In this document: positions 1 to 64,000 of the stretch, piece by piece
Layout of the letters: each line of letters opens with the position of its first letter
How positions within the stretch are numbered: the first letter of the stretch is position 1
Assembly (NCBI GenBank): GCA_028554795.2
Contig: CM068839.1
Location: 10,257,220-10,321,219, forward strand
Direction: 5' to 3'
Length of the DNA: 64,000 nt
Source: Sinohyriopsis cumingii
Taxonomy: Eukaryota; Mollusca; Bivalvia; Unionida; Unionidae
Notes under the pieces: model-generated
What the model was told of the DNA's origin: nothing
What the model saw: only the letters and a program-made list of their open reading frames with translations
Databases searched by the model: none
Translations under genes and position numbers: made by a program

Positions 1-316
1 CGTGAATTTGCATAGGGTCAGACACAGTCTGATACCGAAGCCAGAAGAAATAGAGAATGTGAGAATGTTAAAAATCACTGAAGACCTGATAGAAGAGCTC
101 TTCAGAGAAGAAATGAACAAGGAGAAAGAAGAATGGACAGAGAAGTACAGACTTCAGAGACAGCAGCAACAGCAGCAGCAGCAGCAGCAACCTGAAGCTG
201 ACAGAGGCTTTGTCGATTGTCGTATCGACACCAAAGAGTTCTTCTTCTCTTTCCGAAGAAGCAGACCTATTGCCAGAAAGTCTATCCTCAGAGGACATCG
301 CATTCTTAGAAACTAA
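1..316 (+). CDS. R1 terminal gene, element Z (5' end missing)
   Basis: The window begins inside this gene; by comparison with element A about 36 bases of coding sequence are missing. The product is a charged helical protein with a central polyglutamine tract and a C-terminal basic segment (FFFSFRRSRPIARKSILRG). I do not recognise the family. The C-terminal part is almost unchanged in all three copies while the Q-run length varies, which suggests selection on the ends. The stop is followed 28 bases later by a histone-type stem-loop, as for the other R genes. Confidence 0.65.
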   Translation, partial: VNLHRVRHSLIPKPEEIENVRMLKITEDLIEELFREEMNKEKEEWTEKYRLQRQQQQQQQQQQPEADRGFVDCRIDTKEFFFSFRRSRPIARKSILRGHRILRN

Positions 317-344
317 AAAAGAATGCCATAGCAAAACAAAAAAC

Positions 345-382
345 AGCCCTTTTCAGGGCTACCCAATACTCTAGAAAAGAAA
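345..382 (+). terminator. Histone-type mRNA 3' end after R1 (Z)
   Basis: Stem AGCCCT (345-350), loop TTTC, stem AGGGCT (355-360), then ACCCA and, ten bases further, a purine block GAAAAGA (374-380). This matches the metazoan replication-dependent histone stem-loop followed by its U7-pairing downstream element. It lies 28 bases after the R1 stop, the distance usual for histone mRNAs. Confidence 0.85.
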
Positions 383-694
383 TAACTATTAATTTGCCAA
401 TGTGTGTAGGTAGAGTAGTGTGAAAATAAACACTAACTCTTTCTTAAAGAATGTGAGGGTATGAGTTTGTGTGTTTGTGTTTGTAAGTGATAAAATAGGT
501 TGGTGTGGATAGTAGATTAAAATGATGTTAGTTTTTTTGGCTGTTAGAGGTATATATTTTGGGTTAGATTGGATTGCTTTGCGTATGTGGATAGTCTATT
601 GAAGTGATTTATAAAAATTTTAAAATATTGATGGGTAGCATAAAAAAGTGAGTGAGTGTTTCTTTTAGGTCCGCGCGTTGTTGTTTTATTTTTT

Positions 695-770
695 GTTCAT
701 GATCTAGGTAAGATCAATTTTATGTTATTAGGGGATGTTTTCCATCACGTCCGCGCTTTCAGTATAAATT
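695..770 (+). promoter_or_regulatory. R2 promoter cassette with TATA box (Z)
   Basis: The segment holds the motif TCATGATCTAGGTAAGATC, then GGGGATGTTTTCCATCACG followed by TCCGCGC, then a TATA box TATAAATT (763-770) about 50 bases before the R2 start. The same two motifs in the same order recur before the R2 and R3 genes of all three elements, so they are shared promoter elements of the terminal genes. Confidence 0.6.
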
Positions 771-820
771 GAAACTCGTTCGGCAGTCCAGCTACCCATG
801 TTGATTGATCAACAGTAAAA

Positions 821-1177
821 ATGAGCAGAAGACTGACTAAATTGATGGAACTTCAGATGCATCTGGAGTATGCCAGATACCTACTGAACGAGCTGACTGC
901 GGAGGCCCTTGTGGAAGAAGTGAGAATAGAACAGGAGGAGAAGGAGAGAAAAATGAAAGAAGAGAATGAAAGAAAGAGAGCTGAACCACAATCACAACAA
1001 AGACAAAGACAAAGAAGACAGAGGGAAGAAGAAGTGTTCACTATTCCGCAAACGGAGGAGTGGGATAGTGAAGCCACTCACCCACCGTCTGCTCTTCAAA
1101 CAAGTCATGTGAATTGGACTAATGATTGGAGTAGACGTTGTGTCTGTGGTGCCAGACCCGGAAGGTGCCACCATTAA
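821..1177 (+). CDS. R2 terminal gene, element Z
   Basis: The 118-residue product has a helical N-terminal part (about residues 1-40, leucine-rich), a highly charged Glu/Lys/Arg coiled-coil middle (about 40-75), a conserved acidic stretch ending in WDSEA, and a C-terminal RCVCGARPGRCHH that is identical in all three copies. The cysteines and histidines of that tail could bind zinc. I do not recognise the family. The start is the ATG 51 bases after the TATA box, matching the A and B genes. A histone-type stem-loop starts 28 bases after the stop. Confidence 0.65.
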   Translation: MSRRLTKLMELQMHLEYARYLLNELTAEALVEEVRIEQEEKERKMKEENERKRAEPQSQQRQRQRRQREEEVFTIPQTEEWDSEATHPPSALQTSHVNWTNDWSRRCVCGARPGRCHH

Positions 1178-1205
1178 CCAGGGGTCTCTGAAGTTTAAAA
1201 AAAAC

Positions 1206-1245
1206 AGCCCTTTTCAGGGCTACCCAATACTCAAGAAAAGAAATA
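1206..1245 (+). terminator. Histone-type mRNA 3' end after R2 (Z)
   Basis: Stem AGCCCT/AGGGCT with loop TTTC (1206-1221), then ACCCA and AAGAAAAGAAAT about ten bases on. Same layout as after R1. Confidence 0.85.
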
Positions 1246-1450
1246 ACCATCAATTTGCCAATGTGTAGGTAGAGTAGTGTGAATATAAACACTAACTCTT
1301 TTATAAAGAATGTGAGGGTATGAGTTTGTGTGTTAGTGTTAGTAAGAGTAAAGGTATGTTTGTGAGAATAGTAGATTATGGGTTTCTTTATTGTTTCTTA
1401 GCAAATGTGAAGAGTATAGTTTGGGTTATATTATATGAAATGAAAAAGTA

Positions 1451-1559
1451 GGGGGATGTTTTCCTTCACGTCCGCGCGTTGTTTGGTCATGATCTAGGTA
1501 AGATCCATTGTATGTTTTTAGGGGGATGTTTTCCTTCACGTACGCGCTTTAAGTATAAG
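1451..1559 (+). promoter_or_regulatory. R3 promoter with duplicated cassette (Z)
   Basis: The motif GATGTTTTCCTTCACGTCCG occurs at 1454 and, with one change (ACGTACG), at 1524. Between them is TCATGATCTAGGTAAGATC. A TATA-like TATAAG (1554-1559) follows, about 40 bases before the R3 start. Confidence 0.55.
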
Positions 1560-1599
1560 AACCCACAGTATTCGTCGTTCAAACCATTCTACATAGAAG

Positions 1600-1971
1600 A
1601 TGGCTTCAAACCACCTGGATAAGTTTCAATCATTGCAAGACGTCCTTGACAATTTGGGCATGATAGAACAAATGCTCGTACGACTCGTTGAAGACCACTA
1701 TTCTTATAGTCCGCATAGAGTAAAAATGGAAATTAACAACTTAAGAAAAGCAAAGGACATGATTAGTGGTGTGATGAAGGAAATAAAGGAGGAGAAGGAG
1801 GATGAAGAGGAAAAGATAAGAATAAGAACATGGAACGAAAAAATTGAAAAAGAAGAAGAAAATGAGAAGAGGAAGAAAGAAGAGAAGAAAGAAGAAGAGG
1901 AGGAGAAAAAAAAGAAGAGAAAGAGTGTTGGAGATAAAATAAGAAGTTGGTGGAGGAAAAGGAGAAATTAG
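1600..1971 (+). CDS. R3 terminal gene, element Z
   Basis: The 123-residue product begins MASNHLDK, has a helical module of about 50 residues (LQDVLDNLG to SGVMKEIKEE), then a long Glu/Lys coiled coil, and ends in a short basic amphipathic tail rich in Trp and Arg (KIRSWWRKRRN). No family recognised. This is the only R3 copy that reads through to the Trp/Arg tail without a break: A has a frameshift before it and B a stop codon before a similar tail. The tail could bind membrane or nucleic acid; this is inference. Confidence 0.65.
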   Translation: MASNHLDKFQSLQDVLDNLGMIEQMLVRLVEDHYSYSPHRVKMEINNLRKAKDMISGVMKEIKEEKEDEEEKIRIRTWNEKIEKEEENEKRKKEEKKEEEEEKKKKRKSVGDKIRSWWRKRRN

Positions 1972-1996
1972 AAGTAGAAGAAGAAGAAAACCCAAA

Positions 1997-2036
1997 GGCC
2001 CTTTTCAGGGCCAGCCATATTTCTCGAAAAGAGATA
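1997..2036 (+). terminator. Histone-type mRNA 3' end after R3 (Z), at the inner edge of the TIR
   Basis: Flank CCCAAA, stem GGCCCT (1997-2002), loop TTTC, stem AGGGCC (2007-2012), then AGCCA instead of the usual ACCCA, then CGAAAAGAGAT (2025-2035). It starts 25 bases after the R3 stop. The CCAAA flank and the GG/CC closing pairs are the classical animal histone form. Confidence 0.85.
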
Positions 2037-2049
2037 GTCTTTGAATTGC

Positions 2050-2293
2050 CTACCCCTTTTTAAAATTTAAATTTAAATTTAAATTTAAAAAAACTTTTTT
2101 AAAAAAAAAAAAATTCCATGTTAAATTCCCCTTGTACGTATAGTATCCCACGATTTATTCCCATGTTAATTCCCCTTGTACGTAAAGTGTCCCACGATTT
2201 TTCTCCATGTTAAATTTCCATTGTACGTAAAGTGTCCCAAGGGTGTTTTTAATGCTAATTCCCATTGTACGTAAAGTGTCCCCATTCACTACT
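2050..2293 (+). repeat. Right terminal inverted repeat of element Z
   Basis: An A/T-rich spacer is followed by about four units with the frame CCATGTTAA(A)TT(T)CC and the core TTGTACGTAAAGTGTCCCA, ending in CCATTCACTACT. The first unit has a slightly changed core (TACGTATAGTATCCC). The core differs from those of A and B although the surrounding frame is shared. Confidence 0.75.
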
Positions 2294-3691
2294 CTCATGA
2301 CCTGCTTTACCATCGAGGCCCTGTCAGCATCTTGTGAGACTTAGCGGCTTCTGCCAGCTTCTTGACTGCTGCCACGCACACCCAGTACCTCTGAGGCTGT
2401 TGTCTTGCCACAAGCTTATTATGCATTGCGTGCTTACTTATTGTATTACAAAACGAGAATACTTTTGTTTCAAAAGCCAAAAGCCATTGAATTGTAAGAA
2501 AAAACAAAAGCTAAACCAAGAGTTTTATCAGCTCTAGCGTGTTTGCATGTGCACATTAGAAACCAGTTTGAATTTCATGCCCTGTTTCACGAGTCATAGA
2601 CTTGAGGGACCTGTATGGTGATTAGGTCATGAATTAGGTCCAAGCCATCCTTTTGCCGGTCGCGAAAGACGGGGATATGTTTTATTACACTAGGTGGTGT
2701 TGGTAGCGCGCGGCATCTACACACTTTATTGTGGTCTCGCCATACTAGTCGGTGCCTAGACGAATGTCAAGCCCTGACCCGGCTTGTAGCAGATATGGCG
2801 CGGTCGATGCTTCCCCTGTAATATTTTGTCCAGTGCAGTCCCGGCAGTTATTCAAGGCTGGCAACGATGTCGCAGTCTTTACCGGACAAATTGCCTTCAC
2901 AGCGTGTTTCCATTCCGCGAGTCGCAGTTTGTGGCCGCCTACGATCTCAGTCTTCTACCTACAGCGACGGCAATATGCAAGTATTTTAAAGAACGCAACA
3001 ACCCTTTATATGTATGGACATTGTTGAATATTTAGCCACAAACAAAAGGCAGAAAATGAATAGACATTTCTTTGCTTTGCCACGTGACCGCATGCGGGTT
3101 CTGGCTGTGGATGACTCAGCAAATGCTAAACATTTTAATGCGTTGTATAAAATAGAACAGTCTCAAGATGGTTGCCATGTGTTGATGTTCAAAAATACGA
3201 CAAATCAATACCCCATTCGTTATCGAGCATGTCAAGATTCTAAAAGAAGCCAGCAGAAAATGCTGAGCAATGAAAAATTGTCACCATCAAAAACCATTTG
3301 ACCTTTATATCCAACATTGAAGAGGTCCCAGACCCTGATAAGCTAGACTGCGACCAAGACAATTTCATCGTCTATTACGATGTGATGCTAGATGGGCAAT
3401 GGAACCCGCACATCTTTTGAACCTTGAGCGTCAAAAATAAAGCTGATGCATTATAATTGGCTCGAAGCAACGCCTATATGCCAAAGGGAATTCACAATAA
3501 CGCGATTACGTTCGTCCACTTCCGTGGAAGTAGCGTCTATAGTCTGAAAATGTGCATAACACGTGTTGTGCTGAAGTTTCTTTGATGATACAATGCTCAT
3601 ACCCCATATATTTGACTCAATATTGCTTATAAGCACAACCCAGTAAAGCTTCAGCCTGGCCTTGATAAACGTGAGTTGTTATTTCAAATTA
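2294..3691. other. Host flank, no clear gene
   Basis: This stretch has moderately GC-rich segments and short open frames. The frame at 3014-3301 and, after a one-base shift, 3286-3419 reads like protein (for instance DNFIVYYDVMLDGQWNPHIF near the end), so an old gene or transposon remnant is possible. I cannot assign it to a family. Confidence 0.3.
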
Positions 3692-4106
3692 CTTGGATTC
3701 AAAAGGATTAATTCTTTTTTTCCCCTGGAAAATACGTGTGCTCATGTGAGATTCTTTAACAAAGACAGCTCTTATAAAAATTTATTCAGATTTCTAAAAC
3801 CGGAGTGATATTTTTTGTTTCTACAAGGAACTGTAGATTTCAACACTACATATTACAGCATACGTCAGCGTCTTCCATCTTGGATTCTTCGTCGGGGCTC
3901 GAACTTGAAATCATTAGAACATTTTATTATTAGGACTGCGGAAATTTTATTCTTGGATTATTTTTGGATTTGATTCTTAAAACCGTAAGTTCATATTTTT
4001 CATTTTTACAGAATTTTTCCAGGGAAATAAATTATTATATTGTTCAAAGCTTGCTGTTTTCACTCTTTCTTGTGTTACTGTATATTCGAGCCTAAACACG
4101 TAACAA
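3692..4106 (+). repeat. Dispersed repeat, copy 1 (second copy at 58354-58789)
   Basis: About 415 bases match, in the same orientation and with scattered changes, the segment 58354-58789. Shared landmarks are TTTCTACAAGGAACTGTAGAT, CCATCTTGGATT, TTATTTTTGGATTTGATTCT and the end CCTAAACACGTAACAA. Both contain GTAAGTTC followed about 30 bases later by a T-run and ACAG, resembling a very short intron. Family unknown. Confidence 0.7.
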
Positions 4107-4936
4107 ATCAAAGTAAAGAGATATAATACACAAAGTGAGCGTCGTTGTTATAAAACGAAGGTGACATTGTCCTTATTTCTTCCATTTTTTTTGTTCAATT
4201 TTTATCTTTGACATTCAGACCAACGAGCTGTGTAACTGCCTCCATAAAAGATAATAATTATATATGGAGTAAGAAGAATGGCACAACAACGATCGCTGTG
4301 CTATTGTTGTTGTCTTGATTTATGGGAATATTCTCATCTTCAGGATCACCCCTGAGGATTGTCACTATTGAGGCTGGATCAACATGGAGTAATAACTCAA
4401 AACATAACATCTCTTTAGGACATATTCGAGTTGTAAGAAGTATCGCATTACGCAATCTGGTCTTTCTGATTAATAACGGACTAAGTCTGGGTTTTGTTAC
4501 AACCTTTACACGTGGCTGACATCTTTTCGGCCAAATCTAGAAACCACGGGTGCAATATTTTCTGACTGTTGCTATTCCATATGCCCCTCAAAATAAATAC
4601 TGCAGACGTTAAGTTGATAATCAAAGGATTTAAAATTATTTTCTGTCATAATGGGAGCGAACAATAGCAATCCTAGATATGAATCTCCAAAATAATAATG
4701 TGTTATCAGCGTTGATTGCTGAGCTTTAGTGCATTTGGAAAAATACTTTGCATACGCATCAAAAGACACCTAAGCATTACTTTTTGTGTATAACATGCCG
4801 TTAATAAACTAGAACAGACTGACTCAACCACTTGCATGTTCGAAGTTTCGCTTAGGAGATACGGGATTTGACCTAAATAATGAACACATCATGTAAATGG
4901 ATTTTAATATGCTTCTTAAAGCGCGCATGGATATGT
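4107..4936. other. Host sequence without recognised features
   Basis: AT-rich DNA. The open frames here are short and overlap on both strands. I see no repeat, RNA gene or gene. Confidence 0.4.
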
Positions 4937-4992
4937 GTACGATGTGTATCGATGTGTACGATGTGCATCGATGTGTACGATGTGTATCGATT
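4937..4992 (+). repeat. Short 18-bp tandem repeat
   Basis: About three copies of GATGTGTACGATGTGTATC-like units. A poly-G run follows at 5180-5194 and a CT tract at 5094-5112. Confidence 0.7.
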
Positions 4993-5630
4993 TGAAATTT
5001 GTACGAGTCAATGTCAAGGTCTCCCTCCATTATCAATTACGATTTCGAATGGCTCTTTATTCTTCACCCCGTTATTCGTCTTTACTTGTTCTCTGTCTCT
5101 CTCTCTCTCTCTTCTTTTTCATGTACCAGGCAGGGAGTTTAGTCGAATATCCAGTTCCCAATGTTGTCAGTTAAAGTAAGGGGGGGGGGGGGGGAGGAGG
5201 GGATTCCAAGTCACTATGAACCTGCTTCATACTCTTCTGCACATATGATTTGAGCATAATGTATTTAAACTTATCTACGGATGCAAACTGTATATTTCTT
5301 AATACGTATGCATTTTAACATTTATATGTGCATATTCAATTATCCGCAAGAATGGCTTCAAAACGTGACGAGTCTAAACAACTTTCTTTTTAAGATTATT
5401 TTTCTCTCTGAACTTGAGTGATTTGGTATCACGTCATTTCAATACTGAATCATCCATAAGGGAAGAATGTCTCGTCTTCGTCAATGGAGATACGGTTGAT
5501 TACCTCATGCAGGTTTTATTATATAAAACTCTTACTATTCAGTGTAAATGATCCACATTAAATGGCAAAATGATTTGATTTCAATTACACAACAAGCTGA
5601 AAGAATCCCAGGTATACATCTTGTAATTTA

Positions 5631-6840
<1,210 letters not shown>

Positions 6841-7003
6841 TTAGGACTGGTCGGCCTGGTGTCAGTATAATATGACTGGGTGGGACATCATGCTACATGT
6901 TTGCGGCATGATGCCCCAGTGCTAGACATCACTATAAACTGCTGACATCGTAGCGATATGACTGAAAAATTGTTAAAGCTACGTTAAAAAATCCAAATCA
7001 CAC
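6841..7003 (+). repeat. SINE fragment (3' part)
   Basis: The segment matches the 3' two-thirds of the SINE at 14460-14760: TTAGGACTGGTCGG, GGGACATCATGCTACATGT, TGACATCGTAGCGATATGAC and GTTAAAGCTACGTTA occur in the same order. The tRNA-like head is missing; a CT tract sits where it would be. Confidence 0.75.
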
Positions 7004-7008
7004 ACATA

Positions 7009-7010
<2 letters not shown>

Positions 7011-7062
<52 letters not shown>
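7011..7062 (+). repeat. (CT)n microsatellite
   Basis: Uninterrupted CT run, directly after the SINE fragment. Confidence 0.95.
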
Positions 7063-7797
<735 letters not shown>

Positions 7798-7973
7798 ATA
7801 GAACAATGTACTACATTATACGGTTCGTTCAACAGATAAAGTAAAAATAACTATCAGTTTCTAAATGTGCTAACTCAACAAGTGCGTGGTTTTCTGTAAC
7901 TGTCATGTTCATACTTTTTAAGAATGACAGTTGGAGCTAAGCTCAATCCGAAACGAAGATTTGCGTATTCCTT

Positions 7974-8209
7974 AAGCATCTGGAAACCATAGCGCGCTTA
8001 CTCTATGAAAATAAGCATCTGGAAACCATAGCGTGCTTACCGTATGAAAATAAGCATCTGGAAACCATAGCGTGCTTACCGTATGAAAATAAGCATCTGG
8101 AAACCATAGCGTGCTTACTGTATGAAAATAAGTCTCTAGAAACCATAGCGTGCTTACTGTATGAAATAAGCATCTGGAAACCATAGCGTGCTTACTGTAT
8201 GAAAATAAG
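7974..8209 (+). repeat. 39-bp minisatellite, six copies
   Basis: Units of AAGCATCTGGAAACCATAGC plus a 19-base remainder repeat with a period of 39 (last interval 38). The fifth copy reads AAGTCTCTAG at its start. Confidence 0.9.
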
Positions 8210-9307
8210 ATGGGTAGAAAAGAAAGTCTTGCGTAATGACTAGTAAAGCACTTGGAGAATTACTCTATAACAAGAGTTTTTATAGACTTCCATATCTAGA
8301 CAACTCAAACACCTGTCTGAATGTCTTAACGGGACCAAATCAAACAGAAGAAAAATGCTAATTTATAAAGAAAACCCAACTAAACGGAGGATTTACAGTC
8401 GTGAAGAAAATTTTTATACTCGCATAGCAAACGATAAAGTCCAGAATGTTGGTACATCATTTACATGGCACAAAAATTAAATCATATCATCTCCATTTCA
8501 CATAAACAGGAAGACCTAATTACCCATGTTTATTGGTTTCTGTGTATTCCTGTTAACAAGGTTTCATACAAAAGTTTTTTTTTTGTATAAAAAATATTAA
8601 AAGAACTTGCAATTCTAGTAAGGTCATCTAAATAGTAATATAAACACTTATATCAAAATTAATTTGTGTAGGCTTTTGGCATGCTCATGCTAACAAATCC
8701 AATCATTGTACTTAACCAGTCGGGTAATTTGCATTTGGACAGAATCTTGCCAGAGAAATTTCATTTGCTTTTGTCAGATGGTCTTTGCATCATCGTGCTA
8801 ACATTTTCTCCATTGAAGAAAATCTAGGTCCGCAAAATATAAGTGTCTGAGGTTGTTCATAATGAGATCAATTTCGGATATCTGACACTGTGTGGGTCTA
8901 AAACAAAGCCTTTTACCACACACTTATAGTTATATAGATCAGGGTTAATTTCTTCAAGTAAACAAAACGGGTGTTAAACTTCAATATCCTATATGGATGG
9001 AATACTTTGTGTAATTTATTTAAACAGGAAAATAGAGCGATTATGTAAACACAAACTCCATGAGTCACACATAGTTCAAAGCAATTATCATGGTATATGT
9101 TTGTTTTCATTTTCTAACTGGTTTGATCCTTAACTGTGGTCGTGAGTGCGTATGGAATTGAACTTTATAGTAAGTGCTGATCATATAGCAATAATTAGTG
9201 TGTTCCATTGCGTGGCCCGGTCGAAAAGTAAACACTCTTGTGCTGATTTCGAGAACTTTTGTATATTTAACGATGGCTGTGGCATTGCCTTCACACCACT
9301 CTGTCTG
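8210..9307. other. Host sequence without recognised features
   Basis: AT-rich DNA; I see no coding region or repeat that can be supported. Confidence 0.4.
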
Positions 9308-9409
9308 TGAGGCACTTTAAATCCACAGATGGAGGGACCTGTGAGGCACATTAAGTCCATAGAGGGAGGGACCTGTGAGGCACATGAAGTCCACAGAGGG
9401 AGGGAAAGG
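9308..9409 (+). repeat. 34-bp tandem repeat, three copies
   Basis: Three units starting TGAGGCAC and ending GGAGGGACCTG follow each other with a 34-base period. Confidence 0.85.
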
Positions 9410-9554
9410 TTCAGATAGATATGTAAAGACATAACAGTAAGAAGGAAAGAAATAAGTGAACTGAATAATTGCAACTGGCAGTTAAAATACTTGTTAGAAC
9501 CTTTAGAACCCCCTCAAAAATGAATTGAAAAACAGCTATTTAAAAAAGGAAAGA

Positions 9555-9557
<3 letters not shown>

Positions 9558-9604
<47 letters not shown>

Positions 9605-9620
9605 TACACACACACACACA

Positions 9621-9702
<82 letters not shown>
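9558..9702 (+). repeat. Compound (CT)n(CA)n(CT)n microsatellite
   Basis: CT, then CA from about 9592, then a long CT run. Confidence 0.95.
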
Positions 9703-9703
<1 letters not shown>

Positions 9704-10030
9704 AGTTTATTGCAAGATACATAAATCTAAATGGAACGTAATTATTCAGTCTTCAGAAAAACTTTAAATATTGATTTTAATTGGGCATTTTGTTTAAATA
9801 CATCAGATAGACAAATTGTAACTGAGGGTCACATTTGTTCAGCCCCAGTTCGTAAGTCGTGTATAAACTAAGGTATTATTAGAAGCCATGGTTTGATGTC
9901 TAAACATTGCCTCAGGCTAGATCTAATCTCTTACGCAAAGTTACCGTGATCAGAGAGACGACCAGGCATCTTGAATCGGCACAGGCGTAAGATCGCGTGA
10001 CTTCCAACCTATGTGTTACAGCTTATTAAG

Positions 10031-10169
<139 letters not shown>

Positions 10170-10172
10170 GTG

Positions 10173-10419
10173 TGGGCCCCGAGTGGCCGAGTGGTCTAAA
10201 GCGTTCACCGTTCCGGATCACTGCCATCTCACCTCTGTCTGCGTGTGTTCGAGTCCAAGGCTCGGCTAGCGTGGGTACGTGGAAAAGCCTGCCAGTAGCT
10301 TCTCGTGGGTCGGTGGTTCTTCCCTGGGTTTTCCAGGGTTCTTCCTCCACCAGTTATACTGGCCGCCATGTATAGCCTATCTTGTGCTGAAAAATGGCGT
10401 TAAACCCTAGAACAACAAT
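10173..10419 (+). mobile_element. tRNA-derived SINE, forward copy
   Basis: The head GAGTGGCCGAGTGGTCTAAA resembles the A box region of a tRNA-Leu-like gene, and GTGTTCGAGTCC resembles a B box. A unique body (GTACGTGGAAAAGCCTGCCAG, CTGGCCGCCATGTATAGC) and the end AAATGGCGTTAAACCCTAGAACAACAA follow. A closely related copy lies inverted at 10944-11184. Confidence 0.75.
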
Positions 10420-10943
10420 ATAAAATTGTGTAATCGCAAGAGAAACAGGACGTGTTCTAAATCCGTACCACGTGGACAGACAGCGAGAAGGACATTGTCC
10501 GCTAAGTTTGATTGGATCGGGTCAACGCGACACCCAATCGGAATTGTGATAACAATTTCTATCGGAAATAACATTCTAACTAGCAAGGGAAAATTTAGTC
10601 TCGCCTAGGAAGATTGCTGAGCAATATGGGGTTTCTCCGAGGAAGCCACTCGTAATTTGGCGGTAAAACTTAGAAAAGGTCATTAAGTTATTTGATCGAT
10701 TTTTGAAGAATATTGCGGCACTGTAATTTTAATCGTAGTTATGTGTAATAAGTATACATGTACTTAATTACTAGGTTCGTTTAGTAGGTATAATTACCTT
10801 CGAAGTGTTCATTTACAGGTGTATTTGAGTATTATGTAGAGAATTATGTAGATTGTTAGCTTGTGGTCAGAATTAATTTGTCATTCACTAGTAGGTTACT
10901 TTGTAGTAAACTAATGCATAATGTGATATGTTAGAATTTACAT
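10420..10943. other. Spacer between two inverted SINE copies
   Basis: About 525 bases with no recognised feature. The flanking SINEs point toward each other at their 3' ends and could form a long imperfect hairpin in RNA. Confidence 0.4.
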
Positions 10944-11184
10944 TGTTGTTGTTGTTGTTTAACGCCATTTTTCAGCACACGATATGCTATACATGGCGGC
11001 CAGCATTAATGGTGGAGGAAGAACCCGGGAAAACCCACGAAAGAACCACCGACCCACGAGAAGCTACTGGCAAGCTTTCTCACATACCCACATTAGCCGA
11101 ATCCGAGACTCGAACCTACACAGGCAGAGGTGAGATGGCAGTGATCCGTAACGGAGAACGCTTTAGACCATTCGGGGCCCCTAC
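10944..11184 (-). mobile_element. tRNA-derived SINE, inverted copy
   Basis: The reverse complement of the 10173 family: it begins with GTTGTTGTTGTTGTTTAACGCC (the 3' end on the minus strand) and ends with the tRNA-like head GGACCATTCGGGGCCCC-type sequence. It carries several substitutions relative to the forward copy. Confidence 0.75.
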
Positions 11185-12237
11185 ATTCTTGAATTGTGAA
11201 TTTGGAAAATGGTTGAAGTGTGTAAGATTAGTTAATATGGATATATGGATATATCAGAGCATGGATATTTGAATATTTGTGTACTTTGTAGGAGTTGTAA
11301 TGTAAAGAAATGCGTCTGATTGATGTGATGTTGTTTAATATAATGGGGTTAAGAATATGTACTGATGTGACACAATTTATTGATGTATGTATGAAAAGTA
11401 TTTGATACCGTGCTTTTATTACGACGTTGTTTTACCACAGAAGAACGTATGAGTATTTCGATGTGAATGAATGCGTGATCGAAGCAATTTAATAGCCGTT
11501 ATCTGATGACAGGCTAGGTGTAGTGTGAGATGAGAGGGCTCAGGAAAATATTGTACCTTCCTTGTGTTTTTACATGAAGCTTTTTGAGGGACAGAACTTC
11601 CGGTTCAGTTGAGTCCCGAATCTCTAAAAGGAGAGTCGACAAGTCTAGTCGGTGGAGAGGTTCGAGGAGGAGGAGGAAATGAGTCGAGGAGGAGAAAGTG
11701 GAGAAGGAGGAGGAGTATAGAGAAGTCGATGAGGAGAAGGAATTTGGAGGAAGTCGGGAGGAAGAGGAGAAGGAATTGGAGGAATATGAGAGAAGAATAC
11801 ACAGATGAGTATAATACAATGACAGATGGAAAGCTATCTCACACACTACTAATCAAATGATGCAATAGACTTCTATAATAATTTAAATAGAATATTAGGA
11901 GCACCCCACCCGATACATAACACACCTACCACAGTGACGGCATAACAACCCGTCACACCACACTGAGTTTGTCACGAATGCTGTAAAATATTAGCCAATG
12001 ATCTTCATACCGCAATATAAATTATGATCGTTCTGTTCATGTGTTTAGGGTGGCTGGGAGGGGTGGGGATGGGATGCGGCTTGGGATGTTCGGGTGAGGA
12101 ATAAATGAATCTAAAAGACGTTGTAGAATTTGTTAATATAGCGTAATTAATTGTAGGTTATTTTCATTTCTGTGAACATGGTATGTGTAGCCTCAACTTC
12201 ACAAACAAGTGAAAGTGATAAGAACACATTATTAGAG
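11185..12237. other. Host sequence with a GA-rich tract
   Basis: A purine-rich block of GAGGAGG-type sequence occupies about 11640-11790. No gene is recognised elsewhere in this stretch. Confidence 0.4.
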
Positions 12238-12768
12238 AAACTGTTTGAAATATATCCATTTGTATTACAATTGCAGTACGAAACGCGTAATATGAAACTG
12301 TTTGAAATATATCCATTTGTATTACAATTGCAGTACGAAACGCGTAATATGAAACTGTTTGAAATATATCCATTTGTGTTAAAATTGCAGTACGAAACGC
12401 GTAATATAAAACTGTTTGAAATATATCCATTTGTATTAAAATTGCAGTACAAAAAGCGTAATATGAAATTATTTGAAATATATCCATTTGCATTAAATTT
12501 GCAGTACGAAACGCGTAATATGAAATTGTTTGAAATATATCCATTTGTATTACAATTGCAGTACGAAACGCGTATTATGAAATTGCTTGAAATATATCCA
12601 TTTGTATTACAATTGCAGTACGAAACGCGTAATATGAAATTGTTTGAAATATATCCATTTGTGTTACAATTGCAGTACGAAACGCGTAATATGAAATTGT
12701 TTGAAATATATCCATTTGTATTAAAATTGCATTACGAAACGTGTAATATGAAATTGTTTACCATTTAG
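12178..12768 (+). CDS. Open frame made of nine 19-residue repeats
   Basis: From the ATG at 12178 the frame encodes about 18 unique residues and then nine copies of a 19-residue unit of the form KLFEIYPFVLQLQYETRNM, ending in KLFTI. The unit is 57 bases, a multiple of three, so the frame stays open on this strand and in part on the other. It may be only a minisatellite that happens to be open. Substitutions between units include both silent and replacing changes. No family recognised. Confidence 0.3.
   Translation: MVCVASTSQTSESDKNTLLEKLFEIYPFVLQLQYETRNMKLFEIYPFVLQLQYETRNMKLFEIYPFVLKLQYETRNIKLFEIYPFVLKLQYKKRNMKLFEIYPFALNLQYETRNMKLFEIYPFVLQLQYETRIMKLLEIYPFVLQLQYETRNMKLFEIYPFVLQLQYETRNMKLFEIYPFVLKLHYETCNMKLFTI
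12238..12757 (+). repeat. 57-bp minisatellite, about nine copies
   Basis: Units run from CTGTTTGAAATATATCC to GAAACGCGTAATATGAAA with a regular 57-base period starting at 12241. The array underlies the 198-residue open frame. Confidence 0.95.
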
Positions 12769-14459
12769 TAAATGAAACTTGGGTAATCCAGCCTCAACAT
12801 GTATGTCCGTTATTTGTAGCATAGCAGATTATATTTATTCTGTTCATATTGTAAAACTATGATTAAGCTTTTATGCAAGTTAGAGATGTATATGATAATA
12901 ATAGGAGGTTGTTTATAATTAGTTGAATAACTATTTGGTTGATTTTAGTTAATATTCGAGAAGAATGGTTCCATGGTGTGCATGGTTTTGAGCGTTGACA
13001 GCCAGTACTTAATTGAAGCCTTGTCTATTTCAATTTACTTTTCTATGCACGGTTACGTAAATGGGTAAAATATTTAGGGTAGAAGGCAGTCTTTAATTCT
13101 ATCAACATGTCCCTTATTAGGCTAACTGTCGTTTAGGACTGGAGTAATCTGAGACAGTGAAGGAGAAATAAGCGATGTTCGATGTCATTTTATCAAGAAT
13201 GGATCGATGTAATCAAAGAAAGGAGTGGAGAAATGTACGACATTAGTTTGCAGGAAGCAGTCAAACATTAAATACAGAGGTTACGTTTTTGTCAAGTCAC
13301 ATTTCAAAGTAAACGACTGTGTCGCATTTTACAACGATAAATTATTTCTTGGAAGGACATATTTATGACGATCAGTTATTTCTTGGAAGGACATTATTGT
13401 AATGGACAAACTATATCCTTCTCTGAGAAAGTCACAGAATAAACAGAAAGAAAAAAGCGCATAGCAATAATAATGTAATCTACGCTATTACCTTAATGAC
13501 CAGCTCATTTACCGACATATAAATGACTTAAGATTGGGAAGCTTGCAAACAATAGGAGTTATATTTTATACGCATATTTAAGAAACAAATAACGCCACCA
13601 GTACAAAAAGGTTAGGAAAAAAATATTGGATCTCTTAGTCATACACAACCGAAGTAAAAATGGCACGAACAAGCAAAGCCTGAAGCCTTAATACATGTTA
13701 TATCAAAGCACCTGTAAGTCGTTCACCAGGTGTTCCAAAATTATACCTGCCTAAAATTGCGCAAACACCTGGTGCATGATGTCAAATATCTGTATGTTTT
13801 GTTTTTACTTCGATACACAATGATTGTTCGCACGATTTCGACTTTAATTTCAAAGCGACCGCTATGATCGAGTCAGCCTGAGGGAGGACTGGATACCAAA
13901 TGATTTGTCTGGTCTCCGTCATCGACGAGGAAATTTAGGAATTTAAAAAAATAAAGAAAAACCGAAGTATCTGCAAAGGTTAATCAGAACACGTAAGGGT
14001 CTCAGGCAGAAGCACACGTGATCTATTACAGTACACGCTAATGGTTACCTTGTTTATCAAATTACATCATGTGCACATCACACACCAGCATAGCATTCCT
14101 TACAGGCGACTTGACTGAGTTGATTTTTGTCTTCTTCATGTTTGTTTGTTTTTATTTTTCATGTACTCTTTTTTTTAACAATTGGAACTTTTGCAGATAT
14201 CTCCATATGGTATCATAATATTTTTGGCGTGGTTCTGTTTTGTCTCGTGCATTTCAGTTTGTGTATGAGTTCTCTGCCATTTTCCTACTATTTCACCCTT
14301 TTAATACGGTATCACTTCATCGAAATATGTCCCAGCATATACACTTTGTGGATTACCACCCTTTGGAAAGATAACATCACTGCCACAATGATGTAAATTT
14401 GGTGGTAAAATGACACCTGGAAGAAAATTGTACACTTTAATAACATCATCACACTGAGT
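12769..14459. other. Host sequence without recognised features
   Basis: AT-rich DNA. The open frame around 14127-14396 is hydrophobic but has no homology I can name and overlaps no other signal. Confidence 0.35.
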
Positions 14460-14760
14460 TCCGGTGGCCTAGTAGTTAGAGCGTCCGCCTCGGATGCGGG
14501 AGGTCGTGGGTTTGATCCCATGCCGAGTCATACCAAAGACTTACAAAAATGGTACTAACAGCTACCTCGCTTGGCGCTTAGCATTACGAGGTTAGGACTG
14601 GTCGGACTGGTGTCAGGATAATGTGATTGGTTGGGACATCATGCTACATGTCTGCGGCGTGATGCCTCAGTGCTAGACATAACCATAAACTGTCACACTG
14701 CAGACATCGTAGCGATATGACTGAAACATTGTTAAAGCTACGTTAGAAATCAAATCACAC
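14460..14760 (+). mobile_element. tRNA-derived SINE, full-length copy
   Basis: The head GGTGGCCTAGTAGTTAGAGC is an A-box-like stretch and GGTCGTGGGTTTGATCCCA a B box, spaced as in a tRNA. The body then has GGTTAGGACTGGTCGG, GGGACATCATGCTACATGT and the end AAATCAAATCACAC. The body recurs without the head at 6841-7003. It is a SINE and not a working tRNA gene because no acceptor stem is formed. Confidence 0.75.
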
Positions 14761-15779
14761 TGAATTCATACTGCATTTCCTGTGATATTTTCACTACAAT
14801 GTCTGTAGTGCAAATTGTGACGATTTTACCTAAGACGAAGGGGAAAATGTCAGAAATACTTTATTTACAGGGACGTAGGACTGACGACGTTTTAAGGTAG
14901 CAAGCGGTAGACTTCACAATATACAGGTCAAGACACAAAGAACCGCCGTATACAGTCTGATTGACATTTTTACACCTGATTTCAATTATAATAATAAATG
15001 AAAGACTGGAACCAGTCAATGATTTCCTGTATTATTACGCAAAGAAGCACTGAGGTTTACATAACCCTGGGGTCAAAACAGCCTTTAGGCAGTGATATAT
15101 TCTGAACGAGTATGAACTAAGAAGAGCGTGATATCCGAGATGGGATATTGTAGGAAATCCAAGAGGTGTTCCGATTTCGTAGAGATAAATAATCCACTTT
15201 CATTGATTTCATCTGAAAAGACTCAATTAATCTGAATTTTATCATTTTCAAATGTTTTTCTAAAATGACGAGAAAATTGACATGCTATTAAGGTAAACTA
15301 ATGGAACAGGTTAATATATTAGGTCACAATTTTTTTAATCTTATAGCTTTATCAACACATTGGATCAGGGGCTAAACACAGAGAAAAGAGTTTATATTAA
15401 TAACAATTATAATTAGAATGCGCAGAAATTGATTAAATTATCTACCATAGATTGACAAATATTTGCAATTCAAATATCGTCCCTCTTTATACGCGGTTAT
15501 GATTAAAAACATAATACTTGTTGACAATATAAAGAGTCCTTATTTGGATCCAATTTATTTGGTAAGGAAAAATGTAATTATAAATTTTGGACTAATTCTT
15601 AAATTAATTAAAATCTTTTTTAAAAAATCAAAGGGGTGCAGTGAATTTCTTCTTTACTTATTTTTTTGCAAATAAACGCTTACATTATTATCCAAACAGA
15701 TTGGAGTCAATCATAACAATACTAAAAAAAAGAGTTTGTGTAATGCATATTCCGTTGATTGGAAGAAAAGTAATAAACT
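14761..15779. other. Host sequence without recognised features
   Basis: AT-rich DNA up to the minisatellite remnant next to element A. Confidence 0.4.
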
Positions 15780-15822
15780 ATCATCGTAAGTACATACGGG
15801 TACTTAGTACTCATTCAATGAT
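15780..15822 (+). repeat. Left remnant of the 48-bp minisatellite plus target duplication of A
   Basis: ACGGGTACTTAGTACTCATT here is part of the 48-bp unit that continues at 34158. The last six bases AATGAT (15817-15822) are repeated exactly at 34158-34163 and are the target-site duplication of element A. Confidence 0.9.
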
Positions 15823-16325
15823 AGTAGTGAATGGGGTGAGATTAGCGACAATGGGAATTAGCATTAAAAACACCCCCTGGGTAAGATTAGCGACAATGGA
15901 AATTTAACATTAACCACCCTGGGTAAGATTAGCGACAATGGAAATTTAACATGGGCAAAAAACCCTGGGTAAGATTAGCGACAATGGAATTTAACATTGG
16001 AGAAAGGAAAAAAAGGAAATATCCATTTTAGCGACAAAGGCATTCGAACAATGGAAAAAAATATCGATTCTAGGGACAAAGGCAATTGAACATGGGGAAT
16101 AGAGTTTGGGTCTGTCTAGGGACAAGGGGAATTGAACATGGGAATAGAGTTTGGGTTTGTCTACGGACAAAGGGGAATTGAACATGTTAGAAAAAAAAAC
16201 TACTTTAGGGACAAGGGGAATTGAACATGGGATTTTTTTTTTAAAAAAAATTATAAAAGGGGTAGGCAATCGAAAGGCTATCTCTTTTCGAGAAATATGG
16301 GTGGCCCTGAAAAGGGCCTTTGGGT
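15823..16325 (+). repeat. Left terminal inverted repeat of element A
   Basis: The outer part has units with the core TGGGTAAGATTAGCGACAATGG; inner units have other cores (TCTAGGGACAAAGG, TCTACGGACAAAGG, CTTTAGGGACAAGGGG). The innermost part contains the histone-type stem-loop read on the minus strand. It is the inverted counterpart of about 33615-34157, with one unit gained or lost on each side. Confidence 0.85.
16280..16318 (-). terminator. Histone-type mRNA 3' end of the left minus-strand gene (A), inside the TIR
   Basis: On the minus strand: flank CCCAAA, stem GGCCCT, loop TTTC, stem AGGGCC (16318 down to 16303), ACCCA, then CGAAAAGAGA (about 16289-16280). It lies 25 bases after the stop of the 78-residue gene and is the inverted copy of the signal after R3. 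Confidence 0.88.
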
Positions 16326-16342
16326 TTATGTTAATATTAATA

Positions 16343-16579
16343 TTAACATAGATGGCATCTGTCACATCTTCTTCTTCTTCTTCTTAAACTCCTTCTAACT
16401 GCCGGTCCATACACAAGTACCCTCTTGAGACATCCTTGTCTTTCTATGTAAACTCTCCTCATCCATTGACTAGTATCTGTCCTATCAACAACAGTCCACT
16501 TGGACCGGACATACATGAGCATGTCCGTCCTAAACATCATGGAAGACACAAGGGTGGATGACTCAACTGTGGTCCACAT
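16343..16579 (-). CDS. Left-end small basic protein, element A
   Basis: The 78-residue product is conserved in element B (76 residues): the first 31 residues are identical and the Arg-rich C-terminal end keeps a CxxC-xxC pattern (CDRCHLC in A, CRRCPLC in B). This pattern of conservation and the flanking signals argue that it is a real gene. It has its own TATA box on the minus strand and ends in a histone-type stem-loop 25 bases after the stop. The basic Cys-containing tail suggests nucleic-acid or zinc binding; the family is unknown to me. Confidence 0.6.
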   Translation of the reverse strand: MWTTVESSTLVSSMMFRTDMLMYVRSKWTVVDRTDTSQWMRRVYIERQGCLKRVLVYGPAVRRSLRRRRRRCDRCHLC

Positions 16580-16623
16580 CTTGAAGCGACGAGAACAAGT
16601 GAATCAATGCACTGAACTGCGCT

Positions 16624-16631
16624 TATTTATA
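16624..16631 (-). promoter_or_regulatory. TATA box of the left minus-strand gene (A)
   Basis: TATAAATA on the minus strand, 45 bases before the ATG; conserved in B at 36589-36596. Confidence 0.6.
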
Positions 16632-16668
16632 GGTACAGGAAGGATTGAAACGGATTGAGTTCATTCAC

Positions 16669-16750
16669 CAATCGAAACACGCGTTACAAAATTCAGTCAG
16701 CCCGCATCCAATCCGAAGAGAGCAGTCTGTGACGTCACGTGGTCTATATA
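16669..16750 (+). promoter_or_regulatory. L1 promoter: CCAAT, CRE, E-box and TATA (A)
   Basis: In order: two CCAAT-like boxes (ACCAATCG about 16670, ATCCAATCC about 16709), the CRE palindrome TGACGTCA (16730-16737) overlapping an E-box CACGTG (16736-16741), and TATATA (16745-16750), about 50 bases before the L1 ATG. Element B keeps all of these. CCAAT plus TATA plus a stem-loop 3' end resembles a histone gene layout. Confidence 0.65.
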
Positions 16751-16798
16751 GATTCGTTAGCGCTTGTGTGCAGTCAATCTATGCGACAGTGATTCAAC

Positions 16799-17356
16799 AT
16801 GACGGAAACTCAGAAAACGATCCATTGGGGTGCACCAGCAGTGGAGACCGCCCAAGGGAACCCGGACTTACTTTCAGAAGAGGTACATTGGGATTTTGTG
16901 GATTTTCTTACCTCGCAAGAATTTGTTCCGGAACCTTCGTCTCATTCTTCATTACCGCAAGTGGAGAATTTTAGACAGAGACAGAAAGAAGAATTGGAGA
17001 AATTTATGCAACAGCAAAAGGAAGCGGAACAAGCTTTTCTCCTACAGCAACAGCAACAGCAACAAGAAGAGGTAAGAAAAAAACAAGAAGAAGAAGAAGT
17101 AGCAGCAAAGAAACAAGAGGGTGAAAATCAAACGGCCACGGTACTGTTGGACATTTTAGCGGAGTTAAGAAGTCTGAAACAAATGTATCAGACTTCTTTA
17201 TCACGACCGAAGAGAATACGACCTTCCCGAGCTAAACACGCCAAACCTGTGACTAAGCCTATCGTACCACCCTTAGTGATTGCAACCCAATCATCATCAT
17301 CAGAAGTAGGCCTCGGCCGTGGCAAAGGCTTAAGGCAGTTAAAGTTGATTGCTTAA
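16799..17356 (+). CDS. L1 acidic Q-rich coiled-coil protein, element A
   Basis: The 185-residue product has an acidic-hydrophobic N-terminal part (WDFVDFLTSQEF about residues 31-42), a Gln/Glu-rich coiled coil (about 55-105), a leucine-rich helix (VLLDILAELRSLKQMY, about 114-129) and a basic, proline-containing end. The N-terminal motif looks like an acidic activation segment, so a regulatory role is possible, but the family is not recognised. The start is the first ATG after the promoter. The stop is followed 21 bases later by a histone-type stem-loop. Confidence 0.65.
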   Translation: MTETQKTIHWGAPAVETAQGNPDLLSEEVHWDFVDFLTSQEFVPEPSSHSSLPQVENFRQRQKEELEKFMQQQKEAEQAFLLQQQQQQQEEVRKKQEEEEVAAKKQEGENQTATVLLDILAELRSLKQMYQTSLSRPKRIRPSRAKHAKPVTKPIVPPLVIATQSSSSEVGLGRGKGLRQLKLIA

Positions 17357-17377
17357 ACTCACCCCTTCACCAAAATT

Positions 17378-17416
17378 GGCCCTTTTCAGGGCCACCCACT
17401 TCTCTCGAAAAGAGAT
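17378..17416 (+). terminator. Histone-type mRNA 3' end after L1 (A)
   Basis: Stem GGCCCT (17378-17383), loop TTTC, stem AGGGCC (17388-17393), ACCCA, then CTCTCGAAAAGAGAT. It shows all the histone hallmarks and lies 21 bases after the L1 stop. Confidence 0.88.
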
Positions 17417-17624
17417 AGCCTTTCAATTTGCCAATAACTCAAAAATCAACAACAAAAAAAAACATTTTACCCTTATAGTACATGTCTGTGTATGAGTGCG
17501 TGTGTGTAGCTTCTTATTTTAAAATCAAAACTCAAAGACACTTACCTTATATAATTAATGTATTCTTCTCTCAATAGTTACAATCCAATTCACAATTCAC
17601 AACAGAACACTTTATAAATTACAT
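17417..17624. other. Intergenic spacer between convergent genes (A)
   Basis: L1 (plus) and the zinc-knuckle gene (minus) converge here. No AATAAA is seen on the plus strand. Confidence 0.4.
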
Positions 17625-18094
17625 TCACTTCTTCTGTTTCTTTTTTTTCTCTCTCTTTTTTTTCAATTTCTTCACCGTCACAGTCTTTTCCTCCTCTTCT
17701 TCCTCACTTTCTTCCCTTCTTCTTTTCTTCTCCGGTTTCTTTTTCTTCACCTGGCTGCTTTCTTCCTCTGAAGAATCTCTCTCTTCTTCTGAAGAATCCC
17801 TCTTTTCTTCCGACTCCTCTTGTTTCTTTTTTGAGCAATTTGGAGACCAATGTCCTTTTCTTGACAATAATAACAGGTATCTTGACTTTTGTCTTTTCTA
17901 GCCCCTGTTTTCGTTCTTTTTTGACGGTCTGGACACTCTGAAGACCAATGCCCTTTCTTCTGACAGATATAGCAAGTATCTTGACTTTTATCTCGAAAGG
18001 AAGGAGAGTAGTCCGTAGGCTGGTCTGAAGAGAATTTTCTAATGACCCCTCGCAAAGCTCTGATGAAACGTTCCATCTGGGTAGTCTCTTCCAT
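17625..18094 (-). pseudogene. Zinc-knuckle protein gene, element A, one-base frameshift
   Basis: Read on the minus strand from the ATG at 18094, the frame gives a CCHC knuckle (CYICQKKGHWSSEC), then a second (CYYCQ...GHWSPNC) interrupted by a one-base deletion near 17863, then a Ser/Glu-rich and a Lys-rich tail. In B the second knuckle is intact but a TAA falls before the first one. CCHC knuckles bind single-stranded nucleic acid. The upstream ATG at 18142 lies too near the TATA box (18151-18158) to be in the transcript. Confidence 0.7.
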
Positions 18095-18150
18095 CGTTGT
18101 GCTCGGTTTGAGAGTGAAATGAATAGTGAAAGGACAAGACACACACCCTT

Positions 18151-18183
18151 TTTATATACACTGGTTTGCCATGACTATAAATT
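18151..18183. promoter_or_regulatory. Divergent TATA boxes between the zinc-knuckle and polymerase genes (A)
   Basis: TATATAAA on the minus strand (18158-18151) serves the zinc-knuckle gene; TATAAATT on the plus strand (18176-18183) lies 47 bases before the polymerase N-domain ATG. In B the plus-strand box is kept and the minus-strand one is changed to TATGTAAAA. Confidence 0.6.
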
Positions 18184-18229
18184 AGTCTATGGTGTTTAAA
18201 CTTGAGTCATTTGACGTTTTGCACTCAAG

Positions 18230-18883
18230 ATGAAACGATCCTATTCATTCGAGAAGAAAGAAGAAGAAAGTAAGAGGCAGAAACGTGATCTATCGCCTCG
18301 TACCAGAGCTGAAGTCTTGGCACAAATTCATGCCAGTGATTTTGAAGAGGACATGAGTGAACCAGAATCCGAACCCTCTAAACAAAGTTCACCACCCTTA
18401 GTCAACCCTGAAAAGTACTATTCCATTCGAGAGACGGAAAAGCGCTCCTCTAGAAAATTTAGAACCACGGCTTACAAATACACAGTGAAGTTTAAAGATT
18501 TCAAGTCCGACGTACCATTGGAGAAAGCAGAAGGGTTTATTACCGAGATGTGGGATTCTTTGCTCACCGCACTCAAGCGACAATGTCAACCCAAAGAAGA
18601 CGATCGCTTGACACTATCCATAGATCACGACACCTTGAAATCCCCTGTTTGGATCGAGTTTAGCAGACCCGCAGAACTAACCCCTTCCAAAGTCATGGAC
18701 AAGATTCAACACGTACAACAATCTAATGACCAGTTTGACATCACCGATGGTAAAGCCACACTGAAAATGGCCCACGTCTCTCCTCCTCAAGGGACCGGAC
18801 AACGCAATAAGGTGCTATTGGTGAACGACCTTCGCAGCAGAGTCTCGTCCAAATTCACAATTCTCAAGACCAGATGTATTTAG
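18230..18883 (+). CDS. N-terminal domain of Polinton PolB in its own frame, element A
   Basis: The 217-residue product starts with a basic segment and an acidic Ser-rich linker, then a domain with KSPVWIEFSRPAELTPSKVM, VQQSNDQFDIT and VSPPQGTGQ, which I recognise as the region that precedes the exonuclease part in PolB of Polintons and adintoviruses. The remainder of PolB begins in the -1 frame at an ATG overlapping this stop by ten bases. The same layout is seen in B. Coding in the -1 frame resembling PolB extends back about 60 bases before that ATG, so the two were probably one protein. Confidence 0.75.
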   Translation: MKRSYSFEKKEEESKRQKRDLSPRTRAEVLAQIHASDFEEDMSEPESEPSKQSSPPLVNPEKYYSIRETEKRSSRKFRTTAYKYTVKFKDFKSDVPLEKAEGFITEMWDSLLTALKRQCQPKEDDRLTLSIDHDTLKSPVWIEFSRPAELTPSKVMDKIQHVQQSNDQFDITDGKATLKMAHVSPPQGTGQRNKVLLVNDLRSRVSSKFTILKTRCI

Positions 18884-21800
18884 CCCGAGCCATCGTTGTG
18901 GGACGAACCTATGCCAACAAAAACGACACGGTAGAATGGAAAAGAGCCTGGAAAACTATTCAACGATCCGACCGAGCCAAATAACGAAACGAAGCAGAAC
19001 TCCTGTTACAACAAGCCGGACTGTCCAAAGACACACCCTGTGGCATTCCTGAGATGCAGAAATTGCAAGATGTCCTAGCTCCACTCTACACCTTGAAAGT
19101 GCACCTTCAAGAAATGCGCGGACCTCTGTTGTTTCGAGGGAAAGACTTTAAGGACGGAACATACATTCATGTCTATTATCATGATGACCATTTCGATACC
19201 ATTACCACCATCACTGGATTCCTGGGATACAGTTATTACTGTGAGAAATGTGACTATGGCTATAACAATCGAGAGCAACACAAACATTGCGGATGGAAAT
19301 GCCCAGGATGTTTGGCCTCTCCACCCTGTCTGAGCGAAGGACAAGAAAGAGTACATTGTCCTGCTTGTCTGCGTACGTTTGTCAGCCCTGCCTGTTACCA
19401 ACAACATCTGAAGACGCAAGGTTCACAGCAGAAATGTGCTTGTCAACTGCTGAGATTGTGCCCTACGTGTCGACAAGGCCTACGTACCAACAGTACCAAG
19501 ACAAACGTATGTTCAGGAAAAAAAATGTCACATTTGTCATCACATCGTGGACTTGAAACACCAATGCTACGTGCAAAAATACCAACCCCCACCAGAGAAA
19601 GAGGACGGTCACAAGAAGAAAGGCAATTTCATCTTTTTCGATTTCGAATGCATGCAAGAGACTGGCATTCACATTCCTAATTTCTGCGTGGCTCATCGAG
19701 GGTGCGAGAAGTACATTCAAGAACCTATCTTCAGTCATTGCCCTCACTGCAGCAAGATTCCCGGAGGGCGTGAAAAAATCTTTCGAGGACCGAACACGTT
19801 AGCCGATTTTGCCCAATGGGTCTTAGATCCCATCGACAAGACATGGAGCCAAGAGGACATCGAACGTTACGGAAATTGTCATCGTCATGCCACAGTGATG
19901 GCTCACAATTTCTCCGGATACGATGGACAGTTTCTTCTCAGATACTATACGGAACAAGGCACCGAACGTCCTAAAGTCACTTTGAACGGAGCCAAAATCA
20001 TTTTCATGCAAGTGGGACAAGTGCAGTTTAAAGATTCGATGAGCTATTTGGCCATGCCTTTGAGTCGAATGCCTAAAACGTTTGGAATAACAGAAATGGC
20101 TAAAGGGTACTTTCCACACTTTTTCAATACGGAAGCCAATCAACACGCCGTTCTACCCCATTTGCCTGAGGCTCACTATTACGACCCCGACAACATGCGT
20201 ACCGAACAACGAGAAGCTTTCTACGCTTGGTACCAGACTCACGCCTCCGACTCTTTCGACTTTCAGGAAGAAATGCTAAAGTATTGTCGTTCCGACGTGG
20301 ACATTTTACGGCGTTGCTGTGGAAAATTTCGAGAACTGTTCATGGAACACGGAGGGGTCGATCCTTTGAAAGAAGCTTGCACCATTGCCAAAGCGTGTTC
20401 CTTAGTGTATCGACAACGATTCATGCCTGAAAACACCGTGGCTGTCATCAGTCCTCAAACGATCCACTATGTCAAACGTCAATACTCGGTCAAAGCCCTA
20501 CGTTGGTTACATTACTTGTGCGACAAGGAAGACAAATGGATTCAGCATGCCCACAACGGAGAAGGCGAAAAGACCATCGGAACGCATTCGGTCGATGGCT
20601 GGGACTTAGAAAACCCCAAGATCGTGTACGAGTTTAACGGTTGCTTATTTCACGGATGTCCCGTCTGTTACCCTGGTCGTAGCACTAAAAATCAGTTTTT
20701 ACAACGAACCATGGAAGACTTGTACCAGGCCACTTGTCAGCGGTGCCTAAAGTTGGAACAGGAAGGATACCAAGTGGTGGAAATGTGGGAACACGAGTAC
20801 GATCACCGTATGAAAACCGATCCCGAGTTTAAACGCCTCGTGGAAAGTTACCAGTTCATGGACCCGCTGAACCCGAGTTTAGTTTGTACGGAGGAAGGAC
20901 CAGTGCCACCTGTTTGCTGTACCAAGCCGACGAAGAGAAAGGAGAAGAAATCAAATACTTGGACGTGTGTTCGCTGTATCCTTACGTGTGCAAATATTGT
21001 CGCTTTCCTGTAGGGCACCCGCAATTGCTGACGGAACACATCGACCTGAAAAACATTCGACAATACGAAGGTCTGATCAAGTGCAAAGTTTTACCGCCCA
21101 TAGACTTGTACCATCCCGTCTTACCTCACCATTGCCAAGGCAAACTGATGTTTCCTTTGTGCCGTAGTTGTGCCGAAACGTGCAACCAAAACCAGCCCTG
21201 CCATCACACCCAGGAAGAACGGGCCTTGACTTGGACGTGGGTCAGCGTGGAATTGTTCAAAGCTCTGGACATGGGATACCAACTGTTAGAAGTGTACGAA
21301 ATTTGTCACTTTCCCAAGACAGAAGAATACCACAAGGGTGACCCCACGCAGAAAGGCATTTTCGCCGACTACGTGGATGCCTTTTTGAAACTGAACCAAG
21401 AAGCCAGCGGCTATCCTATCTGGTGTCACACTTCCGAAGACGAAAAGACATTCAAAGAGAAATACTATGAACAAGAAGGCATCTCTTTAGACCACATCGA
21501 GAAAAACGAAGGTAGGCGATCGTTTGCCAAAGTGATGTTAAATTGCTTGTGGGGTAAAATGGCACAACGACCGTGTTTACCCAAGACGGAATATTTGACA
21601 GAACTTTCCCGCTACTTCCAGATGATTCACGACAAAACCAAATACATGAAACACGTGGACGTCGTTCGCGAGGATTTGATCTTGGTCAATTACGAAGAAG
21701 ATCTGGACTTTGTACAAGAAGACCCCTTTGGAAATGTCATCATTGCGGCTTACGTGACAGCTCATGCTCGCTTAAAATTGTACGAAGCTTTAGAACTGTT

Positions 21801-22269
21801 AGGGGAACGTGTCCTGTACTTTGACACGGACAGTTGCATTTCCATCCATCACCCGATTCAACATCACCCTGACATCGAAGGAGACCGTTTAGGAGCCTGG
21901 ACAGACGAGCATCCCGACGACAAGATTCTAAGTTTCGTCAGTGGTGGTCCCAAAAATTACGGCTACGAATACCGGGACAAACAAGAAGAAGTGCACACGA
22001 CGTGCAAAGTGAAAGGACTGACTCTGAATTATCGTACCAGTCGTGTGGTGAACTTTGGGGTATTAAAAGAAGCCTTGCAATCGGGAGAGGATGCAAGCTT
22101 TAAAGTGACCACCTATCAACCGAACAAGATTGTACGTTTACCCACTCACCACATCGTCAGTCGGCCCGTGGAAAAAGTCTATCAAATCGTGTACCAGAAG
22201 CGAGTGCGACTACCCAACCACTTTGCCGTATGGACACGTTGGTATAAAACTTTGGTTGTAAGAGGATAG
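18874..22269 (+). pseudogene. POLB: Protein-primed family-B DNA polymerase, element A, broken
   Basis: PolB replicates Polintons by protein priming. Visible motifs: a Cys/His-rich zinc region; Exo I FFDFEC; Exo II NFSGYDGQF; Exo III YCRSDVDIL; the FNGCLFHGCPVCYP motif of transposon-type PolB; Pol A DVCSLYP; Pol B KVMLNCLWGK; Pol C FDTDS. Breaks relative to B: TAA at 18982-18984, a two-base loss near 19518, a one-base loss near 20878 and a five-base loss near 22224. All three polymerase catalytic motifs are still readable. No restored protein is given here. Confidence 0.93.
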
Positions 22270-22284
22270 CCACCCACCAGAAGG

Positions 22285-22743
22285 ATGACTTCGCCACAGC
22301 AAGAATCGAGTGAGAAACCCGATGAGAACTCCAAGGTCAAACCCTACCATTTTCCAGTCTTCTTACCTGACTATTGTGATTGTGCCCGTCGATTGGACAC
22401 GTTTCAGAAATGGCCTACGGATAGGGAAGGATTACCTTCTTCGCATGTTTTAGCTAGAACAGGATTTGTCTACTTGGGACCTGAGTCAGGATTTGGATAC
22501 GAAGTACAGTGTTTCGCTTGTGGCCTGAAGTTACGAATGGATCTATGTATCTACAAAGATTCAGCTATTCTGGAACATACTCGATGGTCTCCGCAGTGCC
22601 CTTACCTTTCTATGGCCTTTCCACCCATGCCATTACGGTACAATGTTGACGGTACCTTAGAGACGGTACCTTCCAAAACAAGACATAAAAAACATAAAAA
22701 AGGAAAGATGTACAAGCTGGAGACTGCATTGCGACTAGTATAA
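22285..22743 (+). CDS. BIR-domain (IAP-like) protein 1, element A
   Basis: The 152-residue product carries one BIR domain: RLDTFQKWP, LARTGFVYLG, CFAC, LEH and C in RWSPQCPYL. The spacing from CxxC to His is 18 rather than the usual 16. A Lys/His-rich tail follows; there is no RING. BIR proteins block caspases or control division, so a role against host cell death is plausible but inferred. The ATG lies 16 bases past the A polymerase frame and overlaps the polymerase end in B. Its stop TAA sits inside the next TATA box. Confidence 0.85.
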   Translation: MTSPQQESSEKPDENSKVKPYHFPVFLPDYCDCARRLDTFQKWPTDREGLPSSHVLARTGFVYLGPESGFGYEVQCFACGLKLRMDLCIYKDSAILEHTRWSPQCPYLSMAFPPMPLRYNVDGTLETVPSKTRHKKHKKGKMYKLETALRLV

Positions 22744-22746
22744 AAA
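22739..22746 (+). promoter_or_regulatory. TATA box before BIR gene 2 (A), overlapping a stop codon
   Basis: GTATAAAAAGG contains the TAA of the upstream BIR gene; conserved in B at 42715-42722. Confidence 0.55.
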
Positions 22747-22801
22747 GGGGCTATGGTCAAGATCGATAGTTCATTGTGACTACCAAGACCGAGCGAACAA
22801 G

Positions 22802-22893
22802 ATGAATACTTTCTAAGAAACACAAAACAAGTTTAGACAGGCACAATTCAACTGTGGGGCTTCTGAAGTGGAATGCGATTGTGAGCCTTGCGA
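22802..22893 (+). pseudogene. 5' stub of BIR gene 2, element A
   Basis: The segment matches the start of the second BIR gene of B (42778 onward) but has a TAA at its fifth codon and stops at 22893, where about 1.96 kb present in B (42870-44827) is missing. One shared base (A) lies at the junction. Confidence 0.8.
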
Positions 22894-23102
22894 CTTTTCA
22901 ACCTGTGTTAGTGACGGTGCCAGAAGAACCCGTCACCCAGGACAGGACTGTCGTGGACAGGCCTGAAAAACCCTTTCGGGAGGACAATTGTGTGACCTTA
23001 CCCCCTATAGAACTAGTCAGAACATTACCCAAAACATGTTGTACAGACACTTGTGTTTATTCCACGTTGATGGTTATCATGTGCCTTTTATCCTTGTACT
23101 GA
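22894..23102 (+). pseudogene. Remnant of a tail-anchored membrane protein, element A
   Basis: This is the 3' part of the gene seen in B at 44692-45081. It keeps PEEPVTQD, VDRPE and the start of the C-terminal hydrophobic segment (STLMVIMCLLSLY), which a TGA cuts short. It is joined to the BIR 2 stub by the deletion. Confidence 0.55.
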
Positions 23103-23156
23103 AGCCTTGGCTTTTATGTATTTTTTTTGTCTTTCGTATTCATGTTTGAAACATTC

Positions 23157-23187
23157 AATAAACGTGTTCTGAAAAAAAATATATAAA
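23157..23187 (+). promoter_or_regulatory. AATAAA signal and TATA box between genes (A)
   Basis: AATAAA (23157-23162) can end the upstream unit and TATATAAA (23180-23187) lies 47 bases before the ATPase ATG. This polyadenylation-type end contrasts with the histone-type ends of the terminal genes. Confidence 0.6.
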
Positions 23188-23233
23188 CTCTCGTCTTGTT
23201 TGTTTTCGTGTCACAAGTGACATTCCAGACACT

Positions 23234-23961
23234 ATGGCTACCTGTGCTGTCTCTGCTCCCTCTTCCTCTACTGTCAAAGTCATCGAGGAACACTTAGATC
23301 GTGCCAGTTGGGAGGCTTTGTATCTTCGCCATCCCTTTAACATCTCATTGCTGGACCTAGCGGTTCAGGCAAAACCGAATTCGTCAAACGTTTGATCGAA
23401 CATAAACATCATTTGATCGATCGACCCCCTCAGCGGATCGTGTGGTGTTACAAAGAGTGGCAATCGGCGTACAGCCTCTTGCGAGAAAGTCAAGGCGATT
23501 CCATCGTGTTTGTGGAAGGCATTCCTAAAGAAGACGACGGCATCGTCTCTGACTCCCGTCAAACCCATTTGGTCATTTTTGACGACATGTTAGGAGAAGA
23601 CGAAGAAGAAATTAAACTGTGGTTCACGCGCAAAGGGCATCACCGAAATGCCAGTGTCGTTTACATCACCCAAAATTTGTTTCAACAAAGTAAAGCCCAT
23701 CGCACCATCAGTCTCAATGCGCATTACGTGGTCTTGTTTAAAAGCCCTCGAGATAAATCGCAAGTGCAAGTCTTAGCCAAACAGTTAGGAACGCCTTGGC
23801 TGACTCAGGCGTACGACGATGCCACTCAAACTCCACACGCCTATTTACTCGTCGATTTGAAACCTACGACCCCCGAGGATTTGCGATTTCGTACCCACTT
23901 GTTTCACCACTGGTGCCAAGACGGAGGGCCTGTCCTGTACACGTCTCCGTCCTCGACTTAA
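23234..23961 (+). pseudogene. ATP: Packaging-type ATPase (FtsK/HerA-A32 class), element A, one-base deletion
   Basis: The copy matches the intact 242-residue ATPase of B but has lost one base near 23345, just before the Walker A motif GPSGSGKT. The second half reads on in a new frame and keeps Walker B (LVIFDDM) and the VYITQNLFQQ sensor-like segment. The family pumps viral DNA into capsids. Confidence 0.9.
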
Positions 23962-23981
23962 TTTCACTCCACAAAAAAATC

Positions 23982-23988
23982 TATAAAA
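23982..23988 (+). promoter_or_regulatory. TATA box of the Lys-rich gene (A)
   Basis: CTATAAAAAC, 47 bases before the ATG at 24029; identical in B at 45914-45920. Confidence 0.6.
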
Positions 23989-24028
23989 ACCTCAGACCCT
24001 TTTCGTCTGTCTCACGCACATTTTGAAC

Positions 24029-24862
24029 ATGACGTTCCTTCAGTCGCATCTTCCCGTCAAATTGATTCGTGCCTTGTATGGCATCAGTCGAGAAAAAAAT
24101 CCACAAACACGAGCTCGTGTCTTAGAAGCTAGTCTCAATGAAGTCTTACGATGGTTCACGGTGACAGCACGTCAATTACTCCAAGATATCATTCAGATTC
24201 CTCATCAAACCAAACGCTTTTTTGATCGAAACAAAGTCGCTTTGGTCCAACTGGCCGATCCCCGCATCGACACTCAAACCAAAAAACAAATCATTTTGAA
24301 ACCTGGAGGGAGCGGTACTCTAGGAGGGGTCATCATTCGCTCTCTCTTAAGATGGGATCCTAATGCCCCCAAACTTCTCCCCAAGAAAAAAGTCAAACGA
24401 AGTTCCAAGACGAAGAAAAAGACCAGGTCCCCAAGAAGAACTTCTCCAGTGGCGGGACCCTCCTCTTACCAGACGCCACCCCGGAAAAAGACAAGAAGCC
24501 CCCAGAAAAAGAAAAGTCCACAGAAGAAAACTAGTCGCAAGAGAGGCACTTCGGCCAGGACGCAACTTTACACTCGCAAACCACGACCTGCCACGACGGT
24601 GACTGCGTCTCCGGCAGCCTCACGTTCATCCACTTCTCCGTTGATGACACCAAGAACTGAAGAGTACTTGGAGACGTTGATCACACCAAGAACATCTCCG
24701 TTGATGACCCCAAAAAGAACTTCCCCAGTAGCAGGACCCTCCAATTTAGTGGCAGTGGCTGCTGCTCACAAAGTACCTGCTCCCAAAATCAAAGTCCAAC
24801 AAAAGATCGGGCATGTTACAAAGTTTACTGGATTTGTCCAAGCAAGAACTGGCTCGATTTAG
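24029..24862 (+). CDS. Lys/Pro-rich protein, element A (C-terminus altered by a frameshift)
   Basis: The first ATG after the TATA box is at 24029. The product has a helical N-terminal domain (about residues 1-110, including LIRALYGISREKNPQ and LKPGGSGTLGGVIIRSLLRWD) and a long Lys/Arg/Ser/Pro tail with repeated RTSPVAGPS. Compared with B a shift near 24800 replaces the last helical segment; the B-type end would reach the TAA at 24948. The basic tail suggests a DNA-binding core or minor virion protein. Family not named. Confidence 0.6.
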   Translation: MTFLQSHLPVKLIRALYGISREKNPQTRARVLEASLNEVLRWFTVTARQLLQDIIQIPHQTKRFFDRNKVALVQLADPRIDTQTKKQIILKPGGSGTLGGVIIRSLLRWDPNAPKLLPKKKVKRSSKTKKKTRSPRRTSPVAGPSSYQTPPRKKTRSPQKKKSPQKKTSRKRGTSARTQLYTRKPRPATTVTASPAASRSSTSPLMTPRTEEYLETLITPRTSPLMTPKRTSPVAGPSNLVAVAAAHKVPAPKIKVQQKIGHVTKFTGFVQARTGSI

Positions 24863-24945
24863 TCCGTTACGTACCCCTGCACGACGTGTCATGCCTGTCC
24901 TCAAACTGATACGACGTAAAGACAATCAGTGGCGACGCGTTCCAG

Positions 24946-24954
24946 TATAAAAAA
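24946..24954 (+). promoter_or_regulatory. TATA box overlapping a stop codon (A)
   Basis: GTATAAAAAAGG, about 55 bases before the next ATG, includes the TAA of the original upstream reading frame. B has the same at 46897-46904. Confidence 0.6.
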
Positions 24955-25005
24955 GGTCTGTGACCAAGTAGGGGTATCAGTGTTTTTGGTGCTGAAGACT
25001 CAAAG

Positions 25006-25410
25006 ATGTCACCCTCCAGAAAACATCCCTCTTCTAAACAGCCCCAAGGAAAGAAAAGAAAAGGTCTGCCTCCTCGTTTAGTTAAACATGGGGACATGTT
25101 ATCTGTCCTGTCCAAAGCTTCTCCACCCCTACGAAAAAAACTCATTCAATCGGCCTCCAAAGAGGTCATCGATACCGTGTGCGAATGTTGTTTGAACGTC
25201 TTGAAAGGCACGATCCCTTTGTCCAAACACCAGAAACAATCGTTAGGTAAACATCGTCACGTTCTTCGCCAAATGGTTCAAAAGAAAATTCCCATTCGTC
25301 AAAAGAAGAAGATGTTGGTCCAACGTGGATGCATTTTACCCCTCTTGTTAGGCCCCTTACTGAAAGGAGTCTTGGGAACCATGTTGGGAGGACTGGTGGG
25401 AGCAAGATAA
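25006..25410 (+). CDS. Basic protein with hydrophobic Gly-rich tail, element A
   Basis: The 134-residue product is Lys/Arg-rich, has a middle segment VIDTVCECCLNVLKGTIPLS followed by KHRHVLRQMVQKKIPIRQKKK, and ends in a hydrophobic tail with LLLGPLLKGVLGTMLGGL. I recognise this layout from proteins that often accompany Polinton/adintovirus-type elements. The tail could insert in membranes, as minor proteins of adenovirus-like capsids do; that is inference. Intact in both elements. Confidence 0.7.
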   Translation: MSPSRKHPSSKQPQGKKRKGLPPRLVKHGDMLSVLSKASPPLRKKLIQSASKEVIDTVCECCLNVLKGTIPLSKHQKQSLGKHRHVLRQMVQKKIPIRQKKKMLVQRGCILPLLLGPLLKGVLGTMLGGLVGAR

Positions 25411-25459
25411 AAAGGCCCTCGGAAGTCCCAAGATCTCAGAATCGACCCCTGACAACCCC

Positions 25460-26113
25460 ATGGAAGGACGAAAACTGGCTTTAGTGCCTTACAAACGATG
25501 GATGGAATACCATCGTTGGCAAGAACAACGCACCCCGCATTTACCTCCCAATCACCATTTGAGCGAGATGTCCCAGTTACAACACGAATTGCAGTCCTTG
25601 ATGGATCGCCAAGATTTGTCCGAAACAGAAAAATCGCAAAAGTACGGTCAACTCTTGCAACGACTGCAACTCTTTCACCAGAAAGCTTTAGACGAAACAG
25701 CTCTACCCACTCTGAAAGATTTTAAGACCTTGATGAAAAGTCCAGCACCATCACCAGTACCAGTACCAGTACCACCACTACCAGTGACCAAGACAGAAAA
25801 AGGAGAAAAAGAAGAAGAGGAAGGGTTTCAAACTCCACCAGAAAAAGTACGCAAGTTAACAACACCACCTACCTCCAGAATTGGATGGATTAAAAAGATG
25901 ATGGCCACCCCTTCTTCATCACAAGAGAAAAAGAAAGCGAAGACAGAAGTGAAGACAGAAGTGAAGACAGAAGTGAAACAAGAACCGATATCCCCCGCTC
26001 AGACATCCTCCTCTTCAACACCTATTGCCGGTCGCACACGCAAAGCATTGCAATCCAAGAAAGTACCCCAAGAGAAAAAGAGTAGCATCTTCCAAGAGTG
26101 GGTGCCTTATTAA
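25460..26113 (+). CDS. Element-associated protein with LVP start and Lys-rich tail, element A
   Basis: The 217-residue product begins with KLALVPYKRW, has a conserved helical region (LSEMSQLQHELQSLMDRQDL and SQKYGQLLQRLQLF), then Pro-rich and Glu/Lys-rich segments with three KTEV repeats. The N-terminal two blocks are typical of a small protein found in Polinton-type elements; function unknown. The B copy has a TAA, a one-base deletion and another TAA. Confidence 0.65.
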   Translation: MEGRKLALVPYKRWMEYHRWQEQRTPHLPPNHHLSEMSQLQHELQSLMDRQDLSETEKSQKYGQLLQRLQLFHQKALDETALPTLKDFKTLMKSPAPSPVPVPVPPLPVTKTEKGEKEEEEGFQTPPEKVRKLTTPPTSRIGWIKKMMATPSSSQEKKKAKTEVKTEVKTEVKQEPISPAQTSSSSTPIAGRTRKALQSKKVPQEKKSSIFQEWVPY

Positions 26114-26143
26114 CACACAAACACAAAAAAAAAATTTAAAAAA

Positions 26144-27251
26144 ATGGAAAAAGTCTTAGCAGCATTTACTACGATCCCTCCCATCCTGCAGGTTACGCAG
26201 GAGTTCAAAAATTGTATCGTGCTGCCAAAACTCGATTGAAAAGTCTCCGTTTACCTCAAGTGCAACGATGGTTACAAGAACAAGCTACCTACACTTTACA
26301 CAAAGCCATTCGACGCAGGTTTGCCAGAAGTCGCACCCGAGTGGAAGGCATCGATCATCAATGGCAAGCCGATTTAGCCGATGTCTCTCATTTGGCCAGC
26401 TACAGTCGTGGCTACAAATATTTGTTTTGTGTCATCGACGTCTTTTCCAAATTTGCCTGGGTCGTGCCCTTGACTTCCAAATCGAGCAGCGAGTTAGTGC
26501 GAGCCCTGCAACGAGTGTTGAAACAAAGTGGCCGTCACCCTCTTCGATGGTAAACGGACAAAGGCACCGAATTTCTGAACCAAGCTTTCCAAAAAGAATT
26601 AAAGAAACGTGACATTCATTTTTTTACCACCGAGAATCCCGAAACCAAAGCCAGCATCGTGGAACGTTTTCAACGCACTTTGAAAGAACGCATGTGGAAA
26701 TATTTTACGCATCACCACACTCTGAAATACATCGACATCTTACCGCACCTGGTGCAAGCGTACAACCAATCTTACCATCGAAGCATCGGACGTGCCCCGC
26801 AAGAAGTGACTCCCGAGAACGAAGTGTTGGTGTTTGAGCGCCTGTTTGGTACGTCCCCGACGAGGGCTGTCCCCAAGAAAAGTGGAGAGTTGGCCGTAGG
26901 AGAATGGTGCGCATTGGCAAAACGAAACGCACTTTCGACAAAGGTTACTTACCTAACTGGACGACCGAATTGTTTCGTGTCACTGGACGAGTGCATGGCC
27001 GTCATCCTGCCGTCTATAAATTAGAAGACATGAACGGAGAAGTGCTCAAATGAACGTTTTATTTGCCCGAGTTACAACGTGTCACCAAAAAAGAAGACGA
27101 CGTGTACGACATCGAAAGCATTCTCGAACGCAGAACCCGTAAAGTGGGCAAACGACGTGTCAAAGAAGTCAAAGTACGTTGGAAAGGATATCCACCCAGT
27201 TTTGATTCTTGGATCGACGCTTCGCAAGTCATCGACTATAAAAAGAAGTGA
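26144..27251 (+). pseudogene. INT: Retroviral-type integrase with chromodomain, element A, broken
   Basis: The copy matches the intact integrase of B. Breaks are a one-base loss near 26160, a TAA at 26551-26553 just before the second catalytic Asp, a one-base loss near 26907 and a TGA at 27051-27053. The first catalytic block (HQWQADLADV), the DKGTEF block, the Glu block (ASIVERFQRTLKERMW) and the C-terminal chromodomain can all be read in pieces. Confidence 0.9.
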
Positions 27252-27256
27252 CCATC

Positions 27257-27667
27257 ATGCCCTTTCACACAGACGCAGCTACGTCGACCACTCCTTCACC
27301 TAGTTCTTCTGTGCAAGATTTACAAAAACAACCCTTGTGGGTGTGTTGCGGAGAACGTGTGCCTAAAACGCAAATCGTCTTTTTCTGCCAAATCTTCGTG
27401 GTGCATTGTGTCATCGGGGCAGCCATTGCCAATTTGAGTTTGCAACAAGGAGACAAACAATTGTGGACCATTTTATTGAGCAGTTGCATCGGTTACCTGC
27501 TTCCCAATCCCTCCCTGAAATTCTCTTCCAACGGGAACCACGGGAACCTTGTGTCCAGTGCCAGTGCCAGTCACCACTCCAACCACAACCAGAACCCCAT
27601 TTTGAGCGGAGACACGCCTCTGACGTCCAGTAACCCCTTGGACAGCCACAGAACTCTGGAATTATGA
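27257..27667 (+). CDS. Two-helix membrane protein of Polinton type, element A
   Basis: The 136-residue product has hydrophobic segments QIVFFCQIFVVHCVIGAAIA (about residues 36-55) and LWTILLSSCIGYLLPNPSLK (about 66-85), then a polar Asn/Ser/His-rich tail. The block pattern is familiar from small membrane proteins next to the minor capsid gene in Polinton-type elements. The start is the ATG at 27257, since the frame upstream only offers GTG. Its TGA overlaps the ATG of the minor capsid gene (ATGA). Intact in B. Confidence 0.7.
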   Translation: MPFHTDAATSTTPSPSSSVQDLQKQPLWVCCGERVPKTQIVFFCQIFVVHCVIGAAIANLSLQQGDKQLWTILLSSCIGYLLPNPSLKFSSNGNHGNLVSSASASHHSNHNQNPILSGDTPLTSSNPLDSHRTLEL

Positions 27668-28617
27668 GTCACCAAAACCAATTTTACTTAACCTTACCCA
27701 GTGACAGTTCCATGGAGGTGTTTCCCCACAACACGTTGTGCTGTTACACGGCCAAATTACCTCAGGCCATCCCCTTAGATCACGAAGCCCATTGGGAAGT
27801 GGCTTTGGTAGAAATGATTCATCCAACACAAATCAAAAACATCACTGAAACTCAAAACACTTTTGACGTCGAAATTCTGGACCCAACAGTGCAGCAAGCC
27901 ATGACGACCACTTCTCAACATAAATCACTTCCCAAAACCCCAATACTCAACAGTTACACTTCTCCTCCTTTTTACATTTATCACTTTAAAATTAACTCAG
28001 GCCATTATTTTAGTGGTCAACATCTGGTGGAGGGCATCGCTGACAAATTATATACAGTATTTGACAAAGTTCTGACCGGACTAAAAAAACGTGTCACCAT
28101 TGAGTACCACAAAGTGTCTCACCGTCTACTCATCAGATTTGAAAGTGAGGAAAAAAGTATACGTATTAAATTTTGCCCAGAATTGTATGACATTTTGGGT
28201 GGAGATCTCAATATGGTCACGGATAAGCAGACCAAAAAGATTCACATAGCAGACATTGACAACAACGGGCATTTTGCGAGGTATTTTCGTTTCCCGGTAG
28301 AACTGAACCAGGGACTGAATTTGATCTTCGTGTACTCCGATGTGGTGGAGTACAACGTGGTGGGACACACCTCCGTGCCGTTACTGCGTGTCATTCCTTT
28401 CAAAGTAAATTCTGCCACGGCCACTGACGAGGAAGGTGGAAACACTTATCATGTCCACCGCGAATTTGTTCATCCTCACTATTTGCCTGTCAGCAAGTCG
28501 TATTTGGACACGGTCAACATTGCTATAAAAGGAGATTTGGGACAAAATATTCCATTCACCAAAGGAAAAGTCACGGTGAAACTCCATTTTCGAAAACGGT
28601 TCTCTCACGACTCGTAA
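27664..28617 (+). CDS. mCP: Minor capsid (penton-like, single jelly-roll) protein, element A
   Basis: The 317-residue product begins with FYLTLPSDSSMEVFPHNT and WEVALVEMIHPTQ, the N-terminal signature of Polinton/adintovirus minor capsid proteins, and ends with VNIAIKGDLGQNIPF and KVTVKLHFRKR. It should form the pentameric vertices. The middle third (about residues 55-200) differs strongly from B, whereas both ends are nearly the same. It is open in A and has one TAG in B. Confidence 0.85.
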   Translation: MSHQNQFYLTLPSDSSMEVFPHNTLCCYTAKLPQAIPLDHEAHWEVALVEMIHPTQIKNITETQNTFDVEILDPTVQQAMTTTSQHKSLPKTPILNSYTSPPFYIYHFKINSGHYFSGQHLVEGIADKLYTVFDKVLTGLKKRVTIEYHKVSHRLLIRFESEEKSIRIKFCPELYDILGGDLNMVTDKQTKKIHIADIDNNGHFARYFRFPVELNQGLNLIFVYSDVVEYNVVGHTSVPLLRVIPFKVNSATATDEEGGNTYHVHREFVHPHYLPVSKSYLDTVNIAIKGDLGQNIPFTKGKVTVKLHFRKRFSHDS

Positions 28618-28620
28618 GTC

Positions 28621-29046
28621 ATGTATCCAGTGTACTGAGGGGTTGCTCGACAGCGAGGACACGGTTTAGGAGATATGTTAAAATCGGCCTTTCGTTCGGT
28701 GGCTCCGGTGTTGAAACCGATGGTGACACGCGGATTGCACGCCTTGAAAGACGCGGCACTGACGCAAGGTAAAGAATTTCTCCAAAATGTCATCATCGAC
28801 AAACAAAACCCTAAAGAAGCTTTCATGAAGGCAGGCAAAAATGTCTTGCTGCAAACGGGTAAAGACCTTTTGGGCCGACGAGACACACCTATAAATGCCC
28901 TGCACGCTACCGAGTCAGGCATTCAGCAAGGACAAGGCAGAAAGAGACGACGAAGAAAACACCCTTTCACCAGTCTTCACACTTCTAAAACTAGAAAGGC
29001 CAAGAAAAGAAGAACCGTTCGAGACTTAGACGTTTTCGATTATTGA
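28621..29046 (+). pseudogene. pX/pVI-like basic minor virion protein, element A, TGA at codon 6
   Basis: The natural family start is probably the ATG at 28621, followed five codons later by TGA (28636-28638) and then by the in-frame conserved RQRGHGLGD. From the next ATG (28675) a 123-residue product remains: amphipathic N-terminal part, a middle with GKEFLQNVIIDKQNPKEAF, an Arg/Lys-rich stretch (RKRRRRK) and a conserved DVFDY end. B also has TGA at the same codon. The protein would be a basic, capsid-associated component; function inferred from its place between the two capsid genes. Confidence 0.6.
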
Positions 29047-29063
29047 GACACAGCAACAAAAAA

Positions 29064-30371
29064 ATGATGCACCGAGAGTCATGCGCCTGTTTCAAGTCGG
29101 AACTGGATCTGTTTGCCATGTCGCCCACCATGATGACCATGCAAGAATCCCAATGGGTGGAATTTCATCCTGTCTCCTCACTGACTGATTCCGCGCCCAT
29201 CGAGTTTGAAATCAAGGGACAGCCCGAAGATTACATCGATCTGAATAGCAGTTACTTGTACTTGAAAATCAAAGTTCTAGATAAGGATGATGGTGCAGTA
29301 GAAGACACTGAGAATATAGCTCCCGTCAACAATTTCATGCATTCCTTGTTCAGCTCAGTGGACTTGTACTTGAATAACAAACTGGTCAGCAGCAGCATGG
29401 ATACTTATCCTTACCGTGCCTACCTGGAAAATCTCTTGACGTACGGAATAGATGCCAAGAATACTCATCTCAATGCTTGTGTGCTATGGGAACCTGACGA
29501 AGCGGGCAAGTTTGACGAAATAGATAAAGACAATGACGGCTTTGAGGAAAGACGAAGCAAAATCTTAAATAAGAAGAGTTTAGAACTGATGGATCGTTTG
29601 CATTTGGACATGTGGTTGCAAGAGAAATATTTGCTGAACGGGGTAAATGTTCGCTTGAGACTAAATCGCTGCAGTACCGCTTTCCATTTGTTGGCTGATA
29701 CTGCTGCTGGCAATCCTAAAAGCCAAATCGAGGACGTCAAACTCTACGTACGACGCGTGGAAGTGTTACCCAAAGTGGGAAATGACATCAGTCAAACGTT
29801 GAGCAGAACGACCGCCAAGTATCCCATACGACGCGTGGAAGTGAAAACGTTCACCATTCCCGCTAGCCATCATTCCATGATCGAAGATCATCTGTTTCAA
29901 GGACAGTTACCCAAGCGTTTAATCCTTGGTATGGTCCTGAATTCAGCCTTCAACGGAGCCTTCCATCAAAATCCCTTCAACTTTCAACACTTCAACGTGA
30001 AGAAAATCGAAGTCAGTCGCGATGGCAAGACCTTGTGTACCCAACCTTTCGAACCTAACTTTTCTCCCAATAAAATGAATTACTTGAGATCGTTCTTGTC
30101 CTTGTACGAAGCCACCGGACAGTTAGGAACCAACACCAGTCACGGCATTACGTACGAAGATTACGCAGGAGGCTATGCTTTGTGGGCTTTCGATTTCACT
30201 CCAGACCAGGGCAGCGACGAGGGACATTTCCACCCTATAAAATCCGGCCAGATTCGTGTGGAACTTCAGTTTGCAGAACCACTGGACAAGACAGTGAACG
30301 TCATCCTGTATGCAGAATTCGATAATACGATAGAAATCAACAGTTTGAGAGAAGTCATTCTAGATTATTAG
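29064..30371 (+). CDS. MCP: Major capsid protein (double jelly-roll), element A
   Basis: The 435-residue product has the Polinton hexon-like signatures: QWVEFHPVSSL, PIEFEIKG, YIDLNSSYLYLKIK, NNFMHSLFSSVDLYLNN, SSSMDTYPYRAYLENLL and near the end EFDNTIEINSLREVILDY. It forms the trimeric capsid shell in the related viruses. The start is the first ATG (29064); the frame upstream only offers TTG. Three loop regions differ from B while the framework is nearly constant. Both copies are fully open. Confidence 0.92.
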   Translation: MMHRESCACFKSELDLFAMSPTMMTMQESQWVEFHPVSSLTDSAPIEFEIKGQPEDYIDLNSSYLYLKIKVLDKDDGAVEDTENIAPVNNFMHSLFSSVDLYLNNKLVSSSMDTYPYRAYLENLLTYGIDAKNTHLNACVLWEPDEAGKFDEIDKDNDGFEERRSKILNKKSLELMDRLHLDMWLQEKYLLNGVNVRLRLNRCSTAFHLLADTAAGNPKSQIEDVKLYVRRVEVLPKVGNDISQTLSRTTAKYPIRRVEVKTFTIPASHHSMIEDHLFQGQLPKRLILGMVLNSAFNGAFHQNPFNFQHFNVKKIEVSRDGKTLCTQPFEPNFSPNKMNYLRSFLSLYEATGQLGTNTSHGITYEDYAGGYALWAFDFTPDQGSDEGHFHPIKSGQIRVELQFAEPLDKTVNVILYAEFDNTIEINSLREVILDY

Positions 30372-30377
30372 AAGCCA

Positions 30378-30795
30378 TGGAAGACTGTTCTCTCTCCTTA
30401 CCTAGTGGAGAAGCTTTGAAGATGGAATGTAAGGAGACCGTGGAAGGAGAATCCCACACAAAGACGAAAAGGGCATCGTGATCAAGTCGAGATGTCCAGA
30501 ACAAGAACAGCAATTGGTCTCCTACTGTGCTACATACCTGGCAGACACAATTACGATATGGATGAAGCATGATTACTATGAATGTCAAAACATCAGTCAA
30601 GAAGAAAAATTCAACGAATATCTGGACGAAGCTTGGAGTCTGTTTAAAAAAGACGTGTTACGTTGGTGGTATAAAGACTTGCGTGAACATTTCTGTCCTC
30701 CATTAACGACTCGAGACATCCATTACATCAAAGCCCTCTTTGACAAATTCAAAGAGAAAGTCGAGATCGAAATTAATCACTTATTATCAGCAAAA
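30378..30795 (+). pseudogene. Unidentified gene after MCP, element A, frameshifted
   Basis: The frame starts MEDCSLSLPSGEA six bases after the MCP stop and shifts near 30460. The second part holds the conserved YLDEAWSLF, WYKDLREHFCPPLTT and a helical end. In B the same gene has a single TAA at 52515-52517. I do not recognise the family. Confidence 0.5.
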
Positions 30796-30985
30796 GAACA
30801 TTTAGTGACTTATTTTGATCGTGATTTTTCTAGAAATGATGAGAAAGTAAATCGTTGATTTTGTGACTAGTATGCTTATTTTGTTGTCTTCAGCTAGGAA
30901 ACGTAGTGTCCATCCATGACTCAATGACTTGCAACAGTGGAAATCACAATTTCATTCACAACTTTACCAACCCTGTTTAAAGTAG
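30796..30985 (+). pseudogene. PRO: 3' remnant of the adenain-type protease, element A
   Basis: The segment matches the last third of the B protease (from EHLVTHFD on), with several changes and stops. The region coding for all catalytic residues is missing, apparently by a deletion of about 370 bases whose junction lies near 30796. Confidence 0.8.
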
Positions 30986-31225
30986 AGTGTAAATTGAAAA
31001 AAAATGTTTGTCATTTGAAAAAAAATGTTTGATGTTATATTGTTGGATTATTGTTAAAAAATGTTAGAGTTGTTGGTTAATGTTAAGTGATTTTGATAAA
31101 AAATGTTGTGTTTTGAAAAAATGCGTTTGTGGTTTGTTTGGCCAAAAGAATGTTGATTTATGCTCTTTGACTTCGTACTATCCCTCTCATGACACTCATT
31201 GAACGTTGCGGCTCGAAAACCGTAG
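30986..31225. other. Spacer between core genes and the R cluster (A)
   Basis: A T/G-rich spacer with repeated AAAAATGTTTG. No gene. B has the equivalent at 53332-53567. Confidence 0.4.
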
Positions 31226-31263
31226 AGGGATGTTTTCCTTCACGTCCGCGCTTTGACTTTAAG
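31226..31263 (+). promoter_or_regulatory. R1 promoter cassette (A)
   Basis: GGGATGTTTTCCTTCACG followed by TCCGCGC and TTTAAG in the TATA position, about 55 bases before the R1 ATG. A single copy of the cassette, unlike R2 and R3. Confidence 0.5.
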
Positions 31264-31316
31264 AACGGGGTTGTTTCCAGTCTAACCATCCATTGTCGAC
31301 TCATCCTCCTACGAAG

Positions 31317-31682
31317 ATGTGCTCTAAACTAGCTAAGCTAAACGAAGCCTACGTGAATTTGCATAGGGTCAGACACAGTCTGATACCGAAGCCAGAAGAG
31401 ATAGAGAATGTGAGAATGCTAAAAGTTACTGAAGACCTGATAGAAGAGCTCTTCAGAGAAGAAGTGAACAGGGAGAAAGAAGAATGGACAGAGAAGTACA
31501 GACTTCAGAGACAGCAGCAGCAACAGCAACAACAACAGCAACAGCAGCAGCAGCAACCTGAACCTGACAGAGGCTTTGTCGATTGTCGTATCGACACCAA
31601 AGAGTTCTTCTTCTCTTTCCGAAGAAGCAGACCTATCGCCAGAAAGTCTATCCTCAGAGGACATCGCATTCTTAGAAACTAA
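31317..31682 (+). CDS. R1 terminal gene, element A
   Basis: The 121-residue product starts MCSKLAKLNEAYVNLHRVRH, continues with an acidic helix (ENVRMLKVTEDLIEELFREE), a run of 17 consecutive glutamines, a segment GFVDCRIDTKEF and the basic end. The glutamine run uses mixed CAG/CAA and differs in length in Z and B. No family recognised. The histone-type stem-loop starts 42 bases after the stop. Confidence 0.65.
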   Translation: MCSKLAKLNEAYVNLHRVRHSLIPKPEEIENVRMLKVTEDLIEELFREEVNREKEEWTEKYRLQRQQQQQQQQQQQQQQQPEPDRGFVDCRIDTKEFFFSFRRSRPIARKSILRGHRILRN

Positions 31683-31724
31683 AAGATTGCCATAGCAAAC
31701 AAAACCCCCCCCCCAAAAAAAAAC

Positions 31725-31762
31725 AGCCCTTTTCAGGGCTACCCAATACTCTAGAAAAGAAA
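31725..31762 (+). terminator. Histone-type mRNA 3' end after R1 (A)
   Basis: Stem AGCCCT/AGGGCT with loop TTTC (31725-31740), ACCCA, then CTAGAAAAGAAAT. Confidence 0.85.
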
Positions 31763-32059
31763 TAACCATCAATTTGCCAATGTGTGTAGGTAGAGTAGTG
31801 TGAATATAAACACTAACTCTTTTTTTAATAGTGCGAGTGTATGTGTTTGTGTGTTTGTGTTTGTAACATCTCACGTACGTTGGTGTGGATAGTAGATTAA
31901 GATCATGTTTCTTTTGGCTGTTTGAGGTATGGGGAGAGTAGATTTGGGGGGGTTTGATTGGATTGCTTTGCGTATGTGAATAGTATATTGAAGTGATTAA
32001 TGAAAAAATATTTTAGAATAGGAATGGGTAGTATAAAAAAGTGAGTGAGTGTTTCTTTT

Positions 32060-32153
32060 AGGTCCGCGCGTTGTTTGGTCATGATCTAGGTAAGATCAAT
32101 TTTATGTTTTTAGGGGGATGTTTTCCTTCACGTCCGCACTTTTAGTATAAATT
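32060..32153 (+). promoter_or_regulatory. R2 promoter cassette with TATA box (A)
   Basis: GGTCCGCGCGTTG, TCATGATCTAGGTAAGATC, GGGATGTTTTCCTTCACG and TATAAATT (32146-32153), 50 bases before the ATG. Confidence 0.6.
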
Positions 32154-32202
32154 GAAACTCGTTCGGCAGTCCAGCTACCCTTGTTGATTGATCAACACCA
32201 GA

Positions 32203-32595
32203 ATGAACACCAGACTAGCGAAACTGTTGGAACTTCATGTGCATCTGGATTATGCCAGGCGCCTGTTGAACGAACTGGCCGCGGAAGCCATTGTGGAAGA
32301 GGGAAGGATGAAAGAGGAGGAGAGAAGAAACAAAGAAGTGGAGGAGAGAAGATACAAAGAAGAGGCGGAGAGAAGATACAAAGAAGAGGCAGAAAGAAGA
32401 TACAAAGAAGAGGAGGAGAAGAGAAGAAACAAAGTAGAGGAGGAAAAGGAGAGAAGAAATTTCAGAATCCCAGAGACAGAAAATTGGGATTCTGAAGCTA
32501 TTTATCCTCCCTCTGCTTTCTCCCCAAAAAAAGTAAAAAGCAACTGGAGAACAAGATGTGTATGTGGCGCCAGGCCTGGAAGGTGCCATCATTAA
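32203..32595 (+). CDS. R2 terminal gene, element A
   Basis: The 130-residue product has the LAKLLELHVHLDYARRLLNE helix, a Glu/Arg/Lys coiled coil with repeated RRYKEEAE units, a conserved FRIPETENWDSEA block and the C-terminal RCVCGARPGRCHH. The number of charged repeats differs between Z, A and B. The ATG at 32203 matches the starts in Z and B. Confidence 0.65.
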   Translation: MNTRLAKLLELHVHLDYARRLLNELAAEAIVEEGRMKEEERRNKEVEERRYKEEAERRYKEEAERRYKEEEEKRRNKVEEEKERRNFRIPETENWDSEAIYPPSAFSPKKVKSNWRTRCVCGARPGRCHH

Positions 32596-32622
32596 CCAGG
32601 TGTCCATGAAGTTCCAAAAAAC

Positions 32623-32660
32623 AGCCCTTTTCAGGGCTACCCAATACTCTAGAAAAGAAA
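32623..32660 (+). terminator. Histone-type mRNA 3' end after R2 (A)
   Basis: Stem AGCCCT/AGGGCT with loop TTTC (32623-32638), ACCCA, then CTAGAAAAGAAAT; 27 bases after the R2 stop. Confidence 0.85.
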
Positions 32661-33076
32661 TAACCATCAATTTGCCAATGTGTGTAGGTAGAGTAGTGTG
32701 AATATAAACACTGACTCTTTTTTCATAGTGCGAGTGTATGTGTTTGTGTGTTTGTGTTTGTAACCGCTCACGTAAGTTAGTGTGAATAGTAGATTATGGG
32801 TTTGTTTATTGTTTCTTAGCGTATGTGGAGAGTACAGTTTGGGTTTTGTAACCGCTCACGTACGATTGTGTGGATAGTAGATTATAGATTTTGTTCATTG
32901 TTTCTTAGCGTATGTGGAGAGTATAGTTTGGGTTTTGTAACCGCTCACGTACGATTGTGTGGATAGTAGATTATGGATTTTGTTTTAATGATTTGCGTGT
33001 GTAAATAGTAGATTTGGGGTTTGTTTATTGTTGCTTCACTTATGTGGATAGTATATCATATGAAATGAGAAAAGTA
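32661..33076 (+). repeat. R2-R3 spacer with repeated GTAACCGCTCACGTA units (A)
   Basis: TTTGTAACCGCTCACGTA followed by TGTGTGGATAGTAGATTATG-type sequence recurs three times at about 80-base intervals. B has two such units. No gene. Confidence 0.6.
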
Positions 33077-33183
33077 GGGGATGTTTTCCTTCACGTCCGC
33101 GCGTTGTTTGGTCATGATCTAGGTAAGATCAATTTTATGTTTTTAGGGGATGTTTTCCTTCACGTCCGCGCTTTTCGTATAAG
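33077..33183 (+). promoter_or_regulatory. R3 promoter with duplicated cassette (A)
   Basis: GATGTTTTCCTTCACGTCCG occurs twice (about 33079 and 33149) with TCATGATCTAGGTAAGATC between, then TATAAG (33178-33183), 41 bases before the ATG. Confidence 0.6.
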
Positions 33184-33223
33184 AACCCACAGTATTCGTC
33201 GTTCAAACCATTCTACAAAGAAT

Positions 33224-33556
33224 ATGGCTTCGAACCACCTTGACAAAATGCAAAAATTACAAGACGTCCTGGACAATTTAGGAATGATGGAGCAGATGTT
33301 AGTGAGACTCAATGAAGACCACTATTCTTATAGTCCCCATCGAGTAAAGATGGAGATTAATAACTTAAGAAAAGTAAAGGACATAATAAGTGGTGTCATG
33401 AAAGAAGTAAAGGAGGAGAAGGAGGATGAAGAGGAAAGGATAAGGATAAGAGAATGGAATGAAAAAATTGAAAAGGAAGAAGAAAATGAGAAGAGGAAGA
33501 AAGAAGAGGAGGAGAAGAAAGAAGAGGAGGAGAAAAAAAGAAGAGAAAGAGCGTAG
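33224..33556 (+). CDS. R3 terminal gene, element A (tail lost by a frameshift)
   Basis: The 110-residue product keeps the helical module (LQDVLDNLGMMEQMLVRL) and the charged coiled coil, but relative to Z a frameshift near 33535 ends it at ERA; the Trp/Arg tail coding is still present in another frame up to about 33597. The ATG at 33224 corresponds to that in Z. Confidence 0.6.
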   Translation: MASNHLDKMQKLQDVLDNLGMMEQMLVRLNEDHYSYSPHRVKMEINNLRKVKDIISGVMKEVKEEKEDEEERIRIREWNEKIEKEEENEKRKKEEEEKKEEEEKKRRERA

Positions 33557-33614
33557 GAGAGAAAATAAGAAGTTGGTGGAGAAAAAGAAGAAATTAGAAG
33601 CAGAAGAAAGCAGA

Positions 33615-34157
33615 AGAAACCCAAAGGCTCTTTTCAGGGCCACCCACATTTCTCGAAAAGAGAATGACTTTCAATTGCCTACCCCTTTTTTTTTTAAAAA
33701 ATATTTTTTAAAAAAAAATCCCATGTTCAATTTCCCTTGACGCTATACAGTCCCACCCTGTTTAAATTCCTTTGACACTATACAGTCCCTATTCCCATGT
33801 TCAATTCCCCTTGTCCCTAAAGTAGTTTTTTTTTCTAACATGTTCAATTCCCCTTTGTCCCTAGACAAACCCAAACTCTATTCCCATGTTCAATTCCCCT
33901 TGTCCCTAGACAGACCCAAACTCTATTCCCCATGTTCAATTGCCTTTGTCCCTAGAATCGATATTTTTTTCCATTGTTCGAATGCCTTTGTCGCTAAAAT
34001 GGATATTTCCTTTTTTTTCCTTTCTCCAATGTTAAATTCCATTGTCGCTAATCTTACCCAGGGTGGTTAATGTTAAATTTCCATTGTCGCTAATCTTACC
34101 CAGGGGGTGTTTTAAATGCTAATTCCCATTGTCGCTAATCTCACCCCATTCACTACT
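33615..34157 (+). repeat. Right terminal inverted repeat of element A
   Basis: Starts at the stem-loop and ends in CACCCCATTCACTACT. Inner units have the core TTGACGCTATACAGTCCC, the middle ones TTGTCCCTAGACAGACCC, the outer ones TTGTCGCTAATCTTACCC. The two innermost cores also occur in the inner left end of B. Confidence 0.85.
33626..33663 (+). terminator. Histone-type mRNA 3' end after R3 (A), inside the TIR
   Basis: Flank CCCAAA, stem GGCTCT/AGGGCC with one wobble pair, loop TTTC (33626-33641), ACCCA, then TCTCGAAAAGAGAA. GGCTCT is exactly the left stem of the common metazoan histone form. Confidence 0.88.
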
Positions 34158-34511
34158 AATGATATAAACCATACAACTATTTCGACGGGTACTTAGTACT
34201 CATTCAATGATATAAACCCTACGACTATTTCGACGGGTACTTAGTACTCATTCAATGATATAAACCCTACGACTATTTCGACGGGTACTTAGTACTCATT
34301 CAGTGATATAAACCCTACGACTATTTCGACGGGTACTTAGTACTCATTCAATGATATAAACCCTACGACTATTTCGACGGGTACTTAGTACTCATTCAGT
34401 GATATAAACCCTACGACTATTTCGACGGGTATTTAGTACTCAATCAGTTATATAAACCCTACGACTATTTCCACGGGTACTTAGTACTCATTCAATGATA
34501 TAAACCCTACA
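34158..34511 (+). repeat. 48-bp minisatellite at the right flank of A, about seven copies
   Basis: Units such as AATGATATAAACCCTACGAC followed by TATTTCGACGGGTACTTAGTACTCATTC repeat with a 48-base period. The first six bases are the right target duplication of A. Confidence 0.95.
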
Positions 34512-35506
34512 TTTATAAAGCCTAGCATTTATAAATTCACACATAAGCTAAATCGTTAATATGGTTGAGATTTACTTTGAGTTAGGCTTGGAAATGGGTT
34601 GGCTTGTTGGTGACTGCCTGTCACCGTTAGACGAGCATTGGAGATCAAATGCGTAACTTGGGCTGCAAATGAGCAGCCGACTTGTTTCACATATTTACGT
34701 GTGTCTGCTACAGAGGTAAATATCTAAAAATCTAGATGGTTGAGGGGTGATGAAAAGTATGCTAATTTGTTATAGTACTAGTGAACTTTATTCATGCATA
34801 AGGCACATACTGATTCTTTTAGCTGCCTTATCACAGGAAAATATTCAAAATAGCTATTTCCTGTCAAAAATGAATGTAAAATTTAGGGGTTGGTGGCAGT
34901 GTTGGTTCAGTATAAAAACCACCATTTGCATCAGGAATTAACCTGATTGCTGCAGTCAAAGTCTCACATGTATGCTTTCTACAAAAATCATTAGTTTTTA
35001 TTTGTATTATCAGTGTAAAATTATTCTCATTTTTCTGCAATAGGTCATTGTTGGATGAAAATTCACCAGAAAAACTGTCCAGTGAGACCTAAGGTATGGG
35101 AAAAAAATATTACCTCCGGAGCGAAGCTGAAGTCATATGAAAGTCACGTGAGATCTGTTTTCTTGTACGGCTCTGAAAGATGTGGACTCATTAAAGAGAA
35201 AGAGAGCAAGTTGCGACGATTTTATAGATCTGGGACCGTTGCAGAAAAAGAGAGTAGGTTACAATGATTTTTCATAAATATGGGATAATTAAAGAGAAAG
35301 CGAGCAAGTTGGGAGGATTTAAAGGTTATTGTCTAACGAAGAATTTTGCAGATAAGTGAGATGTGAAAAGTAAGAAAGAAATCTAAGAAAGAATTTGTTT
35401 AAACTGCAGAACACCAGAAATTTAGAAACATTTAGGGAACTGGTTTTGACATATACAAACAACGAAGAGCACAATAAATCCAAATAAGGTACTAAAACTA
35501 ACACTA
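34512..35506. other. Host spacer between A and B
   Basis: About 1 kb of host DNA. The only recognisable part is the reverse-transcriptase-like remnant listed separately. Confidence 0.4.
35130..35225 (+). pseudogene. Possible LINE reverse-transcriptase C-terminal remnant
   Basis: The frame reads KLKSYESHVRSVFLYGSE and then a Lys/Glu segment, resembling the end of the reverse-transcriptase domain of non-LTR elements (pattern ...vrsvLLYGsE.W). It is short and isolated. Confidence 0.35.
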
Positions 35507-35512
35507 ATCGGT
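35507..35512 (+). repeat. Target-site duplication of B (left)
   Basis: ATCGGT, identical to 56378-56383. Six bases is the length made by Polinton integrases. Confidence 0.9.
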
Positions 35513-35704
35513 AGTAGTAATGGGGGACGATTTAGGGACTATGGGACTTATCATTAAAAACACCCCTGGGACGATATAGGGACTATGTAAATTTAACATG
35601 GAGAAAACCCCTGGGACGATATAGGGACAAGGGGAATTAACATTAGGGAATAGTTCGTGGGACGATATAGGGACAAGGGAAATTGAACATGGGGAAAAAG
35701 TCTT
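35513..35704 (+). repeat. Outer left terminal inverted repeat of B
   Basis: Four units with the core TGGGACGATATAGGGAC alternate with TTTAACATGG-type frames. It matches 56160-56377 inverted, though the right side has one more unit. It stops abruptly at GTCTT, where the right side continues GGGTCACTC. Confidence 0.85.
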
Positions 35705-35969
35705 AAGAAACCAGATTGGTTAAGAGTCAAATGTTGGACATCACCGAGACCAGTATTTAAACTTCATTTCATAAACGATATTGAATCATTACCTAAAGAA
35801 CTGCAAGAGAAGATTTACAAAGAAGTTTGGCAGGGGTTTGCCAGAGTGAAATCTCAATGGGTCACTGTAGAACTTTTGTGTCGAGAAATTCATAAGAGGA
35901 AAGTGAAGAAAGTCAACCAGTGTGTTAGATTTCTTTGGGTCAAGTGTGCATTCGTCCTATTATATCACT
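35705..35969 (+). pseudogene. F-box-like gene remnant between outer and inner left ends of B
   Basis: The frame has SLPKELQEKIYKEVWQGFAR, the same LPxELxxxIYxE pattern as the two F-box-like genes of B at 43436 and 43901, and runs to the TAG just before the inner AGTAGT end. There is no good ATG, so the 5' part is lost. It shows that another element version had such a gene close to its end. Confidence 0.55.
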
Positions 35970-35972
35970 CTA

Positions 35973-36310
35973 AGTAGTGAAAGGGGACGATTCAGCGACA
36001 ATGGGAATTAGCATTACAGACCCCCCCCCCCCGGGACTGTTTAGCGACTATGTAAATTTAACATGGAGAAAAATCGTGGGACTGTTTAGCGACAAGGGAA
36101 ATTAACATGGGAAATAGATTTTGGGACTGTTGAGCGACAAGGGGAATTTAAACAGGGTGGGACTGTATAGCGTCAAGGGAAAATTTAACATGGGATTTTT
36201 AAAAAAAATAAAAATAAAAAAAAAAAAAAAGGGGTAGGCAATTGAAAGTCAATCTCTTTTCGAGACCTATGAGTGGCCCTGAAAAGTACCTTTGGATTTA
36301 TGTTAATATG
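35973..36310 (+). repeat. Inner left terminal-repeat-like end of B
   Basis: Starts AGTAGTGAAAGGGGACGATT and carries units with the core GGGACTGTTTAGCGAC, then GGACTGTATAGCGTCAAGGG, which equals the innermost core of the A right end. It leads into the minus-strand stem-loop as the A left end does. It has the form of a complete element end inside B. Confidence 0.8.
36251..36290 (-). terminator. Degraded histone-type 3' end of the left minus-strand gene (B)
   Basis: On the minus strand GGTACT-TTTC-AGGGCC (36290-36275) followed by ACTCA and CGAAAAGAGA. Two stem bases differ from A, giving one mismatch and one wobble; the rest of the signal is kept. Confidence 0.7.
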
Positions 36311-36313
36311 CCC

Positions 36314-36544
36314 TTAACATAAAGGGCATCTGCGGCATCTTCTTGTCCTCAAGCTGCGTCTTACTCGAGGGCCATAAATCAGTGTCCTCTTGAGGCAACC
36401 TTGTCTCTCCACGTACACTCTTTGTATCCACAGACTGGTGTCTGACTTGTGGACAACTGTCCACTTGGATCGGACATACATTAGCATGTCCGTCCTAAAC
36501 ATCATTGAAGAAACAAGGGTGGATGATTCGACTGTGGTCCACAT
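36314..36544 (-). CDS. Left-end small basic protein, element B
   Basis: The 76-residue product matches the A protein: the first 31 residues are identical, and substitutions cluster in the middle and the Arg-rich tail, which ends CRRCPLC. TATAAATA on the minus strand (36596-36589) precedes it. It converges on the TIR and ends in a stem-loop 24 bases after the stop. Function unknown. Confidence 0.6.
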   Translation of the reverse strand: MWTTVESSTLVSSMMFRTDMLMYVRSKWTVVHKSDTSLWIQRVYVERQGCLKRTLIYGPRVRRSLRTRRCRRCPLC

Positions 36545-36700
36545 CTTGAGGCGCCGAGAACAGGTGAATCAATGCACTGAACTGCGCTTATTTATAGGGG
36601 TAGGAAGGATTGAAATGGATTGAGTTCATTGACCAATCCAAACACGCGTTACAAAATTCAGTCAGCCCGCATCCAATCCGAAGAGAGCAGTCTGTGACGT

Positions 36701-36716
36701 CACGTGGTCTATATAG
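36701..36716 (+). promoter_or_regulatory. L1 promoter core (B)
   Basis: TGACGTCACGTGG (36695-36707) followed by TATATAG (36710-36716), as in A. Confidence 0.6.
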
Positions 36717-36763
36717 ATTCGCTAGCGCCTGTGTGTAGTCAATCTATGCGACAGTGATTCAAC

Positions 36764-37335
36764 ATGACGGAAACTCAGAAAACGATCCATTGGGGTGCAC
36801 CAGCAGTGGAGACCACCCAAGGGAACCCGGACTTACTTTCAGAAGAGGTAAATTGGGATTTTGTGGATTTTCTTACCTCGCAAGAATTTGTTCCGGAACC
36901 TTCGTCACCTTCATTACCGCAATTGGAGAATTTTAGACAGAGACAGAAAGAAGAATTGGAGCAATTTATACAACGACAAAAGGAAGCGGAACAAGCTTTT
37001 CTCCTACAGCAACAGCAGCAAGAAGAAGAGGTAAGAAAAAAAACCAACAGCAAGAAGAAGTAGCAGCAAAGAAACAAGAGGGTGAAAATCAAACAGTCAC
37101 GGTACTGTTGGACATTTTAGCGGAGTTAAGAAGTCTGAAACAAATGTATCAGACATCTTTATTACGACCGAAGAGAATACGACCTTCCCGAGCTAAACAC
37201 GTCAACCCTGTGACTAAGCCTACCGTACCACCCTTAGTGATTTCAACCAAATCATCATCATCATCAACAGTACGCAGTCCAGAAGTAGGCCTTGGCCGTG
37301 GCAAAGGCTTAAAGCAGTTAAAGTTGATTGCTTAA
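36764..37335 (+). pseudogene. L1 acidic Q-rich protein, element B, frameshifted
   Basis: The first 99 residues match A and end in a shifted run after KKTNSKKK (near 37045). The C-terminal part (LDILAELRSLKQMY to the end) is intact in another frame from about 37108. The promoter and 3' stem-loop are preserved. Confidence 0.7.
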
Positions 37336-37356
37336 ACTCACCCCTACACCAAAAAA

Positions 37357-37395
37357 GGCCCTTTTCAGGGCCACCCACGTCTCTCGAAAAGAGAT
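37357..37395 (+). terminator. Histone-type mRNA 3' end after L1 (B)
   Basis: GGCCCT-TTTC-AGGGCC (37357-37372), ACCCA, then CTCTCGAAAAGAGAT. Confidence 0.88.
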
Positions 37396-37619
37396 AGACT
37401 TTCAATTGCCAATAATTCAAAAATCAACAAAAAAAACCATTTTCCCCTATAGTACGTGTATATGAGTGCGTGAGTGTAGCTTCTTACTTAAAATCAAAAC
37501 TCACAGACACTTACCTTATATGATTAATTTATTCTTTTCTCAATAGTTACAATCCAATTCACAATTCACAATTCACAACAGAAAACTTTAAAAAGTTCAT
37601 AGACTTCTTCTATCTCATT

Positions 37620-38069
37620 GTTTACTCTCTCTTTTTTTTTCAATTTCTTCACCTTCACAGTCTTTTCCTCTTCTTCCTCCTCACTTTCTTCCCTTCTTCT
37701 TTTCTTCTCCTGTTTCTTTTTCTTCACCTGGCTAATTTCTTCCTCTGAAGAATCCCTCTCTTCTTCTGAAGAATCCCTCTTTTCTTCCGACTCCTCTTGT
37801 TTCTTTTTTGGGCAATCTGGAGACCAATGTCCTTTTTCTTGACAATAATAACAGGTATCTTGACTTTTGTCTTTTCTAGCCCCTGTTTTTCTTTTTTGAC
37901 GGTCTGGACACTCTGAAGACCAATGCCCTTTCTTTTGACAGATATAGCAAGTATCTTGACTTTAATCTCGAAAGGAAGGATAGTAGTCCGTCGGCTGGTC
38001 TGAAGAGAATTTTCTAATAACTCCTTGCAAAGCTCTGATGAAACGTTCGATTTGGCTAGTCTCTTCCAT
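37620..38069 (-). pseudogene. Zinc-knuckle protein gene, element B, nonsense codon
   Basis: From the ATG at 38069 a TAA interrupts the frame just before the first CCHC knuckle (near 37965), where A has a Lys codon. Both knuckles are otherwise present (CxxCxxxGHxxxxC twice), the second being whole here, unlike in A. The Ser/Glu and Lys-rich tails are kept. Confidence 0.7.
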
Positions 38070-38149
38070 CGTTGTGCTCGGTTTGAGAGTGAAATGAATA
38101 GTGAAAGGACAAGACACACACCCTTTTACATACGCTGGTTTGCCATGAC

Positions 38150-38157
38150 TATAAATT
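38150..38157 (+). promoter_or_regulatory. TATA box of the polymerase gene (B)
   Basis: TATAAATT, 47 bases before the ATG at 38204. Confidence 0.6.
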
Positions 38158-38203
38158 AGTCTATGGTGTTTAAACTTGAGTCATTTGACGTTTTGCACTC
38201 AAG

Positions 38204-38854
38204 ATGAAACGACCCAATTCATTTGAGAAGAAAGAAGAAAGTAAGAGGCAGAAACGTGATCTATCGCCTCGTACCAGAGCTGAAGTCTTGGCACAAATTC
38301 ATGCCAGTGATTTTGAAGAGGACATGAGTGAACCAGAATCCGAACCTTCTAAACAAAGTTCACCACCCTTAGTTAACCCTGAAAAGTACTATTCCATTCG
38401 AGAGACGGAAAAGCGCTCCTCTAGAAAATTTAGAACCACGGCTTACAAATACACAGTGAAGTTTAAAGATTTCAAGGCTGAAGTACCGTTAGAGAAAGCA
38501 GAAGGGTTCATCACTGGGGTGTGGGATTCTTTGCTCACCGCACTCAAGCGACAATGTCAACCCAAAGAAGACGATCGCTTGAGACTTTCCATACAACACG
38601 ACGGTTTGAAATCCCCTGTTTGGATCGAGTTTAGCAGACCCGCAGAACTAACCCCTTCCAAAGTCATGGACAAGATTCAACACGTGCAACAATCTAATGA
38701 CCAGTTTGACATCACCGATGGAAAAGCCACACTGGACATGACCCACGTCTCTCCTCCTCAAGGGACCGGACAACGCAGTAAGGTGCTATTGGTGAACGAC
38801 CTTCGCAGCAGAGTCTCGTCCAAATTCACAATTCTCAAGACCAGATGTGTTTAG
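38204..38854 (+). CDS. N-terminal domain of Polinton PolB in its own frame, element B
   Basis: The 216-residue product is collinear with the A copy; a one-codon difference lies in the Glu-rich start. It carries the same PVWIEF, VQQSNDQFDIT and PPQGTGQ blocks. Its TAG overlaps the ATG of the 865-residue frame (ATGTGTTTAG). In the -1 frame there is a stop 76 bases before that TAG, so a frame change, if it happens, must occur within this window. Confidence 0.75.
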   Translation: MKRPNSFEKKEESKRQKRDLSPRTRAEVLAQIHASDFEEDMSEPESEPSKQSSPPLVNPEKYYSIRETEKRSSRKFRTTAYKYTVKFKDFKAEVPLEKAEGFITGVWDSLLTALKRQCQPKEDDRLRLSIQHDGLKSPVWIEFSRPAELTPSKVMDKIQHVQQSNDQFDITDGKATLDMTHVSPPQGTGQRSKVLLVNDLRSRVSSKFTILKTRCV

Positions 38855-41800
38855 CGCGAGCCATCGTGGTGGGACGAACGTATGCCAACAAGAATGACAC
38901 GACAGAATGGAAAAGAGCCTGGAAAATTATTCAACGATCGGACCGAGCCAAACAACGAAGTGAAGCAGAACTCCTGTTACAACAAGCCGGACTGTCCAAA
39001 GACACACCCTGCGGCATTCCTGAAATGCAAAAATTGCAAGATGTCCTAGCTCCACTCTACACCTTGAAAGTGCACCCTCAAGAAGTGCGTTGGCCTCTGT
39101 TGTTTCGAGGCCAAGACTTTAAGGACGGAAAATACATTCATGTCTATTATCACGATGACCATTTCGATACCATTACCAGTATCACTGCATTCCTGGGATA
39201 CGGTTATTACTGTGAGCAATGTGACTATGGTTATAATAATCGAGAGCAACACAAACATTGCGGATGGAAATGCTCAGGATGTTTAGCCTCTCCACCCTGT
39301 CTGAGCGAAGGACAAGAAAGAGTACATTGTCCTGCTTGTCTGCACACGTTTGTCAGCCCTGCCTGTTACCAACAACATCTGAAGACGCAAGGTTCACAGC
39401 AGAAATGTGCTTGTCAACTGCTGAGATTGTGCCCTACGTGTGGACAAGGCATACGTACCAATAATGCCAAGACACAAGTATGTTCAGGAAAGAAAAAATG
39501 TCACATTTGTCACCACATCGTGGACTTGGAACACCAATGCTACGTGCAAAAATACCAACCCCCACCAGAGAAAGAGGACGGTCACAAGAAGAAAGGCAAT
39601 TTCATCTTTTTCGATTTCGAATGCATGCAAGAGACCGGCATTCACATTCCTAATTTCTGCATGGCTCATCGAGCGTGCGAGAAGTGCATTCAGGAACCTA
39701 TCTTCAGTCATTGCCCTCACTGCATTAAGATTCCCGGAGGACTTGAAAAAATCTTTCGAGGACCGAACACGTTAGCCGATTTTGCCAAATGGGTCTTAGA
39801 CCCCATCGACAAGACGTGGAGCCAAGAGGACATCGAATGTTATGGAGATTGTCATCGTCATGCCACGGTGATGGTTCAGAATTTCTCCGGACACGATGGA
39901 CAGTTTCTTTTGACATACTATACGGAACAAGGCACCGAGCGTCCTAAAGTCACTTTGAACGGAGCCAAAATCATTTTCATGCAAGTGGGACAAGTACAGT
40001 TTAAAGATTCGATGAGTTACTTGGCCATGCCTTTGAGCCGAATGCCTAAAACGTTTGGAATAACAGAAATGGCTAAAGGGTACTTTCCACACTTTTTCAA
40101 TACGGAAGCCAATCAACACGCCGTTCTACCCCATTTACCTGAGGCTCACTATTACGACCCCCACAACATGCGTACCGAACAACGAGAAGCTTTCTACGCT
40201 TGGTACCAGGCTCACGCCTCCGACCCTTTCGACTTTCAGGAAGAAATGTTAAAGTATTGTCGTTCCGACGTGGACATTTTACGACGTTGCTGTGGAGAAT
40301 TTCGAGAACTGTTCATGGAACACGGAGGGGTCGATCCTTTGAAAGAAGCTTGCACCATTGCCAAAGCGTGTTCCTTAGTGTACCGCCAACGATTCATGCC
40401 TGAAAACACCGTGGCTGTCATCAGTCCTCAAACGACCAACTATGTCAAACGTCAATACTCGGTCAAAGCCGTACGCTGGTTACATTACTTGTGCGAAAAG
40501 GAAGACAAGTGGATTCAGGATGCCCGCAACGGAGGGGGCGAAAAGACCATTGGAACGCATTCGGTCGATGGCTGGGATTTAGAAAACCCCAAGATCGTGT
40601 ACGAGTTTAACGGTTGCTTATTTCACGGATGTCCCGTCTGTTATCCTGACCGTGGCACTAAAAATCAGTTTTTACAACGAACCATGGAAGACTTGTACCA
40701 GGCCACTTGTAAGCGACGCCTAAAGTTAGAAGAGGAAGGATATCAAGTGGTGGAAATGTGGGAACACGAGTACGATCACCGTTTGAAAACCGATCCCGAG
40801 TTTAAACGCCTCGTGGAAAGTTACCAGTTCATGGACCCGCTGAACCCGAGGGATAGTTTGTACGGAGGAAGGACCAATGCCACCTGTTTGCTGTACCAAG
40901 CCGACGAAGAGAAAGGAGAAGAAATCAAATACTTGGACGTGTGTTCGCTGTATCCTTACGTGTGCAAGTATTGTCGCTTTCCTGTATGGCACCCACAATT
41001 GTTGACGGAACACATCGACCTGAAAAACATTCGACAATTCGAAGGCTTGATCAAGTGCAAAGTTTTGCCTCCCACGAACCTATACCATCCCGTCTTACCT
41101 CACCATTGCCAAGGCAAACTGATGTTTCCTTTGTGCCGTACTTGTGCCGAAACGTGCAACCAAAATCAGCCTTCTCAGCACACCCAGGAGGAACGGGCCT
41201 TGACGGGAACCTGGGTCAGAGTAGAATTGTTCAAAGCTCTGGACATGGGATACCAACTGTTAGAAGTGTACGAAATTTGCCACTTTCCCAAGACACAACA
41301 ATACCACAAGGGTGACCCCACGCAGAAAGGCATTTTCGCCGACTACGTGGATGCCTTTTTGAAACTGAACCAAGAAGCCAGCGGCTATCCTTCCTGGTGT
41401 CACACTCCCGAAGAAAAAACAATTCAAAGGGAAATACTATGAACAAGAAGGCATCACTTAAGATCACATCGAGAAAAACGAAGGCAGGCGATCGTTTGCC
41501 AAAGTGATGTTAAATTGCTTGTGGGGAAAAATGGCACAACGACCCTGTTTACCCAAGACGGAATATTTGACAGAACCTTCCCGCTACTTCCAGATGATTC
41601 AAGACAAAACCAAATACATGAAACACGTGGACGTCGTTCGTGAGGATTTGATCTTGGTCAATTACGAAGAAGATCTGGACTTTGTAGAAGAAGACCCCTT
41701 TGGAAATGTCATCATTGCGGCTTACGTGACAGCTCATGCTCGCTTAAAATTGTACGAAGCTTTAGAACTGTTAGGGGAACGCGTCCTGTACTTTGACACG

Positions 41801-42289
41801 GACAGTTGCATTTACATCCATCACCCGAGTCAACAGCACCCTGACATCGAAGGAGACCGTTTAGGAGCCTGGACAGATGAGCATCCCGACGACAAGATTC
41901 TAAGTTTCGTCAGTGGCGGTCCCAAAAATTACGGCTACGTATACCGGGACAAACAAGGAGAAGTGCACACGAAGTGTAAAGTGAAAGGATTGACTCTGAA
42001 TTATCGTACCAGTCGAGTGGTCAACTTTGGGGTACTGAAAGAAGCCTTGCAGTCTGGAAAAGATCAACACTTTAAAGTGACCACCTATCAACCGAACAAG
42101 ATTGTACGTTTACCCACTCACCACATCGTCAGTCGACCCTTGGAAAAAGTCTATCAAATCGTGTACCAGAAGCGAGTGCGACTCCCCAACCACTTTACTT
42201 TGCCGTATGGACACGTTGGTATTAACATTGGTTGTAAGCGGATAGCCACCCACCAGAAGGATGACTTCGCCACAGCAAGAATCGAGTGA
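38845..42289 (+). pseudogene. POLB: Protein-primed family-B DNA polymerase, element B, broken once near the palm
   Basis: The first 865 codons are open and include the zinc-binding Cys/His region, Exo I FFDFEC, Exo II NFSGHDGQF, Exo III YCRSDVDIL, FNGCLFHGCPVCYP and Pol A DVCSLYP. A two-base loss near 41415 ends the frame at 41442, and the original frame also has a TAA at 41459-41461. The last part from 41504 has Pol B (NCLWGK), Pol C (FDTDSC) and a TLPYG end. A YGH replaces a Tyr-containing motif in Exo II relative to A. Protein-primed replication of the element is the expected role. Confidence 0.93.
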
Positions 42290-42719
42290 GAAACCCGATG
42301 AGAACTCCAAGGTCAAACCCTACCATTTTCCAGTCTTCTTACCTGACTATTGTGATTGTGCCCGTCGATTGGACACGTTTCAGAAATGGCCTACGGATAG
42401 GGAAGGATTACCTTCTTCGCATGTTTTAGCTAGAACAGGACTTGTCTACTTGGGACCTGAGTCAGGATTGGGATATGAAGTACAGTGTTTCGCTTGTGGC
42501 CTGAAGTTACGAATGGATCTATGTATCTACAAAGATTCAGCTATTTTGGAACATACTCGATGGTCTCCGCACTGCCCTTACCTTTCTATGGCCTTTCCAC
42601 CCATGCCATTACGGTAAAATGATGACGGTACCTTACAGACGGTACCTTCCAAAACAAGACATAAAAAACATAAAAAAGGAACGATGTACAAGCTTGAGAC
42701 TGCATTGCGACTAGTATAA
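42261..42719 (+). pseudogene. BIR-domain protein 1, element B, premature TAA
   Basis: The frame matches the A gene but a TAA at 42615-42617 removes the Lys/His-rich tail. The whole BIR domain (CFAC, LEH, C) lies before the stop, so a short functional product is still possible. Its start overlaps the polymerase end by 29 bases. Confidence 0.8.
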
Positions 42720-42722
42720 AAA
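42715..42722 (+). promoter_or_regulatory. TATA box before BIR gene 2 (B), overlapping a stop codon
   Basis: GTATAAAAAGG holds the original stop of the BIR 1 frame; 56 bases before the BIR 2 ATG. Confidence 0.55.
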
Positions 42723-42777
42723 GGGGCTATGGTCAAGATCGATAGTTCATTGGGACTACCAAGACCGAGCGAACAAG

Positions 42778-43413
42778 ATGAATACTTTCAGAGAAACACA
42801 AAACAAGTTTAGACAGGCACAATTCAAGTGTGGGGCTTCTGAAGTGGAATGCGATTGTGAGCCTTGCGATGGGTACGATGCTGTACGTTGTGACCTTAGC
42901 GATGCCGTAAAGCATCATGGGAACTTTGTTCTCACTACCCCTATCATGGAAAGTGATGCTGTGCGTGTCAAACCTGAGGGATGCGAAAGCGATGCCGCTC
43001 GTCCTCTTGGACATTTTACTGGGTTTCGTTTTAAAGGGGAATGTTCACCTTCACGTCTACCCCCCTACGAATGTCATCCAGCCCTGAGCAAACTCCTGTC
43101 CATGTCACCCAACCCTCATCGAAACGAACCTGTGAAAGACGAATATTCGTTTCCTGTGCGTTTGTCGGAATACTGCGACTTTGAAAATCGTCTTTAATCG
43201 TTCAAAGGATCATGGCCTAAGTATCTGGGAGGCCCGACCCCCGAAAAATTAGCCAGAGCCGGATTGTTCTACTTGGGCGAAGGAGATAAAGTCAAGTGCT
43301 TCAGATGCGGTGTGTCACTTCACCACTGGGAACCGCAAGATTCGGCCTACGTAGAACATGCTCGATGGTCACCGAATTGTCATTACTTACCCTTAGTGGG
43401 ACCGAGACATTGA
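42778..43413 (+). pseudogene. BIR-domain (IAP-like) protein 2, element B, single stop
   Basis: The 139 codons to the TAA at 43195-43197 give an N-terminal region with Cys-rich and Asp-rich parts. In the same frame after the stop a BIR domain continues with LARAGLFYLG, CFRC, VEH and RWSPNC, here with the usual 16-residue spacing between CxxC and His. So one codon separates this from an open 211-residue frame; no restored protein is given. A keeps only the first 30 codons. Confidence 0.75.
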
Positions 43414-43435
43414 AGTAACTTACCATAATCTGTTT

Positions 43436-43888
43436 ATGGATACTTTACAAGAGAATATTCGCACTTTCCCTGTGGAGTTGAGAGAAAGGATTTACCGAGA
43501 GCTGGTCAAAATACAAGTGAAACGTAAAGAACAATTGCATCCGTTACGTCACCGGTGTTTGAACCACTGGTACCTAAATGCTATACAAGGACTGATTCAG
43601 TTGAAAGCGTTCCATTGGACAGACATTGATCAACGATCCCCTAGTTTTAAAAAGGATTGGTTTGCTATTGATGATTCTATCTACTACATTGTAAACTTAC
43701 TGCATTGAATTCCAGAGGAAGTGTTAACGAATTATCGACATCTTGTACACAATGTCAACTTAGTGAAAGAGGAAACTTCTGAACGAATTGTAATATGTAA
43801 ATTAGTGACTAAACGATTTAAATTCGACACTGAAGTAAAACCATGTCTGTGCAAACGGTACATTTCTTGTGTCAGAAAGAGGATTTAG
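43436..43888 (+). pseudogene. F-box-like gene 1, element B, TGA inside
   Basis: The start MDTLQENIRTFPVELRERIY carries an LPxELxxxIY-type motif (here FPVEL) like the first helix of an F-box. The frame has a TGA at 43706-43708 and continues to 43888. It is a tandem duplicate of the next gene with nearly the same first 40 residues. F-box proteins recruit targets to ubiquitin ligases; assignment is by motif only. Confidence 0.5.
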
Positions 43889-43900
43889 TATGACCTATTC

Positions 43901-44419
43901 ATGGATACTTTACAGGAGAACATTCGCGCTTTGCCTGTGGAGTTGAGAGAAAGGATTTACCGAGAGCTGGTCAAAATACAAGTCAAACGTAAAGAACAGT
44001 TGCATCCGTTACGTCACCAGATTTTTAACCACTGGTACCTGAATGGTATAAAAGAACTGATTCGTCAGAAATTGTTTCAGTGGCCAGACCTTGTTCAATA
44101 CTTCCAAGCCCGCGATGATCCACGTGTTGATCATTTTGGTTACTTCGAGATTCACCTAGTACAACACATTGAGGAAGACAAGGTAAAGGATTACCGACAT
44201 ATTTTACGTGGAATCTACTTAGCGGAAGAGGAAACTTCTAAACGAAGTCTGACGTTTCGGTTACAGTATGCAACATTTAAATTCCCCACTGCAGAACGAA
44301 GATCTCTGGCTAGAAAGTACGTGTATTGTTTCCGAAACAAAGAGACTATAAAAACAGGCTACCATGCCACGACTTTTATCGCATTTAGTCCAACAGATTC
44401 CGTGGTAGGAACTCAATGA
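43901..44419 (+). CDS. F-box-like gene 2, element B
   Basis: The 172-residue product starts MDTLQENIRALPVELRERIY and continues with a helical, basic segment (KIQVKRKEQLHPLRH) and HWYLNGIKELIRQKLFQW. No second domain is recognised. Only the N-terminal helix resembles an F-box. It lies 12 bases after the damaged duplicate. A lacks the whole region. Confidence 0.5.
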   Translation: MDTLQENIRALPVELRERIYRELVKIQVKRKEQLHPLRHQIFNHWYLNGIKELIRQKLFQWPDLVQYFQARDDPRVDHFGYFEIHLVQHIEEDKVKDYRHILRGIYLAEEETSKRSLTFRLQYATFKFPTAERRSLARKYVYCFRNKETIKTGYHATTFIAFSPTDSVVGTQ

Positions 44420-44691
44420 CCATATTCAAACCGTGGATCATTACCATCGATTATTACAAGAACTGTATCCACTCAATTTGGGTCGACAAGTGGTGTGTGT
44501 CTTAGTGACTTGTTTTCTAGGATTTCGTTTACCAGCCGATTCCTTGTGGACTCTTTACGATCAGTACTTGCCACCTCAATGGCCTTAAATGGTCACGAAA
44601 GACTCCTTTTGCTCATAGCCTTGCGGTTTCATCTGGATACTTCTCGACCTCTACGGGAAAAAAGATTCGTCAACTTTTAGCTACCCAAGAC
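44420..44691 (+). pseudogene. Degraded coding segment, element B
   Basis: Protein-like stretches occur in changing frames, for example DHYHRLLQELYPLNLGRQVV from about 44437 and LWTLYDQYLPPQWP to 44588, separated by stops and shifts. It may be one decayed gene. Family not recognised. Confidence 0.35.
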
Positions 44692-45081
44692 GTGTATGAC
44701 GATGTGTGTGTAGCTTGTGACTTACACCCCATTGGACAGATATCCGTGCCTGGAAAGAATGGGATTTTGAGGCTTGGACCCAAGAAGTGGCCCAGTATGC
44801 ACGAGAGTTGTTCAAGGAAAAAAGTCACTTTTCAACCTGTGTTAGTGACGGTGCCAGAAGAACCCGTCACCCAGGACAGGACTGTCGTGGACAGGCCTGA
44901 AAGACCCTTTCGGGAGGACACTTGTGTGACCTTACCCCCTATAGAACTGGTCAGAACTTTACCCAAAACATGTTGTACAGACACTTGTTTTTATTCCACG
45001 TTAATGATTTTCATGTGCCTTTTATCGTTGTACTTAAGCCTTTGGCTTTTATGTATTTTTGTCTTTCGTATTCATGTTTAA
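44692..45081 (+). CDS. Possible tail-anchored membrane protein, element B
   Basis: The 129-residue frame has a Pro/Val-rich polar part (PVLVTVPEEPVTQD) and a C-terminal hydrophobic helix (FYSTLMIFMCLLSLYLSLWL). The first about 45 residues may belong to another decayed frame, since a second frame there is also protein-like, so the true start is uncertain. The A copy has only the 3' part. Confidence 0.4.
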   Translation: MYDDVCVACDLHPIGQISVPGKNGILRLGPKKWPSMHESCSRKKVTFQPVLVTVPEEPVTQDRTVVDRPERPFREDTCVTLPPIELVRTLPKTCCTDTCFYSTLMIFMCLLSLYLSLWLLCIFVFRIHV

Positions 45082-45088
45082 AACATTC

Positions 45089-45117
45089 AATAAACGTGTT
45101 CTGAAAAAAGTATATAA
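45089..45117 (+). promoter_or_regulatory. AATAAA signal and TATA box between genes (B)
   Basis: AATAAA (45089-45094) and TATATAA (45111-45117), 48 bases before the ATPase start. Confidence 0.6.
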
Positions 45118-45164
45118 ACTCTCGTCTTGTTTGTTTTCGTGTCACAAGTGACATTCCTGACACT

Positions 45165-45893
45165 ATGGCTACTTCTGCTGTCTCTACTCCCTCTTCTTCC
45201 ACTGTCAAAGTCATCGACGCACACTTAGATCGTGCCAGTTTGGAGGCTTTGTATCTTCGCCATCCCTTTAACATGCTCATTGCTGGACCTAGCGGTTCAG
45301 GCAAAACCGAATTCGTCAAACGTTTGATTGAACATAAACATCATTTGATCGATCGTCCACCTCAACGCATCGTGTGGTGTTACAAAGAGTGGCAATCGGC
45401 GTACAGCCTCTTGAGAGAAAGTCAAGGCGATTCCATCGTGTTTGTGGAAGGCATTCCTAAAGAAAACGATGGCATCGTCTCTGACTCCCGTCAAACCCAT
45501 TTGGTCATTTTTGACGACATGTTAGGAGAAGACGAAGAAGAAATTATACTGTGGTTCACGCGCAAAGGGCATCACCGTAATGCCAGTGTCGTTTACATCA
45601 CCCAAAATTTGTTTCAACAAAGCAAAGCCCATCGCACCATCAGTCTCAATGCGCATTACGTGGTCTTGTTTAAATGCCCTCGAGATAAATCGCAAGTGCA
45701 AGTCTTAGCCAAACAGTTAGGAACGCCTTGGCTGACTCAGGCGTACGACGATGCCACTCAAACTCCACACGCCTATTTACTCGTCGATTTGAAACCTACG
45801 ACCCCCGAGGATTTGCGATTTCGTACCCACTTGTTTCACCACTGGTGCCAAGACGGAGGGCCTGTCCTGTACACGTCTCCGTCCTCGACTTAA
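45165..45893 (+). CDS. ATP: Packaging-type ATPase (FtsK/HerA-A32 class), element B
   Basis: The 242-residue product is open. Walker A GPSGSGKTEFVKRLI lies at about residues 42-56, Walker B LVIFDDMLGE at about 112-121, and VYITQNLFQQ follows at about 143-152. The layout fits the genome-packaging ATPase of Polintons and of large DNA viruses with A32. Between the N-terminal 25 residues and the P-loop there is DRASLEALYLRHPFN. It has its own TATA box and lies upstream of the virion genes. Confidence 0.9.
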   Translation: MATSAVSTPSSSTVKVIDAHLDRASLEALYLRHPFNMLIAGPSGSGKTEFVKRLIEHKHHLIDRPPQRIVWCYKEWQSAYSLLRESQGDSIVFVEGIPKENDGIVSDSRQTHLVIFDDMLGEDEEEIILWFTRKGHHRNASVVYITQNLFQQSKAHRTISLNAHYVVLFKCPRDKSQVQVLAKQLGTPWLTQAYDDATQTPHAYLLVDLKPTTPEDLRFRTHLFHHWCQDGGPVLYTSPSST

Positions 45894-45913
45894 TTTCACT
45901 CCACAAAAAAATC

Positions 45914-45920
45914 TATAAAA
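45914..45920 (+). promoter_or_regulatory. TATA box of the Lys-rich gene (B)
   Basis: CTATAAAAAC, 47 bases before 45961. Confidence 0.6.
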
Positions 45921-45960
45921 ACCTCAGACCCTTTTCGTCTGTCTCACACACATTTTGAAC

Positions 45961-46901
45961 ATGACGTTCCTTCAGTCGCATCTTCCCGTCAAATTGATTC
46001 GTGCCTTGTATGGCATCAGTCGAGAAAAAAAACACAAATACGAGCTCGTGTCTTAGAAGCTAGTCTCAAAGAAGTCTTACGATGGTTCACGGTGACGGCA
46101 CGTCAATTACTTCAAGGAATCATTCAGATTCCTCATCAAACCAAACGCTTTTTTGATCGAAACAAAGTCGCTTTGACCCAACTGGCCGATCCCCGCATCG
46201 ACACTCAAACCAAAAGACAAATCATTTTGAAACCTGGAGGGAGCGGTACTCTAGGAGGGGTCATCATTCGCTCTCTCTTAAGATGGGATCCTAATGCCCC
46301 CAAACTTCTCCCCAAGAAAAAAGTCAAACGAAGCTCCAAGAAGAAGAAAAAGACCAGGTCCCCAAGGAGAACTTCTCCAGTGGCGGGACCCTCCTCTTAC
46401 CAGACACCACCCCGGAAAAAGAAAAGAAGCCCCCAGAAAAAGAAACGGAGAAAAAGTCCCCAGAAATAGAAAAGTCCACAAAAAACTAGTCGCAAGAGAG
46501 GCACTTCGGCCAGGACGCAACCTTACACTCGCAAACCACGACCTGCCACGGCGGTGACTGCGTCTCCGGCAGCCTCACGTTCATCCACTTCCCCGTTGAT
46601 GACACCAAGAACTGAAGAGTACTTGGAGACGTTGATCACACCAAGAACTCCTCCGTTGATGACCCCAAGAACGTCCCCAGTGGCAGGACCCTCCAATTTA
46701 GTGACAGTGGCTGCTGCTCACAAAGTACCTGCTCCCAAAATCAAAGTTCAAGAAAGATCGGGCATGTTACAAAGTTTACTGGATTTGTCCAAGCAAGAAC
46801 TGGCTCGATTTAGTCCGTTGCGTACCCCTGCACGACGTGTCATGCCTTTCCTGAAGTTGATACGACGTAAAGACAATCAGTGTCGACGCGTTGCAGTATA
46901 A
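45961..46901 (+). pseudogene. Lys/Pro-rich protein, element B, broken
   Basis: A small indel near 46030 ends the first frame, and a TAG lies at about 46467-46469. The N-terminal domain, the basic tail and the C-terminal helix (LLDLSKQELARFSPL) that A has lost by its own frameshift can be read in pieces. Confidence 0.65.
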
Positions 46902-46904
46902 AAA
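46897..46904 (+). promoter_or_regulatory. TATA box overlapping a stop codon (B)
   Basis: GTATAAAAAAGG; the TAA at 46899-46901 closes the upstream gene. Confidence 0.6.
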
Positions 46905-46957
46905 AGGCCTGTGACCAAGTCGGGGGTATCAGTGTTTTTGGTGCTGAAGACTCAAAG

Positions 46958-47362
46958 ATGTCACCCTCCAGAAAACATCCCTCTTCTAAACAGCCTCAAG
47001 GAAAGAAAAGGAAAGGACTGCCTCCTCGTTTAGTCAAACATGGGGACATGTTATCTGTCCTGTCCAAAGCTTCTTCACCCCTACGAAAAAAACTCATTCA
47101 AACAGCTTCCAAAGAGGTCATCGATACCGTGTGCGAATGTTGTTTGAACGTCTTGAAAGGCACGATCCCTTTGTCCAAACACCAGAAACAATGCTTAGGC
47201 AAACATCGTCACGTTCTTCGCCAATTGGTTCAAAAGAAAATTCCCATTCGTCAAAAGAAGAAGATGTTGGTCCAGCGTGGAGGCATTTTACCCCTCTTGT
47301 TAGGCCCCTTGCTGAAAGGAGTCTTGGGAACCATGTTGGGAGGACTGGTGGGAGCAAGATGA
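46958..47362 (+). CDS. Basic protein with hydrophobic Gly-rich tail, element B
   Basis: 134 residues, nearly identical to the A copy, with the VCECCLNVLKG centre and the LLLGPLLKGVLGTMLGGL tail. The ATG at 46958 is chosen over upstream in-frame codons because it matches A and follows the TATA box by about 55 bases. Confidence 0.7.
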   Translation: MSPSRKHPSSKQPQGKKRKGLPPRLVKHGDMLSVLSKASSPLRKKLIQTASKEVIDTVCECCLNVLKGTIPLSKHQKQCLGKHRHVLRQLVQKKIPIRQKKKMLVQRGGILPLLLGPLLKGVLGTMLGGLVGAR

Positions 47363-47411
47363 AAAGGCTCTCTGAAGTCCCAAGATCTCAGAATCGACCC
47401 CTTACAACCCC

Positions 47412-48037
47412 ATGGAAGGACGAAAACTAGCTTTAGTGCCTTACAAACGATGGATGGAATACCATCGTTGGCAAGAACAACGCACCCCGCATTTACCTCC
47501 CAATCCCCATTTGAGCGAGATGTCCCAGTTACAACACGAATTGCAGTCCTTGCTGGATCGCCAAGATTTGTCCGAAACAGAAAAATCACAAAAGTACGGT
47601 TAACTCTTGCAACGACTGCAGCTCTTTCACCAGAAAGCTTTAGACGAAACAGCTCTACCCACTCTGAAAGATTTTAAGACCTTGATGAAAAGTCCAGCAC
47701 CATCACCAGTACCACTACCACCACTACCAGTGACCAAGACAGAAAAAGGAAAAGAAGAAGGGTTTCAAACTCCACCAGAAAAGTACGCAAGTTAACAACA
47801 CCACCTACCTTCAGAATTGGATGGATTAAAAAGATGATGGCCACCCCTTCTTCATCACAAGAGAAAAAGTAAGTGAAGACAGAAGTGAAGACAGAAGTGA
47901 AACAAGAACCGATATCCCCTGTTCACACATCCTCCTCTGCGACACCTATTGCCGGTCGCACACGCAAAGCATTGCAATCCAAGAAAATACCCCAAGAGAA
48001 AAAGTGTAGCATCCTCCAAGAGTGGGTGTCTTATTAA
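47412..48037 (+). pseudogene. Element-associated protein with LVP start, element B, broken
   Basis: TAA at 47601-47603 (a Gln codon in A), a one-base loss near 47781 and a TAA near 47869. The conserved KLALVPYKRW and helical blocks precede the first stop. Confidence 0.7.
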
Positions 48038-48055
48038 CACACAAACACAAAAAAA

Positions 48056-49156
48056 ATGGAAAAAGTCTTAGCCAGCATTTACTACGATCCCTCGCATCCT
48101 GCAGGTTACGCAGGAGTTCAAAAATTGTATCGTGCTGCCAAAATGCGACTCCGTTTACCTCAAGTGCAACGATGGTTACAAGAACAAGCTACCTACACTT
48201 TACACAAACCCATTCGACGCAAGTTTGCCAGAAGTCGCACCCGAGTGGAAGGCATCGATCATCAATGGCAAGCCGATTTAGCCGATGTCTCTCATTTGGC
48301 CAGCTACAATCGCGGCTACAAATATTTGTTTTGTGTCATTGACGTCTTTTCCAAATTTGCCTGGGTCGTACCCTTGACTTCCAAATCGAGCAGCGAGTTA
48401 GTGCGAGCCCTGCAACGGGTCTTGAAACAAAGCGGTCGTCTCTCTCTTCGATGGCAAACGGACAAAGGTACCGAATTTCTGAACCAAACTTTCCAAAAAG
48501 AATTAAAGAAACGTGACATTCATTCTTTTACCACCGAGAATCCCGAAACCAAAGCCAGCATCGTGGAACGTTTTCAACGCACTTTGAAAGAACGCATGTG
48601 GAAATATTTTACGCATCACCACACTCTGAAGTACATCGACATCTTACCGCACCTGGTGCAAGCGTACAACCAATCTTACCATCGAAGCATCGGACGTGCC
48701 CCGCAAGAAGTGACTCCCGACAACGAAGTGTTGGTGTTTGAGCGCCTGTTTGGTACGTCCCCGACGAGGGCTGTCCCCAAGAAAAGTGGAGAGTTGACCG
48801 TAGGAGATTGGGTGCGCATTGGCAAAACCAAACGCACTTTCGACAAAGGTTACTTACCTAACTGGACGACCGAATTGTTTCGTGTCACTGGACGAGTGCA
48901 TGGCCGTCATCCTGCTGTCTATAAATTGGAAGACATGAACGGAGAAGTGCTCAAAGGAACGTTTTATTTGCCCGAGTTACAACGTGTCACCAAAAAAGAA
49001 GACGACGTGTACGACATCGAAAGCATTCTCGAACGCAGAACCCGTAAAGTGGGCAAACGACATGTCAAAGAAGTCAAAGTACGTTGGAAAGGATATCCAC
49101 CCAGTTTTGATTCTTGGATCGATGCTTCGCAAGTCATCGACTATAAAAAGAAGTGA
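48056..49156 (+). CDS. INT: Retroviral-type integrase with chromodomain, element B
   Basis: The 366-residue product is open. The DDE core has Asp in HQWQADLADV (about residue 75), Asp in QTDKGTEFL (about 138) and Glu in ASIVERFQRTLKERM (about 172), with 35 residues between the last two. An SH3-like segment (VGDWVRIGKTKRTFDKGY) and a C-terminal chromodomain (YDIESILERR, VRWKGYPPSFDSWI) follow. The N-terminal zinc-binding HHCC part of retroviral integrase is not evident. The chromodomain may guide insertion to modified histones. It would make the 6-bp duplication seen. Confidence 0.93.
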   Translation: MEKVLASIYYDPSHPAGYAGVQKLYRAAKMRLRLPQVQRWLQEQATYTLHKPIRRKFARSRTRVEGIDHQWQADLADVSHLASYNRGYKYLFCVIDVFSKFAWVVPLTSKSSSELVRALQRVLKQSGRLSLRWQTDKGTEFLNQTFQKELKKRDIHSFTTENPETKASIVERFQRTLKERMWKYFTHHHTLKYIDILPHLVQAYNQSYHRSIGRAPQEVTPDNEVLVFERLFGTSPTRAVPKKSGELTVGDWVRIGKTKRTFDKGYLPNWTTELFRVTGRVHGRHPAVYKLEDMNGEVLKGTFYLPELQRVTKKEDDVYDIESILERRTRKVGKRHVKEVKVRWKGYPPSFDSWIDASQVIDYKKK

Positions 49157-49161
49157 CCATC

Positions 49162-49572
49162 ATGCCCTTTCACACAGATGCAGCTACGTCGACCACTCCT
49201 TCACCCAGTTCTTCTCTGCAAGATTTACAAAAACAACCTTTGTGGGTGTGGTGCGGAGAACGTGTGCCTAAAACGCAAATCGTCTTTTTCTGCCAAATCT
49301 TCGTGGTGTATTGTGTCATCGGGGCAGCCATCGCCAATTTGAGTGTGCAACAAGGAGACAAACAATTGTGGACCATTTTATTGAGCAGTTGCATCGGTTA
49401 CCTGCTTCCCAATCCCTCCCTGAAATTCTCTTCCAACGGGAACCACGGGAACCTTGTGTCCAGTGCCAGTGTCAGTCACCACTCCAACCACAACCAGAAC
49501 CCCATTTTGAGCGGAGACACGCCTCTGACGTCCAGTAACACCTCGGACAGCCACAGAACTCTGGAATTATGA
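49162..49572 (+). CDS. Two-helix membrane protein of Polinton type, element B
   Basis: 136 residues with the same two hydrophobic segments as in A and a polar tail. It starts five bases after the integrase stop and overlaps the minor capsid ATG by four bases (ATGA). Confidence 0.7.
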   Translation: MPFHTDAATSTTPSPSSSLQDLQKQPLWVWCGERVPKTQIVFFCQIFVVYCVIGAAIANLSVQQGDKQLWTILLSSCIGYLLPNPSLKFSSNGNHGNLVSSASVSHHSNHNQNPILSGDTPLTSSNTSDSHRTLEL

Positions 49573-50504
49573 GTCACCAAAACCAATTTTACTTAACCTT
49601 ACCTAGTGACAGTTCCATGGAGGTGTTTCCCAACAACACGTTGTGCTGTTACACGGCCAAATTACCTCAGGCCATCCCCTTAGATCACGAAGCCCATTGG
49701 GAAGAGGCTTTAGTGGAAATCATTCACCCGACCCAAGTCCTCAATGTCCTTCCCAATCAAAACTTTTTTGATGTGGATGTTTATGACGAGCAAATGCAAC
49801 AGTACTTGTATACCCATGGCAAATATGACAAGAAAACCCCTGGCACAAAAAATCAAAAGTACACCACCTATCACTTGTTCATTCCCCCAGGCTATCATTT
49901 TAGTGGTCAACATTTATAGAGCACCATTGCCTCCAGGTTTAATGTCGTGTTTCTGAAAGCTTTGGAAAGTGTCAATAAAAGTGTCACTATGGAATACCAC
50001 AAATCAGCTCGTCGCTTCTTGATGAAATTTGACGGGAGTAAAATCGTGTCCATTTTATTTTGTCCTGAATTGTTTGACATGTTGGGCGGAGACATGGAAC
50101 TGAGGAAGAAAGTAGAACAACAAAAAGGCCAATCAGCAGTTATTTACGACAACGATTCTTTTAGCAAGTTTTTTCGTGCCCCGGTAGAACTGTACCAAGG
50201 ACTGAATTTGATGTTTGTGTACTCCGATGTGGTGGAGTATAACGTGGTGGGACACACCTCCGTACCGTTACTGCGTGTCATTCCTTTCAAAGTGGATTCT
50301 GCCACGGTCGCTGACGAGGAAGGTGGAAACACTTACCATGTCCACCGCGAATTTGTACATCCTCACTATTTGCCGGTCAGCAAGTCGTATTTGGACACGG
50401 TCAACATTGCTATAAAAGGAGATTTGGGACAAAATATTCCATTCAACAAAGGAAAAGTCACGGTGAAACTCCATTTTCGAAAACGGTTCTTTCACGATTC
50501 GTAA
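49569..50504 (+). pseudogene. mCP: Minor capsid (penton-like) protein, element B, one TAG
   Basis: The frame is open except for TAG at 49917-49919. Its N-terminal 50 and C-terminal 115 residues almost equal A, while the section between differs in sequence and by a few residues in length. The single-jelly-roll vertex protein role is inferred from the Polinton family. Confidence 0.85.
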
Positions 50505-50507
50505 GTC

Positions 50508-50932
50508 ATGTATCCAGTGTACTGATGGGTTGCTCGACAGCGAGGACACGGTTTAGGAGATATGTTAAAATCAGCCTTTCGTTCGATGGCCACCGTGTTG
50601 AAACCGGTGGTGACACGCGGATTGCACGCCTTGAAAGATGCGGCACTGACGCAAGCCAAAAGAATTTCTCCAAAATGTCATCATCGTCAAACAAAACCCT
50701 AAAGAAGCCTTCATGAGGGCAGGCAAAAATGTCTTGCTGCAAACGGGTAAAGACCTTTTGGGCCGACGAGAAACACCTATAAATGCCCTGCACGCTACCG
50801 AGTCAGGCATTCAGCAAGGACAAGATAGAAAGAGACGACGAAGAAAACACCCACCCTTTCACCAGATTTCACACTTCTAGAAAGACAAAGAAAAGAAGAA
50901 CCGTTCGACACTTAGACGTTTTCGATTATTGA
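50508..50932 (+). pseudogene. pX/pVI-like basic minor virion protein, element B, TGA at codon 6 and a frameshift
   Basis: TGA at 50523-50525 is in the same place as in A. A one-base gain near 50660 and a shift near 50850 break the rest. RQRGHGLGD, the Arg-rich stretch and the DVFDY end are kept. Confidence 0.6.
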
Positions 50933-50943
50933 GAAAGAACAAA

Positions 50944-52251
50944 ATGATGCACCGAGAATCTTGCGCTTGTTCCAAGTCGGAACTGGATCAGTTTGCCATG
51001 CCCGCCACCATGATGACCATGCAAGAATCCCAGTGGGTGGAATTTCACCCCGTCTCCTCTTTGACAGCCTCAGCTCCCATCGAGTTTGAAATCAGAGGAC
51101 AGCCCGAAGAATACATCGATCTGAATAGCAGTTACTTGTACCTGAAAGTCAAAGTTGTCGAGGAGGATAATACGCCCCTAGATGGTGATGAGGCAATAGC
51201 TCTCGTCAACAATTTCATGCATTCCTTGTTCAGTGGAGTGGACTTGTACTTGAATAACAAACTAGTCAGTAGCAGCATGGATACTTACCCTTATCGAGCG
51301 TGCCTGGAAAATCTCTTGACGTACGGAATAGACGCCAAGAACACTCATCTCAATGCCTGTGTGGTATGGGAAGCTGACGATGCAGACCAGTTTAAAGAAT
51401 TCGAAATTAATACAACCAAAGAACACAATGCGGGATTTGTGGAACGAAGAGAGAGAATCAAAAGTGGAGATAGTTTAGAACTGATGGATCGTTTGCATTT
51501 GGACATGTGGTTGCAAGAAAAGTATTTGCTGAACGGAGTGAATCTCCGCCTGAGACTGAATCTTAGTAGTGCCGCTTTCCATTTGATAGGTACTAGTGCT
51601 TGCAAAACTGTCATCGAGGAAGCCAGGCTCTACGTACGACGCGTGGAAGTGTTACCTAAAGTGGGAAACGACATCAGTCAGACGTTGAGCAGACCGACCG
51701 CCAAGTATCCCATACGACGCGTGGAAGTGAAAACCTTCACCTTTCCTACGGGGCTGCGATCCATGATCGAAGATCATCTGTTCCAAGGACAGTTACCCAA
51801 ACGTTTGATCCTTGGTATCGTCGAGAATGCAACCTTCAACGGAGCTTTGGCTAAAAATCCTTTCCACTTTAAACACTTTGACGTGTCCAAGATCGAAGTC
51901 AGTCGCGATGGCAAGACCTTGTGTACCCGACCTTTCGAACCTAACTTTGACAAGAAGAATTACTTGAGGTCGTACTTGTCCCTGTACGAAGCCACGGGAC
52001 AGTTAGGAACCAACACCAGTCACGACATTACGTACGAGGATTACGCAGGAGGCTACTCTTTGTGGGCTTTCGATTTCACTCCAGACCAAGGCAGCGACGA
52101 GGGACATTTCCACCCTATAAAATCTGGCCAGATTCGTGTGGAAATTCAGTTTACTACAAATCTAACAGAGACGGTGAACGTCCTCCTGTATGCCGAATTC
52201 GATAATACCATAGAAATCAACAGTTTGAGAGAAGTCATTCTAGACTATTAG
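50944..52251 (+). CDS. MCP: Major capsid protein (double jelly-roll), element B
   Basis: 435 residues, fully open and the same length as A. The framework (QWVEFHPVSSL, YIDLNSSYLYLK, NFMHSLFSGVDLYLNN, EFDNTIEINSLREVILDY) is conserved. Variable stretches are near residues 79-92, 146-170 and 207-219, where both sequence and length differ from A with balanced gaps. Confidence 0.92.
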   Translation: MMHRESCACSKSELDQFAMPATMMTMQESQWVEFHPVSSLTASAPIEFEIRGQPEEYIDLNSSYLYLKVKVVEEDNTPLDGDEAIALVNNFMHSLFSGVDLYLNNKLVSSSMDTYPYRACLENLLTYGIDAKNTHLNACVVWEADDADQFKEFEINTTKEHNAGFVERRERIKSGDSLELMDRLHLDMWLQEKYLLNGVNLRLRLNLSSAAFHLIGTSACKTVIEEARLYVRRVEVLPKVGNDISQTLSRPTAKYPIRRVEVKTFTFPTGLRSMIEDHLFQGQLPKRLILGIVENATFNGALAKNPFHFKHFDVSKIEVSRDGKTLCTRPFEPNFDKKNYLRSYLSLYEATGQLGTNTSHDITYEDYAGGYSLWAFDFTPDQGSDEGHFHPIKSGQIRVEIQFTTNLTETVNVLLYAEFDNTIEINSLREVILDY

Positions 52252-52256
52252 AAGCC

Positions 52257-52757
52257 ATGGAAGACTGTTATCCCTCTTTACCTAGTGGAGAAACTTTGGA
52301 GATGGAATGTGAGGAGACCGTGGAAGGAGAATCCCAAGACATAGACGATGAAGTTATAATGAAGTCAAGATGGCCAGAACAAGAAGCCCATTTAGTCTCC
52401 TGTTTTGTCAAACACTTGGTCGAAAAGATGACGGAATTGATCAAGAAAGATTGCTATGGATGTCAAAACGATCATCCCAGTCAAATTCAACACGATAAAT
52501 GCCTGATGCTGAGTTAAGAAGAAAAATTGGACGAATATCTGGACGAAGCTTGGAGTCTCATCTCGGACGAAGTCGTGTTGCATCAGTGGTATAAAGACTT
52601 GCGTGAACATTCTTGTCCACCATTAACCACTCAAGAGATCCATCGTATCGAAGCTCTCCTAAATCAGAGTGAGGAGACGAAACGAAGAAACGGTTATTTG
52701 TCAGACATTTTCAAGCAAAAAGTCAGGATCGAATTGATGACTGGTCATTACCTGTGA
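52257..52757 (+). pseudogene. Unidentified gene after MCP, element B, one TAA
   Basis: The frame starts MEDCYPSLPSGETLEMECEE and has TAA at 52515-52517, then runs on in frame with YLDEAWSL, WYKDLREHSCPPLTT and a helical end. The product would be acidic and helical. Family unknown. Confidence 0.5.
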
Positions 52758-52770
52758 AGAAGAAAAAAAC

Positions 52771-53331
52771 ATGGATACCTGGGAACTTTATTACCTTTTG
52801 AACCACAGCTCGTACACGGCTTCTTGGAATCCTGTCGTCTGTGCTAAAGATGAACTCCCTCATCGCAAACCTCAAGACCATCAAGCTTATGTGATCAACA
52901 CGGACGACAGTCATCTCCCAGGAACCCACTGGGTAGCCGTCTACTTTCCTCAAGAAGGATGTGTGGAATATTTCGATTCGTACGGATTGCCCCCTTTGGA
53001 AGACAATATCATCGACTTTATGAGAAGAAATGCTCAGACCACCCGATTCAATAATGTGAAATTACAAGGCACAGATTCCTTGGTGTGCGGACAGTATTGT
53101 GTGTATTTTCTGCATCATCGCAGCCTGGGCTATTCCTTAGAACATTTAGTGACTCATTTTGATCCTCGTTCTTCTTCAAGAAACGATGTGAAAGTAGATC
53201 GATGGTTTTGTGACCATTATGCTTATCTTTTGTCTCAAGCTAGGAAACGTAGTGTCCATCAATGGCCTAATGACTTCCATCAGTGGAAATCACAATTTCA
53301 TTCACAACGTTGTCAACCCTGTTTAAAGTAG
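52771..53331 (+). CDS. PRO: Adenain-type cysteine protease, element B
   Basis: The 186-residue product has the catalytic His in GTHWVAVYF (about residue 53), an acidic residue in VEYFDSYG (about 69), Gln in KLQGTDS and Cys in VCGQYCVYFL (about 113), as in adenovirus maturation proteases and Ulp1-type enzymes. It would process capsid proteins. It follows the previous gene by 13 bases. The region coding for the catalytic part is deleted in A. Confidence 0.9.
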   Translation: MDTWELYYLLNHSSYTASWNPVVCAKDELPHRKPQDHQAYVINTDDSHLPGTHWVAVYFPQEGCVEYFDSYGLPPLEDNIIDFMRRNAQTTRFNNVKLQGTDSLVCGQYCVYFLHHRSLGYSLEHLVTHFDPRSSSRNDVKVDRWFCDHYAYLLSQARKRSVHQWPNDFHQWKSQFHSQRCQPCLK

Positions 53332-53567
53332 AGTGTTAATTGAAAAAAAATGTTTGTCATTAGAAAAAGAGTTTGATGTTATATTGTTGAGTTATTGTTA
53401 AAAATCTTGGAGTTGTTAGTGTTAAGTGATTTTGAATAAGAAATGTTGTGTTTTGAAAAAAAATGCCTTTGTCTTTTGTTTGGCTATAAGAATGTTGATT
53501 CATGCTCTTTGACTTCTTACTATCCCTCTCATGACACTCATTGAACGTTGTGGCTCGAAAACCGTAG

Positions 53568-53605
53568 AGGTATGTTTTCCTTCACGTCCGCGCTTTGACT
53601 TTAAG
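53568..53605 (+). promoter_or_regulatory. R1 promoter cassette (B)
   Basis: TATGTTTTCCTTCACGTCCG followed by CGC and TTTAAG; 55 bases before the R1 ATG. Confidence 0.5.
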
Positions 53606-53659
53606 AACCGGGGTAGTTTCCAGTCTAACCATCCATTGTCGACTCATCCTCCTACGAAG

Positions 53660-54082
53660 ATGTGCTCCAAACTAGCTAAGCTAAACGAAGCCTACGTGAA
53701 TTTGCATAGGGTCAGACACAGTCTGATACCGAAGCCAGAAGAGATAGAGAATGTGAGAATGTTAAAAGTCACTGAAGACCTGATAGAAGAGCTCTTCAGA
53801 GAAGAAGTGAACAGGGAGAAAGAAGAATGGACAGAGAAGTACAGACTTCAGAGACAGCAACAACAGCAACAGCAGCAGCAGCAGCAACCTGAACCTGACA
53901 GAGGCTTTGTCGATTGTCGTATCGACACCAAAGAGTTCTTCTTCTCTTTCCGAAGAAGCAGACCTATCGTCAGAAAGTCTATCCTCAGAGGACGTCGCAT
54001 TCTTAGAAACTTAAAGATTGCCATAGCAAACACAAAAAAACAGCCCTTTTCAGGGCTACCCAATACTCTAGAAAAGAAATAA
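53660..54082 (+). CDS. R1 terminal gene, element B, stop lost
   Basis: The product matches A (shorter polyglutamine run), but a single change turns the normal TAA into TTA. The frame then runs on through the histone-type stem-loop and ends at a TAA at 54080-54082, inside the purine element. If the mRNA is cut after the stem-loop it would have no stop codon. Original stop position: about 54011-54013. Confidence 0.6.
   Translation: MCSKLAKLNEAYVNLHRVRHSLIPKPEEIENVRMLKVTEDLIEELFREEVNREKEEWTEKYRLQRQQQQQQQQQQQPEPDRGFVDCRIDTKEFFFSFRRSRPIVRKSILRGRRILRNLKIAIANTKKQPFSGLPNTLEKK
54042..54080 (+). terminator. Histone-type mRNA 3' end after R1 (B)
   Basis: AGCCCT-TTTC-AGGGCT (54042-54057), ACCCA, then CTAGAAAAGAAAT. 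Confidence 0.85.
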
Positions 54083-54370
54083 CAATCCATTTGCCAATGT
54101 GTGTATGTAGAGTAGTGTGAATATAAACACTAACTCTTTTTTATAGTGTGAGGGTATGTGTTTGTGTACATGATTGTGTGTTTGTAAGTGCTTACGTACG
54201 TTTGTTTGGATAGTAGATTAAGATCATGTTTTTTGCTGTTTGAGGTGTGGGGAGAGTAGATTTGGGGTTTGATTGCTTTGCGTATGTGGATAGCATATTG
54301 AAGTGATCAATGAAAATTTTTAAATTAGTAATGGGTAGTATAAAAAAAGTGAGTGAGTGTTTCTTTTAGG

Positions 54371-54458
54371 TCCGCGCGTTGTTTGGTTATGATCTAGGTA
54401 AGATCAATTTTGTTTTAGGGGAATGTTTTCCATCACGTCCGCGCTTTCAGTATAAATT
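54371..54458 (+). promoter_or_regulatory. R2 promoter cassette with TATA box (B)
   Basis: TCCGCGCGTTG, TTATGATCTAGGTAAGATC, GAATGTTTTCCATCACGTCC and TATAAATT (54451-54458), 52 bases before the ATG. Confidence 0.6.
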
Positions 54459-54510
54459 AAAAATCGTTCGGCAGTCTAGCTACCCTTGTTGATTGATCAA
54501 CACCACCAGA

Positions 54511-54819
54511 ATGAACACCAGACCAGCTAAACTGCTTGAACTTCATGTACACCTGGAATATGCCAGGCGTATAGTGAATGAGCTGGCTGCAGAGGCCATC
54601 GTAGAAGAGGGAAGGATGAAAGAGGAGGAGAGAAGAAACAAAGAAGAGGAGGAGAGAAGAAACAAAGAAGAGGAGAGAGGAAATTTCAGAATCCCAGAGA
54701 CAGAAAATTGGGATTCTGAAGCCACTTATCCCGCCTCTGCTCTCCCCCAAAAAAGAGTGAAAAGAGACTGGGGAAGAAGATGTGTGTGTGGTGCCAGGCC
54801 TGGAAGGTGCCATCATTAA
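54511..54819 (+). CDS. R2 terminal gene, element B
   Basis: 102 residues: LAKLLELHVHLEYARRIVNE-like N-terminal helix, a shorter charged coiled coil (RRNKEEE repeats), FRIPETENWDSEA and the C-terminal RCVCGARPGRCHH. The coiled coil is the main length difference from A and Z. Confidence 0.65.
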   Translation: MNTRPAKLLELHVHLEYARRIVNELAAEAIVEEGRMKEEERRNKEEEERRNKEEERGNFRIPETENWDSEATYPASALPQKRVKRDWGRRCVCGARPGRCHH

Positions 54820-54848
54820 CCAGGTGTCATGAAGTTAAAAAAAAAAAC

Positions 54849-54886
54849 AGCCCTTTTCAGGGCTACCCAATACTCTATAAAAGAAA
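54849..54886 (+). terminator. Histone-type mRNA 3' end after R2 (B)
   Basis: AGCCCT-TTTC-AGGGCT (54849-54864), ACCCA, then CTATAAAAGAAAT. Confidence 0.83.
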
Positions 54887-55212
54887 TAACAATCGACTTG
54901 CCAATGTGTGTATGTAGAGTAGTGTGAATATAAACACTGACTCTTTTTTTACCAAGTGTGAGTGTATGTGTTTGTGTTTGTGTTTGTAAGCGCTCACGTA
55001 CGTTTGTGTGAATAGTAGATTATGGCTTTGTTTATTGTTTCTTAGCGTATGTGGAGAGTATAGTTTGGGTTTTGTAACCGCTCACGTACGATTGTGTGGA
55101 TAGTAGATTATGGATTTCGTTTTAATGATTTGCGTGTGTAAATAGTAGATTTGGGTTTTGTTTATTGCTGGTTCACGTATGTGGATAGTAGATCATATGA
55201 AATGAGAAAAGT

Positions 55213-55318
55213 AGGGGATGTTTTCCTTCACGTCCGCGCGTTGTTTAGTCATGATCTAGGTAAGATCAATTTTGTTTTAGGGGGATGTTTTCCATCACGT
55301 CCGCGCTTTCACTATAAG
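55213..55318 (+). promoter_or_regulatory. R3 promoter with duplicated cassette (B)
   Basis: GATGTTTTCCTTCACGTCCG near 55217 and GATGTTTTCCATCACGTCCG near 55284, with TCATGATCTAGGTAAGATC between, then TATAAG (55313-55318). Confidence 0.6.
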
Positions 55319-55368
55319 AACCCACAAAGTTTGATGTTGGAACCATTCTAAGGAATAACTGAAACAAA

Positions 55369-55965
55369 ATGACTCAAGTATCAGTTTTGTTTAATCTATT
55401 GAGAGACATCTATTTTTGGATAATGGATATAGAATATGTTGTAGGAAGAATAGAAGAGGAATGGAGGCATGGAGATATGAAAGACTTGGTAACCAGTCAA
55501 GTTCAAGGCCTAAAGACAGCAAGAGATATCATAGCAGGGATGATAGAAGAAGAAGTCAATAAGTCAAGAGGCTTCATTAACCCACCTTACTTCAGAGTGG
55601 GAAGTTTGAAGGAAGCACTGGATCATGTCATCCAAGTCCGGTGCTTCCTAGAAAAGATATTGTACTGGACAGAGTGGAGGAATGTAAAATGGGGGTTGGA
55701 CAAGATGAAGAAAGGGGAAGATCTGATGAGAAAAGTAATGGAGGAAGAAGTAGAGAAGATTAAAGAGAGATGGAGGGAAGAAAGAAAAGATGAGGAAAAC
55801 AAAAAGAAAAAGGAAGAGTTTGAGAGGCTTAACAACAATTAGATGAAGATACAGACGAAGTTTAGAGAGTTGGGCCATCCTGACTGGTTACCGGAGTCAG
55901 ATATAAAGAAGAAGAAAGGATTATTAGAAAAGATAAGGGGATGGATGAAGAAGTGGGGGAAATAA
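55369..55965 (+). pseudogene. R3 terminal gene, element B, longer form with two helical modules and a TAG
   Basis: The 157 codons to the TAG at 55840-55842 hold two related helical modules: one around IMDIEYVVGRIEEEW...DIIAGMIEEEV and one around LKEALDHVIQVRCFLEKILY...DLMRKVMEEEV. Z and A have one. After the stop the frame continues to 55965 with a Trp/Lys tail (IRGWMKKWGK) like that of Z. The promoter and 3' end are those of R3, so it occupies the R3 position. Confidence 0.6.
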
Positions 55966-55986
55966 AAGAAGAAGAAGAAAGCCAAG

Positions 55987-56026
55987 GGCCCTTTTCAGGG
56001 CCACCCACATCTCTCGAAAAGAGGTT
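55987..56026 (+). terminator. Histone-type mRNA 3' end after R3 (B), at the inner edge of the TIR
   Basis: GGCCCT-TTTC-AGGGCC (55987-56002), ACCCA, then CTCTCGAAAAGAGGT; 21 bases after the outer stop at 55965. Confidence 0.88.
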
Positions 56027-56044
56027 GACTTTCAATTGCCTACC

Positions 56045-56377
56045 CCATTTTTTAAAAAATTTTTTTAAAAAAAATAAAAAATAGAGTGACCCAAGACTTT
56101 TTTCCCCATGTTCAATTTCCCTTGAGGCTAGAGTGACCCAAGACTTTTTCCCCCATGTTCAATTTCCCTTGTCCCTATATCGTCCCACGATTTTTCCCCA
56201 TGTTAATTAGCCCTTGTCCCTATATCGTCCCACGAACCATTCCCTAATGTTAATTCCCCTTGTCCCTATATCGTCCCAGGGGTTTTCTCCATGTTAAATT
56301 TACATAGTCCCTATATCGTCCCAGGGGTGTTTTTTATGATAAGTCCCATAGTCCCTAAATCGTCCCCCATTACTACT
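56045..56377 (+). repeat. Right terminal repeat of element B
   Basis: Inner units have the core TTGAGGCTAGAGTGACCC (two), outer ones TTGTCCCTATATCGTCCC (several), ending CCCCCATTACTACT. There is no internal ACTACT end here, unlike the left side. Confidence 0.85.
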
Positions 56378-56383
56378 ATCGGT
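56378..56383 (+). repeat. Target-site duplication of B (right)
   Basis: ATCGGT, equal to 35507-35512. Confidence 0.9.
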
Positions 56384-58353
56384 AAAGAAGAGGACGGTTA
56401 CCCAAGGGTGCATTGAGTGGGGGGAGGATATGAGGAATTCCCGATATGAGATTCACATGTGGGTCCAGACACGGCGAAGAAGAGATGGGGTTCATCTTTT
56501 CTTTCTATGACTATAGCATTCGCCTAGATTAAGTAAAGCAAGACAGACAGCATCTGTGGTCGTTGTTACCAGTGCTGCAAGACTTATAATCTTATTGCCG
56601 ATGTACAGTGAAAAACCAAGATGATGGATGCAGTCTTCCCCTAGACTGCTAACATTACACCTGCAAAAATAAAAACAACAACAACAAAATCCCTCATGTG
56701 CCAGCAAATTGCAGCATTTAAACATGGTTTCTAATGGAACTTTGGAAGTGCGCAAACAGGTACGACCATGACTTGATCTGTTGGCCTAACAAATTATTCT
56801 CGATTATGTTGGGACGACATAAGAATATGTTCATGTTTTTAGTGGGTTTTTCATTTGTTTGTTTTGGGGGCTTGTATGGGTTTTTCTACAGAGGAGTTAC
56901 TTATTCATGAAATAAATGACTCGGTCTCTTCTGTATGACTCATCCGTACTGCTTTCCCAGACTTTGAACCAGCACATGTATGGTTGTTGGATTTAAAACG
57001 CTTTCAAACTATATTATAAACCACTACAACATAAAATTTCAGCAATATTTATAATAGATTTGTTCTTCTATGAAACCTCTCTGTGATTGGATTCAAAGTC
57101 ACAAACGTTGTATTCTCACACGGATAACGAACATTTGACTTTTTTCCAATGAAGTTCTCAATACCAAGCGAAGTACGCAAATACGCAATTTCAAACACTC
57201 GCACGTGGCTGACATGAGGTCGATGTTTCCCCTGTTTCTAAAGAACTTAAGACATTAGTTGTCAACTGAAAGGTCCTAATACCATGAACAACCACCCATC
57301 TAAGCAACTTACTACCAAACATACACGAGGCTATAATTTCACACTTGTATGGTGTGTTTGTTTTTCTTGCATCACACTTAAATTTATCAGTATGATTTTC
57401 TAAAGATCTTTTTTCATGCCATGTTCTACAATACACAACCCAAACACCTAATACACAAAAAATTTCCTGTCTCAAATTGCTAAACACTTGTACGAGAGAA
57501 TATGGGAGGATCCATTTTACAAAACTAAATCCGTACTACCATATATTGTAGTAAATACTGCAAACCGTGACGTTTGCTCCTATTAATTGGGTAATTACTT
57601 TTTACAGGACAAATCTTCACAACGCCGACTCCCCACGATCAAACAAATAGTCACTAAAAATATCACAAAGCTATAAACGGCACACGCGCTAAGCTTGTTA
57701 CAATATTTACCCAAGACATAAAATAAAAGTAATATTGGAAATAGGTTTATGCTTAAAGTTATAGAAGTATACAGAGCAAATATTGTAGAGATCATGTATG
57801 AGTACGAACGATTTGGGGCAAGGAAATTTTAACTTTCAACAGCTTGTCTTCTCAGAGATTTATTTAATTGTTTGTCAGTTTTAATTTTTTTTAATTATAT
57901 TATATGCTATTATAATGTAAATTTATTTACTGGAGATGATATTTTCCCAGAAAATGGTTGAATCATTCCTTTCATAAACACCAGGTGTTGGCCTGATGCT
58001 GACCTTGATTTAAAATTAGTAAACAATATTCTATTTTTATTTTAAAATGATTGGTTCTTGCCTATGTCATGACGGGACTTTGGTTTAAGATGTAAACAAC
58101 TTTTTTATAATTTACTTTTTTATTTCCTAGGGAAAATTATTGGTCTAATCAAGGCCATATTCTGTGTTCGTGATAAAAACATGATCACGTGACCCCCCTT
58201 CTGATTTCGCAACTGGGGGAATTTTGAAACTGCGTCTTATAATACAAAATAACCTTTGTTTTAGAGATATATCTCTCAGTTTTGGGCTTTTACACTTAGT
58301 ATAAGTTGTTTTCTTTGTTGTTACCAGATTTTGAGCTAATTATCTTCAGATCA
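56384..58353. other. Host sequence without recognised features
   Basis: AT-rich DNA. Open frames on the minus strand at 56492-56755 and 57191-57487 are under 100 codons and show no motif I can name. Confidence 0.35.
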
Positions 58354-58789
58354 TTTGGATTTCAAAAGGATTGATTTTTTTTATTCTCTGGAAATATTTA
58401 ACGAGTGCTCATATAGAAATTTTGGAAAGATATTGCTTACAAGTTTAATTTGGATTTCCAACACTGGAGTGCCATTTTTTGTATTTCTACAAGGAACTGT
58501 AGATAAGCACAGTACTGACTACATCATACGTCATCGTCACCCATCTTGGATTTTCCATCAGGATTCGAACTTGAAATTATTAGAACATTTGTTACAAGGA
58601 ATTTTGCAAAATAATTCGTGGATTATTCTTAGATTATTTTTGGATTTGATTCTTGAAACCGTAAGTTCTTCTCCTTTTTTCATTTTTACAGAATATTTCC
58701 AGGAAAATAAGTTATTTGTTAAATTTTAAAAAGCTCGTTGTTTTCACTCTTTCTGTGTTACTGTTTATTCGACCCTAAACACGTAACAA
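58354..58789 (+). repeat. Dispersed repeat, copy 2 (first copy at 3692-4106)
   Basis: Matches 3692-4106 in the same orientation from GGATTTCAAAAGGATT to CCTAAACACGTAACAA. It is flanked downstream by a TTTA run. A hydrophobic open frame crosses it (58355-58729) and ends shortly after a T-rich tract and ACAG. Confidence 0.7.
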
Positions 58790-58797
58790 TTTATTTT

Positions 58798-58803
58798 TCA
58801 AAT

Positions 58804-58838
<35 letters not shown>

Positions 58839-58841
58839 TTA
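58798..58841 (+). repeat. (TTTA)n microsatellite
   Basis: About ten ATTT units. Confidence 0.9.
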
Positions 58842-59070
58842 CTATCTGTCACGACATATAATATCTCAAAATGACAAAGTGCGTGATAACAAAATGTTTT
58901 TACTAAACAGCAAATTAAGAACCAGACCTAACAGACTAAGAACTCATTCAATCAACCTGTTAATAATTTTATTTCTAAATGATTGCATTAAACTTCTCTT
59001 ATTTTTGAACCAAATAGTAGGGTATATTATTATATGACATACCTTTAATTAAAGTTTCAAATGTCTTCGA

Positions 59071-59620
59071 ATGACCCTAATATGGATGTATGGTTAGTTC
59101 ATGCTAGTGTCAATGTGCCATTAGCAAATATAATTAGCCCATGGTTAGTTCACCTTGCGGTCACTGTGCCAATAACAATAGAATTAATCCATGGCTGGAT
59201 CATCTTGCTGTCAACGTGACAATAACAATAGAATTAATCCATGGCTAGATCATATTGCTGTCATGGTGACAATAACAATAGAATTAATCCATGGCTAGAT
59301 CATCTTGCTGTCACTGTGCCAATAACAATAGAATTAATCCATGGCTGGATCATCTTGCTGTCAATGTGCCAATAACAATAGAATTAATCCATGGCTGGAT
59401 CATCTTGTTGTCAATGTGCCAATAACAATAGAATTAATCCATGGCTAGATCATCTTGCTGTCACTGTGCCAATGACAATAGAATTAATCCATGGCTGGAT
59501 CATCTTGCTGTCAACGTGTCAATAACGATAGAATTAATCCATGGCTGGATCATCTTGCTGTCAACGTGCCAGTAACGATAGAATTAATTCATTTCTGGAT
59601 CATCTTGCTGTCAACGTGCC
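59071..59620 (+). repeat. 50-bp minisatellite, eleven copies
   Basis: Units AATAACAATAGAATTAATCC followed by ATGGCTGGATCATCTTGCTG and ten more bases repeat with an exact 50-base period. The first two copies are the most diverged. Confidence 0.95.
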
Positions 59621-59805
59621 AGTAGAATTAGTCCGTGGCATGGACACCTCAAACCGGAAGCTACTCCGTCTCCAGCAGAATTGAGATTATTTAACTTGAT
59701 GAAAACTTTGATTATAAGTAAATCAAGACTCGCCAAAAATAAGTCTCAAAACCACATTACGTCTAAAACTCAATATATACCAACTGGAAAAGAAATAGCA
59801 ATTTC

Positions 59806-59981
59806 ATGGATGGAAATATTAAGAAATCGTATGTGTAAGGAATTTCAATATGGATGGAAATATCAAGAAATCGTATGTGTTACGAATTTCAATATGGATG
59901 GAAATATTAAGAAATCGTATGTGTAACGAATTTCAATATGGATGGAAATATTAAGAAATCGTATGTGTAACGAATTTCAAT
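59806..59981 (+). repeat. 44-bp minisatellite, four copies
   Basis: ATGGATGGAAATATTAAGAA plus 24 bases, starting at 59806, 59850, 59894 and 59938. Confidence 0.95.
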
Positions 59982-60532
59982 ATAGCTTAGCATATTAGTT
60001 CGAATAAACGTTTTTATATTTCAATAAATTTAAAATTTTCAGGTTTGGGCAATTAAAATTTAAAAAATATGTCTGAGTGACTGTTTTTTGCGTTGACTGG
60101 AATGCGTTCGTCTCTAATTTATGTCATAAAATTTTGACATTTTGGTGGATTAAACTAATATATTAGTCTAGAGAGATCATGTGTGTTTTTCTTTCCATCC
60201 TCTCTGCTTTAAATAAAACCCAACAAGCTTACATAAAGATGCCTGCCTATTTACCGAACCCACATTCTCCCTACCTTACACTCCACCAGACCTATTGGTC
60301 CTTTTCTCTGTTCATCCGTCCATTCTATCCATTTCTCTATCACCACCCACCCCTTTACTAAATGTCCTGCAGTTTAACATATGCATTATACAACGACTTT
60401 ATTGTAATTCGGTTCTATAATTTACGTGTCAAATTATTTAATAAAGCACCATATTCAGAGATTTCCAGAGAAAAAGAATAAATACCTTGAAAAGAAACTC
60501 AACACCTGTTGACGATAGCGCACGTCCAACCG
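59982..60532. other. Host sequence without recognised features
   Basis: AT-rich DNA, then a C/T-rich part near 60240-60360. No gene seen. Confidence 0.4.
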
Positions 60533-60716
60533 ACTGACACAGGCCCAGACCTAATATGTGCGGAGCTCAAGGCAGCATGCGGGGCCCAAGGCAGCAGCAA
60601 CAAGCGAAGAGCGGGGCCCCCGAGCAAAAAAATGCATTGCGGAATTGATTTCCTGAGACCGTAGGGCCCAATGTGGTTGCCTCGTTCGCCTTGCCCTACG
60701 GCCGGTCCTGGGCTGA
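60533..60716 (-). mobile_element. GC-rich short repeat, possible MITE
   Basis: A GC-rich island in AT-rich DNA with GGGCCC repeats. Read on the minus strand it begins CAGCCCAGGACCGGCC and its far end shows the imperfect counterpart CAGGCCCAGACC. This recalls non-autonomous DNA transposons with CAGGGCCGG-type ends, but no target duplication was found. Confidence 0.3.
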
Positions 60717-60784
60717 TATTTAATATTTTCATTGACACATTGAAAGTTTTTTCAATCAACCAAAAATCTGCATTAACAAGATCC

Positions 60785-60920
60785 ACTGCACGGTCTATTG
60801 TCCATGTTACAAAGCTAGACTGCACAGTCTGTCGTCCATGTTAGAAAGCTAGACTGCACAGTCTGTCGTCCATGTTAGAAAGTGGACAACGTTGTAACAT
60901 GAACGATAGACTGTGCAGTC
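60785..60920 (+). repeat. Three 34-bp direct repeats followed by an inverted copy
   Basis: ACTGCACAGTCTGTCGTCCA-type units start at 60785, 60819 and 60853, and the complement TAACATGAACGATAGACTGT runs to 60920. The last direct copy and the inverted one could form a hairpin. Confidence 0.7.
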
Positions 60921-61744
60921 ATGATTTGTTAAAACTCGTTGATCCGGAGAAGAAACGAACGTGTCCGGATTAACAAGGTGTGCGTGTGTGAATGAATGAA
61001 TATAACGATTCTTTTGACTTTAAATAAGAGCGAAAACCTACAAGTTTTGTAAAATTCAACAAAAAAAGTATTTACCAATAATACAAAGTGAAAATGTAAA
61101 AGAAAATAACTTAAAATAACTTATGGTATTGTGAATTGAATCCAAAGTCCTAATAATTAAAGTTCTGAATAAATTTTAGTGGTATCCCAAATTAAATACG
61201 ACGCTGGAAGTGTTGATGTGCCTGTGATGGCCTGTGTCGCAATAATACAATCCAAGAATATGTCCTTATCTGAATTTCACTATAAATCCAAGTCTCTATA
61301 TTTCCAAGATTTTTTTTTTATTTTGTCGAGAACTTTTTATTTCCAGAGAAGGATCACTTGATTTAAATAATTTGAATAAATGAATTGCAGTCCAAAGGAA
61401 ATACTGGACAAAACAATCATACAACAAATTCAGCTAAGATATAACAACACGAATAAACAATTTCTAAATAAACAATCTTAAATAGTCCTCTACTTGACCT
61501 CAGGCCACAATTAGCATTTTCTATATATACCTAATGGAGAATTTAATTTTGGAAGGTTCCAAATGTTTACAAGAATAAATCTTAGTTATAACTAGGAAGT
61601 CTATTACTAAAATTATAAAATAAAATGTGGTATAACAACGGGTAGACCCGGTATTTCATGGGGAATTTACAATGTCCTGGACTCAGATTGAGATAAACAT
61701 TTGTTTACAAAACCAAAATTAATGATTCAGGTCAGCTAGAAAAT

Positions 61745-61783
<39 letters not shown>

Positions 61784-62721
61784 AGCAAGATACCGTTCGC
61801 AACGATTTACTTATACTTAGAACCCAAAGATTTGTGAACGCTTGTTTAATCCAATTGCTGAACAGTTATCACGTGGTCGCGTCGAATATGGCGACATGCA
61901 TAAAATATTTGAGAATCAGTCTTTTTAAAATGATTTCTGGAATTTGTTTGGTCCATTTAATTGTTTACCGAAGAGAATGTATCGAGTTTCCTGTAATTAT
62001 ATTATTATAAACAACATATCATAAACGCCGCCTGTGAATACTGTATTTTCTTAAGATCAATCAAGCTTTGAACGAGATCCTCACGTTAGTTAATAATTAG
62101 AGACAATTGTCTTTTATTTCCAAACACATAACTGTCAAAGAAAACTCAAAAGTTGTATCTTTATCAATTAACATCCGCTCGTCATACCAATCGATGGCAT
62201 GCATTAAAACAATCTTTGAAAAGCTGGCTGTTTTTAGATGGCAATCAAACAAACTGCCCGAAGCTTTCAATGGACCGGAAAGTCGGCGAATTCCTGATAC
62301 GTGCAAATATTACGATTAGAATGCAGACGAGAAGTTAAAAAATAAATATTTACTCCTTATGTGTCAATAATTGATTTAAACAGTCAACGTTCACAGTATC
62401 ACCTCTGCATGAGAAACGGCGAAACTGACCTTGACAGTCACTGCAAGATGGAAATAACACGTGCAATAAGATGAAAGAAACTATAGTCATGAATGAAGCA
62501 TAAAAATAGGGTACATATAAACGCTAAATAAAGGTGTCGATTTACGTATCATGGCGAGATAGCAGGGTATAAAACTTACAGAACATAAAGCATTAGGAAC
62601 TGAACACATCCCCTTTTCAGTAAATTTGCTCGCAATTATTTTATTTTACCCAAACCACCAACTTCCAATACATTGTTTACTCGTACCCCTTTTTAATTTT
62701 TATAGACTTGCATGCAGGTTA

Positions 62722-62773
<52 letters not shown>

Positions 62774-63333
62774 CCTAAATCTCCATCAACTACTACTCAC
62801 AATAAACTGTATCATTAAATACAATCCTTTAAAAACATAAGTGAGAGTCGCCAGTAAAAACATTATTAGGTACTAATTGTTTTCATTCTCGTCATTGGTA
62901 ATGGTTTTCAGTGTTGCCAATTTCGGTGGCGTAGAACTGTCATTGATGTCATTAATTCTATTGGCACTCTTAACTAGTACAATTCGTTTTGGGAAGAAAC
63001 ACGATGCGGGATTAAATAAAAAAAGGTTTGAATGAACTCATAATCTTCGTTTTCTCATCCATTTTTGGGATGTTAAAAGTGTTCGTGCTTATCTTTAAAG
63101 GAGACCAGAAACCAATGGAAATATAGAATAATAATAAAAGTACTATAGCAGAAAACCTTATTCTGAAGTATCATCTGCGACTGGAATGCCAATATTTAAA
63201 TATTGGCCTATCTTCTAGGAGATGAATTTCCGTGACCTCGTATGCAAAATTTCCGCGCCTATTCGGTTACTTTCGGGATGTGACGTCATAGTAGCGACTC
63301 CAGCAACCCAAGTGGGAGTTGCCAGAGTAAAAG
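60921..63333. other. Host sequence with microsatellites, no gene
   Basis: (GA)n at about 61750-61778 and (GT)n at about 62726-62768. The rest is AT-rich without a supported gene. Confidence 0.4.
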
Positions 63334-63668
63334 ACAATACCGTTTTGCGTTGCTTACGGGTGTAATAGAACATTAAGAAAAGCCTGTGAACATATTTTTT
63401 TTTCTTTACCGAAAGATAAAGGCATCATGAAAGAATGGGTACATTATTACAAAAGAGTCGATTTCAAAGCAACACCATACAGCACTATGTGCACGTTACA
63501 TTTCTCAAAGGAATGTTACGAGACGGATCATGAAAAAATAGCAGCTCAAAGATACGCAAATGCTAGGCCTAGACTAAAAGTTGGCGCTGTTCCAGACATA
63601 CCTTTGAACATTTTAAATCCTGGGAAAAGAGTTAAACGTGTGAGTTACGAAAATGGGCAGAAGGACGA
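63334..63668 (+). CDS. THAP-type zinc-finger exon
   Basis: The open stretch reads as a THAP domain: CVAYGC (first Cys pair), FFSLPKDKGIMKEW, then TMCTLHFSKECYE holding the last Cys and His. There is no ATG; a TAA lies six bases before the AG at 63332-63333, which may be the splice acceptor. GTAAGT at 63669-63674 is a good donor. THAP domains bind DNA and occur in host genes and P-element-like transposases; which of these it is cannot be told. Confidence 0.6.
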
Positions 63669-63674
63669 GTAAGT

Positions 63675-64000
63675 GACCACAAAATGCAACAATCAATCCA
63701 CATATCTTTTATCTAAAACAGCAGTGCTAAAAACAAATCTGATAGCCCGACACCCTGGGCCCCTTCTGGTTTTAGTTCCGGCCCATCCTGTATTCAAAGT
63801 GAGGTGCCCGTCAGGCTTGTCGAAACAAAAAGTGTATGCCTGAGGAAACTTTGATCGCGCTGGTGAAATGAGTAAATGTATTTTCAAGATGTTGACATAC
63901 GTGCCGTGTTAACACGGCACAATCTAAATCAAATCACCACTGTCGTAGATGAAATTTAGATTTGATTTCAATCAAATCGAAGCTTTGCTAAAAATAAGAT
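63675..64000. other. Sequence after the THAP exon
   Basis: Probably intron. ACGTGCCGTGTTAACACGGCAC (63899-63920) is a short palindrome, and GATTTGATT/AATCAAATC repeats inverted near the end. No gene seen. Confidence 0.4.

Follow-up and report, generated by a model that had tools for sequence, protein, structure and literature searches.

Replication-dependent histone mRNAs end in a stem-loop (Rfam family RF00032) and a histone downstream element, served by SLBP and the U7 snRNP, respectively, and in animals this signal is tied to replication. Histone genes can be laid out as divergent pairs. Polintons/Mavericks, for their part, are marked by inverted terminal repeats, AGT ends and a 6-bp target duplication. 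A link between animal DNA viruses and histones is already provided by the histoid, a viral histone-like gene of adomaviruses and tailtomaviruses, as excerpts of its description record (PMC11071296). The Polintons of the bivalve Sinohyriopsis cumingii described here differ from all of these: unlike replication-dependent histone genes, the genes that bear the signal are non-histone genes of a mobile element; unlike Polintons/Mavericks and adintoviruses as described in the literature covered, they bear 3' ends of the histone type on a set of five genes near the termini; and whereas the histoid viruses, in the same excerpts, encode a histone-like protein, here the histone mRNA ending alone is found, on non-histone proteins. 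The earlier note on this DNA knew of no description of such ends for Polintons, and no published one was found in the part of the literature covered.

Results

The window, i.e., the whole stretch of DNA analysed, comprises 64,000 nt (GCA_028554795.2, CM068839.1, 10,257,220 to 10,321,219, forward strand) and holds the right end of one Polinton and two complete copies (Table 1). Both complete elements show the terminal hallmark of the group, that is, inverted repeats, AGT ends and perfect 6-bp target duplications. Core-gene domains (PolB, integrase and ATPase) were scanned in element 3, which shares with Polintons/Mavericks and adintoviruses a type B DNA polymerase, a retroviral-type integrase with a chromodomain and an FtsK/A32-like packaging ATPase. 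A candidate adenovirus-type protease gave a weak match, below the curated cut-off. PolB gave 52 scored matches in the same genome, and sequence searches returned no match to a double-jelly-roll major capsid protein for a 435-aa ORF and others scanned.

Table 1. Elements, genes and histone-type 3' ends in the window (the tool itself describes the R1 E-values as rough)
Feature	Position	Strand	Remarks
Element 1	1..2293	.	Polinton right end, remainder beyond window; aligns with both other elements at their right ends; terminus at 2293 reads ...CACTACT
Gene A, element 1	1..316	+	start beyond window by alignment
3' end of A, element 1	345..385	+	stem-loop, ACCCA, purine block; RF00032 31.0 bits; R1 E 3.4e-10
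Gene B, element 1	821..1177	+	ORF
3' end of B, element 1	1206..1246	+	RF00032 31.3 bits; R1 E 1.5e-9
Gene C, element 1	1600..1971	+	ORF
3' end of C, element 1	1997..2037	+	AGCCA replaces ACCCA; RF00032 35.6 bits; R1 E 8.8e-9
Element 2	15823..34157	.	complete Polinton, 18,335 bp; inverted terminal repeats; termini AGTAGT...ACTACT; flanking target duplication AATGAT
3' end of D, element 2	16278..16318	-	inner edge of left terminal repeat; RF00032 42.5 bits, E 3.2e-9; R1 E 1.2e-9
Gene D, element 2	16343..16579	-	78 aa, Arg-rich, Cys-containing C terminus
Divergent D/E promoter region, element 2	16580..16798	.	two TATA-like boxes, CCAAT boxes and a CRE in about 220 bp
Gene E, element 2	16799..17356	+	185 aa
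3' end of E, element 2	17378..17418	+	RF00032 34.4 bits; R1 E 4.4e-8
Gene A, element 2	31317..31682	+	ORF
3' end of A, element 2	31725..31765	+	RF00032 31.0 bits; R1 E 3.4e-10
Gene B, element 2	32203..32595	+	ORF
3' end of B, element 2	32623..32663	+	RF00032 31.0 bits; R1 E 3.4e-10
Gene C, element 2	33224..33556	+	start by element 1 homology; longest open frame from 33065
3' end of C, element 2	33626..33666	+	one U-G stem pair; RF00032 34.7 bits; R1 E 1.9e-7
Element 3	35513..56377	.	complete Polinton, 20,865 bp; inverted terminal repeats; flanking target duplication ATCGGT
3' end of D, element 3	36250..36290	-	stem degraded; RF00032 20.2 bits (match at 36250-36295); R1 E 3.8e-6
Gene D, element 3	36314..36544	-	76 aa
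Gene E, element 3	36764..37335	+	frame interrupted
3' end of E, element 3	37357..37397	+	RF00032 37.1 bits; R1 E 2.6e-9
PolB (piece), element 3	38845..41442	+	PF03175 E 8.1e-32
BIR-domain protein, element 3	42261..42617	+	PF00653 E 1.5e-13
A32-like packaging ATPase, element 3	45165..45893	+	PF04665 E 1.5e-8
Integrase and chromodomain, element 3	48056..49156	+	PF00665 and PF00385
Adenovirus-type protease (weak), element 3	52771..53331	+	PF00770 E 0.0077, 16.4 bits, under curated cut-off 21.3
Gene A, element 3	53531..54082	+	open frame through stem-loop
3' end of A, element 3	54042..54082	+	RF00032 31.0 bits; R1 E 3.4e-10
Gene B, element 3	54511..54819	+	ORF
3' end of B, element 3	54849..54889	+	purine block TAAAAGA; RF00032 33.0 bits; R1 E 9.1e-10
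Gene C, element 3	55369..55842	+	diverged type
3' end of C, element 3	55987..56027	+	RF00032 33.5 bits; R1 E 1.9e-8

Each complete element carries five short genes near its termini, of which D and E diverge on the left and A, B and C stand in tandem on the right, the last three encoding Glu/Lys/Gln-rich proteins of unknown fold; in the host's own histone unit, a single strand carries the five genes. None of the five proteins A-E had a histone match in Pfam, and no histone domain was found in the 27 distinct element ORFs scanned with it, as expected from the claim that no histone gene is present, and the predicted structure of D was poor (pLDDT 45). The description of the D/E promoter region draws on its sequence in element 2 and on 30 D/E pairs of the genome.

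The earlier note had listed thirteen histone-type 3' ends, and all were recovered at their positions and strands by RF00032, by a motif scan and by a covariance model (R1) trained solely on the 3' ends of the host H1, H2A, H2B, H3 and H4 genes. With a search threshold of E up to 1, RF00032 detected 13 of 13 sites, 12 of them at 31-42.5 bits; five exceeded the gathering score of 34, a further seven lay at 31.0-33.5 bits, and the degraded stem of the D site of element 3 brought its score down to 20.2 bits. With up to three mismatches allowed, a 21-base motif matched 13 times, where chance would give 0.01 matches on average; this motif had been written from the same sites, and R1 is the independent test. 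Run with filters off, R1 recovered exactly the 13 sites at E-values, rough as they are, of 3.4e-10 to 3.8e-6, the next best being 0.57, and at this search sensitivity the claimed absence of the signal after core genes holds.

The signal resembles the replication-dependent histone 3' end in its 6-bp stem, its 4-nt U-rich loop (TTTC, as claimed, in all 13 sites) and the cleavage-site sequence ACCCA, present at most sites. The purine block, placed by the earlier note 10-15 bases on, begins 13 nt from the stem at every site, as in host H3, H4 and H2B (14 nt in H2A and H1), and reads GAAAAG, the core shared with the host histones, in 12 sites and TAAAAG in the remaining one (B of element 3). A difference from the histone signal is the A-U first stem pair of the window families A and B, which may be one inherited change; the second pair agrees with that signal, being G-C in 76 of 77 distinct rows. 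Each site lies on the sense strand behind a short gene, apart from one that overlaps it instead. The proposed spacing of about 20-45 bases from the gene applies to 10 of the 13 (21-42 nt from stop to stem, again histone-like) and fails for C in both complete elements (69 nt in element 2 and 144 nt in element 3) and for A in element 3, where the stop is lost and the open frame passes through the stem-loop. Points against use of the signal include, in element 3, A without a stop and D with a damaged stem. The thirteen sites are not independent, since the C and D stems sit in the inverted terminal repeats, at their inner edges, and A and B have their 3' flanks in common; the A, B and E stems lie outside the repeats.

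Comparison within the one host genome indicated how the signal fares in other copies. All 48 RF00032 loci examined, of 75 scored, lie behind a relative of C, D or E, and among the gene ends in these loci other than the search match itself, a stem-loop was present in 41/43 and the purine core in 38/43; the stem-loop is absent from the E genes of two loci. In B (12 copies), the stem-loop (0.938) and the purine block (0.944) are better kept than the spacer (0.669) and the flanks (0.835-0.873). The stems of 10 D copies, whose ends were not chosen by the search, are identical (1.0), and nine of these copies have a median dS of 0.97, i.e., about one synonymous change per site; the D purine block (0.889) is conserved no more than the flanks closest to it (0.883 and 0.853), and E copies show no conservation peak at the stem. 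Stem pairs are retained in 97.8% of cells, and two of five covariation measures fail against shuffles (95/500 and 479/500 shuffles reach them). The stem-loop is thus maintained in most of the diverged copies examined, and the terminal-gene proteins are under purifying selection (median dN/dS of D, 0.12 in 26 genome copies).

Genome searches identified no host SLBP exons and prove nothing either way in this respect, and a search for host U7, in which 65 of 801,960 candidates were scored, found none, with control genomes giving no match either.

Discussion

The element sites match host histone 3' ends in their stem and loop as well as in the purine block and its spacing. The original reading of these sites as histone-type mRNA 3' ends, which draws on this match and on retention in most diverged copies, is strongly supported. 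Signal, host match, placement and strand are matters of observation; from them, we infer SLBP/U7 processing, lack of poly(A) and a tie of A-E to S phase, and we consider it likely that the full host-type signal of the terminal genes is used in this way. The proposed course of events is as follows: (i) host SLBP would bind the hairpin of A-E transcripts; (ii) the U7 snRNP with CPSF73 would cut downstream of the hairpin, giving short mRNAs without poly(A); (iii) these mRNAs would accumulate and be translated mainly during DNA replication and decay once replication stops; and (iv) the element would gain early or regulatory proteins at exactly the time at which the host can supply nucleotides, replication factors and histones. 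The signal thus suggests that the elements borrow the timing of host DNA replication.

The signal match tells how an RNA is cut and not when it is made, and the ends could be real histone-type ends serving oocyte maternal storage, compact termination between packed genes or the evasion of poly(A)-dependent surveillance. Agreeing with such uses are the TATA-like sequence shortly downstream of the A and B purine blocks and, as excerpts of one report state, the control of histone mRNAs in oocytes also independently of the cell cycle (PMC12803260). The CCAAT boxes and CRE of the D/E promoter, however, fit, without proving, cell-cycle control, and the same signal is established as tied to replication in animals, so that we regard a purpose other than S-phase timing as rather unlikely. 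The mRNAs might also have two fates, with a histone-type end in S phase and a poly(A) tail in other settings; some human histone genes with both kinds of mRNA offer a precedent, according to excerpts of PMC9756948. An AATAAA lies 80 nt (A, element 1) and 86 nt (C, element 3) past the stem start, but neither AATAAA nor ATTAAA occurs within 400 nt at 11 of the 13 sites, and we hold two fates to be unlikely. Missing poly(A) signals do not mark out the five genes, since 13 stops of larger ORFs likewise lack both hexamers within 400 nt; for the same reason, transcripts of the sampled core genes may run on to the terminal stem-loops.

A role of the hairpin within the DNA of the terminal repeats, in replication or recombination, with its histone likeness due to descent or chance, would suit the position of the C and D stems. 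It seems extremely improbable given that the A, B and E stems lie outside the repeats, that the stems are sense-oriented behind genes and that neither the 13-nt purine block spacing nor the host histone match has a DNA-level reason. D and E, divergent and each with a 3' end of this kind, do resemble a histone gene pair in their layout, and the five genes might be captured histone genes whose 3' end was retained while their proteins changed beyond recognition; we judge this very unlikely, as A-E have no Pfam histone match and A, B and C are of a composition rich in Glu, Lys and Gln, the D model being too poor to compare. Returning to S-phase use of host-type ends, a stronger version has, in our estimate, an even chance of being right: the divergent pair and tandem set, with TATA-like promoters and the host histone processing signal at the end of each gene, would form a regulon of five genes in imitation of the five host histone genes and their logic. 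Its products would be the first known non-histone protein-coding mRNAs of animals made via SLBP/U7 in S phase, with histone locus bodies as a possible site, and the early programme would be locked to replication.

To conclude, such mRNAs would presumably have no poly(A), so poly(A)-selected RNA-seq would miss these genes, and their expression may have gone unseen. If the reading is true, a large Polinton family with five non-histone genes under this signal would be a case in which SLBP and U7 serve a mobile element or virus, and the coupling of Polinton expression to host replication would become testable.

Histone-type 3′ ends and the host yardstick

The Rfam histone 3′ UTR stem-loop model (RF00032) matched all 13 of the histone-type 3′ ends that the earlier note had placed in the three Polintons, at the claimed positions and strands (cmscan, Rfam, E ≤ 1), and gave 0 matches elsewhere in the window at the same threshold. 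The bit scores were 42.5, 37.1, 35.6, 34.7, 34.4, 33.5, 33.0, 31.3, 31.0 (four sites), and 20.2; 5 of 13 lie above the gathering score of 34, and the weakest site has a damaged stem. A search allowing ≤3 mismatches, with a motif derived from the 13 sites themselves, returned the same sites against a shuffled mean of 0.01. The stems read GGCCCT or AGCCCT, apart from one GGCTCT and the damaged one, the loop is TTTC, and the purine block lies 13 nt after the stem as GAAAAG (12/13) or TAAAAG (1/13).

The host's own histone genes provided a yardstick. A Pfam histone search of the 2.9-Gb host genome gave 150 scored matches, spaced about every 8.3 kb on many contigs. One host unit (locus L039) carries H3, H4, H2B, H2A, and H1, all on one strand (types assigned from sequence), each with an RF00032 match of 35.0 to 39.4 bits. 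Their 3′ ends combine a GGCCCT or GGTCCT stem with a TTTT, TTTC, or TTTA loop and a GAAAAG block 13 nt (H3, H4, and H2B) or 14 nt (H2A and H1) after the stem, and the distance from stop to stem is 27 to 38 nt. A covariance model built from these five 3′ ends alone (R1), run on the window with filters off, recovered the 13 sites at E-values, rough in themselves, of 3.4e-10 to 3.8e-6, followed by a next match at 0.57; the R1 alignment places the H2A and H1 purine blocks one base off. At this sensitivity, the claim that no core gene carries such an end was borne out. The distance of about 20 to 45 nt from stop to stem claimed for every site held for 10 of 13 (21 to 42 nt) but not for gene C of element 2 (69 nt), gene C of element 3 (144 nt), or gene A of element 3, the stop of which is lost.

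A chance origin of the 13 sites is ruled out by the RF00032, shuffled-motif, and R1 results. The sites nevertheless belong to five gene families, and they represent far fewer than 13 independent origins, since A and B have 3′ flanks in common and C and D have terminal repeats in common. With such repeated DNA, the weight of the argument falls on the host-histone model and on diverged copies in the genome; the count of 13 does not carry it.

Element structure and gene content

Elements 2 and 3 bear the marks of a Polinton, including perfect 6-bp flanking duplications (see the table), and across most of the core they are 93 to 95% identical, with 86% farther to the right. A domain scan, mainly on element 3, identified in that element PolB (PF03175), a BIR protein, an A32-like ATPase, an integrase with a chromodomain, and a weak adenovirus-type protease, while no major capsid protein was recognized in these scans; compared with solved structures, PolB gave no match at E 0.01. 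Each complete element has D (−) and E (+) at its left end and A, B, and C (+) at its right end as the genes with histone-type ends, and in element 1 only A, B, and C are seen, giving 3 + 5 + 5 = 13. In line with the earlier note's statement that no histone gene is present, A to E have no Pfam match above the cut-off, to histones or to any other family. A to C have the appearance of charged proteins rich in low-complexity sequence, and D is rich in Arg and Cys; a predicted structure of D was set aside (pLDDT 45).

Features of the window (positions from the window start)
Feature	Position	Remarks
Element 1	ends at 2293	start outside window
Element 2	15823-34157	starts AGTAGT, ends ACTACT; perfect 6-bp flanking duplication AATGAT
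Element 3	35513-56377	starts AGTAGT, ends ACTACT; perfect 6-bp flanking duplication ATCGGT
Weakest histone-type 3′ end	36250-36295 (−)	20.2 bits
BIR (inhibitor of apoptosis) domain gene	42261-42617	element 3
Segment of ~2 kb with ORFs	42869-44827	element 3; missing from element 2
Imperfect tandem units, ~42-47 bp	15834-16186, 33839-34146, 35524-35698, 56082-56366	inside terminal repeats
tRNA-like RF00005 match	14458-14530	between elements 1 and 2; 31.4 bits, E 0.013; no ARAGORN call; perhaps the head of a SINE
Box ahead of TATA-like sequence (example)	32140-32203	
AATAAA at matching places of elements 2 and 3	23157 and 45089	just before ATPase gene

Scans of viral contigs with PolB and integrase found no relatives. 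Histone-end patterns gave 0 matches in one scan of viral contigs and one phage-like contig in another, which had no RF00032 match at E ≤ 1 and was taken as chance. Among the papers listed by the literature searches, which lay mostly outside subscription journals, none describes histone-type ends on Polinton or adintovirus genes; this is no proof of absence.

Copies across the host genome

RF00032 has at least 75 matches in the host genome (75 of 589,472 candidates scored), and PolB has at least 52 (52 of 42,380 candidates scored), both being lower bounds, as only part of the candidates was scored. Among 14 control genomes, that of Lactococcus lactis also gave an RF00032 match below the cut-off, and a lone genome match at E 0.001 therefore carries little weight. 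The 51 PolB matches outside the window are 92 to 94% identical over ~858 to 861 residues, with open frames of 1,081 to 1,366 aa, five with internal stops, compared with 886 aa for the window copy. The family thus looks abundant and, to judge from these sequences, recently active. At C3:2508777/2519519, C127:873635/884384, and C13:13183581/13193378 of the host assembly (G000), two PolB matches lie in opposite orientation at a distance of ~10 kb and have the same or almost the same score; such pairs would be inverted duplicates, head-to-head insertions, or palindromes of the assembly.

Relatives of B, C, D, or E were present in all 48 of the loci fetched and classified from the 75 RF00032 matches, and in 48/48 the matched stem-loop stands behind a C, D, or E relative, mostly ≤50 nt from the expected protein end. 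For relatives of the element-3-type C, it lies 137 to 190 nt past the expected end, a figure that reflects a short query (intact copies are longer); the distance in L058 is 309 nt. Since these loci were picked by the stem-loop itself, the other gene ends in them (partner ends) were counted separately (n = 43: E, 20; B, 12; D, 10; C, 1). The stem-loop was found at 39 of 43 with ≤3 mismatches and at 2 more with 4, the two ends lacking it being those of E in L046 and L060, and a purine core follows the stem in 38/43. R1 gave 109 matches in all, 18 in three histone loci and the others in the 48 loci.

Conservation by segment differs between the families. In B partner ends (12 copies), mean column identity is 0.938 for the stem-loop, 0.669 for the spacer, 0.944 for the purine block, and 0.835 to 0.873 for the flanks. 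The D partner ends (10 copies) give 1.0, 0.771, and 0.889 for stem-loop, spacer, and purine block, with flank values of 0.883 and 0.853 closest to the site and 0.783 and 0.65 farther away, so that only the stem clearly stands out in D; E partner ends (18 copies) range from 0.82 to 0.98 throughout, and the stem has no peak. The 9 intact partner D copies have a median dS of 0.97, so an identical 16-nt stem-loop is retained in D copies that differ by about one synonymous change per site. Stem pairing is intact in 97.8% of alignment cells, and the first stem pair is A-U, changed on both sides, in 12 of 76 distinct rows, which may trace back to a single change. Three of five covariation measures, on an alignment fitted to the model, exceeded all 500 shuffles, the other two being reached by 95 and 479 of 500. 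All of these copies come from one host genome and have common ancestry, and the C and D ends sit in terminal repeats that can be homogenized.

Median dN/dS is 0.12 for D (26 intact copies of 31, 287 pairs, median dS 1.00), 0.44 for E (15 of 30, 85 pairs, dS 0.09), 0.21 for B (6 of 12, 15 pairs, dS 0.78), and 0.24 for C (9 of 18, 17 pairs, dS 0.45); copies with an in-frame stop or a length out of range were dropped, as were pairs with dS not computable or ≤0.05. In the 14 loci with both D and E intact (L002, L003, L045, L047, L049, L054, L059, L061, L066, L068, L069, L073, L080, and L081), median dS is 0.94 for D versus 0.08 for E copies 220 bp away, roughly a tenfold difference (91 pairs); element lineages may have exchanged terminal segments, or E may have been homogenized.

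Promoters and poly(A) signals

The common start region of D and E (~220 bp) measures 209 to 222 bp in 28 of 30 genome pairs and 99 and 229 bp in the others. It contains two CCAAT boxes (28/30), a CRE (26/30), an E-side TATA match (24/30), and an E-box (10/30), with the octamer and the version of the E2F motif searched for in 0/30; in the host histone unit, CRE, octamer, E-box, and E2F were all without a match. The layout resembles a divergent histone pair, whereas the histone unit of this host has no divergent arrangement, and no specific histone promoter element was seen in the D/E region. Ahead of a TATA-like sequence, a box of about GGATGTTTTCC-TCACGTCCGCGC occurs in 7 of 8 upstream regions of A, B, and C inspected, twice upstream of C; it is perhaps a common promoter element of the right-end genes.

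AATAAA or ATTAAA lies ≤400 nt after the stem start at 2 of 13 sites (A of element 1 and C of element 3) and ≤400 nt after 0 of 13 larger-ORF stops, some of these ORFs being pieces or unassigned; about 0.12 AATAAA is expected per 400 nt. As the larger-ORF stops likewise have no signal, a missing poly(A) signal is not peculiar to A to E. The AATAAA shared by elements 2 and 3 may mark where the left core-gene group ends.

Predicted processing and its consequences

Searches for the trans-acting factors in the host genome were uninformative. U7 was not found in the 65 of 801,960 candidates scored, with no control genome responding, and the SLBP search yielded no credible exon: neither the strongest of the weak matches (E 0.718) nor the second (E 5.28) has a sequence that looks like SLBP, and two further weak matches had E-values of 5.55 and 8.49.

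The cis parts required for SLBP/U7 processing are present, in the form that the host itself uses, on a particular subset of the genes of an abundant element. Judging from these parts, the mRNAs of A to E would be cut like histone mRNAs and would carry no poly(A). The histone 3′ signal is known to tie expression to S phase; if it behaves here as it does elsewhere, expression of A to E would be limited to S phase.
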